Of a stretch of 64,000 nucleotides of DNA, positions 1 through 64,000 are shown in pieces. This stretch comes from Nereocystis luetkeana (Eukaryota > Sar > Phaeophyceae > Laminariales > Laminariaceae): positions 248,001-312,000 of the forward strand of contig JARUPZ010000024.1 in assembly GCA_031213475.1 (NCBI GenBank). The letters run 5' to 3'. A program made the position numbers and the translations under genes. Below the pieces are notes generated by a model. It was not told the DNA's origin, did not search any database, and saw only the letters and a program-made list of their open reading frames with translations. Every line of letters starts with the position of its first letter. Positions within the stretch are counted from its first letter, which is position 1.

Positions 1-60
1 CACGGCTTGTCCAGAAGAAGAAGATCGCTGAGGGTAAAAACCGCCCACCAGCTATATTAT
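1..60 (+). repeat. 3' part of a SINE-like repeat (cut by window edge)
   Basis: The first bases (CACGGCTTGTCCAGAAG, then CGCTGAGGGTAAA) match the 3' portion of the repeat at 12249-12580, which has CACGGCTTGTTCAGAAG and CGTTGAGGGTACA. This is a third member of the tRNA-like SINE family whose fuller copies are at 1410-1725 and 12249-12580. The 5' half lies outside the window. Confidence 0.5.
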
Positions 61-1409
61 ATAATATATTCTGCCACGCTTAGTGTTGGCGCCCCGAGGA
101 TGCCCAGCCCTCTTCGCACTGCTGGTTTGTGTTTGTGCGGGGGTATGTTCTTCTGGTGTGTGTTTATGTGTGTACAGCAGTATACTGTAGTAGTGTGGCT
201 CTCTCTCTGTGCGTCTCTTCGTGTGTCGCTCTGAAACTTTGGGCAGAGCTATCTTTCGCTCAGAAGAAAAAAGCGCAAGCTATAAAAAAAAAAAAACGTG
301 GGTGCAGGTCTAATCCGCCCACCCGGTGAGTTTTCGGGATCGTATGATCACGTGTCTGCACATAAAACGACCCCCCCCCCCCCCCCCCACCCCCCCCCCC
401 CCCCCCCCCCCCCTACACACACAAACCTATCTTTCGAGCTTTCCTCGGTCTACACTCCTCGACAAAAAAAACAAAACGCTTGACGTTAAGGGGTTCTCGA
501 GGAAATTTGTTCAAATCCGGTCAAATCTGTTCAAATCCGGTCAAAACGAAAATGACCTCACGTTTGTTCATAAGAAACCAAACAAAATCACCGAGAACAT
601 CCACTGATTTGGGAATATATCGTCCACCAAAAAAATAAAAACTGATACAATGTCATCCAAAGATCCGCCTGAAACATAGATAGGTTCCGAACGGTATAAT
701 ATAGTATATACATATATATTCCAAGGCGCGCCAAGGGGTCATTCTGTCGTGCAGGACAAATTTTTCTATATAATATTATGTATGTATGGTGGAATGAGGC
801 CAATATTAACCGGATGGACCATACAAGCAGCGTGAGCCCTTTCACTGAGGAGGTATGATATGCTTGGAATTCGAGATAACTTCCTCGAGAAAGTAGGCCA
901 TGTTTGTTTCTAGATGTCATCGTGAGCTAATCTCGTGAGGTGTTGGGATATATATCTCGAGGCTACTCGGCGGGGTTAGAGATGCACGAGCCCTGCGAGT
1001 ACTAGGAGTATAAAAACAGTACATACATGAGGCCCAAATACTGCGAGCCCTGGGAGCATGTGTGAGCATGTTAGAGAATTCCGAGTACAAGAAGTAGTCG
1101 CAGTATAAACACCCGAAATGATGGAGAAGTCATGGTATCAGGTATCAAGCGAATAATGTGAACACCCGTAAGTACTACAATAATTTAATTACTATTAATA
1201 CTCGCAGCACGTTATTATGGTCCCAGAAAACTGCCAGAATTTTAAGTAGTCCACTTGCCCCCCGCGAAAATGATTAGATCCAACTCTCACCTACCTGCGG
1301 GGCCATCCGTGAACGTTCACTGCAACATCGTAATGCATGTGGATGAATTATCGAAACGGTGAACAGATGTTTGAGGTATACACTTCATACTCCGAACATT
1401 GTCGGCGTC
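61..1409. other. No recognisable gene; poly-C tract
   Basis: No convincing coding region is visible on either strand. The stretch holds a pure C/near-pure C run of about 43 bases (371-413), short GT-rich and TA-rich patches, and a locally repeated TCAAATCCGGTCAAA motif near 510-545. Short open frames here are of the length expected by chance. Confidence 0.5.
371..413 (+). repeat. Poly-C tract
   Basis: A run of about 43 bases that is all C except for a single A near its middle. It causes spurious poly-proline frames and is a likely site of length error and of i-motif/G-quadruplex structure. Confidence 0.95.
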
Positions 1410-1725
1410 CCGGTTGACTATTGATAGGTGGTCGGCGTGGGTCCTCACTGAGATCAATTTTGTAGGTTCGAGTCTCACCGAGTGCGTACCCGTGGGGACA
1501 TTTTCTTCCATAAAAATCGCAAGCGGCAAACGCGAGAGGATGCGTTACTTGCAACATTCAATGAAAACCGACGAGCATTGATCATGCTGACCAACATGAT
1601 ATTCGCGATAAAAATATAGGCTAGTACGGGAGCTTATCCAGAAGACAGCTGAGGATTAAACATATTACGAGTTACCAGGTACGCTGGCAAATAAATGAAA
1701 ATTATGATAAAAACTAAAAAAAGTG
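1410..1725 (+). mobile_element. tRNA-like SINE, copy A
   Basis: This ~315 bp stretch aligns along its length with 12249-12580. Both begin with an A-box-like TGATAGGTGG / TGGTAGGTGG. About 35-40 bases later a B-box-like GGTTCGAGTCT / GATTCAAGTCT follows, and both continue CACCGAGTGC. That order and spacing match an RNA polymerase III internal promoter of a tRNA-derived SINE. Shared blocks downstream include CGCGAGAG, ACATTCAATGAAAA / ACATTCGATGAAAA, CGCGATAAAAAT and TACGCTGG. Copy A differs by a 7 bp insertion (TACCAGGTA at 1673-1681) where copy B has plain TA. The family and its exact ends have not been checked against a repeat library. Confidence 0.6.
1673..1681. repeat. TACCAGGTA micro-insertion in SINE copy A
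   Basis: Copy A reads TACGAGT-TACCAGGTA-CGCTGG where copy B (12249-12580) reads TACGAAT-TA-CGCTGG. The flanks match and the only size difference is CCAGGTA, so this copy carries CCAGG between two TA dinucleotides. Confidence 0.75.
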
Positions 1726-1852
1726 AGAGTGTTTCATTGCTCCGAGTACTACTGTCATACTCGCACAGTAGTACTGTACTCGGATTACAACTAACTGTAC
1801 GAAATCCTGCCAGAAGTTGGCAGTATACCCGCAGCACAGAAAATCTCAAGTA

Positions 1853-2358
1853 TGAAGGAAGGCTCATAACCTCGAGGGTCATGACCTGAAGGAATAATGC
1901 ATGTTCAGGCTTTGTCTTCTATGATGAGAAGAGATAGACGCAGAGGCGGCACCGAAGTGTCTGTGAAGATCACTTGTGATGAAGAAAGAAGATGGTTTGA
2001 AATTGGCGCTTAATTGGCCATTATAGAAGGAATCTTGATCTCAGAGATCAAGAGGAGAAGAAGAAGAGGAAAGGAGAAGAAGAGGGGAAAGGAAAGGAAT
2101 GGCCCCACCTTGCTCACTCTTCTATTCCTTTCCTTCCCTCTCTTCTTCTCCTTTCCTCTTCTCCTCTTGATCTCTGAGATCAAGATTCCTTCTATAATGG
2201 CCAATTAAGCGCCAATTTCAAACCATCTTCTTTCTTCATCACAAGTGATCTTCACAGACACTTCGGTGCCGCCTCTGCATCTCTTCTCATAGAAGACAGA
2301 GCCTCAACATGCTTTATTCCTTCAGGTCATGACCCTCGAGGTTATGAGCCTTCCTTCA
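1853..2358. mobile_element. ~500 bp near-perfect palindrome (foldback element)
   Basis: The left arm starts GGCTCATAACCTCGAGGGTC at 1861 and its exact reverse complement ends near 2350. The arms (about 1853-2097 and 2115-2358) pair almost continuously around a centre near 2105, including the purine-rich GAGAAGAAG block and its CTTCTTCTC partner. The few differences are single bases and 2-4 base indels. High arm identity implies a recent origin or gene conversion between arms. Matching frames on both strands are a consequence of the palindrome, not genes. Confidence 0.85.
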
Positions 2359-2732
2359 GGTTATGAGCCTCGACTTCTAGTCGACACATCGACCGGCATC
2401 GAGGAACGGAACGACATCTCTATCGGTTCGTCAAGTTCTACAGGAACTACGAAGAACGTTTTACCGGTTTTCAAGTGCGGAGGAAAAGCTATTTTTTTGT
2501 TCTCCAACAACCACAGGACCAGCACCGACCTGGCGACATCTACATCGAATTTCGTCAAGTAAGTGTGTTCTACAGGGTTACCTCAAGGAGGACTGCTTTC
2601 ACGCTCCCATGCGCGAAGCGGGTAAGGGGACTACTGGTGCGCATTCACGCGCGCAGCACGTACGAGTAAGGAGTCCGGTTTCACGCTTTATCGCGCGAAA
2701 CTCGTATTCGTACGTACAACATTGTTTTTTTC

Positions 2733-2960
2733 ACGCTGTAAGCCCAAAATAAGTCACGCGACCATTTTTGTGCCATCACACACAAAAATTTGTGTTCAAT
2801 GCTGCTTTGGAGCTGTAAGCGTGGAACACGTCACACAACTATTTCTGCTCATCACACGCGAAGCTAGTTTTCACACTGCTTCCACGCTGTAAAGTACGAA
2901 GAACGTTACAAGACTGTTTCTACGCCATCAGAAGCAAAGTTAGTTTCAACCCAGTTTTGA
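2733..2960 (+). repeat. Diverged ~75 bp tandem repeat, three units
   Basis: Units begin ACGCTGTAAG (2733), AGCTGTAAGC (2811) and ACGCTGTAAA (2883). Each continues with a GTCACGCGACC / GTCACACAACT / GTTACAAGACT block, then TTTNTGCCATCA-like and TTTTCA-like blocks. Related TTCACGCT words extend from about 2590 to 3150, so the array may once have been longer. No coding function is apparent. Confidence 0.6.
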
Positions 2961-5900
2961 CGCCATCGAGCGCGAAGTACGGTAAAGCCACTTCTTCAAG
3001 TGCATTGTTCAAGACCTACACGCGCTGTAATACACGCAGCCAGGTCTTTGACGAATCAGCTACTCAGCGTAGTATCGGGAGAACCACCTCCTGCCTATAC
3101 GGGGCTTTCACGCCTATACGGGGCATCCATTAAATTTCCAGCAACGGCTTTCACGCTCCAAGCGGGGGGCACGAATTTAGACTCGTAAATAATACTCGAA
3201 CAATACTCCTGCGTAACGGGTTTTCGCTCATCATAGCGAAAGGGCGTCTACGCATGCGTGTACGAGTAGCAGTTGTTACTGAGTACCAGGTAGTGATCTA
3301 TCTGCTCACACTGCACAAAGCCAGGTCATCGAGTTCAAAATTGCTCTGCACGCAGGAACTAGATGAGGAAATTACTTTTCTTTGCACACAAGCACTCTTT
3401 GTGTAACCTGCACCGGACGAATCCACACGTCAATAGTGCGTACATCGTTCAACAGCTGGGGAGCAAATATGGCACTAGCCATCACTTCAGCTACGGTCAA
3501 CTAAACGGCCGATTCAACGTCGCAGACTACACGTCATCCACAGCGATGGAGGTACACCGCCCAGCTGCATCTACTCCATCAGCTTCTTCGACTACTGCTG
3601 TGACTACCACGACTACTTCGCGATATATATAGGTCTACTACTCGTACGACCACTTCCGCTTCATATCTATCTACGGCCTCTAGGTGGCATATCGGCGTCC
3701 TGTTCTTCGCAGCGACTTCGAGTTCAACATCACTACAATGTACATACGTACCTTAAATAGTACCTGCAGCATTGGCCCCTGGGATTTCTACTTCTACGAC
3801 AGCCAGTTTCTGCGGCTTCTACAGCAGCAGCAGTACCTACAAGTTTTCTTCCTGTACTACAACATCAACACTACTAACCGGAGCAAACATCTGGCAGCAT
3901 CAACGTGGTCTACGCAACGCACGAGGCAACATCCCCATGATCGAACCAACGCCCGCTTTGTCTATCATCAACGGACGTACGGGGGGATCAGAGATCGGGA
4001 CTTTTCGACGGCGACTTCTTCACAGCAAATAAATTCAATTATTGCTTTTCAAAACGTACCATCACAGGACCTGACACCACGTCCAGCCGAGCCATCTCTT
4101 CATTATCATCGGAGCTATAGATATGGACTATCACCAGCAGCATAACTTCACGACCATTTCTCCAAGCGACTCCGTTCTGCTCTCTTCTACTTCCTGAACA
4201 TGAAGATCATCACGAGCAGCAACACCAACTGCGACGCAGCATTGCGCCACGAAGCAGAAGAGCCTCCAGCAATACGCGCCAGGTTATTTCTTACTATTTT
4301 TGCTTTTTTGCTTTTGTGGGGAAGGTTTACGTTTGCATAGCTTTATTTCGAGTACGTATCATACATACACGCTCAAAACATGCTGAATGTACTGTTAATA
4401 AACAATTCAGTACGTTTACGCCTACAGTTTTCTATTTTTCTGCTTTATTTAGGCATCCGTTCAGGGGGCGCGTTGGACACAGCAGACGGGTTAAAACTTT
4501 ATTTTCTAGGGTATACATCGCTGGTAATCACACCACGATTTGTTTTATTCCTTGATTTTCGCCTACATACACTAGGTACTAGTCTGTAGTCATACGAGTT
4601 AAATACGAGAAATAAATACGTACACACGTATATATATACTGGACAACACGTCCCAGTTTTCTCAATATCTCGTACTATTTTGCAGTATGATTTTCTGAGT
4701 ATCTGGTTTCTACACCGTAAGCGTAAGCTACTGACTGACATTACGGGGGCGTGTCAGCATATATATGGGCGTTGACATCCATATCTATTGTGATGTATGT
4801 GCAGTCACTTCACACGAGCTTACTAAGACGTCTTAGAGTATCTTATGATAGATACGGAGAAATACGATATTATGCTGACAAAGTACTGAGCAAATCGGTA
4901 TACTTCCACACCAACAGCAGTGGTGAACCGGAAATAAATGGTGCGAGTATGGCACAGTCTCCACAGCGCATATATATCGCAATTCTACGAGTACTGGCAG
5001 TACCCTCCAAACACTTGCAAATACACAAAGCACCCTGAGTAAATTTTCTCGCGAATCCTTCACTTTACCGCGAGGTTTTTGAAGCGTCTGTTCAACATTG
5101 CTTGACGCATGGCAAAACAATGGGCATCCTCCCGATCGCCTACCTCGTTGTCTATCAAGACATATAATATATATATATATATATGAAGTGCATCTATCTA
5201 TCTATCTATCTATTATTTGATCCGCGATAACGAAGTTAAGAGGCAGAGCCTAAAACAACACGAGGCAGTTGACGCGAGCTATCTTCCCATCGAATATCAC
5301 TTACTTAAATAACGCGAACGAAGCGAGCCATCAGCCAATCAATTTCCTGTATTAACGCGAACCGCGTCAAAGTACGCCGCGTTTGTCGTCAAATGAATTA
5401 CGCCGCGCACAAACCACGAAACGACAAACAACACGGGTCGCAGCTCGCACACCCGCAGACGCGACATATAATCAACCTATCTATGATCAACGAGCTTCGA
5501 GCCGGGCAAGACCACAACTATACAGCATCATCAATAGTATAGGCCCGCCAACAATCAAGTGCCCAATAAGAAACTAAAGCTTACTTTTGGGGCGAGCCTA
5601 AGAAACAACGTCAGAAAGAGACCTGGATTATTTGTCGACCGAGTTAAGAAAAGGCAATAATAGAAGAAAGAGCAACATACGGTCCGAGGTTCATTAAGAA
5701 AAACGTGTAGTTTTCACCTTAATCTTGAGCTAAATAAAAATCCCGTACCAGGCACCGCCGTACAGTACAGTTACGGTATCGCTTCTTCAGCAGCTAGCTG
5801 GCAACGGGCAATGCACTCTCATGTAAAAAGAAAATATAGCAGCTAGCTGCAAATTATCAATCCTGTACAACATTCGTACGGTTCGGCAGTATTCTCAGTG

Positions 5901-6096
5901 ACTTCAGTTTTTTCTTTTAATTTTTTTTCTGAAACCGTATTCATAAAAATTAATTCCCGGTCCGCTGGGCATGTAATTTTTATGGGAACCAGTCAAACAC
6001 GAGAAAAGAAAAAAGGCCCGTGCCGGTCCCACCGGTCCATACGCACATCTGCCCACCGAGCTACGGCGATACCGGCGGGAGAATATCCCTTGCACC
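2961..6096. other. No recognisable gene
   Basis: Several frames of 80-150 codons occur on the plus strand between 3360 and 4150, rich in Ser, Thr and Tyr. They show no domain or motif I recognise and their frames overlap. A TACCAGGTA site lies at 3284. The segment 5220-5560 has repeated GAACGAAGCGAGCC-like and GACGCGAGC-like words. I see no promoter, RNA gene or complete repeat copy. Confidence 0.4.
5163..5214 (+). repeat. Microsatellites (TA)n and (TATC)n
   Basis: A TA-dinucleotide run of about 20 bases is followed within ten bases by about five TATC units. Simple sequence only. Confidence 0.9.
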
Positions 6097-6207
6097 TATT
6101 ACGGGGGACCATAGTATATAGCACCAAATACATACTGTTGGTAAAATCGGGAAATATATAGGTTTTTGTGTGTACAGCAGGTCCTATATATTATGGCCCC
6201 CCGTATA
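6097..6207. mobile_element. 110 bp TIR MITE (family 1)
   Basis: It begins TATTACGGGGGACCATAG and ends TATGGCCCCCCGTATA, the inverted form, with the internal ATATATAGGTTTTT block seen in the other copies. It has no coding capacity. The terminal GTCC sequences are slightly decayed (GCACC on the left). Confidence 0.85.
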
Positions 6208-6280
6208 AGACTAGGCTACAAGGTCTGCAGAACCTGGGCAAGTACAAGGATCGCGATGTCTTTGGCGATACGGCGAAGAC

Positions 6281-6535
6281 GCGTTTTACTAGAAAGGTAG
6301 CACGTTTCCGCTAACATATTTTCTCGAAGACGGGATTCCTTAACAACCCAGAATTGTCGAAATAAATGCCAATAATCTTGTTAGGAGAATGACGTTTTTG
6401 TATACTTGGGCCATGGGATTCTTAATCGGGATGCAATATGATTTTTGCTTTAAGAAGTCAGCTTCGGGGCGAGGTATGGAGCCGCTCAAGTGAGGAGCCT
6501 CATAAAATTCAGGGTGAACCTCTATCGTAGAACGC
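6281..6535 (+). mobile_element. 250 bp TIR MITE (family 2), copy a
   Basis: The left end GCGTTTTACTAGAAAGGTAG is a decayed form of the consensus GCGTTCTACGATAGAGGTAG. The right end is ACCTCTATCGTAGAACGC. The interior shares CGGGATGCAAT, GCGAGGTATGGAGC and CTCAAGTGAGG with copies at 24336, 48969 and 63436. It is non-coding and likely mobilised in trans by an unidentified transposase. Confidence 0.85.
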
Positions 6536-7074
6536 CTCCGAATTTGAGTCTATCAAGCAGCACCTCCTGGCAGACAAGGCGGTGTCAGACGGGTTGTGTA
6601 GCTTGATCGATGCCCTGACCGACCTGAAGTTTTGAGGTGTCCTCACGGAGACTAAGAATTCTTCGTGTCAAATTCCCAGCACTCACGGACACCGAATCTT
6701 GGAGGCAAGGGTCGCCCTTTCCGAATAATATATATATCCGGAATGAATAAAAAAAAAACAATATAATTAAGAAAAACACGTTTCATTACCTTCGCTTTGG
6801 TGGATGAGAAACGTGACGTAAGGAAAAGTGGCCTGACCTTGATCAACATATTATATAATAATAAACAAATCTGAGGCTCACTCCAAATAGAAGCTTCTTA
6901 TTGGCGGGCCTATACTACTAACTAACTGTAGTGTACATGATAGCCTCAAAGGTATAATGAGAACCCGTGCTCTAGGGGGGCAAGAGGTTGGCCGCGGCGA
7001 CCTGCAGTAGTACGCTCTATCCATAGTATGTCGGAGCATTCAAAAGTTAAGATTCGTGCCAACGGAGATGAATC

Positions 7075-7500
7075 GATAGTGCCAGTGTTGTCTGTTTTCC
7101 ACACGCCAGGTGCTAAATATGTTTTCAGTTGGCGCCTGGCCCACCCACGCCACAGATACCCGGCCGAGCTGTGAGCACTGTAACACTAGCGCGGTTCGGA
7201 GCCCCTATCTATCCAGCACGCTCCGTCAAGAGATCGTGACGCTGTCTTTGCATTTATTTGTCGATCGACGTCGATCCTGAAATAAATATAAAAGGCGTCT
7301 ATTTCTTGCCATCGGAGAGGATTCGAGATTTTTGCCGTCGTCTGTCTTCTACCAGGTAGGTATAAACCAGCGCCAAAATACGTTTTTATCTGACGCCTGG
7401 TCGGCCCACACACATCACCAACCGAGGAGTGAGAACTGTGATACTGGGGTGGGTCGGAGGGAAACCCTAGCCAGGGCGTTCCTTTTAGACTTGATGACGT
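7075..7500 (+). repeat. Diverged tandem duplication (~260 bp units)
   Basis: Two units, about 7090-7255 and 7340-7500, share TGTCTGTTTTCC / CGTCTGTCTTCT, GGCGCCTGGCC / GACGCCTGGTC, then GAGCTGTGAGCACTGTAACAC / GAGGAGTGAGAACTGTGATAC and a matching GATCGTGACG / TTGATGACG end. Divergence is considerable. The second unit contains a TACCAGGTA site at 7350. Confidence 0.6.
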
Positions 7501-8413
7501 TGGTTCTTTCGATAGATGTCTGCCGAGGTTCCTCATGAAGGTTGAGTCTAGTCTCCTGAACCCTCCGAATACAAACAACAGCGGTTTTACATAATTTTAT
7601 TTGCGCGGCGATCAATAAAAGTCCGCAACAATAACTGTCCCATGACGTATTTATTTTACCGTCCGCATAGCTCTCACATCTACAAGTCACCTGGGGTTCC
7701 ATCGGTTAACGACAGGTTTTTCCCTGTACTGCGCTTTCGCCAAAATGTTGACCGGGGTTTTCGTGACACAGGCGCCTTATCCCCCCTCCCTGAAAAAAAG
7801 CATGCAGGCTGCCCCCGATTTCCGTTTCGTTGTGATGTAAGGAAGCTCCACCACAACGAACACTCAGAAAGCGCAAAGCTGAGTTTGGAAAACACCGGCA
7901 AGTACCGCCTCGTACCTACAGCCGCACCAGCCCGTAGCTAAAGATAATGGTGAGAGGCCTGTAATTTCCTCCACCGTAGCCACATAATTCAATAATATCA
8001 CACTTCTTACTTGTTTTTTTTGTTATACCAACGAATGTGTTCGCCCCACTTCTCTACCGTAACTCATTAGCTACCTACCTGCTTTCGTAGCTTAGATCTG
8101 AGTGGGCATCGCGTTTGCTCCTCCTTCTCTCCGCCAAAGTACGACGTAATTTGATTTTATCATCGCCCACGCAGTTAACTGTTACTCATCCCCATACCAA
8201 TAATCAATCAAGGGCGGTGTCGCGTCACACAGCAGCTAGCAGTGCTTGACAATCACAGTGTGTCTCCGTGCCGTGCATTTTCTGACGAAGAGACCATAAA
8301 CGCCGACGTCGACGGCACATTATCTCGTAATAACTGAATGAAACTGCTGGTATGATGGAGCCGTGCTAAGATACAGGCAGCACTTTATGCCCAAACTGTC
8401 ACTGGGACTAGAT
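7501..8413. other. No recognisable gene
   Basis: A 99-codon frame (7642-7941, plus) and its minus-strand shadow have no motif I recognise. No repeat family member is visible. Confidence 0.4.
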
Positions 8414-8524
8414 GGGTTCGTTTACCCTTTTAGAACTGCAGTCTCATTTTTTTGGGGACAATCCACTCAAATTTCGAGTAGTTTGTCCCCAAATCGGGAC
8501 TGCGGTTCTAAAAGGGTTAACCCA
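8414..8524. mobile_element. ~105 bp hairpin element (CCGCAGTCCC family), copy 1
   Basis: Inverted arms: ACCCTTTTAGAACTGCAGTC on the left pairs with GACTGCGGTTCTAAAAGGGT on the right. Both flank TTTGGGGACAA / TTGTCCCCAAA and a short loop around ATTTCGAGTAG. The same hairpin recurs at 20739, 51082 and 51189. It is non-coding and could fold as a long RNA or DNA stem. Confidence 0.85.
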
Positions 8525-9164
8525 GTATCGTCGGGAGGCCATTCAATTATATGCGTATAATAGGGTTTCACAATTAATAGCTACTGCTGTAGCGATATAT
8601 ACCAATAATCTAGGGAGGGTGCTTGTTCGTTACCTGGTATGAAATATCTTGTCGTTTTTCAACTTTCTGAAAGGGTAGTAAAAAAAAGGTAAGCATGGCC
8701 ACTTTTGGGCCAAAATCAGTTACACACTCGAAACAAGTACAATCACACGCCAGGAACGCTGCTACTGGCCAGACTGGCATCGTACGTGATTGTAGCTCGA
8801 AGAGGCCAGGATGTACGTCACCTTACTTACTTACTTTCACTTTGTCACCAATTTCGACCCAAACAGAATCTAGATACGCCATACGTGCCCTGTGTTTTTT
8901 CTCTGCGTCTACGTCTGCGGTCCCTCGATTGCCAGTCTTGATTATATTATAAATTATGTACAGTAGTTACTCGTACGTGCGTACATTATTATGCATGCAT
9001 ACGTACGCTCATACTATTTTACTGTATTGTCATGTTTTCCTCTTCTTTGTTTGGGGTGTGCTTCAGTTAACTGTTGATGATGTGATGTGTACGCGTCTCT
9101 GTGTTGTCTCCTCTATGGTCACAGGAAGGAGTCCTATTATTATTACCGCATCCTGTGGACAAAC

Positions 9165-9460
9165 ACGGCAGTTCGTCTGCGTCACTCCGCGTCAAGGTGG
9201 TCTCAGGTTTGGTACGGCAAAATAATTTTATGCCGAGTAGGCGATTCCGCAAAGAAAAGATGGCCGAAAAGCTTCAAAGTTGTGGCAACGGTGGGGGGGG
9301 GTGCCAGCACAATTACCCTTGGCGCCCCCGCCGTAGCGAAAGCAAAAGGAAGCCAGGTCACCCTCTGCTGGTCAAAGCGAAGCCCGTGGTACCAATATAC
9401 CCTAAAGAATCGAATCAATTCTTGTTTTGGAGGCCACACGCTTGATGTTAAGGCCACTTC
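9165..9460 (+). repeat. Unclassified ~290 bp repeat, copy 1
   Basis: This aligns in inverted orientation with 21565-21845. Shared blocks include ATGGCCGAAAAGCTTCAAAG / ATGGCCGAGAAGCTCCAAAG, a G-run, AATACCCTTGG, CGCCGT(A/G)GCGAAA and TATACCCTAAAGA. In the conceptual frame both read MAEKLQS...YPW..RR, so the family may derive from a coding sequence. Indels now differ between the copies. Confidence 0.65.
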
Positions 9461-9990
9461 TTATGCAGTCGAATTTGCAGTCAGTTGGAATTGGTGCTAT
9501 CGGCACGTTCGCACGGGCTTTTGCCCCGAAAATGTGCGAAACTACTGCTGTTGCTCGCCTCAGAATGACTTAGACGTTTCTAGAGAGACCTATCTAGAAC
9601 TGTTTCCCGCTTCTCCAGGATAGGTGCCTGTTTGCAGGAAATCACCTTGGGTTGGGTGTTTTTCCGATCCAGCGGGATCAAATACGATTACAATCCCCGA
9701 TTGGATCGGAAGAAACGTTTTTTTCCGATCCGATCCCCAATCGTAATGATAAATCGTATTTGACCCAGTTGGATCGGAAAAGTACCGAATGTGATTCCTT
9801 GCAGCTGGGCACCTGGAGAAGAAGCAGGAAACATCTCTATAGATAGGTCTGAAGGGTCCAAGTCATTCTGAGGAGAGAAACAACATCAGTTTCGCATCTT
9901 TTCGGGGCAAAAGCTCGTGCGAACGTGCTGATAGCACCATTTTCAACTGACTGCAAATCCGACTGCAGAAGAGTGGCCTACGGCGTAAAT
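9437..9990. mobile_element. ~550 bp foldback element
   Basis: The left arm contains CAGTCGAATTTGCAGTCAGT, GCACGTTCGCAC, GGGGCAAAA-type and TCAGAATGACTTAGAC blocks. The right arm (about 9770-9990) carries their inverted counterparts: GTCATTCTGAGG, TTTTCGGGGCAAAAGC, GTGCGAACGTGC and ACTGACTGCAAATCCGACTGC. The centre holds a nested palindrome of ATCAAATACGATTACAATCC against its inverse, with TTCCGATCC repeats. No gene is visible. Confidence 0.8.
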
Positions 9991-10424
9991 TTGTTTAAAA
10001 TGGTGGAGTATAATATATCATTGAAGCAACACCCTTCACGACGCATGTCTTTCACTTGGTTCGAGTATGTGTACCTGATTATGACCAGAATAGATCAGGT
10101 ATAATACCTGATTGTGGCCACGGAATTTTTTATTATTATGTCAAACCATTAATGATATAGTACGTAGATAGCATTAAAATTTCGAGATGGTGAGCATGCA
10201 TGTGCATTGGTGCATTGGTGCATTGCAGTACCAAAGAAGCTCAAGGGCTCAAGGGCATGTATATATGTGTCTTCGAATGAGCGTGTCAAGAAAATATCCC
10301 GAAAGCCATACCTCTGGTCCAGTTTTTCTAATTACAGTGCAATTTGGCTCATTATTATCGGAAAGCTTTTTTCTATATAGATAGTAGGAACTCCAAAATT
10401 TGGATATAATAAGTAAGTGGAAAA

Positions 10425-10890
10425 AAATATGTATCAAGACACGCACGCGTTTTGTCATCACTCGAGAAATTTCCTAGAAGCAAAGGAATCAGGAAAGTTA
10501 ACTTTCACATCCTTCCTTGGAGAAATATATAATATACGTATGAAAATCTGGAAGAGAAGACTGAAAAAATAGAGCAAAAAAATCATACATGAAAACTACC
10601 TGGTATGGAAATAAATCAACTCTTCGATAAGAATGGGAGTTTTTTTTCCAGAATTTGTAGTAAAGTTTTGAAACAGTTGACGATGTGTATCAAGATACGG
10701 AGGCGTTCAGTCATTACCCGACAATTTTTCCAGAAGCTAAATAATCAGAAAGGTTAACTTTTACATTTATTTTTAGAAAAAAAATATCAAGCATGATAGT
10801 CTGGAGGACTGAACAATTATTCCGCGAAAAGAACATAGAAATTATGGAGGGAAAGCTCTCAGAAGAAACCAAATGACCCTTAATAATCCT
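10425..10890 (+). repeat. Tandem duplication of ~250 bp
   Basis: Unit 1 (10425-10640) and unit 2 (10676-10890) align through TGTATCAAGACACGCACGCG / TGTATCAAGATACGGAGGCG, TCCTAGAAGCAAAGGAATCAG / TCCAGAAGCTAAATAATCAG, GTTAACTTT(C/T)ACAT, and TCTGGAAGAGAAGACTGAA / TCTGGAGGACTGAA. Unit 1 alone carries TACCTGGTA at the place where unit 2 has TA. A partial relative (GTGTCAAGATACGAAGGC) occurs near 14835. Confidence 0.7.
10597..10605. repeat. TACCTGGTA micro-insertion in tandem unit 1
   Basis: Unit 1 reads CATGAAAAC-TACCTGGTA-TGGAAATAAA. The aligned part of unit 2 reads CATAGAAAT-TA-TGGAGGGAAA. Flanking alignment holds on both sides, so the difference is a 7 bp insertion at a TA dinucleotide. Confidence 0.65.
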
Positions 10891-12248
10891 CATTTATTTT
10901 CGAAAGTATAACACATACCAGGTATATATTATACTTCGTATTATTATATATATGCAAGTTGCATGAGACACTTAGCAATCTGGCCGAGATCGCGCGAGAG
11001 CCCGAATCTCGATAGACGGCGTGCTGCTCGAGCTACTCCTCTTCTTCTGGAGGATGGCCCCCTCGTTTGGCTGCCGCCTATTCACCATCATGTTGTCGTT
11101 GCTCGATGATGCTTCTTGTGGTCCCGTGTTGTTGCGGTGCTGCGCTCTCGGCGATCGCTGCCCGATGCCTCACGCCGAGGAATGTTTTGTTTATGTTCTT
11201 GATGCATCCTACTACGCATATTTTTGACGGCTCATTTGCATCGCCCATTTTATTTATCAACCAGGACACACACAATTCGCTGGTGGCAACCGTGGTTTTA
11301 TTGGGCGGTGAGGGCCCACAAATTTAATTTGCGCTTTACTACTTTGTTGGAGGTTGACACGAATCGGCCGATTCATGTGGCCTGTCATTATTACAAAAAA
11401 AATAAAAAAAAAATCGAAGTTTAGGCAAATCTTCAAAATGTAGTTATTCATTCGTGAATATTGCCCTTCCATCATCGGCATACATACGATTCGGCATACT
11501 ATTATACGATGAATTTGCTTGAAACAAGCATCGCATAAACCGCTGGGGACTCACACCCGTTCATTTTCGCCCTTGTCTGCCAACCCCAACCCATCCATGA
11601 TTTGATCGCGTATTCTGTACGTGCCTCCCAGTGGAGTCAGTACAAAAACGAAAATTGAGCAGGCCTTAAAACACGGTTGGTAACTTGGGGGAAGTGCCCA
11701 ATCCTCGATGCATTTTATAATTTATTTGTGTCCTGAAAGTATCATTGTCGGAATCGCGGGGGCAATAACATTAATAAACACCCATTGCGCAACAAACAGC
11801 AAGAACTGTATGGAGGGACGCATGTATGCGCCTCGGAGTGGAGTAAGGTTCGTTCTTATCGGATTGTTTTTCACGGTAATTTCCATGTGTTTTATGCACA
11901 TTTTTTCCCGTCTTCCAGGTTGATTTTCCCGTCATTATTTCCTAATATACTTGTGAAATTTGACTTGCCTGTTTTTTTGCTTATTTATGAAGAATTTCGC
12001 TAATTAATTGTGACAGAATGCGCCTCCGTATATATTCCCAAGTGTTTTCAAACTTGTCGAATAAAAAAAAAAACACTCTCTCTCCGGTAAGGATGGATCT
12101 AAGTCGAGACTTCTACAAAAAAAACCAAAGTTCTGTAATTTCTGGTAGACTACCAGTATTTGTCGAACAAACACGAACAAACAAAACAATATACCAGGTG
12201 AAAGAGAACATGCGTGATTACTACCTTTATTCTACCCTATGTAATCCC
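10891..12248. other. No recognisable gene
   Basis: There are short open frames on both strands only. A TACCAGGTA site lies at 10916. A Cys/Met-rich 68-codon frame at 11021-11227 has no recognisable motif. Confidence 0.4.
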
Positions 12249-12580
12249 CGGTCGCTTGGTAGGTGGTCCACGTGCCTATCAATATCAATTTCGAGGATTC
12301 AAGTCTCACCGAGTGCATGCTCGTAGGGGCTTTTTCTTGCAAAAAAAAAAGGATTAGCGGAAAGCGCGAGAGCGTGAGTTAGGTACATTCGATGAAAATC
12401 GACGAGCAGTGGGAAATTCAATGCCGAACCCTGTGCGCGACAAAAAAATAAGGCACGTACCGGGGGGGAGAAGGCAGACACGTGTGACCACGGCTTGTTC
12501 AGAAGCTCGTTGAGGGTACAATCTCCTACGAATTACGCTGGAAAGTAAAAGTGATGACTTAAAAGTTTTTTTTTTTTTAA
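12249..12580 (+). mobile_element. tRNA-like SINE, copy B
   Basis: This is the counterpart of 1410-1725 with A-box-like TGGTAGGTGG, B-box-like GATTCAAGTCT, CACCGAGTGC, ACATTCGATGAAAA and CGCGACAAAAAAATAAGG. Beyond copy A's recognisable match it continues with GTGACCACGGCTTGTTCAGA, also seen at the window start, and ends near a T-run at 12568. Copy B keeps the empty site (TA) opposite copy A's TACCAGGTA. Confidence 0.6.
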
Positions 12581-12660
12581 ATAGCTTGTTCGTGTACGAC
12601 AAGTATTGCCCGATGTATGTTCGAATACTGCAAGCAACCACGCTCCGTAGCTAGGCTTTG

Positions 12661-12740
12661 TGATACGTCATCGGGTTGGACTTACAACATTTGGGATACG
12701 TCATCGGGTTGGACGTCATCGGGTTGGGCTTACGGCATTT
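12661..12740 (+). repeat. Short tandem repeat, TACGTCATCGGGTTGGA x3
   Basis: Three copies of (TAC/G)GTCATCGGGTTGG(A/G) with CTTAC(A/G)(A/G)CATTT spacers in two of them. A local minisatellite of three units. Confidence 0.85.
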
Positions 12741-12860
12741 TTTTCTCAAGATCAGTTATCGGTGAGATAAAAAAACTCCTTGATTCGGCATCCATCCTTG
12801 GAAAAAATCAGTGCTACGCTGACTGTAGCAGGCGTCCATGGGCTGGGCTACTCTAGACAG

Positions 12861-12973
12861 TATTACGGGGGGGCATATTTAATAATAGGGCCAAATATTG
12901 CTAGTAAAAAAAATCAAATATATAGGTTTTTATGTACACCGTAGGTCCTACCAACTATGGTCCCCCGTAATAG
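12861..12973. mobile_element. 110 bp TIR MITE (family 1)
   Basis: It begins TATTACGGGGGGGCATATTT and ends CTATGGTCCCCCGTAATAG. It has the family interior (AAATATTGCTAGTAAAAA, ATATATAGGTTTTTATGTAC). It lies about 130 bp past the 3' end of the ankyrin gene on the minus strand. Confidence 0.88.
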
Positions 12974-13107
12974 TATCCGGGATATACCACCTTGCAAAGA
13001 AGAATCGGCAGTACGATGCCTGGTATTGCTGCCTAACGGTGTCCTTCAGTCGAGAGACATTCACAACAATTAGGAATTAGATGTATGACCCCGCAACATG
13101 CCGAGTA

Positions 13108-14061
13108 CTACAGTTGAACCGCGTACCTTTCGTCGGAGTTGGCACCTTCGCCAAGGCGAGTGTCTGCTGCTTCCCTCTTGCTGCTGGCAGCAAAATCGTG
13201 GAATGCCCTGTCTCGAGGCTGGCGACCCGACGAATCGTATAGGTCGGGGTTAGCTCCGATAGACAAGAGATAATCCACCAGGTCGCGGCTACCCCAAAGC
13301 TCAGCCAGGTGCAGAGGGGTCGTCCCGAACACGGGGGCAGCCTCGTTGGGGTCACAGCTGACATCGCTGGGAGAAAATGTCAAAGCATTGCCGCAAAGTT
13401 TCCTTATTTCACGAAGGACCCGAGAGGATACAACGTCGCGCACTGGACTCACCAGGACGTCAAGAACCTGTTCCGCGCCGTTGTCATCTAGCATGGTCAG
13501 AACGGCGCTGTCGAGCCCATCAGGCAGAGCGCTTTTGTTTGCGAGGATTTCCTGTGCGAGGACCACCGTGGCACTCAGAGGGGCCAGGGCTGGTGAGCTG
13601 GACCATCTGAATGCTTCTCTAGCATAGATCGAGAGGATGCCGTTGTTGTTGTTGCTGTTGTTGTTGTTGTCGCTCTTGTTGATCTTGCTGTCGGCATCGT
13701 TGTTGATGTTGTTGACGGTGCTGCACACTTTTTCGTTTGCTGATGATGCTACCACAGCAGGAGAAGGAGAAGCCTGCGAGCCGCCAGACAGGAGGCCGAC
13801 GATCATCCCTGCTGAGGCGGCCCTGACGAGCCAACCCCTTTTCCCTGCACAAGACGCGTGCACCATCTTCTCTGTTACCTTGCTCTGTTGAAAAGGATCC
13901 ATCGACAAACGAACGAGCATGGCTGTCGCGTCTGTTGCTGCTGCTGATGTGTACGTCAGAGAGAGAGTGTGTGTGGGGGGTCTGGGCATGGATCTTCGTC
14001 GCGGAAGGTTGACTTTCGGCGAATTTAGTATTATATCCCCAAATATGTTTGTGACGTACAT
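13108..14061 (-). CDS. Ankyrin-repeat protein (317 aa frame, single exon or last-but-one exon)
   Basis: The open frame of 317 codons starts at ATG 14061. Residues 1-47 are basic and low-complexity, so Met48 (13920) or Met54 (13902) may be the true start. Residues 78-92 form a short hydrophobic stretch (AASAGMIVGLL). Residues 118-140 are an Asn-rich linker encoded by GTT/TTG-type repeats. The only recognisable domain is one ankyrin repeat at about residues 245-278, with the diagnostic GTTPLHLAELWG and LVDYLLSIGANPDLYD. The preceding DPNEAAPVF looks like the end of a degenerate repeat. Ankyrin repeats mediate protein-protein contact; partner and pathway are unknown. Near the C-terminus GAAAG|GTACGC resembles a splice donor, so the reading may leave the frame there and the printed C-terminus (YAVQL) may be intronic. 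MITE and SINE copies flank the gene; none interrupts the frame. Confidence 0.65.
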   Translation of the reverse strand: MYVTNIFGDIILNSPKVNLPRRRSMPRPPTHTLSLTYTSAAATDATAMLVRLSMDPFQQSKVTEKMVHASCAGKRGWLVRAASAGMIVGLLSGGSQASPSPAVVASSANEKVCSTVNNINNDADSKINKSDNNNNSNNNNGILSIYAREAFRWSSSPALAPLSATVVLAQEILANKSALPDGLDSAVLTMLDDNGAEQVLDVLVSPVRDVVSSRVLREIRKLCGNALTFSPSDVSCDPNEAAPVFGTTPLHLAELWGSRDLVDYLLSIGANPDLYDSSGRQPRDRAFHDFAASSKREAADTRLGEGANSDERYAVQL

Positions 14062-14269
14062 ATGAAGGGGGAAACAAGGAACCGCGGAAAAGAGGCGTTT
14101 ATTTACACTTTGAAATTCCTACGCGGTTCGATTTCGAGCTCCAGATTTGTATTTGTCGATCCCGAAAATGAAAGCAGCCGCGATATATATGCAGTCCGAA
14201 TATATGTGCAAATTCGTCAGGATGTGTTTCGATTGAATGGTGGCAGCGACGTTGCATCTTGCCAGACGC

Positions 14270-14735
14270 CCAGTCAGCGTGTGGCGAGTCTCTCCGCGGC
14301 CAGACTACGGTCGGCCGGCGCGGGCTCAGGCCTAGAGATAAATAGGAGAAGCACGCATAGAGCGCATCTCTCCGTGGATACGTACTCGCAGACTGCAGCA
14401 GCCACAGCAGCAGCAGAAGAAGGAAAATAAGCTGTCAAGCACATTTTGTCAAAATGCAAAATTAATTCCAAAACAGCTTATAACTCCAGCACACTCGGCA
14501 CGGCTCTTCACCGCCCAACCAGAGGCAGTCAGTGTGGGCTCGGACGTTTGGGTCCTACGCGCAGTGCAGCGCACTCGGCGCGTCTCTTTGCGGCGCCAGA
14601 CCACAACGACATTAATTAATGTTGTTGTAGTTTGCTCGAATCTCTGCAAGAAAACAAAAAAGATTTTGTCGCAGGTAGACTGATTCGATTTGCGAACTTC
14701 ACAGCCCAAAAAGCGACCGGGTCAACATATAATAT
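14270..14735 (+). repeat. Unclassified ~450 bp repeat, copy 1
   Basis: This aligns with 26880-27480: CGAGTCTCTCCGCGGCCAGAC / GCGCGTCTCTCCCTGGCCAGAC, AGAGAAGCACC-like, then GGTCCTACGCGCAGTGCAGC / GGTCCTAGGCGCAGTGCAGT, GCGGCGCCAGACCACAACGAC / GCGGCGCCAGGCCACAACGAC, and GCTCGAATCTCTGCA in both. The GGCTCGAATCTCT word resembles a polymerase III B-box, so a SINE origin is possible but not shown. Confidence 0.65.
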
Positions 14736-14894
14736 ATAAAGGAATCTCATGCGTAGAGGGAACAGCTTTTTTGGCCCGCTATTTTTCGAAGGTTTTGGTA
14801 TAATGAAAATCTCCAACTTTGTTTTTTTTTAATTGTGTCAAGATACGAAGGCTTTCTGCAACGATTTGTTGAATAGAAACAAGGCTAATCACGG

Positions 14895-15235
14895 CTTTTC
14901 GGCCGGTCGGTAACGGCGGTAACGTCGGTAACGGCGGGACGGGACGGGGCAGTAAAAGCGCCGTCAATATGGTCCTGCCGTCCCGTACCCTCCTGTCCCG
15001 TCCCGCCGACAAATTTCCAGACCGTCGTCACTTACCGTCCCATCCCGCCGATAAAACCACTCTCGTTGGGAACTGCCGTCCCGTCACGCCGTGACATCGA
15101 ACAATTACCGTCCCGTCCTGCCGTGACACTGAGTAATTACCGTCCCGTCCCGCCGTGACACCGAAACAATTACCGTCCAGTCCCGGTGCTAAAATATCTC
15201 CCGTTGGAAATTATCGTCCCGTCCCGTCGCGACAC
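14895..15235 (+). repeat. CCGTCCCG-rich tandem element, copy 1 (forward)
   Basis: Repeats of about 34 bp of the form AATTACCGTCCCGTCCCGCC plus GTGACAC follow a distinctive head (GGTAACGGCGG, GGGACGGGACGG, GCCGTCAATATGGTCC, GACAAATTTCCAGACCGTCG). The same head-then-array order occurs in reverse orientation at 62315-62640, so this is a dispersed element, not only a local satellite. Confidence 0.8.
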
Positions 15236-15724
15236 TACCTCTGGCGGACAAAAATTGCCTCTTCTTCCGCTGAGAGATACATTCATTCGTGGTCATCTAT
15301 TATCTGTTCCCATACATTCTCACCACGAATTTCGGAATTTATCAAGAAATTTCGAGTTGTACTAAAATTCAGAAAGTAGTAATTCCTATATGAATACATG
15401 TTCTTGTCATTGATTGTGCACAACTCCTATTCTACTATGGACGATATACATACGTATATACCAGCATTATAGTAGTAGGCGTATTACGCAGCTATTAATA
15501 GCAAAATTGAATAATAGTATCAACTCTCTACCAGGTACCTGGTATTGAATAACCACTCACAGCTGATGACATATATTAATCACGTTAATCTTACAGTACG
15601 CATATAATATGAAATTGCTCTGCACCATATTTGTTTTTTTAGCACAAATGTGGTGGTTGGTGTTGATGATCAGCACCTACCTGACGACTCAGGGTGAGTG
15701 AGCTGGTTGATCTTTGTTTCGATA
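15236..15724. other. No recognisable gene
   Basis: AT-rich sequence. The doubled motif TACCAGGTACCTGGTA lies at 15529-15544. Nothing else is recognisable. Confidence 0.4.
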
Positions 15725-16100
15725 TATACTAATATTATTCCTCTTGCCATCTGACAATGTGCAGCATGATCTTCAACATGGATCACTCATAACGTTCCCG
15801 AAAGAAGAAAACCTCGGAAACAAAAAGAAACCCATGCACCAAGTCTACCTCCCTTCCGTGCCAACTTTCAGCTTGTCTACTCTATTTGCTGTATTTGCTC
15901 CTTCCTTCTCATTACGTTCTTTCGATATATATTATTATTTCTCTTTCTTGCCATCCGACAATGTGCAGCATGATCTTCAACATGGATCACTCATAACTTT
16001 CCCGAAAGAAGAAAACGTCGGAAACAAAAGGAAACCCATGCACCAAGTCTACCTCCCTTCCGTGCCAACTTTCGGCTTGTCTACTCTTCGATATATATTG
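15725..16100 (+). repeat. Tandem pair of a ~200 bp dispersed repeat
   Basis: Two copies (about 15733-15925 and 15945-16095) share CTTGCCATC(T/C)GACAATG, TGCAGCATGATCTTCAACAT, GGATCACTCATAAC, CCCGAAAGAAGAAAAC, CCCATGCACCAAGTCTACCT and CGTGCCAACTTTC(A/G)GC. A third copy lies at 37565-37757. Both local units end near CGATATATATT. No conserved frame among the copies suggests coding function. Confidence 0.9.
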
Positions 16101-16433
16101 AAATTAAATAGAGTATTTATATTACGAAACGTGCGAAAAAAAATACAAAAACTACGGAGCAGTGAGTTGTAGTTGTGTTGTTGTTGCTGTTTTTTTATTA
16201 ACGAATTTTCATACCAGGTACCAGGTACTTCATATTTATTCCACCCACAACACCTACCTGGCATAGCCGCAAGCTCGCCACCACACACAAGAAGCACAGG
16301 GATCACTCAACTCACGGCCACACAAGTAAATGCTGTGGTGTGGCCCAAAAAGATGCCAGAGGAGCCAGCCTACGGTAGGCGTGCACCCGATACTCGGACA
16401 ATACCTGGGAGAAATTCGTTCGTGCCACCCGAC

Positions 16434-16620
16434 TATTACGGGGGACCATAGTTAATAGGACCAAAACATGTCACTAGAAAAGGTTAAATATATACTGATT
16501 ACGGGGGGCCATAGTTAACAGGACCAAATATTGTTGAAAAAAATGGTTAAATATATAGGTTTTTAGGTACGCCATAGGCCCTGTTAACTAGGGCCCCCCG
16601 TAATAAGTAGGTTTTTACAA
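16434..16620. mobile_element. Nested family-1 MITEs
   Basis: A left half (TATTACGGGGGACCATAGTT at 16434, running to about 16497) is interrupted by a complete copy (TTACGGGGGGCCATAG at 16500 to CCCCCCGTAATA at 16605). AGTAGGTTTTTAC follows, matching the interior that the outer copy should continue with. The outer copy then stops at GC-rich sequence (AAGGCGCTTCGCTCC), so its right arm is missing. Confidence 0.8.
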
Positions 16621-17739
16621 GGCGCTTCGCTCCGCGGGCGGCCTACGCCGCCCGCTACGCTCGCGCAGGAAGGACAAAAGTACATCAAATTATGCGAAGT
16701 GACAGAGGTCCACGATTGAGTTTAAGTCGTAATTGCAAACCGGCGACTTGATAATAATGCCGAGAGTCCCGCCGCCATGCTTAGAGGAAAAAACAGCTCC
16801 GACGCCAGCTCGGATGCCACATATACGCTTCGCGTCGCGGATGTCGTTCGTGCGTACATACCCCAGGTAGGATACTGCTGTCTGTACTATTTTCTTCTTT
16901 CTATATATATGCTCTATGTCTGCACGTACTGTATGTACGAAGAAAGCGAAAGCACAGCACGGCACAGCAGCAAAAACAATGAAGATGAAACCGAAAACTC
17001 GGAAAGGAAAAAAATCCCCGCCCCCTCTCAGGTAATAATTTTCTGCCTAATTGGAACACCTTAAAACCGGTAAAAAAACGAAAAGATAAAAATCGCACAG
17101 TGACAGTAGAGCTTCCCTCCTAGCCTCGTACGCCGCCCGCCCCTCTCGCGACCACCTCGCTACCGACTCGGTCCGGGTAAAGCTTTTTTCACTCTCTGCC
17201 ACAATCAGCCCCGTCGCCCGCCTTGCGTGAAGCCCGGTGCTCACCGTGGCCGTCGTTCGCCAGCTCGATAACGTTGGTGTTCAAACTGCACACCTCCCTC
17301 TTTCAACTTCAGCGTGGTCGCAAAAATAAGCATCGCTTGAATAATATCTTGCCCTCCCGAACAACCGACCCGTATCACTCGTACATACTCTATCAACAAA
17401 CATAAACGGAAGCCAGACAAAGCCCGTTCATGCATCCCTCGTGTGTCGAGGCACGCGCGACGCCTAGGCACGAAAGCGGCGACCGCGCTCCTTGCAACCC
17501 CCCCTCTACCGGCCAGCACCCGCTGACACCCGCGACGGTGCCGGGTCCTCCCGCGATGCCGTGCTCGGAGTACACGCACGCACATGAAACGAAAGAAGAA
17601 AAAAGGAAGAAAGGACCGAGAAACCCAAGAACTGCCGGAAAGGTCCGGCAAGTAAGTAATGAAAGGAGGCGGTTTGGAAGTGGGAGCTCTGAGAGGCCAG
17701 GGATGTACCAACCGAGCACGCTCAGGGGTTATGATCTAG
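16621..17739. other. No recognisable gene
   Basis: The GC-rich palindromic word GCGGGCGGCCTACGCCGCCCGC sits at about 16637. Long minus-strand frames (17241-17711 and 17393-17719) overlap one another and show no motif. Coding status is unsupported. Confidence 0.4.
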
Positions 17740-17794
17740 GTATGTAGTTCTATGTATACCACAGGTCCTATTACCTATGGCCCCCCGTAATAGC
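17740..17794. mobile_element. Family-1 MITE, right half only
   Basis: The sequence TAGGTATGTAGTTCTATGTATACC, then ACAGGTCCTATTACCTATGG and CCCCCCGTAATAG, is the right arm of the 110 bp MITE. No left arm precedes it, so it is truncated. Confidence 0.75.
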
Positions 17795-18040
17795 ACACTT
17801 GTATGCGCTATTACTCCTAAAATAAATACCAGGTATAAGATCAAAATTTTCATCGTAACTGGTAGTTCCTCACTTAAGGATGTCAATTGGTCAGAAACCT
17901 CCAGCCCCAAAAGTGCAACCCCTATCGTGGGGTGACTCCTAGGTGGCATATCATGAAGCGAGACGCAAAACGTGCGCTGCCAAGGGGATGTAGGGCCGAA
18001 TGTTTAACACTAAACCTAGTAGTTTGGTGTCAGGCAAAAC

Positions 18041-18511
18041 ATGTCACAAGGCAAATTTCCTGTCTGTCTGTCAAGGGGTAAAAGTGCCGTCTCTTACCAC
18101 ATGTTTGGTGTGACCGGCACGGACGCCATGGATGCCTATCTCACGGGCGAGGTCGATCGACCAGCAGCGAGCGGCACTCTAAAATCACCACCACCGCCGC
18201 CGCCGCCGCCGCCGCCACCACCTACCTCTTACCTCCACCTCCGCAACCACCAGTACCATAGCGCAAGCAAGCACACAACCAACCATCAGAACAGTCACCA
18301 AGAGCAGGCACTTCAACAACAGTACTTGGGGCAGAGGTGGGAAAAAGAAATCAGAAGAGAACGTCGCCCGTGTAGTGGCAGCACTTCTCGGAGCTTTTTT
18401 TTCTCAAGTCGAGAAGAAAAACGTCTGCGTCGGGCTCCGTCTGGCTCCCTTCGTGCAACCAGCAGTGCAAGAAAGTCTTCACGTAAAACCGAAAGAAGAA
18501 GAACAAATTAG
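18041..18511 (+). other. Candidate ORF with poly-proline run (unverified)
   Basis: An ATG-initiated frame of 156 codons contains a twelve-proline run at about residues 50-61 ((CCG/CCA)n in DNA), a Gln/His-rich middle and an Arg/Ser-rich C-terminus. I recognise no domain. It could be an exon of a low-complexity protein or a chance frame through a CCG microsatellite. It is listed only because it is the longest frame between 17.8 and 19.2 kb. Confidence 0.15.
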
Positions 18512-18529
18512 CCATCCCGCCCCACCGAA

Positions 18530-18835
18530 GAAAAAGAAAATTTCCGTCCCATCCCCCCAAGGGAGAAAATATTTACCGTCCCGTCCCACTGTGGGAAGAA
18601 ATAGTTTTCGTCCCATTCCGCCGAGGAAAATATTCACCGTCCCGTTCCGTCATGAAAGTATGTCTTGCTGAGCTTTGCCGTCCCGTCCCGTCGAGAAACT
18701 ATGTACCCGCTGCCCCGTCCCGTCCCGTCCCACCAACGTCTTTATGTCTTCATTTCCCTGTCCCGTCTCGTCCCGTTGTAATGTTTTTCCCGTCAAACAA
18801 CTTCAAGTTCTGCCGTCCCGTCCCGCCACGATTCT
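18530..18835 (+). repeat. CCGTCCCG-rich element, diverged copy 2
   Basis: Repeated blocks of CCGTCCCGTCCC spaced by about 30-40 bases (TTACCGTCCCGTCCCACTG, CACCGTCCCGTTCCGTC, TGCCGTCCCGTCCCGTCG, TGCCGTCCCGTCCCGCC). It is related to 14895-15235 and 62315-62640 but lacks their conserved head and the GTGACAC spacer. Confidence 0.7.
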
Positions 18836-19129
18836 CAGTCACTGTGATAACCTTTGAATATAACAGGGGGCAAAACAATACCTGGTAGTAGAGTGTTATC
18901 GTAGAGCGAAATTTTAATTGTTTTTTTTCGGCGGTAAACTTATCCAAAAATGGAGTCTCTCCAGATTGCGCTTTCTCGATTTTTAAATATTGGCCTACTT
19001 TAATATCTCCTCGGAAAACGAATCGACAGGTAGGTGTCGGAGTGCAATAATTTGCACGACGTGCGTGGTTTGCTGTATCAATCTCGTATACTGCCGCAAT
19101 GCCGTGTACCCGAACCAAACGTTGCTGCC

Positions 19130-19240
19130 GTTGATGTGGTTTTCCCGAGTGTGTGAGTTGATAGCCGTTGATGTCGTGTTTCTGAGTGTGTGAGTTGATA
19201 GCCGTTGAGATGTGGTGTTCCTGAGTGTGTGAGTTGATTC
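19130..19240 (+). repeat. 37 bp minisatellite, three units
   Basis: Three units share TGAGTGTGTGAGTTGAT (first unit CGAGTGTGTGAGTTGAT). The first two are followed by AGCCGTTGA and then a GATGT(G/C)GT start of the next unit. The third ends in AGTTGATTC. Confidence 0.9.
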
Positions 19241-20738
19241 ACACAGCGCTGCAGCGAGCCCTCCAAAGGCACCGCCCCGAACCCGACATCAGCACAGGAA
19301 ATAAGCAGAGTACAATAAACCTTCTGGCGGCCTGCGTTTCATCGGTTCCCCTTGCCCTGCTGCTCTCCCAATAAGTACGAGACCAAAGAACAAAAACAAG
19401 CAGGCAAAAACGACAAATATGCAGTACCTGCTGTATGTACGTGCGTACTCGTACTTATTACCCAAGTAGCTTTCCTGGTACCAAGGTACCGGTATATATA
19501 TGATCACGATAGAAGAGCGCGGCTTCAGACAGAGAGAGGCGAGAGAAAACGAGACAGAGAGAGGCGAGAGAAGCACCAGACAGAAAGGCAAGCGTCTTTG
19601 ATCCTCAGAGGAGCTGTACTCGGCGACCACAGCTATCAACAGCCGTATTTTGCTTGTCTCGTCGGAGACGGCCGAGGAAGGGTGTTCCGCAGCCACATCT
19701 CTGCACACAACTATTAGGGCTGCCTCTGTGCTCCTACGGGTTTTGTAAAACAGCACGGTCAACGAATAAAAAAGGGTCAAAAGCGCAGGGAGTATCCGCC
19801 AGCACCACATCACCAGCACTGCCCCCCACCGTGACATACATATAGCTCAGACCGCACACTTTTCCCACGAGGGCCGTCTCTCGACACGTGTCGTTCACAC
19901 GAAGGTCAAGCAATGTCGCGAGGCAACGACGCAAGGGCTTGTGGTCAGGTGGTCAGCTCCATTCGGTCGCGCCTACACCGTATTCGTCGGGTGTGCGCTT
20001 GGCCCACCACGGAGGCTAGGGGAGATGTAAACCGACCGTCAAGCGTGGTCGTTGTCGTTTTCGGGTCTATGTAAGGATATCTATGTTTCAGGATCTATTT
20101 ATCTACGAAAAATTGCTTTTTTTGAAGTATTCATAACCCGGACGTATTTGATTTGTGCAAATTTGGAAAGTGCTACCAGGTACTTACTTGCTTTTTGCAA
20201 ACCGTCGGGAACGGGGGCGCACACGTAGTCGTTGTATTATTAGAGTCATTCTTTCACAAAGCGCTACCACTCCAATGCCAGGCAAGTTTTTTCTCCTTTT
20301 TTCTTTTTTTTGCCAAAACAAATCAAGAGAATACATGAATATATATGGAAGAAGAACAATTTTTGCGAAGAAACACCCTCACCTACCTGGCAAATCTGGA
20401 GGGAAAAAAAGGAGTAATAGTATAAGACCTCGAATTTTATTTTTAAAAGTGTATCGAAATCCAGAGACGCTTTATTTACCACGATCTGCGATCCGTCACA
20501 ACATTGGGCCAAATATCGGCAGGGTCACATTCCGCATACTTCCAAGAAAAATGGGGGGAAATCTGGAACTTAAAAAAACGCGTTAAAAAATACCTCGATA
20601 TTCTGAAAACGAAAACTCTACGATAATATAGGTGCTTCCTACTCCTATAATAGGGCGTGTCCTCTGAAAGTTTATGCTAATAAGGTTGAAATGTGGGGCC
20701 CTTTTCCTTTTTTTGCCTCTCCTGTGTGACTTCACCTT
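19241..20738. other. No recognisable gene
   Basis: A 182-codon minus-strand frame (19289-19837) contains hydrophobic stretches but no family motif. It overlaps a purine-rich GAGAGAGGCGAG repeat (19525-19570) that inflates frame length. A TACCAGGTA site is at 20174. Confidence 0.4.
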
Positions 20739-20825
20739 TAACCCCTTTAGGACCGCAGTCCTGTTTTGGGGACAAACTACTTGAAATTTGTCCCCAAAAC
20801 GGGACTGCGGTTCTAGAAGGGTTAA
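20739..20825. mobile_element. ~87 bp hairpin element (CCGCAGTCCC family), copy 2
   Basis: This is the cleanest copy. AACCCCTTTAGGACCGCAGT pairs with ACTGCGGTTCTAGAAGGGTT and GTTTTGGGGACAAACTACTT with the inverted TTTGTCCCCAAAAC. The loop is only a few bases (TTGAA). Confidence 0.9.
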
Positions 20826-21564
20826 GAAGCGTGTAAGGAGGCGTAGTTAGGGGCGCGCTCGGGAAAAAATCGATTTGCTTTTCATTTGGTATGATGCGCA
20901 GACCACATATCAAAAGAATGGGGACCACGTAGACTGACTGGTCGATATATATGTGTAAACATGATATATATATGCCTGGTCGATATTTATTTGTAAAATA
21001 TATAGACAGGACCGTAGGTGTGATATCGAAATTTCGTCGAAACTCATACCAGGTATTTGCAAGCTGTGTGAGGTGCTTTGATCGGGTGTACTGCGAGTCT
21101 TATATTGTTTCTTGCAGGATATACAGTCCGTATGCGAGGATGATAAACTCTGAAGCTGGATATGTATAGACGCATTTGTCACGAATAGGGTAAAACGTGC
21201 CTATCGTTGACGTCCGAACACGCATTCAAGGAAGGATACATCTCAAAGTCATGCATGAAAGACTCTATCCACTGGATGGACTAGACATCGGGTTATTAGA
21301 GGTCCGCATCATGGTCCGTGCTGATCCATCTGACCACGGATACCTCCAGAATCGACCCGATCAGGCCCGGTCCTTGTGACAACATAACATACATGCATGT
21401 GTCCCTCTATTAATAGAAAGGGATGTGGACAAAATTAGGTATGCCTGTTGCATCAGAGGTAAAAATAGTTAGACCGAAACGAAGTGATAAGCAAACGCCA
21501 CCTAGGTCCTCCTGTGGAATCTTCGGCCATGAGAAATCACACACAGACATATCGTTTTCGAGCC
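20826..21564. other. No recognisable gene
   Basis: AT-rich at first, with two ATATATAT patches and a TACCAGGTA at 21047. No motif-bearing frame is present. Confidence 0.4.
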
Positions 21565-21845
21565 TGAACATTGGGCGTGTGCCTCCAAATTCTGAAAAAA
21601 AAAAAAAGTGTTGTCTTTAGGGTATAAGCACCACGGGGTCCAGTTGAACCTCCGAAGGATCACCAGGCTTTGTTTTGTTTCGCCACGGCGGGATCTCCAA
21701 GGGTATTGGCTCTGGCTATCCCCCCTCCGTTGCCAGCTTTGGAGCTTCTCGGCCATCCTCGCGGGACCGTCTGCTCGGCAAGATTTGTTTTTGCCGAACC
21801 AAACATGAGACCAGTTCGACGCGGGGTGGGGGCAGACGAAAACTA
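21565..21845 (-). repeat. Unclassified ~290 bp repeat, copy 2 (inverted)
   Basis: Reverse complement of the family at 9165-9460, sharing ATGGCCGAGAAGCTCCAAAG, AATACCCTTGG, CCGCCGTGGCGAAA and TATACCCTAAAGA. It contains a 14-base A-run (T on the minus strand) absent from copy 1. Confidence 0.65.
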
Positions 21846-22404
21846 ACTACTGTGTATGTCCACGATGCTGAAATAATATTCCTTTGGTCCTAAGAAACAA
21901 CAGAGTATATATATACATCATACCAACAACGACAACTAATTGTTTAACAGCGGAAGCACATCGAACAAACAAAAAAGGAGCAGTCACGGTTATTTTTTTA
22001 CTTGTTTTTTTAGGCAACAGTTAGTAGTCTGTACCCGCTATTTAGAGGTCACTGGTCATTGTATTGTTGGCGGGTTGTATAATCGTCATCGGAAATGACC
22101 CTCGCGGCGATTGTCAGGGGCGTGGTATAATAGCTGTGCGGCACCTTTGTCAAGACCGTCCGGGAAGTTATGGTGGTCGTTGATATATCTGTTTGGGGGT
22201 TATTGTTTTCATTGCTCATTATTTTTCGCTGCATATATATCTGCGAGTCGTAACCTCGACAGCACCGCAGACGGCAGGCGTGCTCTTCTCCGCGTTCACA
22301 ACAACTACCGTGCGTTTCGTATGTCGTAGCTGTAGGTGAGTCAATGTGCTGAATACATTAAACCGGATGCGCGCGGCCATGTGAGTGCTGTTTGCACATT
22401 GATT
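21846..22404. other. No recognisable gene
   Basis: No repeat copy or motif-bearing ORF was recognised. Confidence 0.35.
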
Positions 22405-22585
22405 CCATGCTGTGTGCGGCTTCTTCACCTCGTGTATTTTTAGGTAGGAAGCATCTGATTTTTTTTTCATGGTATTTCGGATCTTCGTAGGGCTCCAGCA
22501 CCTTTGAGTGACCAAGGACTCCAAGATTCGTGACTTAATATGTGAGACCAACAACACAATCACAACAACAGCAGCAGCAGCAAAC
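22405..22585 (+). mobile_element. (CAA)n-tailed SINE-like element, copy 1
   Basis: It shares TTCTTC-CTCGTGTATTTT, a T-run, TTCGGATCTTCGTAGGGCTC, CAGCACCTTTG(A/T)GTGACCA and a TTAAT-GTGAGA-CAACAA end with the copies at 25737 (inverted) and 29060. The tail here is short and interrupted (CAACAACAGCAGCAG). A simple-repeat 3' tail is typical of non-LTR-driven retroposons. Confidence 0.65.
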
Positions 22586-22689
22586 AGAAGCATTGCAACC
22601 GAGGGACCGCAGGCACATACGCGGAGAAAAAACGGTGTCGGTACGTATGGCCTCTTTGATTGGTTCAAAATTCGCCAAAGTCAGTAGAA

Positions 22690-22841
22690 AGCTGCTATTA
22701 CGGGGACCACAGTTGTTGTTGTTGTTCTCGCATTAACTCACAATTATACCATGCAGACCGTGGTCGCAGGACAGGCTCCAATATCTCTGAAGTGGAAGAA
22801 ATACCTCGGTAAAAAACAACAACAACAACAACAACAACAAT

Positions 22842-22886
<45 letters not shown>

Positions 22887-22890
22887 TAAC
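22690..22890 (-). mobile_element. (CAA)n-tailed SINE-like element, diverged copy 2 (inverted)
   Basis: In reverse complement it reads GCCTGTCCTGCGACCACGG, then GTGAGTTAATGCGAGAACAA and CAACAACAAC, matching the 3' end of copies at 22405, 25737 and 29060. The tail abuts GTGGTCCCCGTAATAG, the end of a family-1 MITE, so it seems to have inserted in or beside one. A separate (CAA)n run of about 70 bases (22815-22886) lies at its other end. Confidence 0.5.
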
Positions 22891-22974
22891 AACAAGCATA
22901 GAGTAGTACACATGGTACCTGAAGCACATCTACACCTCAGACAAAGATAAAAAGGGCCACAGTGAACAGAACTA

Positions 22975-23065
22975 TATAAGTATTGATAGTAAAAAAGGTA
23001 AATACTTATCAGGTAGGTTTGTGTATCTACCCTAGGTCTTATTGACTATGGTCCCCCGTAACAAT
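22975..23065. mobile_element. Family-1 MITE, left end lost
   Basis: The right arm CTAGGTCTTATTGACTATGG, then TCCCCCGTAA, and the interior (TAGTAAAAAAGGTAAATA, TAGGTTTGTGTAT) are present; the left terminus is not recognisable. The interior carries TATCAGGTA (23007-23015) where other copies have plain TA. Confidence 0.7.
23007..23015. repeat. Variant micro-insertion TATCAGGTA inside a MITE
   Basis: Other family-1 copies read AAATATA-TA-GGTTTTT. This one reads AAATACT-TATCAGGTA-GGTTTG. The extra 7 bases are TCAGGTA, one substitution from the common CCAGGTA. Confidence 0.55.
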
Positions 23066-23586
23066 ACCTCGTAGACAGGGCCTTTTCGAGTCAAAAGTAG
23101 GTACGAGTGCGATGTCAGCCTGGCCAATAATAGCAGGGGTCTTGGCGTGTGATTTGTACATGTATGACATATGTATGTGTAGAGTGTGTAGCTGATTCTG
23201 ACCCAGAAGTTACCAGGTAGACCCGCTTTTTTTGGCTAAATCCCCTCCACTCTAGGAACTTAGATCCTCTTGGGTCTGGCAATTCCTCGATAAATACTCG
23301 TGCAGTACACTAAACGAGCTTTGCTCGGCTCACGTCGGTCGTAGCGACGGCTACAACAAGGGACCCACGATTTCCCAAAAACCACTTATCTGCGACTCTA
23401 TCGGCTCTATCGGCGAATATACAGAGGCTCAACATAGGTGACCGCTATTATTATAGGCACATGAACCCATGCCTCACAGTGCTTCGCGATAAAAAAGTCT
23501 CGCTCTAGGCGAACGAACAGCGAAACCAGGGAACGCCAACTCCTTGAGCGTGCTCGGGGCTCCAAGCGGTCGAGCGCCGATGGACC

Positions 23587-23672
23587 ATGACCAGGCGAAC
23601 GCTGGGGACAATAACTAACACGAGCACGCTCAGGGCGAAAAGGGGCCAGCGGCTGCGCTTTCTTACGAAACT

Positions 23673-23704
<32 letters not shown>

Positions 23705-24335
23705 TACAGCCCTTTCAGGGATCGCCGAGCGGATTTCCTCGCGACTCCCAACGCGCAGAGCTCCCTTCCTTGCGGTGACTGATACGCTGCGGATCACGAC
23801 GGCGGCGCCGCACCTGAAATTATAGTGTACGCTGGAGGGCATCACCCCGGCGCCGTGGCTGATGCACATACATGGTGCTTCCAACTGGTGCAGCGCAAGC
23901 TGGGGACGACCCATCAGCAAGTGGACCATGTGAGCGAGCCAAACTCTCTTAACTCGAGCCCGGCGCAGACTCCACAGAGCCCCGAAATCGTTCTCACCCG
24001 CGCTTCATCTGCTCCAGCGACCACTCCCATCTGCACACGGAGTAGTAGCTCAGATAGCATCCAGCAGAGCTATCAACCAAGCGAAGCAGCACATGTAGCC
24101 ACGACCACAGCGCCTGTATCTCCCCCTGGCTTGCCGACAATGATCGCGAACACTGCCGCAGCCAACGATGCAGCCATGACAATCTCTATCACTGCAGCCA
24201 CGAAGGATGCCACGGCTACGATCCCGACCCCGACGTATGTCTGTAATATGTCTGTAAATCACGCCATAATCTCGATTGAAAAAAACTGGCCTCCCTTCCC
24301 CTCTGGTGCTCGTGGGATCACCACAAGGCGGGACG
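23587..24335 (+). other. Candidate coding stretch with (CAG)11, interrupted by a MITE (unverified)
   Basis: Two consecutive plus frames, 23587-23778 and 23825-24352, are rich in Gln, Ser, Thr, Pro and Ala, with an 11-unit CAG run at about 23671-23702 coding polyGln. No domain is recognised. The second frame ends inside the family-2 MITE that starts at 24336. It could be a low-complexity exon or chance. Confidence 0.2.
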
Positions 24336-24580
24336 AGTTCTACGATAGATAGAGGTAGCAAATTTCCGTGAGAATAGTTTCAACCCAGAATAATAGTCGG
24401 ACTGACAATCTTGTTTAGAAAAATGGCATGTATGTTTGTATCCTTGGGCTATGGAATTATCCATCGGGATGCAGTTTGGGTTTTTGCTGAAGTCAGGTTT
24501 CGGGTGAGGTATGGAGCTCCTCAAGTGAGGCGCCTTGAAAAAAAGATAGGGTGAACCTCTATATATATATAGTAGAACGC
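24336..24580 (+). mobile_element. 250 bp TIR MITE (family 2), copy b
   Basis: The left end is GTTCTACGATAGATAGAGGT. The right end GTGAACCTCTATATATATAT, then AGTAGAACGC, has a TA expansion. Shared interior: TTATCCATCGGGATGCAGTT, GCTGAAGTCAG, GGGTGAGGTATGGAGCTCC and TCAAGTGAGG. Confidence 0.88.
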
Positions 24581-24796
24581 ACGGAGGATGTTCCCGACCT
24601 CGTGTCTTTCGATCACGAAACCGCTTGCACGCACCCGAAACGGCTGTGAAGGTAGTGCGTAACGTGCTTTGTTTGGGACAATTTTTGTATCAAAACGATG
24701 GTTGTCACAAACAAGAATCGAGAAGTAAGTGAAGTTTCGCACCTTGAACCGATCACAGTCAAAGACGGCTGAGGTGGTCGAACTCCTATTTTTTCC

Positions 24797-24912
24797 TATT
24801 TCGGGGGACCATAGTAAATAGGACCTACGGTACTCACAAAAACCTATATATTTCCTACTTTTACTAACAACACGTTTGGTCCTATTTACTGCTGTGGTCC
24901 TAGGTAATAATA
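24797..24912. mobile_element. 110 bp TIR MITE (family 1)
   Basis: It starts TATTTCGGGGGACCATAGTA (decayed TTACG) and ends GCTGTGGTCCTAGGTAATAA. The interior is in inverted orientation relative to the 16500 copy (AAAACCTATATATTTCC). Confidence 0.8.
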
Positions 24913-25736
24913 GTGAAATACCAAAAGCAACTTATTTGCATCGTATTTCGAGCAAGCAGCAGATCACGTGTCTACGAGGTGAAGAACATACTTAATATAA
25001 AACAGCAAGAACTGACAAGGAAGCGCGGTCTAGTAGCAGAGGCAGCAGGAGCAACGCAGGATGGATAATGGGTCTGCTGCTCCGACTTGCGCCATATATA
25101 TGCGTTTCGCATTAATTATTGGCTCTCTTTTGCAAGTCCTCCGTCTCGCCGTAGACGCTATAGGATAGATCATGTGCTTTTCATGGGTCTTCTGGGGCAG
25201 GGGTCCTGGCATGAATGGGCATACCACCCCCTTGATGGTTTGAGACCTATCTCCTCGCTACTCGCGCCGCCCCCACCCGCCTCCTCGACACCCCGGATTC
25301 CCGAGCCCTTGGTGTAGCGTGAATTGCCGCTTCAGCGCATTGTCTATGCCGATGCTCGTTTGTTTGCCGATTCTGCTGCTGCTGCGTGCTGCTGCTGCTG
25401 CTAACCGCAGGTAGGTGCTCGACGCAGGCGCTCCTCGTGGTCATTCGCAGCTTTTTCTTCAGCAATTTTTGCCACCACCTGACGGCTTTCCGCCTCCTCA
25501 GAGAAGAGGCACGAGTAAGAAAGTCGATGTCAAAAAAGGATCACCGGTAAAAACAAACGGCCGAAACTTCTCATGGTCGTACGGACAGCACCCTGGCGTA
25601 CGTCAGCGTGGGTAGCCGCGCTACGAGTGCTGCTGCGGACCGTCGCGATTACAATACGATGGAGCAACGCCACAGCCGGGCAGTTCGAGAGCACGTGACG
25701 TCGCCGTTAAACATGACAACTTTCAGCTGGATATTT
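24913..25736. other. No recognisable gene; short CTG tracts
   Basis: A CTGCTGCTGCTGCTG patch lies near 25373-25402. A CAGGTAGGT word is at 25408. No frame has motifs. Confidence 0.4.
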
Positions 25737-25910
25737 GTTGTTCGTTGTTGTTGTTGTTGTTGTTCTCACATTAACTCTCATACGAAGGAGTCCATTGTCA
25801 CACAATAGTGCGGGAACCCTAGGAAGATCCGAAAAAAACATATGAAAAAAAAAAAGAAATTCGGCACGAGACGAAGGAAGAGCACACACAAGATAAAACC
25901 AATCAATGTG
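25737..25910 (-). mobile_element. (CAA)n-tailed SINE-like element, copy 3 (inverted)
   Basis: In reverse complement: CTTCGTCTCGTGCCGAATTT, a T-run, TTCGGATCTTCCTAGGG, GTGTGACAATGGACTCCTTC, GAGAGTTAATGTGAGAACAA, then CAACAACAACAACAA. It matches 29060-29304 nearly throughout. The tail is about six CAA units. Confidence 0.75.
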
Positions 25911-25959
25911 CAAGCTGACTTAAGATGGCCACGGGTGTTTGATCGCTGACTGGCTGTTG

Positions 25960-26262
25960 CGAGTCAGGGGATCCCCTAAGCCTGTTGGGGGTCCCGTATG
26001 CTTGTGGGGGGTCCGCTAGGGTGAGTGGGGATACACTGAGGTGAGAGGGGATTCCCTAAGGCCAATGAGATCCCCTAAGGATCGATCTTCACGAGGACTA
26101 ATCTGTCTTTAGATTTCTTTCGGAAGATTCCCGGTTATTTCGGTGTTTGTCGGTATTTTTCAAGAAGAAAATACCGAAATTCGGGTAAATATAAAATAAA
26201 TGCCTTAAATTAATTAATTAGGAAAATACCGAAATTTCGGGAAAATACTGAGAAAAACTGAT
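25960..26262. repeat. 20 bp tandem repeats followed by a small inverted repeat
   Basis: From 25960 to 26085 about six 20-21 bp units carry GGGG(A/G)TCCC(C/G)TA(A/T)G-like cores. From 26129 to 26262 CCCGGTTATTTCGGTGTTTG and TCGGTATTTTTC pair with GAAAATACCGAAATTCGGG and a second AAATACCGAAATTTCGGG. Confidence 0.6.
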
Positions 26263-26879
26263 TAACACTCTAACTAGTCCCCTAACCCGTAGCACTGGCG
26301 TGCCTTTTTTTACATCGCCTTCCTCTCCCGCTTAGTAATACATGGTCTTATTCAGTCGATCGTATAGTAGCTGTGGTGCTCTGGTCCCTTGAGCTCGATT
26401 GAAGCGCGGTTTGAATTGGTGTAAGCCCCCAAATGCGGGAAAGTGTTCGTGCTTTTAGTGTTTTTTTCTGAATATATGCAGTCGATGTACGACATGAAAA
26501 TGAGCAAAAATCGGTAAAAACACTGATTGCAAGTGGTTTTGGGGCTCGTCTGCAATCTCCAGAATTGAAACCATGATACGATCTAAATAGTACGATACGT
26601 AAAGCATACCAGGTACGGGTTTGCTTGGGTAGTATCGTGGTTTTACTTCGACCTTCAGGCTTGTATTTTTCGAGCATCAGCCCGACTATGACAAAGATTA
26701 TCGGAGTGTTTTTTATTTGAGAATCCGATGGCTCAACACACGTCGTCAGGTTTTGTCCCGAAATCCGACGACTTGGGTAATCCGATTTTCAAATCGAAAA
26801 TGGAATGGTCTCTGAATTCAAGATGTGAACGCAAGAAAGCAAGCATCTGCAGACCGATCGATGAGTGGGATGGTGACAC
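26263..26879. other. No recognisable gene
   Basis: A 109-codon minus frame (26348-26677) lacks any motif. A TACCAGGTA is at 26607. Confidence 0.35.
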
Positions 26880-27480
26880 GGCTTTACGGCGACGCTGCTT
26901 CGCGCCTGACCCGGCAGGCGAGCCGCGCGTCTCTCCCTGGCCAGACTACACTCGACTGGCGCGTGCTCGGGTCAAAAGACCGAGAGAAGCACCCTCGGCG
27001 CGCACCTCCCCCGTGCATACATACTCCTAGATTACGGCAACAGCGGCAGCAGCACTCAGTCACGTTGTGAATACAAAATACTAAGACTGGTTTACTCTAT
27101 TACGGAGGACCATATTAAATAGGACCTGCGGTACACATAAAAGAATATATATTTCGCTATTTTAATCAACAATATTTGGTCCTATTTACTATGGTCCCCC
27201 GTAATAGTGCTTTCGACACGTCTCTTCGCCGTCAGACGTAAGGCATGCAGTCAGGGTTGGCCCAAACGCTTTGGTCCTAGGCGCAGTGCAGTGCACCTGG
27301 CGCCTGCTCTCTTCGCGGCGCCAGGCCACAACGACAAACACAGTTAGTTGGTCTCGGCGTTGGCTCGAATCTCTGCACGCACAATAAATCCGAGTTTTCC
27401 GCATAATGGATAGGAAGACTATTTTGTCCATTACGATTGGCGAAGTTCACAGCTGAAATGCGATCAGGCCAACACCTGAT
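26880..27480 (+). repeat. Unclassified ~450 bp repeat, copy 2, split by a MITE
   Basis: Counterpart of 14270-14735 (see shared blocks there). A family-1 MITE occupies 27098-27207 at a position where copy 1 has no insertion, which gives the relative age: the repeat is older than the MITE insertion. Confidence 0.65.
27098..27207. mobile_element. 110 bp TIR MITE (family 1) inside a repeat
   Basis: It begins TATTACGGAGGACCATATTA and ends TACTATGGTCCCCCGTAATA. The flanks belong to the repeat copy at 26880-27480, so left and right boundaries are defined by comparison with 14270-14735, consistent with a TA target. Confidence 0.88.
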
Positions 27481-27506
27481 TCAGCTCGAAATTTGAGCCT
27501 CATACC

Positions 27507-28287
27507 TGTGTGTGTGTGTGTGTTCTTCACATCAAACCGTTCTTTCTACCCGTCGACATCCAGCACAACCAGTGTCCGTGCCGATTCTTCCATCCTAGAA
27601 GAGATACAAGTTCTGTGGTCACAAAGCTACGCCACAGAGATACTACGTTGCCACGTGTGCAGTGTGAACTGCAGTGGGCAATGCAAAGCCATGTCATCAT
27701 ACTAGATACGACAGGCACGACATACGCAATCTATGAAATAGTGAAACGAAAAGAAACAATCAAAGAGAAAACAAAAACAAGGTAGACAAGTCGAAAAAGA
27801 AAAAGAAGAAAAATGAAAGCAAAATCTAAGAGAAACAATCTGTCGTGCCCCCCCCCCCGCAGGCGAGGTGGCCTACACTTGAAAAAGAACGAGCTGGAAA
27901 AAAGAAGAAATAACAAAAGACACCACTGCTTGTGAACAGAGTAAGACAAAGAACCAAGGAGAAAGTAACAAGGAAAAATAACAAAGGGGAAATAACAGGC
28001 AGACCAAAGCCCAAAGCACCTTCTAGGTGGCGGCAGCAGCTTGTGGTACGAGTAGTATAGCCAGGTTCTCCCTGCTAATCCGCCTGGTACCTTGCTACCC
28101 AGACTGCCGTCTCCGCCCTGCGTTCGTCAACTATGCCCAGCCCCTTGGCGTCAGACAATACGAGCCGAGCAGAGCAGGTTCGTCTTCCAACCACGCCACA
28201 CGGCTCCTTGAGTACGGCTTATCAATCAGAAAAGGAAGAGGAAGAGAAAAAATGAAATGAAAATCACGGAGAGTCAGCGCAAGAAAG
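27507..28287 (+). mobile_element. Left arm of a 2.8 kb inverted-repeat element
   Basis: Begins in a (GT)n run then TGTTCTTCACATCAAACCGT and ends ACGGAGAGTCAGCGCAAGAA. The reverse complement recurs at 29370-30338 with only scattered substitutions. The arm contains an apparent coding relic on its minus strand (frame reading VARYQADQQGEPGYTTRTTS near 28030-28130) that recurs, diverged, at 32500-33200. The central half resembles a family member; no intact transposase is visible. Confidence 0.85.

Positions 28288-28326
<39 letters not shown>
28288..28326 (+). repeat. Poly-A tract
   Basis: About 38 uninterrupted A residues directly after the left arm of the inverted repeat. Confidence 0.95.
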
Positions 28327-28327
<1 letters not shown>

Positions 28328-29059
28328 ACTGGTAGGAAACAGCCCCTGAAGCGTTTACACGTCGTTTAAAAGAACAATTCGTGACTCGTGACGTAGGGCA
28401 AGCACGGGGTGATTTCCGACCGTTTGCCCAGTCTGAGTGCAGACTCATTTTTTTCAGCAAAACAACACGATCGGTTCTTCTGAGGTTTCAACGCACTTGG
28501 TTGACAGAATAGGTCAAGATCGCTTGATCTTCTTCATGATGATGACACTTTCTCGTGGTCGATAAAGAAAGGAGCTACGCGCTACGAGTGAGTACCCTCA
28601 TAACTGTTGACCACAACGCAGTCAGTCCCCGCTAAAAAATCGTGACGAAACATCTCACAGCACGACCCAGCAACTATAAATTTTCTTTGACGGGGCGCTC
28701 AAGCGGAGAACACACAGTAGAGGTCGGGTGGAACAGCCGGTGCCTTTGCGGCCCAAATCGGGTAATTTAATATTGCAGTTACCGCAAACGACCCCAGGAC
28801 GCGATATCATTGACCAACGCAGGCCACCACCCGAGGCTGGTCACATTAGCGCCGAATGTACCCAATTTAGGCTACTTACCCCCCAAGAGGTACACGATGA
28901 TTGTACCATCTACCCCGCCTACTACCCGAAAATGGCCAAACTGTTCGACCACAGCAATTAACCAGCATCTCAGGGTCAGAGTGTTCATTACCGACGAAGA
29001 GGTTTTTCAAGGCGTCATCTCATGACCGTATCGTGTCGCCAAGGAAACTTACTCGGTTT
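28327..29059. other. Unique spacer between inverted-repeat arms
   Basis: There is no motif-bearing gene. Short frames at 28728-29025 are about 75 codons long. The spacer separates the poly-A tract from the (CAA)n-tailed element at 29060. Confidence 0.4.
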
Positions 29060-29304
<245 letters not shown>

Positions 29305-29369
29305 CTCGACCACGTATGATACGAAAGTGACTAATTGCATTTGTATACATTTTTTTTTTATTTATTTAT

Positions 29370-30171
29370 TTTCTTGCGCTGACTCTCCGTGATTTTCATT
29401 TCATTTTTTCTCTTCCTCTTCCTTTTCTGGTTGATAAGCCGTACTCAAGGAGCCGTGTGGCGTGGTTGGAAGACGAACCTGCTCTGCTCGGCTCGTATTG
29501 TCTGACGCCAAGGGGCTGGGCATAGTTGACGAACGCAGGGCGGAGACGGCAGTCTGGGTAGCAAGGTACCAGGCGGATTAGCAGGGAGAACCTGGCTATA
29601 CTACTCGTACCACAAGCTGCTGCCGCCACCTGGAAGGTGCTTTGGGCTTTGGTCTGCCTGTTATTTCCCCTTTGTTATTTTTCCTTGTTACTTTCTCCTT
29701 GGTTCTTTGTCTTACTCTGTTCACAAGCAGTGGTGTTTTATTTTATTTTCTTTCTTTTCTCCAGCTCGTTCTTTTTCAAGTGTGGGCCACCTCGCCTGCG
29801 GGGGGGGGGGCACGACAGATTGTTTCTCTTAGATTTCGCTTTCATTTTTCTTCTTTTTCTCTTTCGATTTGTCTACCTTGTTTTTGTTTTCTCTTTGATT
29901 GTTTCTTTTCGTTTCACTATTTCATAGATTGCGTATGTCGTGCCTGTCGTATCTAGTATGATGACAAGGCTTTGCATTGCCCACTGCAGTTCACACTGCA
30001 CACGTGGCAACGTAGACGAGGGAAGAAAAGGCTGAAATCTTCTCGCGATAAAAATGAAGGCACGTACCGTAGCGGGAAGGGGGGAGAAGAGCCTGCTATG
30101 TGGCCCCGGATCTGAGTTACGAGTTGGAAGGAGAGAGAGAAGAAGATGTGCGAAGATAATGAATGGGATGG

Positions 30172-30208
<37 letters not shown>

Positions 30209-30338
30209 TCTCTGTGGCGTAGCTTTGTGACCACAGAACTTGTATCTCTTCTAGGATTGAAGAATCGGCACGGACACTGGTTGTGCTGGATGTCGACGGG
30301 TAGAAAGAACGGTTTAATGTGAAGAACAAACACACACA
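29370..30338 (-). mobile_element. Right arm of the 2.8 kb inverted-repeat element
   Basis: Inverted copy of 27507-28287. It begins TTCTTGCGCTGACTCTCCGT and ends ACATTAAACCGTTC-type sequence next to CACACACA. It is about 190 bp longer than the left arm because a poly-A-tailed sequence (30016-30205) is inserted. Confidence 0.85.
30016..30205 (+). mobile_element. Poly-A-tailed retroposon inserted in the right arm
   Basis: The left arm gives the empty site: in reverse complement it reads GCAACGTAG-TATCTCTG. The right arm reads GCAACGTAG, then 190 bp, then GTATCTCTG. The insert ends in about 35 A residues, the hallmark of a reverse-transcribed RNA. Its middle (CGCGATAAAAATGAAGGCAC, then GTACCGTAGCGGG) resembles the 3' part of the tRNA-like SINE at 12249-12580 (CGCGACAAAAAAATAAGGCA), so it may be a 5'-truncated member. 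No target duplication beyond two or three bases is evident. Confidence 0.75.
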
Positions 30339-30884
30339 TACGAGTACTATTAATAGATTTATTCCAGATACGCATACGCACTGCTACGGCTCAAAACACC
30401 GAACACAACCGGGCGCGTGCGTGTTGACAACATGCATGACTACATATATATGCAGTGCTGCTGTACTTGACTACGTACGACGTGATGGCTACAACTATTG
30501 ATAACTGCTGTGCCAGTGCGCGTCAGCACTGACCGGTGCGAATTTGACTGTAACGCATTTCGGGCTCGAGGGTACAACGAAGAAAGCTTACATACCTGGT
30601 GTGACATTTATTGTATTGAAAATAGGGTGGGACACACGATGCCCTACATAACAATTCCAGGTTGGCCAGAAATGAGGGATGTTGCATAGCATCGCCCGCT
30701 CTGTGTGTCTGGATAACACCTCCTTTGTAACAAAGTTGGTAACGTCGCTCATCATCCGTCACTACCAACCATTGCTCTGCCGAGGTAGGTGTATTTTAGT
30801 TCGGGAGAAGGGGAGAAAGAGAAATATGCGCTGAGTGTTGCCTGGGAGAGCGACGGTTGATACATAGAGTAGTAGAGAGAGCGA
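30339..30884. other. No recognisable gene
   Basis: Short frames only. No family repeat was recognised. Confidence 0.35.
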
Positions 30885-31661
30885 ATGAACCTACTCGTCG
30901 ATATCAAAGATCCCGCCGCAGTAGCTCAAAACGGTCGACTACTGGAATATCGTGGTCGGCGCCCGCTCCCATATGCGGGCAAGAATGCAATAAATTGCAA
31001 CCGCCCATCGACCGTAACTGCTGTTCTACCTCAGGTGCCACCTCGAGTATGTCTGCCGCCAGCGCCTGCAGGTCTGAAGTTGACTTCCCAGTAGCTGCTG
31101 GTTTCCGACCGCGAAGAATCTAGTCCTTCCGGGTGCCCAACGTTTTCCACGTAACAACGTCATTGCCGAATTCGAGTTTATCCGTTCGCCGCTCCCAAGT
31201 CCTCCTGCTTGCTAGATCTCCACCCGATCCTGCTCCTCCTACAGCGTTCGCGATTCCTTTCCGGACCAATTATCAGCTGATCGATCTGCCCGTGTAGCTC
31301 ATCTACCGTCTTCGCCACCTCGTCGATCAGGCTCAACGCCTCCTTAAGCCGACCCCCCACTGTCCTTCGTTACTTCCATACTTGCGCGTCCCTCCCTTCT
31401 ATTGCGCTGGGTGTAATTTCGATATATCGTCTACAGCCTCTCCAACATTTCCCTTGTATTGCCCGTGTCGGAGGAGTGGGAGGCACCCTCGCTGTCTTCC
31501 AGTTGTTCATCGTCCCTCCCCCTTCCTTTCCCTTTGTCCGCCATACCTTCCAGCCACAAAAAAACACTCCCCAATATCTCTCCCCCGTGCTTCATGCCTG
31601 CTCGTCTGTCCAGCTCACGACGAAGTAAGTGTAATATTCGTTTGGCTACCGCTGAAACCAC
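30885..31661 (-). pseudogene. Frameshifted coding remnant, unidentified
   Basis: On the minus strand three successive pieces in different frames look protein-like rather than random. 31661-31431 contains RILHLLRRELDRRAGMKHGG and an acidic Ser-rich tail. 31360-31178 contains RLKEALSLIDEVAKTVDELH, helical and coiled-coil-like. About 31125-30885 contains DLQALAADILEVAPEVEQQL. Heptad-like spacing of Leu/Ile/Val in the last two suggests coiled coils. I do not recognise the family; a transposon ORF1 or a host gene with introns are both possible. Stops and frame changes between pieces argue for decay unless introns separate them. Confidence 0.35.
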
Positions 31662-32499
31662 TATTCAATGTGTAGTTCACGTCAGTTGCATACCTTACGT
31701 ACGTACGTGTGCCCACTGCAAGACCTACTTCCGTTCCGACCTACTCATTTCCCCGTACGTACAAAGCACATATTATCTTGCTTCGCTGCGCTCCCCACGA
31801 AAACATTCCGCTCTGTAGCTTGACCAAACATCACGATCCATCATATTTCGGTTATAACCAAAAACGCGGAAAAGCGTCGCGTTTCGTGATACTTTCAAAT
31901 CGTAAATATTCCGATACTTCAATTCCGACGGTGTTTGCGGGTGACGTCATCTCTCGCGAGTGGAATATGGCCAGGAAGGGTCGCACCGACCGCGCCTGGG
32001 CCGGCCCGTGACATAGTTGACTTACGGGTCAGAGCGTGACCCACCCTGCGAGATTATAATCTCACCAACCGTCGGCCAAGCCATGTCCGTGAGATTCCAT
32101 CTCGCAGGCCGTCCGCCAACCTTGGCCTGTGACATTCTTAGATAGTTTTCGCTTTTGTCCTTACGCGTGGCCCCTCTTCGAAATTTCGATGTCACAACAT
32201 GCTCGTTCGTCCGCGCTTAGCGGTGCCTATGGGTAGCCGCCAGGTGTCGACAAGCAGCGTAAAACGTAGAGTCTGGCATGCCCCTATACCGACCTCCGGA
32301 TACTGTTGGTGTCTGGGTTGCATGGTTCACTGGTCATGCGCATTTCGAAGCACGACCAAAGTCACAAATCGTGATTATGTGTTTTTTTCAAGAAAAATCT
32401 CAAACGAATGGCGTTCTAAATGTTTGCTTGTTTTTGTGTGATTCATAACAAAACAAAAACGATTCGAGATAAAAGTCTCATGACCTGTGGTTCTGTTCG
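31662..32499. other. No recognisable gene
   Basis: The sequence includes a repeated phrase: GAGATTATAATCTCACCAACCGTC-like near 32050 and GAGATTCCATCTCGCAGGCCGTC-like near 32090, each followed by (C/G)GCCAA. No ORF with motifs. Confidence 0.35.
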
Positions 32500-33200
32500 T
32501 GCGTTAGGCACGGCCATAAGACTAAGAACCGAGGGAAATAACAGGCACACGGAACCGCAAAGCACCCTCCAGGAAGCCGCGTCAGTCTGTTGTACGAGTG
32601 GCGCAGCCAGCTTCTCCGTGCTATTTAATAAGTCGTCTGGTACCTTGCTACCGTGTCAGCCGTCTCCGTCCGGCGTTCGTCATCTATGCCCACCCCCGGC
32701 AAGGGAGCGTCAGACGATACGAACCAAGCAAAACAGACTCGTCATCCGCACCCACGCCACACAACTCCTACCATGAGGACAAGAAGAAAGAAAGAGGAAG
32801 ACAGAAACAAAAACCACGGGGAATCAAGCGCAAAAACAAAAAGAAGACATAGGAAGACCTCGTTCGAACCAGCTGCAGCAGTTGGCGGCACGAGTAGCAT
32901 AGACATGTTCTACGTACGAGTCGACCTGGTGCCTTGCTACCCTACCCGCCGTTTCCTTCATGATTTCGTCTACCGCCGTTCGCCGTCTACCCTTCCCTTG
33001 CGCACCACCCTCCCCCGCATTCCCTCGGACTGGTTTCCTTCCGCTCTTCCTGTTTCCCTCTCCCCCCATTCCCTTGAGCACCACCCACGGACGATGCGCG
33101 GCGCTGCCTGCGCAGCTGTGGCTCTTACTCGTGCCACCTCACCACGAACCGTTCCGCTGCTTGAAGAACCCCCCGGTACCATGCTTCCGCATTTTTTAGT
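32500..33200 (+). repeat. Diverged relatives of the 27.5/29.4 kb arm sequence
   Basis: 32520-32860 aligns with the inner part of the left arm: GGGAAATAACAGGCA, GTACGAGTGGCGCAGCCAG / GTACGAGTAGTATAGCCAGG, CTGGTACCTTGCTACC, GCCGTCTCCG and GCGTTCGTCA. A second, shorter unit starts near 32865 (GGCACGAGTAGCATAGACAT, GTGCCTTGCTACC, GCCGTTTCC). Frames on the minus strand (VARHQVDSYVEHVYATRA) parallel those in the arms, pointing to an older coding family. Confidence 0.6.
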
Positions 33201-34135
33201 GCAGTGAACCGCAGCGGAGTCTCAACGTCAAACGCCAAGGGGGAGTGCTTCGTTGACCCTACGGTGGCTCGGAACTCCCTAATGTCTGCGACTATGCCTT
33301 ATGCAAAGTCTTAGACTGTCCGCCAGGTCTCGGGTTCTCCCCGGCAGTCATCGTGCCGCACATTGCTTGACTGGGTAATCTCTCCTTGCTTTGCCGTACC
33401 GCGGCCCTCGCAAACTCGAGCCGCCGTTTACGGATGGTCGTTTCAATGTTCTCGCAACGTGTCATCCTGAGAGCCTTCCCGTACGAGAAGATGGCACGGT
33501 CAGTACAAGGTTGGCGCTGGGAGTGAATGACTCGCGAGAGGACAAGGTGGTGAGCCGTTCGAAGCTTGGCAAACGTGTTCCGCTCTGAGGGCCCACGTCA
33601 TACACCCGTACAGCAGGGTCTCAATCACCTCGGGCCTTCACGATTCGGCCGTTCTGGCTGAGCGGGGCGGTCGTCCTATCATACAACTCTGGGCCGAACC
33701 CTTTGAGGCATGCTCGCATGAGACGGGTCCGGCGGTTGATTTCGAACGAGACGTCATCGTTTTCGTGGATAATGCCGCCTAGGTACAAAAACTTGGCTGT
33801 TTGTTACTACCTCTGGCATGCTTCTTCGAAAACAAGCGGTGGGGCGAGAATGGCCTGGTTTGGTGTTTGTAGAAGCATCGACTCTCTTCTTTTCCGACAC
33901 CGTGAGGCCTGTTAATTCGAAGGCAGCCACGATCACCGTCATAACTTTAACAAGCCCTTCAGCCGACTTCGAGACAATTCCTGCGTCATCGGTGTATATC
34001 ATACCCCTCACAGGCCTTCGCACGCATGCTGACGGCTCCTACTCCTCTGTCTCAGCTTCTCCGGCATCATTGAGTTGGATCAAACCCACCCCTTACGAAG
34101 ATTTCGTCTGGGCTAAAGCGTACCTGTACTAAAAT
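33200..34135 (-). pseudogene. 5'-truncated non-LTR retrotransposon, RT palm to C-terminus
   Basis: On the minus strand the best piece (34023-33754) reads GMIYTDDAGIVSKSAEGLVK, then FELTGLTVSEKK: the YxDD catalytic motif C of a LINE reverse transcriptase and its following strand. Upstream, QLNDAGEAE and a premature stop precede EPSACVRRPVRG. Downstream, in shifted frames, come FEINRRTRLMRACLKGFGP, then VYDVGPQSGTRLPSFERL, CENIETTIRKRRLEFARAAV and finally IVADIREFRATVGSTKHSPL. That is the C-terminal module that follows the RT in a LINE type I associate with oomycetes and other stramenopiles. At least three frame changes and two stops make it dead. The 5' end breaks near 34135 at CAG-rich sequence, as expected from incomplete reverse transcription. 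Confidence 0.8.
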
Positions 34136-34454
34136 ATGCATGCAGCAGCAACAGCAGCCGTGCATGCAGCAGCAACAACAGCCGAAGTTTCAAGCAAACC
34201 ATAAATTACAATAAACAATTGGTCGTTTCCGGTTTTGCGGAGCTTGATCCCATGAAACCACCATCACACACAAGCCTCGATGTTTGAATATAACGTACTC
34301 TGTGCTTCCTAACCGTGGAACCGTAACATATTTGGACTCTCGGGCCTCGACTATGGACACGCCACGCAACCGCAGAACTGTAAACAACCCCCTAAAACAT
34401 AAACATTGTTGGGATTTATGCCCACCCTCTGGTTTGGGCGCCTCGACCTTAACT

Positions 34455-35315
34455 ATAACTACCCTTAGCCCCCCCCCCCCAATATTTTTACCCCCCCCTC
34501 CATTGAATTTTCCCTCCCTATATGTTCACCCCTCATCCAACCTGGGCATGCATGATATTGAGCAGACCCCTCCCATCCGTTATATGTACCCCCCTCCCCC
34601 CTCCATGATCCACCCCCCATCCGATAAACTAATGTTAATATAGCTATATCGTCCGTGGTATCACAGGCAGGTGCATCCGTTCTATCTCGGGCGGTAAAGC
34701 CTTAACACCAGTGGGTACACTAAATGACCCGCCGATATCACGCGTCGGTATACTTTACAATTATCTGGGATTACTATCATAAAATCGCTCAATCCCCCGG
34801 ACATATCCACCCCACCCCCTACTACGGGAGGCCATAGTAAATAGGACCAAATGTTGTGAGTGAAAATAGGTAAGTATATAGGTGTTTGTGTGTACCGTAG
34901 GTCTCATTTACTCTGGCCCCCCGTAATAGTATAGCACCCACTCGTTGACATACTACTGCAAGTTTGACATGTGTTAGTACCCAGTTTAGAGACTATATCA
35001 ACAGGTGATATCGTGTGTCAACGTAGCTACATCACGCGTTGATATGGGAGGGGGGGGGTCAATTTGCGGGGGGGAAAGTGAATATAAAGAGGGGGGGTAG
35101 ATATAATGATCGGTGGGTGAACCAATATTGGGGGGGGGGGGGGGGGTAATATATTGGACGGGGGATGAATATATAGGGGGGGGGGGGGGGGCTTATTTGT
35201 TGCTTGCTTACGTTATTTGACCATTGACCACGCATATTTTTCTAGACGGAGTGGGGGAAGGGGTAGATATAGTGGTCGAGGGAGGGCATAACTGAGGGGG
35301 GGGCAGTAAATTGCG
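34455..35315. repeat. C-rich tract then G-rich tract flanking a MITE
   Basis: 34469-34622 is strongly C-rich on the plus strand (runs of 6-12 C). 35047-35310 is strongly G-rich (runs of 7-17 G). The two halves also share diverged inverted words such as AACTATAACTACCC against GGGTAGATATAATG and GATATCACGCGTCGGTAT against CATCACGCGTTGATATG. They may be the arms of an old inverted repeat, with the MITE at 34820-34930 between them. Confidence 0.55.
34820..34930. mobile_element. 110 bp TIR MITE (family 1)
   Basis: It begins TACTACGGGAGGCCATAGTA and ends ACTCTGGCCCCCCGTAATAG. The interior matches (AAATGTTGTGAGTGAAAATA, ATATAGGTGTTTGTGTGTAC). Confidence 0.88.
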
Positions 35316-37564
35316 AAAAATCTTAACTCATCTCAAAGTCTTCGCGCGGCCGCTCGCTCCATTCTCCATTCCCCGGCCTCGTCCGGTACGCAGCAAGCTG
35401 GCCGTGGGTTGAGGTTGGCTCGGTACCAAAACTCAGCACCCACTAAATAAATCGATCGTATACCGTGGAGTCCTTCGACGAACCTGCGTACCTGCAAACG
35501 TGTGTCTTGTCATCATCTTGATGCTACTGTTCAATTGTCCTACTCATCCTTTTCCATAACGAAATAAAATCTGCATGCAAACCCTGTGGTTTCTACCTGT
35601 ATTAAAACGACGATATATATATGCTGTTCTGGTCTACCCCCGCAGTGCTTGTATTCTCGAGGGTCCTGTCGTGGCCGACAAACCTTGGATTCGCGCGGGG
35701 CCTGTATCCCCGGTCTGCGCGTCTCGAGCAGGCCTGTCAGCCGCAGGCACGCGGCATGCCGACGCTAATTTACCTCGAATGGGGGGTAGCCGATTTCGCT
35801 AGCATACGGCCAGCGAGCCGTTCCCGTGGTTCACATAACTCACCACGCTGGGCGGAAATTTAGAGGTCGTTGGGTCAATTAATATGAGTGTTGTGCGATA
35901 TTTACATTAAATAGTTTCCGTCCACCAGAGTGGCTACACGAAAAACAAACTCTGTTGTTGCTCAAATATTGCAACTCGAAGCGATCGCTCTAAGCCCCTC
36001 AAGAGCATGGGTCAATTTGAACTCTTCGAGCCGGCCTTTTTCATGTCCAGGCCTTGTCCGGCACGAAACTAGCGGGCCTCGGCTTGGCGTTGTCTCGAGA
36101 TCAAAGTCTGACCTACAACCATACATACAGAGCGTCCTGAAGCTAACCAATCGATCGTCATTCGTTGAACAATCGATGTCTCCGAGAGGAAACTGTTCCG
36201 GCTGCCCTTCAAACTTGTTTACTTGCCTGAATACAATATCTTTGGCTCCATCCACTACTCAACTGCCTTCCACTCCGGGGGCTTCACCTCCAGAAAAGAA
36301 ACGCCCCGGGTTTCCGCTTCAACTTCGAGCCTGGAGGGTTCTGCCCACGCGACGTGCGCGAGCGTGGGAGTGTTTGCTCCCCGACCGAGAGGGCCCACCG
36401 GGCAAGCGAGCGGACTCTCGGCTTTCCGCGATAGTTTTTTCACCGATACCAGACCGTTGACTTCTCTAAGACTGGCCCTTGCCTAAAAATAGTGGTAAAA
36501 AAAACCGTACCCCCCGCCGTACGTAGGACGGGGCATTTCAGATCAAGGCCGATCGGATACGAGCGTGGGCGGGCGGCGGGCGTACGAGGGGCTGAGCCTT
36601 TGCGGCTAGCGAACGATGCCACGGCGAGGCAACAACGCCAGACATCGAATCAAAAGGGTGCCGGGTATGGTCCATGCGAGGAGGTCTTGAATAACGGACC
36701 GCAACTGCAAGTATGATACCGAACGAAAGGCAGCCAAACGCTGGAAGAAAGTAAAATGCATACGTACGTGTAGTTTGTAGCACGCAGCAGCATCTACAAA
36801 TCACGTAACAAAGCAACAGCCACAGCACTCGCCTGATTTTTCGGGACTACAGGAAGCCGCAGCAAAAGCAGCCGGGTATTATGAGCCCCTGGCGCCAGCG
36901 TACCGGACATGGCTTGAATTATCTCAAGAAGAAGCAGATATTCAAACTAGGTATATAATACGAGTGCTTACATTCGTGAATTGGTGTGTACCAATTAAAC
37001 ATATCTGCGCACATATCTATTTCCGATACTTCCGCGTGCATCTTCGAGCAGCCGGTGACATCGCATCCTCAGGCAAAAGTATCGGGTATATTTGAACAGC
37101 GGAGCAGCAGCATTGGCAGCGCAATCGCAGCACAGTTGCCGTAGATTTCGCACGCACAAATATGTCACTCTTTCGTTTTACAGTATTTTTACCGCACTAC
37201 TTACGTACATACGTACGTACGTACGTGCGCTATTTCGTATCTGGTATATATATACTGTACAATAAGGAGTGGGTGTTGTGTGTACCGTAGCAAGTAGCAG
37301 TGGTTTAATCAGCAGCATCCGAAATGTGTACTAAAGTGCACAGCAGTTACTTTCTCGCGTCACAACCCGGCGACAGCACCGTCGGCACGGCACGCAGCTC
37401 TCTTGTGTACCCCTAACGGTCTTCAGAGAGGATAGGTGCCGGGAAGATTCGACGATTCGGCTGGCAGAGGTGTGTATGAGGAATACTGATGATTCACGGA
37501 AGGATGTTCGGTTCATATTGATTGTAATGGCATCTACGCCATATTGTCGGAAGGCAAGCACAAT
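35316..37564. other. No confidently recognisable gene
   Basis: Opposed frames overlap at 35930-36460 (plus, 176 codons) and 35962-36255 (minus, 97 codons). Neither shows a motif I can name. A (TACG)n run lies near 37200-37226. Several hundred bases around 36300-36600 are GC-rich. A decayed gene or transposon is possible but unsupported. Confidence 0.35.
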
Positions 37565-37757
37565 AATTATTATTAGTATTTCTCTTGCCATCCGACAATG
37601 TGCAGCATGATCTTCAACATGGATCACTCATAACTCTCCCGAAAGAAGAAATTTCAGAAAGAAAAGGAATCCCATGCACCAAGTCTACCTTCCCTTCTGT
37701 GCCAACTTTAGGATTGTCTACTCTATTTGCTGTCTTTGCTCCTTCCTTCTCATTAAG
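37565..37757 (+). repeat. Third copy of the 15.7/15.9 kb repeat
   Basis: It matches from CTCTTGCCATCCGACAATG through CATGCACCAAGTCTACCT and ends TTCCTTCTCATTAAG. Homology with 15733-15925 stops at about 37757, close to the 3' end of the R2-like LINE, so this may be the junction where that element inserted. Confidence 0.85.
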
Positions 37758-37801
37758 TTATATTCTTAAATCCTAAGCTGCATCCAAGCTCCATCCCCAC
37801 G

Positions 37802-38640
37802 TCATCGGTGTGGGTCTGTCGTCCCCCCCCCCCTGTTCCGTCTTCCTTCTTGGCGGTTCCTAAGCCGGAGCTTGAACCTCGACACCCTCCTCAAAATGGC
37901 GACCTGAGTGGTCACCGAGACGATTTGGAGCAGGCGTTCCTTCACTACCCCCTTCCTTGCCATCGACCCACCATCCCTCCCCCCCACGACGCTAGCTGCC
38001 AGCTGGTCGATGAAGTTGCTGCCCTCTACCCCGAGGCGCCCAAAGCTTTCCACCGCTAAGGTGGCTAGTTTGTGGCTCCGCTCGACGAAGGACACATGTC
38101 CCGGACGCGCGTAGTGTTGGCTCTTGCGCGCCTCGGGGGTAGAGGCAGCTGATCCATCATGATCAGCGCTGCCTCCTCGCAGGTGGACCTGCGCTTGCGG
38201 GTCTGCATGGGTGACGTCCAGCAGGATGGAGTTTTCCCTGTATTCCCTATTAGGAGCGTCCCGAAGACCTCCTCTCCTGACAAAGATGTCCATCCGCAGG
38301 TTCCGGTCTGCAGTGAACGGTTCGCCGCTCTGCACTTGGTGAGGGATTTCCAGCCGCTTCAGCGTGCGGGAGATCGCGTGAACCAACGGTTGATGTTGGT
38401 TTACCTGTGCCCCTGATCTGGGACAGATGCGTGCGTGGCGTGTGTCTATGTCGACTGCCTCGCAGCAGGGGCACCTCACCGCCACGTGCTCCTCGATGCC
38501 TATGAAGCACCTTCCCATGCCCACGAACTCCTCTGCTGATATGACACGGAGCGAGTCTGTTGGCCTCGCCCGAAGGCAAGCAGTGGCTCCTGCTCCTTGT
38601 AGGCTCCTGTAGCGAGCTTTGGCGAAGACCTTGGTCTAGC
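37802..38640 (-). pseudogene. LINE CCHC finger and restriction-like endonuclease
   Basis: The frame is open from about 38640 and ends at TGA 37802. FAKARYRSLQGAGATACLR and SLRVISAEEFVGMGRCFIGI lead to a CCHC finger, CPCCEAVDIDTRHARIC, with spacing C-x2-C-x8-H-x3-C. About 45 residues later come RNLRMDIFVRR and SILLDVTHADP. The two aspartates sit in the positions of the PD-(D/E)xK nuclease core of R2-type elements, which nicks target DNA to prime reverse transcription. The C-terminus (RRVSRFKLRLRNRQEGRRNR) is basic. This module itself looks undamaged. Confidence 0.82.
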
Positions 38641-39013
38641 TCCCCCCCAGCGGGTCGCCTGGTCCAGGTGGGCGTGCAATCTCCGGTAGACCCTCCAGCG
38701 AGGCCGTGTGTGCAGCGTGCCGACCCTGATTCACCAGCTTGCCCAACCTCTGTTGAGCCTTCCGGGAGCTAGTGGTTACGTCATCATGCGCCGCCAACAT
38801 GTCGGCTTCAGGGGGCCCTGGGACCAGGTCCCCCTCTGCACCCATGCTCCATTCCAGCTAGGATTCGGGGACGATGCCCTCCATCGCTTCTTTAGTCACG
38901 CCCCACGTGTCCCTAATCTCTCGCAGGCTGCCACCGAGCTCAGCAATGATGCTCGAGTGAGGGAGGCCCCTCTTTACCCTGTCTCCTAGCGGGCCCGTGA
39001 GGTCTGCTAGAAA

Positions 39014-40240
39014 CTACGGCAGGATGCCCACCCTACTCCCAATTGAGGCAGGCATTCGCCTCGCTTCTGTCGACAGCAGTCCTAACCCTCCTGATCCCGT
39101 AATAAGGCGTGCATGGGCTTGTTGGTAGGGTTTAAGAGTCAGTTGGCTGGCCGGCCACCCCTCCTGGAAAAACGACTGTGCGTCCGCCGCTCCCGGTAGC
39201 TCTAGGATATGTTCGTAGGTCCACTGAGCCCTGTTGCCTGCCCTTCGGCATGCCTCGAGTGACAGCGCCGGGTCCAGGGCCCTTTCGAGGTAGCCCGCCC
39301 GCTGCCCGAGGGATTCGACGGTGGTAAGGGCCGCCGCTTGCTTGTCTGGCATGTTGGCGAGGCAGCGTGCAAGGCGGTCCGCGCCTCCGTCCCTCAATAC
39401 CTCCATTGCTCGCCCCAGTACGTATTCATCCGAGCCGATCGGGACACCCACCACCGTCACCCCTCCTTCGTCTGCGATACGGCCGTCAACGCTCTCCAGG
39501 GGCGTTATATCCTCCGCCGTCGGGACGTGTCCTTTGGGTGGTAGTGCTACGGTCTTGGCGGGGTTGACCACAATGCCGATGTCGTCTAGCTCTCGCCGGA
39601 GGAAGGCAAAAGCTCTATTCGTGTTGGCCGTGACCCCCATAAGGCCGAGAGATACATCGTCCATGTAGGCAAAGGCTTCCACTCCTTCTCCTTCGAACTC
39701 CTGTCGGAAACGCTTCAGCCCTGGTCGCAACGCCAGGCAAAACATTGTCGGCCCCATGGGGTCCCCTTGCTGGACACCGCTTGAGCAAGCGATCGTCCTG
39801 GTCTCCCCTGACTCCATCCGGAAATACACGTCGGCGGGTCTTGTGCCGTAGCACTTCGCCACAAACGGCGTGAGCGCTGGAACGCAGTTGGCCGCCTCTT
39901 CAAGCACCACCGTCCGTTTCACCGTGTTGAAGGCGTTGGAGCAGTACGTTAGGACGACCCAGTTGCCCGTCTCGTGTAACGTCCTAGCCCTCAGCCCCAC
40001 ATGCTCCACTCCTCCGGGTACGGCGACCCCAAACTGCCTCACCTCTCGGTTGATCTCCTCCAACCGCGGCCGCCACTGTCGCATAGCCCCCGCGGTGATG
40101 AGCCGCCTCCATGTCATGCCCACGCAAACCGGCCGGCACTTTTCCCCCAAGGCGGTAAGGCTCGACTGCAAGAAGAGCTGCCAGAATTCTGGCGGGAACG
40201 CGTCCGGCTCGTTCTCGATTCTCCGCCAGAAGGCTGTCAT
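39014..40240 (-). pseudogene. LINE reverse transcriptase domain, catalytic Asp lost
   Basis: The 408-codon frame contains the RT core. Residues 95-110 (VVLTYCSNAFNTVKRT) are motif A, normally x-D-x-S-N-A-F-N. Here the first catalytic Asp is Tyr99 (codon TAC, one base from GAC). Residues 154-166 (SGVQQGDPMGPTM) are motif B. Residues 191-199 (AYMDDVSLG) are motif C with both aspartates intact. Residues 212-226 (FLRRELDDIGIVVNP) and AKTVALPP follow as motifs D and E. The domain runs without stops for 1.2 kb, so decay is recent relative to the frameshifts elsewhere. The start at 40240 is artificial, set by the upstream frameshift. Confidence 0.88.
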
Positions 40241-41058
40241 GCCCTTTCCGAACTCTTGCCGCCCAATGTGTTGTGGATGATGGATTGCACGTGCGCAAAG
40301 CGTTGACCGTCGTTTCCGGGGCCTGAAAGGGCACTGCGGGAGCTGATGACGTCGGAGAGCACCTCGGAGGCGTACTCATCGTCAGGGCGCCACGGAGGGG
40401 CGTTTCCATCTTCCACCTCGGTGGCGGTCGCCAACAACGCAGCCGCCGCCGCGGACACTGCGGCGCGATCTTCGGAGGGGAAGTTGGCCACCAGTGTGTT
40501 CCACGTCGTTTCGTTTCTAGCTGGTCGTGGCTCTGCTAGCAGGTTGCGAGCTGCAACTTTGACCCCTCCCGCGTGGTGACACGCCGACGACGCCCGTTCA
40601 AGCTTCGTCTCCTCCGAATCTTCTTGGGTGGCATCCCGTCGCCTCAGATCCCCTCCCCTGGTGAATGTTATCAGCCATGGGAGCAGGAGCACTATATCCC
40701 CGCTCTCCACCAACGCGAACTTCTGTCGCCTCTTGATTCGGCCGTCCGGTGAGTGGAGCAGGGCTGGCATGAGGTACTATAGCTTGATCGCCCGTAGAAG
40801 CGAGTTCGGCGTCGCCAACTCTCGGTTCGGCCTGTGCTCACCCATAGCGTGGTTGAGGATGCCGAGCACGTGAATGCTAATGCGCGCGTTTGCGCCAGCC
40901 AACTGCGGTTGTACTGTTTTCCCGGTTGCGAAACGTTGCCCCAGGTCATCCAAGGAAACGGCATCAAGTGGTGGCCCTATACCCAAGCTGTTCTGGTCCC
41001 ACCCGTACCAAAGCCCCCGGCTGCGAATGTCCTCATCACCTATGGTCCCCCCTCCCAT
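40237..41058 (-). pseudogene. LINE linker and RT N-terminal extension
   Basis: Two frames, 41058-40777 and 40770-40237, join across a frame change. The first reads GLWYGWDQNSLGIGPPLDAV. The second reads PALLHSPDGRIKRRQKFALV and later WRPDDEYASEVLSDVISSRS, then SGPGNDGQRFAHVQSIIHNT. The SGPGNDGQRFAHVQ segment is the conserved 'motif 0/1' region just upstream of the RT fingers in LINEs. A one-base shift at about 40245 separates it from the RT frame, where the true continuation is QEFGKGMTAFW. Confidence 0.75.
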
Positions 41059-41091
41059 CCTCGCGGCCCGATTACGAAGCCCCGGGTCCGC

Positions 41092-41517
41092 TTAGACCGC
41101 TGCCTGCAGTGCTTCCCGTCTTGGCTGTCGTGCTCCGCAATTGACTGCTGGGCAGCGGAGAGGTTCCGGTGCTGCGCCTCTCGCAAGGGCCTCCACCACA
41201 CCACGAGCGTGAAGCACGTGGCGCCCTTGTCCACATGGAAAGCGTACCGCCCGGTGCCCTAGTTGTAGCGTTACACCGCAGACCCCGCACGCCACTTCCC
41301 CTGTGGTGTCGCCAAGGAAGGCCCTGGGGCGCGTCCCGTTCCCGGGTCTCCTCCCCGACGCCCTGGGAGATCCTCCGGTTGGACTCTCGTGGTTTGGCAT
41401 CCCAGACCCCCTGTCGTCTATTGCGGCTCCTCTCCCTCCACTCATTTCGCTGGTCTCTCTCCCTTCTCTCCCCCCTCTTCCCCCACCATAATAATAATTA
41501 CGAACGTATTTCATCAT
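41092..41517 (-). pseudogene. LINE N-terminus with RING-like finger
   Basis: The frame begins with a Gly-rich low-complexity segment. At about residues 77-127 it shows CGVCG, then FPCGQGRHVLHARG and LRCPAVNC: a C-x2-C ... C-x4-H-x2-H ... C-x4-C pattern resembling a RING or other cross-braced zinc finger. In R2-group elements N-terminal fingers usually contact target DNA; a RING-like form would be unusual. The frame breaks at about 41092 before the linker. Confidence 0.55.
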
Positions 41518-43157
41518 TTTATCAAATCAGCTGCACGACGCGGCCGGGCCTGTTGGGGGGTAGGGGGCATTTTAAATGTTGTTCTCTTAGACCAACTATT
41601 ATTATGGGGGAAAATTGAAGGGATCTCAGAACTAACTGGGTTGTTTTGCCGAAAAACGGTGATTTACTCGACTGGACTGTCAAAAACAACACCGGTAGAC
41701 TCCTCATGATACTCCCTTTAGTTTCCGGAGAGGTATGTCTATTAATAAACCATTTTTACGTTTCTCCAGAGTCGTAGTTGGAATGTTCGTCCATATTTCC
41801 AGTTCTGAAGACATCATGATTTTTCATCAAAAATCCTCCAAGATCCATTATTTATGTCCCCAGTTCTGACCAACAGCCTTATTTCTGATGAGTCTCCAGA
41901 GAAAAGTGGTTGGCTGGTCCGAAAATATATACTAGAACTCCGGAGAAACGGAAGATTGTTCCTAAAAGCTCGCAAAAAACTACGGGGAGCATATTTAGGA
42001 GTCTATCAGTGTTTCTGGCTTTCCCGCCGAGTAAAACGCGTATATTCGGCCTAATTTGCCATAATGGTTGGTATTTTTAAATTTTTAGTATTAATATAGT
42101 ATTATCACTATTCTTAGTGGTACTGACGAAGGGCCACGTTGAGATACTTACGACACGTACACAGCATGGCGATATTTACGTGTGTACTGCTACACGTCTT
42201 TCCGGCAAGGTTGTTGACCGCACCTCTCGGTTGTGTGAGGCGCTACGGGCTGGGCCAGCCGAAAAATAGTCCAACCATCCGAAGAAGGTCGTATCTCCTG
42301 ATCCTCAGCGAATTGGGACTTGAACTTGGAGGCACTAAGCCCGACACAACGCTGCACGCGCCAGAAGAACTAACTGTATATAAAGCAAATGTGACATGTT
42401 TATTATTCGACTCGATCTCGACGAGATAACGGCGAAAACGCAAAAACACCGACATTTCAATTCAAAAGTCGGAGTAAAATAAAAATTCCCGGTCAAGGTG
42501 AAAAATAATGACGACGTTTTTGTTGAGGTGAAGACCCCGCGAGAAAACCGATGTCAGTTTTATTGCCCAGTTGGCCACCCGTCAAGAGATAGATACTGAC
42601 GAAACACGATCGAATCCCGTATTATGAATCGAGGTCTCGCGCTAGATGTTTGTTTTACCCCCCGACAACGTGTATTATTGCATGCTTGAGTCCGACATGA
42701 ATCGAATACCCTCTCATTACGCAGTAGTAACGCGATTCTGGCAGCAGCGGCACCAGCAACGTTTTCAAGTGCAAAGGGATTTTGCGACCCTAATACATCA
42801 GCATAGCAGCCACAGCATCAGCATCGGCGGTACATACCAAAGTGGCGTTGGTATCGGAAGAACGCGGCACGCACCGGCACACCCAGCACAGAGTGAGCGA
42901 TTACGTATGTATCCCCATTTTAGTGTCAAGGCATAATCGTTCAAGCTTGGCCGCAGGTATCTGCTAAGCTTATACGAGCGTTGTGCGTAAATTCGGGTGG
43001 GGAATGTAGATACAACACCTGGTTTACCGTGTTTATTTCCGAGAGGCACGGCGTACGGTGTCTGTATATATTCCTGGTAGGTTATCTCCCCGTTCAAATA
43101 TATTATAGTCAGTTACTCTATCTATCTATCTATGAGGTTTTTCCGCCTTGCAGTCAC
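41518..43157. other. No recognisable gene
   Basis: This includes the presumed 5' flank of the LINE. A 96-codon plus frame (42139-42429) and others show no motif. A TATCTATC run is at 43116-43133. Confidence 0.35.
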
Positions 43158-43255
43158 AGCAGCCGCGAGCAGCAGCAGCAGAAACGGTGAGCAGCAGCAG
43201 CAGCAGCAACGGTGAGCAGCAGCAGCAGCAGCAGCAGCAACGGGGAGCAGCAGCG
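43158..43255 (+). repeat. Interrupted (CAG)n
   Basis: About 100 bp of AGCAGCAGC blocks interrupted by AACGGTGAGC and AACGGGGAGC, giving Ser/Gln/Ala-rich frames. A compound minisatellite of AACGG(T/G)GAGCAGCAG units. Confidence 0.85.
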
Positions 43256-43518
43256 ACGGCGGTAGCGCCTCTACAAAGAAAGGCTGCGGCTTGCTCAAGA
43301 CGTCCACGCGCAACAACTGCTGTATATCAACTATACTCCGTCACACGTTTACGAGCCTCATCCGATGTTCCAAACGTATTAATTAAAAACGAAATCCAGG
43401 CGCCAGGTGTATGTTGTGAGGTTGCATAAAATATTGTACAATATAAAAAGTACAATGGGGCAAAGCACCAGATGCCGACGGGCAGCGTCGAATAAGCAGC
43501 AACATGTATGTAACACAT

Positions 43519-43735
43519 CTATTACGGGGGGCCATATTAAATAGGACCAAACATTGGTATTACAGGGGGCCATAGTTAACAGGACCAAATATTGTTAGTA
43601 AAAATTGTTAAACATATAGGTTTTTATGGATACCATAGGTCCTGTTAACTATGGCCCCCCGTAATAGTAAGAATAGCGAAATATTTAGGTTTTTTTTAGC
43701 ACCGTAGGTCCTATTTACTATGGTCCCCCGCAATA
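43519..43735. mobile_element. Family-1 MITE with another family-1 MITE nested inside
   Basis: The outer left arm TATTACGGGGGGCCATATTA, then AATAGGACCAAACATTGG (43519-43556), is followed by a complete inner element and then by the outer remainder: TAGTAAGAATAGCGAAATAT, TTAGG, and GTCCTATTTACTATGGTCCC to about 43735. Removing the inner copy restores one 110 bp element, which proves the nesting. Confidence 0.9.
43557..43668. mobile_element. Inner family-1 MITE, defines TA target site
   Basis: It begins (TA)TTACAGGGGGCCATAGTT and ends GGCCCCCCGTAA(TA)G. The outer element supplies the empty site with a single TA, so the element proper is TTAC...GTAA with a TA duplication. TA duplication is typical of Tc1/mariner-type transposases. 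Confidence 0.88.
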
Positions 43736-46023
43736 CTCGTAGTAGTAGTGGTGGCAGCAGCGTCTAGTTTTAGCCGGGACTGCTCCCTCAAGTAAAATTC
43801 ACATTATTACCGAGCAGTAACCTATATTTTTCTTTGATTTTTCCCAGGGCAATACGTGTGAAATAAAATTTAATGCCCGGCTGAGTTGGGGTTCTAAAAT
43901 ACGATTAATTTAACGCGCCAGTACGTGCCGAGGCATTATTATCGCCTGCGACAGGTATTATTGTCGTGCCCAAGAACCGGACTCCGTGGTTAATAATGGG
44001 AGCAGGTTTTTGACCGGCTTTTTGCAAAGCCACGCGGTTATTTGGGGACGCTTGCGTTTCCTGGCCACTCGTTTCGCGGCGAGCGCGTGTTATACCTACT
44101 TCATTCAGCGGGATCGGCATCCAAACAACAAGATGGTATATCGAGGCATGTCGGGGGTATACCCGCCTGACCAGGACAATATCATCCGACGCTGACGTGG
44201 AATTATGTTGTGGCATAGTGATTGTTGTACGTACCGCGTAGACGGGGTAATGTTTTTTTCAGTTTGTTTGTTTTTTATTTTTGTTGTATTTTTTCGGGGG
44301 GGGGGGGGGGGGGGGGGAAGCGAGTCTTCGCGCTTGTTTTCATTTTTTTGCTTTCTGGACCAGACCACACGAGTTAATAGTTTGGTTGACAGGTAAGGAC
44401 GCGCAAACATCTTAGGTCAGTTTAAGCATCAAGTTGCACTCAATGTTCTTCGCTTTCCGCAGGCATACGCACGACTGTAGCAAAAGCAAATGCATATTTG
44501 TTTTCGCCGTAACATCGACGACTGACTGCCGTTCTGTACGCGGCATCCCGTCGCCCTGCGGCCAGGGCAAGACTGGGTCACGTGGGCGACGATGCGGCGT
44601 TGCTGGGGCACCGGCGGATGGTGGGAAGGCCGAACCACTCCACACTCCCGGACGCGTAAAGGGGCTATATGAGCACGTCGTTGGCGGGTACGTCCGGAGG
44701 CGAGATTACGGAAGATCGGGAGGTGGAAGACGAAGAGAGAGGCGCCTACGACATGAGGTAGACAGCTGGTACACGCGTCCAACCATAATATGGAAAAGCA
44801 CCAGGACTATACGCGACCGCGCGCGAGTGCTGTTGTTGTCCACGGATTTTGAGTAGTCTTTCTCCGCGTGTGCGCAGAAGTACACCAACAGTACAGCAAT
44901 ACATCACAACACAAGTTTGGGTGGGACAACAGAGCGCCCGGTAGGTGATCAATGAAGAAGCAGCGAAAATAAAGAAGGTTGGGTAGGACCAGCGACCGGG
45001 GCAGGGGCGAGGGGCCTCATCGAATCCATTACTCTCATGGAATGATCGACGGCAGCGTATCGGATTAACACAATTTTGACGCAAATTGAGGAGTCACGAT
45101 TTGATGAGATCAACGAAGAAAACAAACGCCCGAGTCGATCACTTTGTTGGAGTCTAGCTCCCCTGCCAGAACAGGGTAATAAGCACAGGAAAAATACCAC
45201 AGACCTTCCCACCGACCCCACAGGCTTACTTAGTGGTATTTGTATGGAAGATCGTTTCAAATCCCAGGGATGGTTGCCGCGCTAAGAACTCACTAAGCGC
45301 AGCGTTTATAGCCGGCGAGGCCCCCCTGTTTCGGGCAGGGGGCCTCATCCAATCAAATACTTTCATTGAATGATCGGCGGCAGCTGAACGAACACTGTAG
45401 AAAACGAGAAAAACGGTTTGCGTTTCCTGCACGCACTGTTTTCTTCTTGCCCGCGCGTCGCAATTTAGTTTGTATTTGATCGGGGTACTCGCTGGGACGT
45501 TCTGCGGATCTGATTTCCCTTGGCCTTCGCTTGGCTCCTAAAGGAGGGGGTATACACCTCGTGTGACAATTCCCCACTTACTTAGAGTCGAGGTGTCGCT
45601 TTTCTCTACATACATGAGATAGCCGAATACTCTAAAGGCAATAAAGTCAGACGATTCCTATGTATTTCTGTGATGGACTACGTTTGTGACGTACACCTAC
45701 GTCTAAGCGAGCGGTTTCACCCCATTATTGACACAAACAAGGCATTCCATGTCGGGTGGGACGCACTTCGCTTACCTTATCTCCGAACCAAGCTCCCCTG
45801 CGTCGGGTGAACACCTGCTAAGTGTTCCCCCCGTGTCACCCACGCTTGTTTGCCGCACCATCGCGTCAACCACCTTATTTCGCCCTGTTGGATGGCAGGT
45901 TGCAGTTAAACAGTGACCTTCCCGTGACTCGCGGCAGGCAAATCATTTTGGACGGGCAACATCTCAACTGTACCACTACGACTGCCATTGTCACCACTAC
46001 CGTCACTATAGTAGTAGCTGCTG

Positions 46024-46025
<2 letters not shown>
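43736..46025. other. No recognisable gene; poly-G and a duplicated segment
   Basis: A G-run of about 23 (44296-44318) is present. Two related segments, 44984-45075 and 45312-45400, share GGGGCCTCATC(G/C)AATC, ATTACTCTCATGGAATGATC / ATACTTTCATTGAATGATCG and CGGCAGC. Frames at 44429-44856 on both strands overlap and have no motif. Confidence 0.45.

Positions 46026-46118
<93 letters not shown>
46026..46118 (+). repeat. (CTG)n microsatellite, ~30 units
   Basis: Nearly uninterrupted GCT/CTG repeats with one GCTGCGCTG interruption about a third of the way in. It yields Leu- and Ala-rich frames that should not be read as proteins. Confidence 0.95.
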
Positions 46119-46119
<1 letters not shown>

Positions 46120-46458
46120 GGTGGTGGTGCGAAGTTATTATTTTGAACAGCGTCGATCCTGAACAGAGTGTTGGCTAGCCCTCAGGTTAATATCGTGGAG
46201 AGGTCATTCCCAAGGGTCGTACTCCGTTTGGTCTAAAAGCCATTGATGATGCACATTTCGTTCGGATCGTCCTGACGTTTTTCGTTCCGTCCGGTTGCGA
46301 GCCTCCTCATGGCGCCGGCTGAAGGTGATATCCTGAACATCCAATGTACGGCACCTATTATTGGCTGCTCCGGATAATTGCACCATACGAGCTCTTCGTA
46401 GGTTTTCTTGGGGGATTAGGGTCGTAGCGCTTGCCATACAATACGGTGGAGGTGTCAA

Positions 46459-48339
46459 TTGAGACTGACTGGGCCAAGGTCCGAGAAAGTGAAGGTTTTC
46501 GGTGTTCTTTCGAGCGGAATACCTGGTACTAACTATCGGGATACTCTCATCGGAAGCTGTACTTTGTGCGACTACGTTGGTCGTTTCGTGGAGCTAATTA
46601 TCTGGCATCTGAAACCTGTGGATCCCTGTCCTCTCGTCGGCCCGGCGCGCACTATGTGGAATGGCAGGCTGCCGACAGGAGCTGCTGAAATGATGGCTTT
46701 CGCGAGGCAATCTTCGCTTCTTCTCACCCACAGGGACGCCATGACCCTGCTGGCGGAACTACTATTCCACCAGCTTGTATGTTTCACCGGAGTATCGAAG
46801 GAGTGGAGACGCATTTGGGGGAATCTTCCGAAACTCACGCGAGCTACAACGGCTGACACGTCTATATCTCAGCTGCAGTGGAGCTTCGATAGCGGTGACA
46901 GAAAAATATATATATTACGCCCTTTTATTGCCGAACACTGCGAAGTTGATATTTTGCGGTGTCCCCTCTCAAAAGGTTGTGGGTTTGACCAGAACGGTTG
47001 CTTCATGGCGGCCGCTAAGGCGAAACTCAAAGAGGATTCCAATGGGTGTTCGTAAAAAAATCGTCTTCGCGCTATTTATTTTGCTTTTCGGGTGCAGCGG
47101 GGGGCCGCCTGCGTATTCTGAAGTGGACGCCCGCTGACAACTGCTTCTGGGACTGTGAAACGTGCAGCTCAGCTGCCGGTGTAAGGGCATATCGATGTGT
47201 TGCAGTGGGAACGTTGTGAACACTGTCCATGGGATGCCGAAACTTGTTTCAAGGCTGCCGCGCCTGGCCTCCTCGCCATTCGTCAGTGGGCGTACGCTAA
47301 CGGCTGCCCCCGGAACGGCACAGTGTACAGCGCCGCTGCAGAATCAGGCCGTCTCGATATCTTGCAATGGGCTCGTTCAGAAGGCTGTCCTTGGAATGTC
47401 ACCACTTATTCCAAAGCTGCTGCGGGCAGACACCTCGGTATCCCTCAGCGAGCTCACTTTGACGGGTGTCCCTGGGATCACACAACATGCAGCGCGGCTG
47501 CTGGTTCAGGCCGTCTCGATATCCTGCATTGGGCACGTTCACAAAGCTGTCCTTGGTATCCCTACACTCGTTCCAGAGCTGCGTTGGGTGGGCAAATTTA
47601 CGTTCTTCAGTGGGTGCGGGAAAGTGGCTGAGATTGGAATGATCAGACGTGCGAGAAGGCTGCCGCCAGAGGGCACGTTGAGGTAATTCGGTTGGCCGGC
47701 AAACGGTGCCGCTTGTGGCTTGAACACGGCATACGGGGCTGCTGGAAGGGCCATCTGGAGCTTCTTGAGTGGGTGAGGGCGCAAGGGTGCCCCTGGAGCT
47801 TCATAACTTCTACTTGCGAATCCGCTGCTGAAAATGGACGCGTGGACATGATGGGGTGGGTTTTAGCGAACGGCTGCCCCTGGTCTCCTATGTAGCGGCA
47901 GCTTGAAGTCGGAATCTTTTCAGTATGAGATGAGTTTCTGCTCGCGGCTACCCCTCGGATAACTATGACACTTTGAAATCTATACCATACAGCTGCGCGT
48001 ATAGGGCATGTCGGCGTGCTTGAGTGGGCACGGACAAGGGGATGTCCCTAGGATGCCCATCCCTCTTGGGCGGTAGCCTGGATGGGAGATGTCGAGGTGT
48101 TTGAATGGGCACCGTTGTACGGCTGTCCCTGGAACAAACGCACGTGCGGCGCTGTTGCCAGTGCCGAGCGCCTGGGTATCCTGCAGTGAGCACGAGCACA
48201 AGGCTGCCTATGGGATCGCGAGACTGACCGGGGCGCTAAAATGTACAGACACAAGAAAATGGAGGAGTGGGCAACGCGAAACAGCTGTCCTCAGCAAGGG
48301 CCGGAAATAGAGTACGCCGATGGGTTGTTGTATGGATGA
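46459..48339 (+). pseudogene. Ankyrin-type repeat gene, frameshifted
   Basis: The first frame (46459-47055) ends in an F-box-like N-terminal region: LLFHQLVCFTGVSKEWRRIW followed by LPKLTRATTADTSISQLQWS, the usual lead-in before the repeats. About 33-residue repeats follow with the pattern GxxxxLQWxRxxGCPWDxxTCxxAA: GRLRILKWTPADNCFWDCET (47100-47160, shifted frame), then GHIDVLQWERCEHCPWDAET, GRLDILQWARSEGCPWNVTT, GRLDILHWARSQSCPWYPYT and, after a stop, GHLELLEWVRAQGCPWSFIT and GRVDMMGWVLANGCPWSPM. Degraded units (GHVGVLEWARTRGCP) continue to about 48310. Such repeats are ankyrin-like and found in large families in brown algae and other stramenopiles. At least five stops or frame changes make it a pseudogene unless spliced unusually. 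A TACCTGGTA sits at 46520. Confidence 0.82.
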
Positions 48340-48968
48340 GATGTGTTTACACCTTTTTGGCAGTGCTTCCCTTATGCGACCACGCAGCTCCCTGTCTCTT
48401 TCAGCCTCGCTACAGTACAGTCGATTAGTCTCCTACTTGATTTCTAGGCTATTTCGAGGTGTGGAAGGGAATCCCTCAATCACTGCGCGATGGGCGGGCC
48501 TGCCCATCACTAGCTGGCACATCGATCATGCGGCATTGTGGTAGGTGTTGTCCCTGCCTTTCCCCTCGCTGCCAAGGTTTGTGTTGGACTGCGATGATTA
48601 AAAATAGCATCCTACGTATATATATATTCCGTGGACCAAGTTCAAGGACAAGCAAACAGCCCAATGAGTACTCGATAGGATCGAAGCCACACTCTTCGTT
48701 CCGCATCCTAATTCAACGAATATATAGAAAATATTACGGCTGCACGGCGTTCAGGGCACTCGGACTTGAATTGTTTACGAACAAAGAGAGCCTACGAGAA
48801 CCCATTATACGATAGCGTGAAACCCATTGGGCGTCCTACTGGAAGTTCAAGCTCTGCGGTCGGCACCCCAATATTTCCCGCTGAATCCCACGGAATGGCC
48901 ACGAGACTTCGGGGCATACCGTGGCATTGCTTGGGAATTCCCAAGACCTCTCCTACGGAGTACCAGAG
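48340..48968. other. No recognisable gene
   Basis: Short frames only; nothing recognised. Confidence 0.35.
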
Positions 48969-49218
48969 GCGTTCTACGATAGAGGGTCACCCTAATTTTT
49001 CTGAGGCTCCTCACTTGACCTTAAAGAGCTCCATACCTCACCCGAACACTGACTCCAGCAAAAATCAGATTGCATCGCGGCGAATAGTCCCATGGCCCGA
49101 GTCTACAAAACGTTTTATTGTGTTCGAAATAAAGATTGGCATTCCGACGATTGCGGGTTAAGGAACTCCGTCTTCCAGAAACAAAATAGCGGAAATGTGC
49201 TACCTCTATCGTAGAACG
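48969..49218 (-). mobile_element. 250 bp TIR MITE (family 2), copy c (inverted)
   Basis: It starts GCGTTCTACGATAGAGGGTC and ends GTGCTACCTCTATCGTAGAA, then CG. In reverse complement it carries GGGTGAGGTATGGAGCTC, CGCGATGCAATCTG and the AAAAATTAGGGTGA segment, which is the empty site for the TACCAGGTA found in copy d. Confidence 0.9.
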
Positions 49219-50483
49219 GGTCCCCAGGGGGGGGTTCCGTCGGGTGCCCCATGGCATCCCATGTGCTACCACGATACGTTGCGATGAGAGTCACCCCACG
49301 GTAGGGATTTCATTTTTGGGGGTAAAGGTTCCTGACCTATTGAGTTCTTTAAGTGAGGAACTACCAGTTAGGAAGAAACATTTACTCGTGTATTTGTTTT
49401 AGGACTATCACATACAAGTGCGGGTCGGGTGGCACGAACGAGCTTCTTCTAAGTATTGTATCGGGTGAGACATTGAGCTTCCAACGTGAGGGGCTCAGGA
49501 ACTTCGGCTGCACCCCTAGCTACTACTGTGGGATGGCTCATGAGGAGGATTTTGCCTCAAGTATGGGTATCCAAGGCCATTACGTATATTCTAAAACCAG
49601 ATCGTGCTCATAGCCTACAGCGGGAACCCACACGGGACAAATATAATATTCCCATGCTTTCCCGCGGTAATCACCATGGATGCCCACGGAAAAAGTGGGC
49701 ACGAATAGGAACCCGTGGCAACCTCAAATAATTCCCACAAGGGCTTCAACGGCCTCCACGGGGAATTTAACGGTCACCCACACCGTTTCCACTCACGTCG
49801 GTCTACTGCACCCCACGGTCTTCCAAGTTTCCCCGCGTTTTAGACCTGAACATCCTCTGGCATCGATCGCTATGACATCTATTGATAGAAGTACACCGCA
49901 CAGATGAGGAAACGGTTCGTGATTTCCTGACGAACCCACGAAACAAGCACAAAGCACGGCGGCATTAACGCGCGACAGCGTATACCCTGGTATAGTTTTG
50001 ATGTTGAACGAGGTACGCCGTGCCTTGCCTGCTACATGATGACCCCCATATGATTTGTACTCGATTATTCACTCAATCTTAATGTTCGGTTGTAGCAAGG
50101 TCTAAGAGCAGATTTGCATACTACACTGTTGTCGTATGTACAGCACAGGGTCCACCTGCTTGTCAGTGCTAGCGCAAACAATATGGAAGCTGCCCAACCA
50201 CATTTCGGATAGACCTTCAACCACTGGCATGTCCGGTTACGGGTCTCCAATGGTACACATGTTGTACTGGCGTTCTTTTTCCGAGTCAAGACCAGGCTGG
50301 GGGGGGCAGGAGGTAAACCGGCGATATCCAGGTTTTGTTCGTGACAAGCCGATTCACATACTCCCATACCCCGGGAGGTGCAATTAACATGGTTTTGAAG
50401 TGCCTTGTCCGCTGTAGCTCTTTCCGTCAAAAATGTTGGGTCTGGGAAGAAGTATCGTGAATGACACCCCTTTGGCTACTACA
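49219..50483. other. No recognisable gene
   Basis: Frames of 75-120 codons on both strands lack motifs. No repeat copy was recognised. Confidence 0.35.
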
Positions 50484-50593
50484 CTATTACGGAGGACCAT
50501 AGTTAATAGGACCTATGGTTACATAAAAAACAATATATTTAACCATTTTTACTCACATTATTTGGTCCTATTAACTATGGTCCCCCGTAATAG
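50484..50593. mobile_element. 110 bp TIR MITE (family 1)
   Basis: It begins TATTACGGAGGACCATAGTT and ends AACTATGGTCCCCCGTAATA. The interior orientation is inverted relative to the 16500 copy. Arms are nearly perfect over about 27 bases. Confidence 0.9.
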
Positions 50594-50616
50594 CACCAAG
50601 TCAATCCAATACATAC

Positions 50617-50834
50617 GTCGCATGTCAAACGAGTCAGATCGTTCAATATTTGCGCCACCGCGCAACTACGAAGCGATGAGGGGGAGCGACGACGCGGTCC
50701 ACCGAGACATCGACACGGCCGATCAAGCGGAGACGGGAACCAGTGATCGAGAAAACGACGCCGCGGCCCGAGCGATAGTGGGATCGGCCGAGCGAACGAA
50801 CGACGTGGCGGTAAACCCCACTCAACCGAAGTAA
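50617..50834 (+). other. Candidate small ORF, Asp/Glu/Arg-rich (unverified)
   Basis: From ATG 50617 a 72-codon frame reads MSNESDRSIFAPPRNYEAMR and continues hydrophilic, with repeated A-(T/D)-x-x-E patterns, to NPTQPK and TAA. GC-rich third positions over 200 bp and a uniform charged composition are protein-like, but no family is recognised. It could be a last exon, since the upstream open frame runs through the MITE. Confidence 0.2.
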
Positions 50835-51081
50835 ACCAAGATGACGACCCAACCATGCCGAACCAAAACCGAATCAAACCGAACCACACAAAATCTACGA
50901 ACACCCTAAATAAATGCGCAACTAATATAATTCATCGTTTTTTCATTCAACACGAAACCCCTGGCCCTAGGAGATACCATACCTTCAGGGCACTGTGTTG
51001 ATAGACAAAAAAACAGCAACCCACTGTGTCAGCAGCGACAACCGCTGGCCGATGCGCGTACCCGTACAACTTCTAACCAAC

Positions 51082-51188
51082 CTTAACCCCTATAGAACCG
51101 CAGTCTCTTTAGATCAGTTTTGGGAACAAACTATTCGAAATTTAACTGGTTTGTCCCCAAAACGGGACCGTGGTTCTAAAAATGGTAA
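51082..51188. mobile_element. Hairpin element (CCGCAGTCCC family), copy 3
   Basis: AACCCCTATAGAACCGCAGT pairs with ACCGTGGTTCTAAAAATGGT, and CAGTTTTGGGAACAAACT with GGTTTGTCCCCAAAACGGG. It is slightly longer and more decayed than the 20739 copy. Confidence 0.85.
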
Positions 51189-51280
51189 ACCCCGTCAGAA
51201 CCACAGTCCCGTTTTGGGGGTAAACTACTTGAAAATTGGGGGGTTCGCCCCCAAAAGAGACTGCGGTCCTAAAAGGGTTA
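51189..51280. mobile_element. Hairpin element (CCGCAGTCCC family), copy 4, adjacent to copy 3
   Basis: It starts AACCCCGTCAGAACCACAGT directly after copy 3 and ends ACTGCGGTCCTAAAAGGGTT. The arms enclose CCCGTTTTGGGGGTAAACTA and GGGGGTTCGCCCCCAAAAGA. Copies 3 and 4 form a head-to-tail pair that could also pair with each other. Confidence 0.85.
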
Positions 51281-54200
51281 ATATGAACCAGTCTGACCCC
51301 AAATATATATTATATGGGAACATCGGAAAACCCCTAAAGAAAAGGCATATTTGAAATACAGCGGAAACTAGGCGATACACGCCTATCATAGTATAGTGTT
51401 TACTCGTGACACCATGCAGATCAACCATGGGCTTGAATTGAAAATGTATATTGTTGGACACAGGGATTCTTGGTTATCTTCCCCCCCAGGAGTCTCGGGA
51501 TTTCGCGCTTTTTTTGTCCGTGAGGATTTTTCGGAGTCTTTGCTGGGCCCGTACGGTTCGAAAAACCGAGTTTTTTCTACCGTATGTAGTGTTTTTGGTG
51601 CTTTCGGTTATTATTATATCAAGACCTGCAACTTGATCAGATGGTTATGGTGTTGGAAGGCCTCCGACCGTTAACATCATCAACGTTACTCCTACTACTC
51701 GTAGTGCTACGTGCTAGTTGTGGTCAGTACACTTACAAAGCGAAAAAATAGAATTGAAAAAAAAAACTGGCCCCAAAATTTTAAAGTAGAGCGGTGATCT
51801 CGCCGGGAATGGAACTGCGAGTGTCATATCTATACGCCTGCGTTCCACAAGCAAGCATGCTATTTAAAACACCAGTGGCAATGCCCCTTGTTTTTCGAGC
51901 AAAACTGGCGCCATGGTATCTGGTACCTGGTACGTGTTTTGCTGTCGAGGGAGATCTACGTGGGTCTGCTTCTTGCACGTTTCGTTTTCTTCCACTGTTT
52001 CTGCTGTGTGTGCATACCTACTGCGCCTACATTGATTGGTATCCGTACTGCGTGTACTGTGCTTGCTGCTGGAACGGCAACTACTGCTCTACTGCAACTC
52101 CGCGGCTATCTACTGATGTGTATACGTACGAACCTAGAGCAAATACTGCTGCCCCTGCTAATGGTGCACTCACGTGCCCACTGTGCTTCTTGCCATAGCT
52201 ACTACTGTGCAGCCGCTGGGTCATGCTTTCTGCACGACGTTTAGTGTTATCGTCCGTGTTTCCACTTGAAGTGGAGCTACGATCCTTAATAGGCACGTGA
52301 ATTTGAAGGCTCACTTTAGCTAGTTCGCTTGCCGCGAACTCGACACAGCCCCTTGTGGATAACGATCGCCGATTTGTTTCGATGGCACTCCCATTCCAAA
52401 TTATGTTTCGTTCATTCGGACCCGGATCCTGTACCAAAACGAGTTGTTGTCCTGCGCCAATCATCCTGTGGGCCAGCAGCTGACATGGTGCTGCGTGAGC
52501 ACCTACCTACGCGAAACCGAAAGGAAGAGGTTGAGAGAAGAATCAACACGATTCGACCAGTAAGTGAGGAATGCAGAATAACACACTTCGTCAGGCCCGC
52601 CCTTGTCTACCGTGGCTTTCCAGCGCGACATAGACCGTAATCCCCGCCATGTCGTGCCACCTGACGCAAGCAAGCCGGCCATTTTTTGAGGCATCGACAG
52701 CCACAGCAGGACATCTCACAGATGACCAAGGGAAAAGTCGTTTGCGAATCCATGCGCACCGGCCGGATTAATATCTGAATCGTCAAACATACGTATCCAA
52801 ACAGTTGGCACGAACACAAGTTCTGTTGTTGCTCGATGTCCAAAATCTCAGAACCACTAGAATTTAGACGATGTCATAGAAGACTAGTGTACGCGTTCGT
52901 CGATGGGCACACGCTGTTGATGAAAAGTTATATTTGATGTCTCCACAAGATGATTTTCGTAGAGCACACGTCAATGGGGGTCACTTTGTTCTTTTCGGAA
53001 TCGTGACAAACTATGAATATCGAAATCAATATCACGGTGGAGGCGGGCTACGGAGAGAGGGTAGCATTGTTCGGTCAGAATAATTATGATCGACGGGGCT
53101 CCTTAACCAAATATCGAAGGAATACCATCAGTGTTTCCGGATAGGATTCGTGATATGCCCTCAGGCTTCGAGATTGGTCATCGGATAGCACTTCGCGCTT
53201 TTGCTTGAAAACTATTATTGGATGAGCTAAAGAGCTCCTCGGGTGCGGAGCGGCAAAAATAAATGGTCGCTACGTCTACCTTACGGAGCACCAGTCGGTG
53301 ATGATCATAAGATTTCTGTAGCGTGAATAAACCTCGGATTCAACGATTTTCGTTCCGATTGCCTGGGCATAGTGACTCTAGCCTCTGACAAAGTGAAACA
53401 CGATTACCGCAGACAGACGTGGAGTGCGATTTATCGTCAACCTTGCCGACCAGAGTCACGAGCCTTTGTGCACAACGGCGGGTGACGTGGGGAAAGCCAC
53501 CGCCGCGAGCGCGTGGTCGTGACTTTTTGTAGGCTTAGGCTTAGGGTGTTTGTTTCAACGATGGTAAAGTAACGGCTGTATAATAAGGAAATAAATGCGT
53601 TCCAACAGTTAGTTGCTTTCAAATAACTCCGAAACAGAAAAACGAAGTCAAACAAGTGCGGCGAAGAAAATACATGGGTTTGTTGAAGCCATAATAGAAA
53701 CTAAACCATAAGAGGATACCGGTACAGAACATGGAAAATATCTGCCAAAATAAGCATTTATTTAGCGTTCAGTAAAAGTCGTCTCGTCATTGCACCCGTT
53801 CGTTAAACTTCCAGTTTTGTTCTTCGCTTTTTGGTGGTGCTGGTTGGCAACTCGGACTTCACGGAACCAACACCGTTTTGGCTGCTAACGACTGCTTCCC
53901 GGTGAGCCCGACGCCCTCGCACGCCGCGGAATGAGTGTCACTCAATTTTTCGGGCTGTGGTTGCCTGTGAGGAGATGTATCTGTCGGCAGACGAAGTCCA
54001 AACGCTCAGTTAGGGGTTGTTCCGTCTGCCGAATTTTGTGCGTCTGCCGAATTTTGTACAATTTTGACCACTGTGTCTGTAGCCCACCAAAGCCGAGGTG
54101 GCAGACCTCCGTTGGGACAACGCGGCCTGAACGTCTGGAGACAACCACAGGTCGCTGTAGATGAGACATTACTCGCCGCTTGCCAACGCACGCACCAGCG

Positions 54201-54539
54201 GAAAGTCCAATCACAGCAGTGTGTTGAAACTGTCGGCGGGAAAGTCTGTATCGGTATCCATATATATATTAGGGCGAGCCGGACACCTGTCAATGGGGGG
54301 TGGATAAGATCCGTAGTAGCCGTACCAAGGGTACACAGGGTACAGAAGCACAGCTATCCTGGCGACATCGATTAGACCATTGAGGTTCTCCGGGTTTGCA
54401 AATGTGTACCGCTATATTGAGGATAGTGACGCCAGTTGTTTAAGTAAGTCCTAAATAGTCTTATTTCCTCATATATATATTACCGTATGCCGTCTATAGC
54501 ACTACATTACATTCATATTAACCCACCCCGAATAATCGT
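51281..54539. other. No recognisable gene
   Basis: A TACCTGGTA lies at 51924. A 127-codon minus frame at 52081-52464 and a 134-codon plus frame at 51794-52198 oppose each other; neither has a motif I recognise. Confidence 0.35.
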
Positions 54540-56300
54540 AGGTGCAGCTCACACGATGACCAATCCATGAAAGCAACAGCACCCAGAAAGACAGAAGCGG
54601 GGGTCGGAGAGGCGTATATTCGAAACACACGACAGGGAGGCCATACAGGTACCCCACACATCGCAATGAGGCCAAACCGCTTCGAGCAAGGATGGAAACC
54701 CATCTGGGAGCTGGAAGGGGAAACCCGAGGTCAGGTATGCACTCGCAAGATGCCAGCCGTAATCGAGTCACAAAACAACAAAAGCTAAGACAGCAGGGCG
54801 CAAGCATTCGGGGGGAAAAAACGAAAAAAAGGGGGTACACGCGGAAACACAGTCAGAAGCGAAGACAGAAGACAAGGCAGAGCCAGAACAACTTAGAACG
54901 CGCGAGACCTGGGTGGCCATCGTGGGTCTAATGGCCAAAACGAGAAGAGAAGGGAAGGCAACCTGACCAACGTCAAGGCAGTGTCCGTTACGGTGTCCGT
55001 TACGTCGTGTCTGAGACGCTACCGTGGAGCAATTCGTAGAAAGGTGAAAGGGAATGGCGCATACCGATGAAAGCTGGGGCTGTAACGTGAAACTCGGAAG
55101 GCTAGAGCAGGGGCTGTGGTCGAGTTGCTAAACCGAATGCCTGAGGATACCAAGGCCAATCACAAGCAATTGGTGAAATAGGGAGCCGGCATGTTGCTAA
55201 AAAATAATTGAACAAGGAAGCTACAACGGAAAGCTGAAACGGGGGTCAAACACTTGGGACCCTGGAAGGCTAGGTTAGAAACGACACCACTAAAAACCTG
55301 CGTGCTCGGATCTCTCCACCGAAGCCTGATACGATCAGAAACCCGAAGCGGAATGGCGGTACGAAACGTCAAAGAAGAGCTAACGAGCAGAAACGGGATC
55401 GGTACGGAGAGGCCCGTAGGGGCTGTATAGCTCACAATGGGTACCAGCAGAAGAAAACACGAGGCGAACACTTCCAGACGAAACCAAAAAGACTAGCACG
55501 CCACAAAATAGGGTAGAACCTACTCGTGCAGCCTCGAGCAAGGCAGCAAGTGCCTGCACTTCCCGTGAACATGCGGGGAAAAAACAAAGAACAAATATAT
55601 AACGGGGGGTTCGTAAGATGAGACCCCCGACATACAGGGGGAAACCAAATGCTCACCGGGGTACGCGAGCCTTTGATGCGAGGTCGATACCTTGAGGACG
55701 TGAGGGTCGAACTGAGACTGTAGTGGGGGGAAACAAAAAGAAAGAACTATGATACCCGTCGGTGTTGTGACACCGTAAGTGACTACCTAGCAACTCAGAA
55801 GGGCTGCTCGCAGAATTCGGCTCGCGGCAACACTTCTTCGCTCCAAAGCAAGCACGACCACGAAGGAAAGAACAAGGGTAGGGTTAACACAAAGCGAACT
55901 ACTCGGGCTGCGACGCGAAAACGGCACCGACGCGCGGAACCGTTGGGGGCAGCCGTGCCGCCGAAACGAAAGGAGGCATCAACCTGTAAGAAAGGACTAC
56001 ATGGGCTGCGAAGCTGTGAAGCTGTGAAGCTGTGAAGCCAACACGAGGTCGACACCGAGTGGGGCTTCTTGGGCAGGATATTTCGATCAAAGAAGAAGCG
56101 GAACCGAAACAGGGGGGCAACGTGAAACGTCCTTAGAGTGGTATGGGCTGCGAATTCAACACACGGTCGAGGACATGGAGCCTGTGGGGGCAGGTACGCC
56201 GAGAAAGAGGAAAGCGAGGGTCGGCAGGAAAAATCGCTACTCCCTCCATGCAAACAGCGCGCGAATGACAGAGCTGTATTCCGGCTAAATAAAGTCAAAC
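54540..56300. other. Purine-rich (plus strand) block of ~1.75 kb, no gene recognised
   Basis: The plus strand is unusually rich in A and G with frequent GAAAC, GAAAG and GGCTAG words. The mirror pyrimidine-rich minus strand produces long Phe/Leu/Ser-rich frames (for example 56382-55795) that reflect composition. A short tandem GAAGCTGTGAAGCTGTGAAG lies at 56010-56035. There are no terminal repeats, motifs or family matches. Confidence 0.4.
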
Positions 56301-56445
56301 ACCCTCGCTTTACATTGCTTATACACACCTTATGACCATATATCATCACAAATCGGGGGTTCATGCCGATACATGAGTGCATATCATCTCATACGTTCAA
56401 GCTTTCGAAGAGCCTGAACATGCGGGGTATCGTTGAACCCTGTGC

Positions 56446-57375
56446 TTAACGTTGGTTGAGGAGGGCGAACTCGGTGCCCAGAGGACCGGACACGCGGTAG
56501 TCCGCAACGGTCCCACGGAAAGCCTCATACCCCTCCATCACCTCTCGGCCGTCCTTGTCCAACACCGGGCGGGCCGTTTCACCCAGGATTCCCGACAGCG
56601 ACTCATTTTCGAGGGAGAGGCCGTGCAGCCCGACGTCCATCTGCCAGAACTCCAAATCGGGCAAGACGCGGCCCTCCCAATCCAAGTCACCACCGCCTTG
56701 GTAGTTCGTCCCGACGTTGAGGCGCACAGTGACGGTGGGTGTCACGATCTGGAAGACCGCATGGATCGACTGTAAGTCTGCGAGATCGTGCTGTTCGATG
56801 TACTGCCTGCACCAAGTGGGCGCCGCCATGTCATCGAAACGTAGGATCCAGTCTTCGAACGTTTCCATGGGGGCTAGCTCGCGGGTGCCTTGCAGCATTT
56901 CATCATACATGCGGGCCCAAATCTTGTCCCCGCCAAACTGACGGCACTCTGCCGGCAGGTTAGACGCCGAAAAAGTGATGCCATCTACCACGTACGCATC
57001 CCTGGAGAATCGAAGGAGGCCTTCTACTTCTTCGCCGTCGACTAAAGCACGCAGTCCGCCGTTGGCAAGGCAGGGCGAGGCCCCGTCGGGACAGCCGCTG
57101 GTCGAAACGTCATAAGGGTTGTCCACTTCGACAACAAGAGAATGCCCCTCCGACATGACGCTGAGGCCCGTGATCAGCTGGCGGTCAGGGAACTCCCCAG
57201 GCAGGGGGGCGGTGAGCCGCACGTTGATATGGAGACCGGCGTCACTGTCCTTCACCATGTTGTACCATGCACCGTCGATACCAGACCAATCAATCTTCTG
57301 GCCGCGAAGTCCTTTCATGTGCGGATCTTTGCACATGTCTGATCCATCCGGGCACTCTGTGTTGTTCGTGTTCAA
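56446..57375 (-). CDS. Root-cap / von Willebrand D-like domain protein (probably last exon)
   Basis: The open frame of about 310 codons ends at TAA 56446. It lacks an ATG at its upstream end: the first in-frame codon that could initiate is TTG (57375), the first ATG is at residue 14 (57336), and an in-frame stop lies just above at about 57394. An upstream exon, likely with a signal peptide, is therefore probable, with ACACAG at about 57350 a possible splice acceptor. Residues 16-35 (KDPHMKGLRGQKIDWSGIDG) and 40-60 (VKDSDAGLHINVRL) match the opening of root-cap/late-embryogenesis and vWD-like domains ('DPH...G..G...F'). The C-terminal MDVGLHGLSLENESLSGILG, then ETARPV, matches the 'GVLGxTYRP' close of that family. 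Several Cys (residues 9, 15, 94, 101, 143, 194) suggest disulfides and secretion. The role is probably structural or extracellular; no enzyme motif is seen. The frame is intact, with GC-rich third positions unlike the surroundings. Confidence 0.72.
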   Translation of the reverse strand: MNTNNTECPDGSDMCKDPHMKGLRGQKIDWSGIDGAWYNMVKDSDAGLHINVRLTAPLPGEFPDRQLITGLSVMSEGHSLVVEVDNPYDVSTSGCPDGASPCLANGGLRALVDGEEVEGLLRFSRDAYVVDGITFSASNLPAECRQFGGDKIWARMYDEMLQGTRELAPMETFEDWILRFDDMAAPTWCRQYIEQHDLADLQSIHAVFQIVTPTVTVRLNVGTNYQGGGDLDWEGRVLPDLEFWQMDVGLHGLSLENESLSGILGETARPVLDKDGREVMEGYEAFRGTVADYRVSGPLGTEFALLNQR

Positions 57376-60300
57376 ATTCGGACGAATGCACGTTTACTAG
57401 AGGAACGAGTTCGAGATGTTACGCACTTTTTCGCTAGCGGCGCCGACCTCGAATGTTGGCCACGATCGCACAAACACGCTTTAAGCACACGCAGACAGCC
57501 TAGCAATGCACTTCGCATGAAGATGTTCAATGTTGAGGCGTATTCGTCTGAAGGACTTAAGGACTTTACACGGTGCCGACGGTGTTATGGCGCACTGTAG
57601 CACTCAGTGAAGTACGAGTCGTGCCTGGTACAACCCCCAAAGTGAAGAAATACAACTGTCTCTTACCACGCAAGTGCAGGAGCCTACCGACAAGATTGAC
57701 CCGTAAGCGTATCGGCAAGGGAAGCGGTTATGTACGCGGACCATGGATGGCAGGCGGGCAGATCAATAAGGAAGAAACGCTACTTGTAATGCGTACAGCA
57801 GTGCTACAGCCATCTGTTGAAGTGTGCCCTGTTGAAGTGTGCCGTCAATCACACCTCGTCTCGACGATGACCGCACGCCGAGGTACTGCACCGTTTCCAC
57901 CTTTCTACAAAAAGGCTCGGGATCCCCATGGATATATTCGCAATAAGGTAGTATTTCTTGAATATCTATAGTGTGCGTTCATACACCAAGCTGTGGTTTT
58001 CACTGCTTGCTATCAATACCATCAGCACTACTAACCGAACAGGTAGGTACAAATCTGAGTGCAACAGTGGCGGCACCACCAACCAGCCAATCAATCACAA
58101 AAAATCAGGAAATTTAAAGTGAATCCGAAACCTTTAGCCTGTTGACGGCGGTACAGATAGATGGTGTTGTATCGCGGAGTGCATTTAGTTGACGCCCTTG
58201 TTGAGGGGTTTCGCGGTAGAGAAACCGGTTCGCTAAAAAAAGGTAAACATGTTGGGTGGATCAATGGCGCGGTAGAGGCCAAGATACGGACAAAATGCGT
58301 AGTGAGTGGGCGTCGACAAAGGTCAACGAGAGAAAAACATACCAGGGTATATACTAGTAACACACAACAAGAAGAGCAAAAACACGACCACAATCGAAAA
58401 CAAAAACACAAGAACAGCATCGAAACCAAAAGCACAGGGAAGATACAAACAAAAAACGAGAAGAAGAAAGTGCAGGGCGTGTTTGAGGCCCGTCAACACA
58501 CTCTCGTCAACATGTCCTCTCTCCGGATAGCAGTACCGGTTGGGCACCATTGTACGGACCTGCCCACACCAGATCTCCTTAAAGAATACCTTAAAGAATA
58601 CCCACATACCCCGTACAACTGTGAATACCCGAGCATCGCTCCGGACTCTACCAAGGCCCTTCCGGCCAATACCTATCGAGACACACGTCTACATGGTTCC
58701 AACCGCAACAATACTAACGAATCGTTATTGAGCGACTACCAATCGGTATTCAGGTTAAAAAAAAGACGTGTTGTTCACATGAACCCCTGCTGATTTGCCG
58801 GGAAATCTGCGCTACTCCACTGCTGTGCGCACCCAACCCCTGACTACGACTGAATGGACAATCAAACGAATGAGGCTTCCATCGTCACACCGTACCTGGC
58901 GTAAACGCTGGTTGGTGCCATGCAGGAGAAGATCCATCGTCCCGGGTGGCAAGAAGAGCAAGGCAAGCAAGGACCGCGTGTTAAAAAGTGTGTTCGCCAC
59001 GACGCCTCGACACCGTACCGAAGATAGTGCCACACATCGGTTCGCGTTAAAACAAATAGGGCACGATATTTGGCGATATTTGAGATTTAATCGCCTGTTC
59101 GTTGAACATGCGATGTACGGGTGTTGGTGTGGGTGATGTTCAACTTGAAGATGTACCTGCCCCTTCGTCAACACACCGATTTGCTGTCTGGATTTGGCCA
59201 AACCGTGCTGAGGTTCCACGGAGGCACTTACGACGCATTGACAAACCCCAACACAGACACTTAACCAGGTCAGAAAAGCCGGCGGTGACATCATAATGTT
59301 ATTCTCGTCCGAACGAGAGACGACCGCGCATCGGAAGACACGTGTCGAGCATCAGAATCAAGCAAAGGTCCGCGTAGATGGTCCCCTGGGTTTCACAGGA
59401 ATCTCAGCCAGCCAGCTTTATACGTCGCCGTACGATAGTTGCCGATAAAGGCTATCCGACTCACCGCATGGTGCGGTGAAATCACTGCTAAAGCACACGC
59501 CTGATGCGCAAAAGCAGCCTGTGGGAGCATAACACACCTGCACAAATACCAACGTGCGCGAAGCATGCGATATGTCATTGGTATGGCCGTGTTTCCCCGC
59601 GACTGCTGACTTGCGGTGGATATCTTGCGCCTACTGACAATATCAGCACCCAGCCTGCAACGAGCATGACGCCGTGATAATGACAGGGTCAACAACCGGC
59701 ACACTGTGGGAGAACACCTTACAACGAAAATAACGGCAATGGATTGCTACACGACGGTTCGCTTGTGGCTTGACGAGTGACCTACGCAGGGATAAAAAGC
59801 CCCCGTGCTCGAGGTCCCCATTTATCACAGTGGCGGTCTCCCGGGCAGGCAGGCGTTGTGGCGATGATGAGGTGCCATCGAATGGTGAGAAGTGTCTATT
59901 ATTATTGATGATGTGCTTAAAACGTGCTACGGCAGAGGTTGAGGTTGCACGTGTTTACACCGAAAACAATTATCTCGCTGACGGCTGACGGGACTGCTCA
60001 ATACCCGGGGCGTACATACATGTTGATATTAATAGTAATGATTGTGAAATGTTCGTCTTTTTTGTCCAACTTTTCTCTCCGGACAAGCACTTCTCTGCGA
60101 TATAAAACGTGTTTCGCTCAACGTTTACAGCAACATGGCGGATCGTGTATCCGCCTTACGAAGCTAAGCCAATTTTGCATAAACGTCGGCCGCTGGGGAG
60201 AGGTGTATAACTCCCCACGTGCAGAGTCCGGGAGTGTTAAGGCACGACCCCTACTGTACGTAGCATGCCCAGATTTTGAGTGTGCACCAAGACACAAACG

Positions 60301-60970
60301 AAACACGTCAATTTGTCCGGGTCTGACCCAGGCTACGGTAAAAGGCCCATTGTCTCTGGAGGGCCTCGGCCACTCCGGCAAGTGGCTAAACGCCCTTGGT
60401 AAAAACAAAGTTCAAGTTGTTTTCCGTGGGTACAGCTTGACCAAACAGTGGCATGGCGATGCAGATCGTAAGGTGAAATCGCGCAAAAACTTGGGTCTGC
60501 AGTGAAACCGGTAGCCCCTTGCTTGAGGGCGCCGAATAAAGAGCATCTAAACGCGATCCGGCTAACGTGGCATTGATAGTGACCTGACTAACGTGGTATT
60601 GATAGGCTGCTCACGGCGAAAGCTGTGTCGGGTTGCCGAGTAGCGCAGGCCACGCCGGTCCCAGCATCGACACAATTCCCAGGTAGTCCCGCCGTCGCAC
60701 ATCCGCTGGAAATGTCTGCTTCAGAAGGGGTGCACTGTCCCCATTATGTATGTGGCGTAGAGGGAGGGGTTTTGACAGAAAGAGGGTTAAACATTGATAT
60801 GGGGGATATAAGCTTAGTAGTGTATATCGACCCTCACCGGCGACAAGGCGAGTAAGGCGGAGCAACCAAGGACGTGCTTAGGGCTGTCAATCTCGGGGTG
60901 CACGCTTCTTCACTAGAGCGCCTTTCGAGGACCGACTGCAAGCCCTAAGTCTTGGGCTGCATGTCCCCCG
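57376..60970. other. Unassigned region with several medium ORFs
   Basis: Plus-strand frames at 57573-57971 (132 codons), 58161-58793 (210, with a Lys/Gln/Asn-rich middle and LLKEYLKEYPHTPYNCEYPS near its C-terminus), 58795-59136 (113) and 59924-60505 (193) follow one another. A minus frame at 59294-58812 starts with a signal-peptide-like MMSPPAFLTWLSVCVGVCQC. No domain is recognised on either strand. I see none of the window's repeat families and no TACCAGGTA here, so the region differs from its surroundings. It may hold one or more unrecognised spliced genes, or decayed sequence. Confidence 0.3.
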
Positions 60971-61080
60971 CCCTTCTCACCACTTCATCGTTGCCCTTCT
61001 CACCACTTCATCGTTGCCCTTCTCACCACTTCATCGTTGCCCTTCTCACCACTTCATCGTTGCCCTTCTCACCGCTTGCT
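60971..61080 (+). repeat. 23 bp minisatellite, 4.7 units
   Basis: Four identical head-to-tail copies of a 23 bp unit starting CCCTTCTCACCACTTCATCG, and a fifth that diverges after CCCTTCTCACC. Perfect identity indicates recent expansion. Confidence 0.95.
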
Positions 61081-62314
61081 AAGTCTGTGCATTGTCCAAG
61101 CAGGCGGTTTGGGCGGCTTGAAGCACCCACAGGAAGGCCCAAGCAGAGCGAAATACGGACATGTTTGCAGTGATGTCGTGTCGCCGTCGACCCAGTATCT
61201 CACTCCTGGTTTTTCTGGCGTAAACGCGGCAGAAAACCACGGTTGAAAGAAGATTGCGTTACGTATAACATTTAATTATTTGTTGTACCTGCTATTTCCA
61301 ACAGCAGCTCTTTAAATTGCTCTGCTTCTTTCGGCCGTCTCTTTTCGGAACTGTTTCTTTTTTTTTAGTTCTAGCTTAAGTGTTCTACATCTATCTGTGC
61401 AAGCTCCTACCTCGCCTTCCTTCGATGTATCTCGGCTGCTGACCGTCTGTCCGTATTAGACAAGAAAGAGTGATCCGTAGTTCTTACGTCCGCTGCTCAT
61501 ACGTGTACTTCCGTTTCGTTGCTACTGCCATTCCCTGCTATTAACACTTTGAATTCAAGGATAGAACTCCCCCCTTTTGTACGCTTTGTCCAGTCCATTC
61601 TGGTTCTGGCTTTCTTTCCTCTGTCGTTCGACGCCTTAGGGTTGTTTTGCGCGAGGGACTTTAAGATGTCTTCTCCCTTCTCACTACCAGGTATTTGCTA
61701 CGTCCCCATATATATGGTCCACTCTTCTTCTCATTCGGGTCGCTTGCCCTCCTTAGTGTTTGGAATAAAGCCTCCCACTAGTATTACCTTTTCTTGCCTT
61801 TTATATTTTGTTACATCCACTTCTACTTCTTCTCCGAACTTCGACTCTGGGGGCATAATATATATAGTCAATCGGCGCGAAATTAACAGACAAATCGGAA
61901 AAATGGGAACGAAGCCTAAAATGAGAACCAAGCCGTATCTATCTCCAGAACCATGTGGTGTATCAGATAACCTAAATGATCCTGCGAAACCCCTTGGTCA
62001 GCCCTGTGAGAGGAGCTCGTCAGAACGGTCATGCTCCATCTCGTGCCTTCGGGTGGGCGCAAATAGCGATATACGCTGGCTCTATTGTGATTTCTCTAGA
62101 TGCTGGCTACCGCGGCGATGCCGAGGACTTCCAGCCTGAGCGACAGCTCATTCGAAGGCTGCTGTACAGCCCCACAGGACTGTCAACTTTTTTTCTTGGA
62201 GTTAGTTGTACACAATTGGTTTGCTTTCTAAAAAAAAACGTCCGTTCCCATTTTTCCGTTTTGTCTGTTAGGGAAAGAGACACGTTATGTCCGCCGGAGG
62301 CCATAATTTCGCGG
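61081..62314. other. No confidently recognisable gene
   Basis: A 206-codon plus frame (61519-62139) is hydrophobic at first and Ser/Arg-rich later, without a motif. On the minus strand 61931-61731 includes YKRQEKVILVGGF, faintly like an ATPase-fold strand but too short to assign. A TACCAGGTA is at 61685. Confidence 0.35.
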
Positions 62315-62640
62315 GAGAGATTTTATCGGCGGGACGGGACAGTAATTTTTCATGGTCACGGCGGAACGGGACGGTAATTGTTAGGTGTCACGGCGGGACG
62401 GGACGGTAATTATCCGGTATCACGGCGGGACGGGACGGTAATTTTCAACGGGAGAGATTTTATCGGCGGGACGGGACGGTAATTTTCAACGGGAGAGATT
62501 TTATCGGCGGGACGGGACGATATGTGACGACGGTCAGGGAATTTGTCGGCGCGACGGGACGGCGGGACCATTTTGACGGCGGTTTTACCGCCCTGTCCCG
62601 CCGTTACCGCCGTTACCGTCCCGCCGAAATACCGTGATAA
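62315..62640 (-). repeat. CCGTCCCG-rich tandem element, copy 3 (inverted)
   Basis: In reverse complement it has the same head as 14895-15235 (GGTAACGGCGGTAACGGCGG, GCCGTCAAAATGGTCC, CCGTCGTCACATATCG). An array of TTACCGTCCCGTCCCGCC units follows, with GATAAAATCTCTCCCG or GTGACACC spacers. About seven units of 33-43 bp. Confidence 0.85.
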
Positions 62641-63435
62641 GCCTTGCTATTTCCAGGGATTTTTCGGCCGAGCACGTTGCATTTTTTCCAAGAAACTTCA
62701 CGGCCATCGACATATATATCTCGACGCCGCCGTCACGATGATTGCTGGTTTGGGATTCAATTGTTTGTTTTTTCAAAAGGTATGAACGTCATTGGAAACA
62801 TTGCTCTGGATGGACCGTATATATGTGAGATGTATTGTTTGGCTCCCGCCCCCCTGGTAATATTTTTCCATACGATTTCGTCAAACATAGTGTCTTTCAC
62901 CACCTACCTCTTAAACTTCTATTATTATGTCATTATGTCACACAGGCACTTTTGGCTCCCCGCCCCCCCTATTCTTGCTAGTCGGCCCCTCCCTCTTTTT
63001 TCCCATCCATGCGTACTCGTCAATTCTGCATTATTCCCTCCCCCCCCCGTTCATTTAGCGCTTTTTTTGGTAAGTGCACCTAATGTCGGGGATTTTAAGA
63101 GTAGTAACTGACGAGACTTACTTCCACCGCCCAATGGAAATCGGTCAAGTTTTATGGGTATCTTATCACGAGATCCGACCTTCATCTCAATTGACCGTGT
63201 CGGGGTTACCATGCTGCGTTGGTGTGTTGATGTGTGTGCGTGTAAGGCGGTCTGCTTTCGTACTACCAGGTATTAATAGTGTTTTTTGTGTGCTACCCCT
63301 TTACTACCAGTATTACAATATATATGGGAGGAACTACAGGCGAAAACTTACCGGGTACTAACTACCTGTAAAAACTTACCGGGTACTATTAATAGTATAA
63401 TACCTGGTATTGGTTGTGCATGTACATTGTGACAC
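62641..63435. other. No recognisable gene
   Basis: This includes TACCAGGTA at 63264 and 63401 and a 26 bp tandem pair with TACCGGGTA at about 63344-63390. Frames lack motifs. Confidence 0.4.
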
Positions 63436-63688
63436 GCGTTCTACGATAGAGGTAGCACATTTCCGCTAAAAAAAATCGGGAGGCCAATCTTTTTTCGAAA
63501 AAAGCCGTACATTATTATATATTATAGTAAAATTGTTGTATACCTAAGTCATTGGATTATTCATCGGGACGCAATTAATTATTGGGTTTTGTGCTGAAGT
63601 CAGTTTTCGGGTGAGGTATGGAGCTCCCCTAGTGACGAGCTGCAAAAACAATTACCAGGTAGGATGAACCTGTATCATCGTGGAACGC
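63436..63688 (+). mobile_element. 250 bp TIR MITE (family 2), copy d
   Basis: The left end GCGTTCTACGATAGAGGTAG matches the consensus. The right end GATGAACCTGTATCATCGTG, then GAACGCC, is slightly decayed. Shared interior: CATCGGGACGCAATTA, GCTGAAGTCAGTTTTCGGGT, GAGGTATGGAGCTCC. It carries TACCAGGTA at 63653 near its right end. Confidence 0.9.
63653..63661. repeat. TACCAGGTA micro-insertion in MITE copy d
   Basis: Copy d reads AAACAAT-TACCAGGTA-GGATGAACC. Copy c in the same orientation reads AAAAAT-TA-GGGTGACCC and copy b AAAAGA-TA-GGGTGAACC. The difference is a clean CCAGGTA insertion at a conserved TA. Confidence 0.8.
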
Positions 63689-64000
63689 CCCATGTCAATC
63701 TATGCCTGGTTAGTTGAGGTTTTTCTGATGACTACATAAGTTTTGTATTTCGGTCTTAGCGTTATGGAAAAAAACGATTAGGTGAGTAGTAAGTTTACGT
63801 CTAGTTCGGATTTATTTGTGCTTTGATACGGGGGAAAAAAACAAAACGAGATGATGAGTAATTTTGTGGCCTGAATCTGGTTTATTGTGTCAAATCAACT
63901 GATTATATACCTGGTATAGCTCAATCGCTTCAACGTCTAAATCAATTTTTTGCGCTTTGAATAATTGACAAAAAAAAAATGTGTATTTCTTTCATGCCTA
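63689..64000. other. No recognisable gene
   Basis: AT-rich sequence to the window end with one TACCTGGTA at 63908. Confidence 0.4.

Follow-up and report, generated by a model that had tools for sequence, protein, structure and literature searches.

The 9-bp palindrome TACCWGGTA, dispersed through the genome of the brown alga Nereocystis luetkeana, is a 7-bp insertion into the dinucleotide TA and is very probably the excision footprint of a TA-inserting cut-and-paste DNA transposon. The whole 465-Mb assembly contains 182,395 copies, compared with 1,744 of the reversed word, and the motif occupies approximately 0.7% of all TA sites (TA total extrapolated). Footprints are usually a minor trace of transposition; this carpet of scars would be a dense genomic record of past jumps, making excision and repair measurable across a whole genome in a lineage whose transposons have been little studied, and a single assembly could yield the repair spectrum, the target choice, and the age of the jumps. 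Because each copy is only 9 bp long, standard repeat annotation is expected to overlook the scars. No description of the motif or of such a carpet was found in the open-access literature, and none of the literature matches listed for TACCAGGTA concerned algae or transposons by title.

Abundance of the motif and comparison of filled and empty sites

An exact scan of the window (the whole 64-kb stretch of DNA analysed) revealed 23 matches to TACCWGGTA at 21 loci, with the central base on the plus strand being A in 15 and T in eight. The 21 start positions given in an earlier sequence-only reading all carry the exact 9-mer, doubled at 15529 and 16212, and its estimate of about 0.5 chance occurrences agrees with the mean of 0.49 (largest 3) obtained from 100 dinucleotide shuffles. 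The motif is also the most enriched TA-N5-TA word in the window, at 38.7-fold over a third-order Markov expectation. The shuffles and the genome-wide excess, which that reading had set as its own test, exclude chance or base composition as the source. Local hopping, which the uneven spread of the window loci (14, 2 and 5) might suggest, is unsupported, with counts in 20 other 10-kb pieces being Poisson-like (mean 3.3, variance 3.27). A 264-kb sample of the genome holds 86 scar loci, and 95 one-mismatch neighbours of the motif against 52.6 expected, where the larger excesses are mostly transitions, in line with neutral ageing of the scar.

Comparison with related copies supports the conversion of TA to TA-CC(A/T)GG-TA proposed in the earlier reading. 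The window comparison comprised 14 site/relative pairs at six loci, drawn from matches spanning the motif; in all 14 the alignment scored higher once the 7 bp were removed, and the optimal deletion point fell within four bases of the motif in 12 (the exceptions being 7350 and 10597). The empty copies previously proposed for 1673, 63653 and the variant at 23007 hold, and 17827 provides a further good case, whereas the relative of 10597 is weak and does not place the 7-bp gap at the motif. Sites 20174 and 21047 pair weakly, with the motif in both members. Five cases lie in MITEs and occupy three TA positions; in these, the emptied copy was the better match in 28/31, 24/24, 30/33, 27/31 and 28/31 related stretches. 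Moreover, a single TA of one MITE arm is filled in 424 arms and empty in 21,233 genome-wide, with no match to either of the reversed words at the same TA. Empty copies have one TA and filled copies a TA on both sides, as for Tc1/mariner insertion with target duplication. Within the sample, 68 of the 86 loci had no spanning relative, and only six of the other 18 gave a clean ungapped junction, one of these within a TATATA run, a point that weighs against the footprint model.

Table 1. Scars and candidate variants located in the 64-kb window
Feature	Position	Observation
scar TACCAGGTA	1673..1681	SINE-like repeat (label from the earlier reading); empty relative 12493-12549
scar TACCAGGTA	3284..3292	exact match
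scar TACCAGGTA	7350..7358	relative 7053-7201 without motif; best 7-bp gap 7-15 bases off
scar TACCTGGTA	8631..8639	exact match
scar TACCTGGTA	10597..10605	exact match; empty relative weak
scar TACCAGGTA	10916..10924	TA 7 bases off on either side
double scar TACCAGGTACCTGGTA	15529..15544	exact match
double scar TACCAGGTACCAGGTA	16212..16227	exact match
scar TACCAGGTA	17827..17835	empty relative 49288-49420 (-)
scar TACCTGGTA	18879..18887	exact match
scar TACCAGGTA	20174..20182	exact match
scar TACCAGGTA	21047..21055	ungapped motif-less relative in stretch L036
variant scar TATCAGGTA in MITE	23007..23015	emptied copy fits better in 28/31 related stretches
scar TACCAGGTA	23211..23219	exact match
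scar TACCAGGTA	26607..26615	exact match
scar TACCTGGTA	46520..46528	exact match
scar TACCTGGTA	51924..51932	exact match
candidate +1 length variant TACCAGGGTA	58340..58349	class 12.6-fold enriched in 264 kb; single copy is a candidate
scar TACCAGGTA	61685..61693	exact match
scar TACCAGGTA	63264..63272	exact match
scar TACCTGGTA	63401..63409	exact match
scar TACCAGGTA	63653..63661	three empty relatives: 24436, 6395, 49108 (-)
scar TACCTGGTA	63908..63916	exact match

Junction products, target preference and tandem doublets

A search of the MITE site for any 0–30 bp between two TAs gave 816 matches. The 58 products listed include 26 CCWGG (20 CCAGG and six CCTGG) and 20 derivative-like forms (CCGG, CCAGGG, truncations and doublets), such that shortened or ±1 products (CC, TGG, CTGG, CCGG and CCAGGG) occur at one homologous position. 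This spread is that expected of end-joined excision footprints. In the 264-kb sample, TACC-N-GGTA with 0, 1 and 2 middle bases was found 19, 94 and 17 times, and with 3–7 middle bases 4, 1, 7, 3 and 2 times (a rough 4.5 expected for each), the main product being 5 bp between TAs. The insertions are thus short, lie at a target duplication and vary imprecisely in length, in the manner of excision footprints.

Spacing-8 variants (15 seen, 4.5 expected in 264 kb) are partly doublets and apparently mutated doublets, and the fill-in product TACCATGGTA (2 seen, 0.34 expected in 264 kb) is too infrequent to judge. Spacing-17 variants were seen 11 times, against 1 and 1 for the controls. TACCTA, TACCATA and TACCAGGA were rejected as truncated scars, their window counts not exceeding background. 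TACGAGTA is in excess (48 seen, 9.6 expected) but lacks the target signature of a second scar class, and putative long scars retaining both ends, such as TACCAGGTCACCTGGTA, look like mutated doublets when read.

Target choice is symmetric across the sites, which favour a TA 7 bases off. Pooling both flanks, A/T and TA are in excess at −7/−6, TA being found there in 11 of 42 window flanks (null 3.0), and 200 kb from elsewhere in the assembly confirmed this with 33 of 130 flanks (5000 null draws: mean 8.1, maximum 19); the target preference is AT-rich and palindromic. Consistent with this, the MITE TA, which has a second TA 7 bases away, is filled by the exact motif in 2.0% of cases, compared with the genome-wide average given above. 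Tandem doublets number 15,917 genome-wide versus 2. Among the plus-strand doublets listed, 19 of 59 have mixed centres (A-T or T-A), ruling out slippage as their only source, and 40 of 59 are of the same type, which is an excess (p 0.009). This excess and the 20:6 bias toward CCAGG show that the central bases are not random, which counts against the model and suggests that copying, and not independent events, may account for some of the filled arms or doublets. Collectively, the product spectrum, the ±1 length variants, the symmetric target preference and the tandem re-insertion strongly support the earlier interpretation of the motif as a footprint.

Origin of the scars

A footprint of this form could arise as follows. 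An element would enter TA and duplicate it; on excision, its transposase would cut exactly at the 3′ ends and 5 nt inside the 5′ ends of the element, leaving each chromosome end with TA and the 3′ overhang CCAGG. These overhangs would anneal through four G-C pairs flanking a central A/A mismatch before being joined, and mismatch repair would then give CCAGG or CCTGG between two TAs, with imprecise joining producing CCGG, CCAGGG, CTGG, TGG and similar forms. The stagger is probably 5 nt. The central A/T ambiguity of the Sleeping Beauty footprint likewise arises from a mismatch.

In the available descriptions of Tc1/mariner elements (Sleeping Beauty, Mos1, Tc1 and Minos) the TA target is duplicated and terminal nucleotides of the element stay between the two TAs (PMC7827188) following non-homologous end joining (PMC7827188, PMC4561436), and an AT-rich palindromic target is preferred (PMC7913693), all of which resemble the scars. 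The footprint or stagger described there is 2–4 bp (PMC7913693), a described range and not a strict definition, and the five nucleotides of the scars lie outside it, which counts against the footprint model. The scars differ further in their approximately 182,000 copies in one genome and in that their element was not found in 272 kb. For Stowaway MITEs and plant Mariner-like elements, the sections consulted report NHEJ-repaired excision that leaves the target duplication plus element-end sequence, as proposed for the scars, but for tested elements and with no genome-wide carpet (PMC4561436). IS630/ISY100, as far as described, shares the TA target, staggered cut and predicted junction after rejoining, but has a 2-nt stagger and TATATA junctions (PMC2170065). 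In brown algae, Mariner-Tc1 transposons comparable to the proposed element are abundant in Ectocarpus (17 families, almost 12,000 copies), in a report whose main text does not use the word "footprint" (PMC12477816).

The absence of a resident element from the 264-kb sample with its 86 loci would also suit directed micro-insertion, in which an enzyme puts CCWGG and the TA duplication straight into TA, for example by abortive transposition joining only element tips with no full element ever present. Such a process would give the same target preference and tandem re-insertion; however, the shortened and ±1 products at one homologous site resemble end-joined breaks, and we know of no enzyme that adds such 7 bp into TA, so that we consider it improbable. 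Spread of a few scars within copied MITEs and SINEs is less probable still: it could explain the CCAGG bias of the listed filled arms and the confinement of five MITE cases to three TA positions, but not the several product types at the same MITE site, the Poisson-like counts, or the 68 sampled loci with no repeat detectable in the sample. Like the over-represented cyanobacterial HIP1, the motif is a palindrome and occurs very often, and CCWGG is a Dcm-type methylation recognition site. A selected or restriction/methylation-type palindrome made by point mutation is nevertheless scarcely credible, given that homologous MITE sites with and without the motif differ in length by a clean 7 bp, that neighbours decay mostly by transitions and that length variants are enriched.

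Under the footprint model, each jump of a low-copy element that remains active would add one scar, and scars could consequently far outnumber resident copies. We tentatively suggest, with slightly less than even confidence, that one TA-specific transposase with a 5-nt stagger has made well over 100,000 excisions with very few resident copies, the scars exceeding the element by orders of magnitude, serving as preferred landing sites and forming a near-neutral lineage recorder. If so, they could help to date transposition and distinguish strains. Frequent frame-shifting changes of 7 bp might be a further consequence, and scars may create many new CAG|GTA splice-donor-like words.

Candidate elements and transposases

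The sequence-only reading had also predicted an element with ends CCAGG...CCTGG. The 272 kb searched, less than 0.1% of the genome, comprised 264 kb of Nereocystis luetkeana and 8 kb of MAG-borne algal DNA, and contained no convincing inverted pair among 96 CCWGG ends lacking the 9-mer. Three recurrent CCWGG-ended sequences were rejected as element ends: conserved sequence continues outside the TA of CCTGGGGTATGTACG..., and CCAGGCGGATTA... and CCAGGAAAAAAC... look by eye like the interior of larger repeats. The end sequences of Stowaway and plant Mariner-like elements differ from those that the scars predict. The genome contains 28 DDE_1 matches, none of which could be tied to the scars; at the three places inspected (four of the 28) there was no CCAGG-ended element, and PF13358 had no match among 30 candidates scored. 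Thus, of the Tc1/mariner-type footprint originally proposed, the footprint is strongly supported, whereas neither the 272 kb nor the three DDE_1 places yielded the predicted element, so that the Tc1/mariner label denotes a resemblance and not demonstrated membership.

Neither the MITE pattern nor the Imm protein gave a match in IMG/VR, and the Imm protein profile gave none in the GTDB contigs. The doublet pattern matched nine IMG/VR stretches; eight show no enrichment apart from the doublet itself, and one (L002) has one extra copy. The MITE pattern matched three GTDB contigs: three scars lie in L012 and one in L011, and L010 has none.

Abundance of the motif and its insertion into TA

The window contains 23 copies of the 9-mer TACCWGGTA (TACCAGGTA/TACCTGGTA), spread over 21 loci (expected 0.49; maximum 3 in 100 shuffles) exactly at the positions listed in the sequence-only reading, and of the TA-N5-TA words there it is the most enriched. 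The genome-wide enrichment which that reading implied was borne out, with 182,395 copies in the 465,085,209 bases of the assembly against 1,744 of the reversed word. Twenty 10-kb pieces of the assembly held 66 copies and 1 reversed word, with at least one copy in 19 of the 20 and Poisson-like counts per 10 kb (mean 3.3, variance 3.27). The exact motif occupies ~0.7% of TA dinucleotides, which total ~25 million by extrapolation, and its central base was A in 48 and T in 41 cases in the 264-kb sample (the window plus these 200 kb).

The motif, here called a scar, is almost certainly a 7-bp insertion into TA. All 14 chosen comparisons with a relative, at six window loci, aligned better once the 7 bp had been taken out, and in 12 of the 14 the optimal place of removal lay at most 4 bases from the motif. 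The weak comparisons were those at 7350 and at 10597, the latter cited in the sequence-only reading. A spanning relative at E 1e-4 was available for 18 of the 86 loci in the 264-kb sample; the junction was ungapped at 60% identity or better in six, one of them inside a TATATA run, and poorly aligned or gapped in the remaining 12.

The cleanest test is a brown-algal MITE with five insertions, of which one 17-base arm word alone occurs 21,233 times genome-wide. Removal of the insertion raised the score against most related stretches in every case (see the table), where one MITE copy may enter a tally more than once via its two arms. Compared mutually, the five occupy three TA positions, and those in L012 lie in algal DNA from a different source, within a contig of a bacterial metagenome-assembled genome (MAG). 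The arm site was filled, as GGTCC-TA[CCWGGTA]TTAACTATGG, 424 times (217+207) and empty 21,233 times (10,503+10,730) genome-wide, a filling of 2.0%, and neither reversed word had a match there. The filled and empty arms, together with the window comparisons, back the proposed change of TA to TA-CCWGG-TA.

Features of the window and of stretches read for comparison (L012, L038, L050)
Feature	Position	Strand	Remarks
MITE, ends TTACGGGGG...CCCCCGTAA	window 6098-6207, 12861-12975, 16434-16606, 23007 region, 24797-24912, 27097-27208, 34823-34930, 43519-43742, 50484-50594
MITE insertion	L012:2762		arm TA; emptied copy higher in 28/31 related stretches
MITE insertion	L012:2824		inner TA, alignment less tidy; 24/24
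MITE insertion	L038:1290		TA before GGTTTTT; 30/33
MITE insertion	L050:2909		arm TA; 27/31
MITE insertion	window 23007		TA before GGTTTTT; 28/31
Palindrome CTATTAATAG	window 1192, 15492, 21407, 30347, 63386; L012:1018 and others		first 9 bases only at 1192
Long inverted repeats	window 27547-30302; 1867-2344		first nearly 2.8 kb end to end
Open frame, reverse transcriptase domain PF00078	window 39014-40375	-	E 2.3e-12
Protein, brown-algal family	window 56446-57393	-	named matches: Ectocarpus 'imm upregulated 3', Scytosiphon, Hapterophycus, Undpi1
Degenerate tandem repeats, CCCGTCCCG type	window 14900-15240, 18540-18830, 62310-62640		by reading sequence

Target preference and spectrum of products

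With both sides of the window loci pooled, TA lay at -7/-6 in 11 of 42 flanks (null 3.0; P 0.02 corrected for 15 offsets). At this offset, which was picked after inspection, 27 of the 42 had A/T in each of the two positions (null 12.8; at most 24 in 5000 draws). A retest on 65 loci in the other 200 kb, two pieces of which adjoin the window, gave TA in 33 of 130 flanks (null 8.1, maximum 19) and A/T in 66 (null 35.7, maximum 54), with lesser TA excesses at -14, -4, and -2. In their frequency of TA at -7/-6, the variants TACCGGTA (9/38 flanks) and TACCAGGGTA (3/14) resemble the main form (50/178), against ~0.07 beside other TAs. The preferred site is therefore a TA with a second TA five bases off, the arrangement of the MITE arm (TA-TTAAC-TA). 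The scar itself provides a TA at this distance, which fits the 15,917 tandem doublets found genome-wide, against 2 for the reversed word, and some triplets.

A genome-wide search for TA-N(0-30)-TA at the MITE arm site, which misses products with a TA lost, returned 816 matches (415+401; control 0), and the product was readable in 58 of the 100 listed. CCWGG accounted for 26 of these 58. A further 20 are related to it, the short ones, we infer, included: CCAGGG or CCCTGG (6), CCGG (2), doublets or triplets (4), and one each of CCGGG, CCAGGGG, CCATG, CTGG, CC, CCAT, TGG, and CCAGGCAT. The other 12 were T (2), TT (2), TTA, TTAA, CTCCGAG (4), CTCCGGAG, and a nested MITE. TA-CTCCGGAG-TA and TA-CTCCGAG-TA, on assembly contig C2, share a MITE TA and hint at another class of footprint-like product; the four CTCCGAG products lie within ~115 kb of one another and may be copies. 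Overall, the products look like end-joined breaks. TACC-N(0), N(1), and N(2)-GGTA occurred 19, 94, and 17 times in the 264-kb sample, against a rough expectation of 4.5 each, and N(3) to N(7) 4, 1, 7, 3, and 2 times. N(8) occurred 15 times, in part as doublets, and N(17) 11 times against 1 and 1 for control words.

Alongside 89 exact copies, the same sample held 95 one-mismatch neighbors (expected 52.6), and the bigger excesses were mostly transitions; the excess corresponds to an estimated ~5% divergence per base, and the pattern looks like neutral decay.

Proposed origin of the scars

The scars are very probably footprints of a TA-specific cut-and-paste transposon, which may well belong to Tc1/mariner. 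Passages of the literature describe Tc1/mariner transposases as cutting inside the 5' ends and leaving 3' overhangs, from which non-homologous end joining yields footprints (PMC7827188), give a footprint size of 2-4 bp (PMC7913693), place the ISY100 cut two inside (PMC2170065), and report plant Mariner/Stowaway excision sites that retain the TSD and element end (PMC4561436). Two CCAGG overhangs would anneal at four of five positions, and the one A/A mismatch left would account for the central W; this arithmetic, taken from the sequence-only reading, was retained, no simpler account having been found. Since a four-base stagger with offset pairing yields the same product, five is the likely but not the sole value.

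Biases of the central base fit this scheme less well. CCAGG exceeded CCTGG by 20 to 6 among the matches listed at the MITE site, and by about two to one by eye in 100 filled arms listed. Doublets were like-centered in 40 of the 59 listed (p 0.009), and A-T outnumbered T-A by 14 to 5 among those listed (p 0.06). An orientation preference of the element combined with strand-biased repair could produce these biases, as could partial copying of filled repeats.

In 272 kb (the sample plus 8 kb of MAG-borne algal DNA), 96 CCWGG ends occurred without the 9-mer, and no element with scar-type ends was recognized among them. The assembly gave no match to PF13358 and 28 to PF03184 (DDE_1), and no CCAGG inverted repeats were found at the four of these 28 inspected (three loci). 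Possible reasons are rarity of the element, its divergence from these profiles, or its extinction. L048 (G000:C34:4445000-4449000 of the assembly) contains a big palindrome with near-identical arms of >900 bases and one DDE_1 transposase match on each strand.

Other features of the window and related contigs

The second dispersed palindrome, CTATTAATAG, has 22 copies of its 10-mer in ~277 kb and lacks a scar-like target signature; it is possibly another insertion or a repeat end. TACTATTAATA was 72-fold above expectation in 264 kb. The protein at 56446-57393 is 72-73% identical to models labeled Undpi1, taken as Undaria, a kelp of the order Laminariales; one named match is a Hyphomicrobiales MAG, and the best match, without a name, reaches 97%. 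Three bacterial-MAG contigs (L010, L011, and L012: JALZUO010000060.1, JALZWC010000131.1, and JALZWD010000061.1) include, or are seemingly fused to, DNA in which the brown-algal MITE occurs, and L011 and L012 also have the scar. These GTDB genomes therefore appear to be contaminated with eukaryotic DNA.
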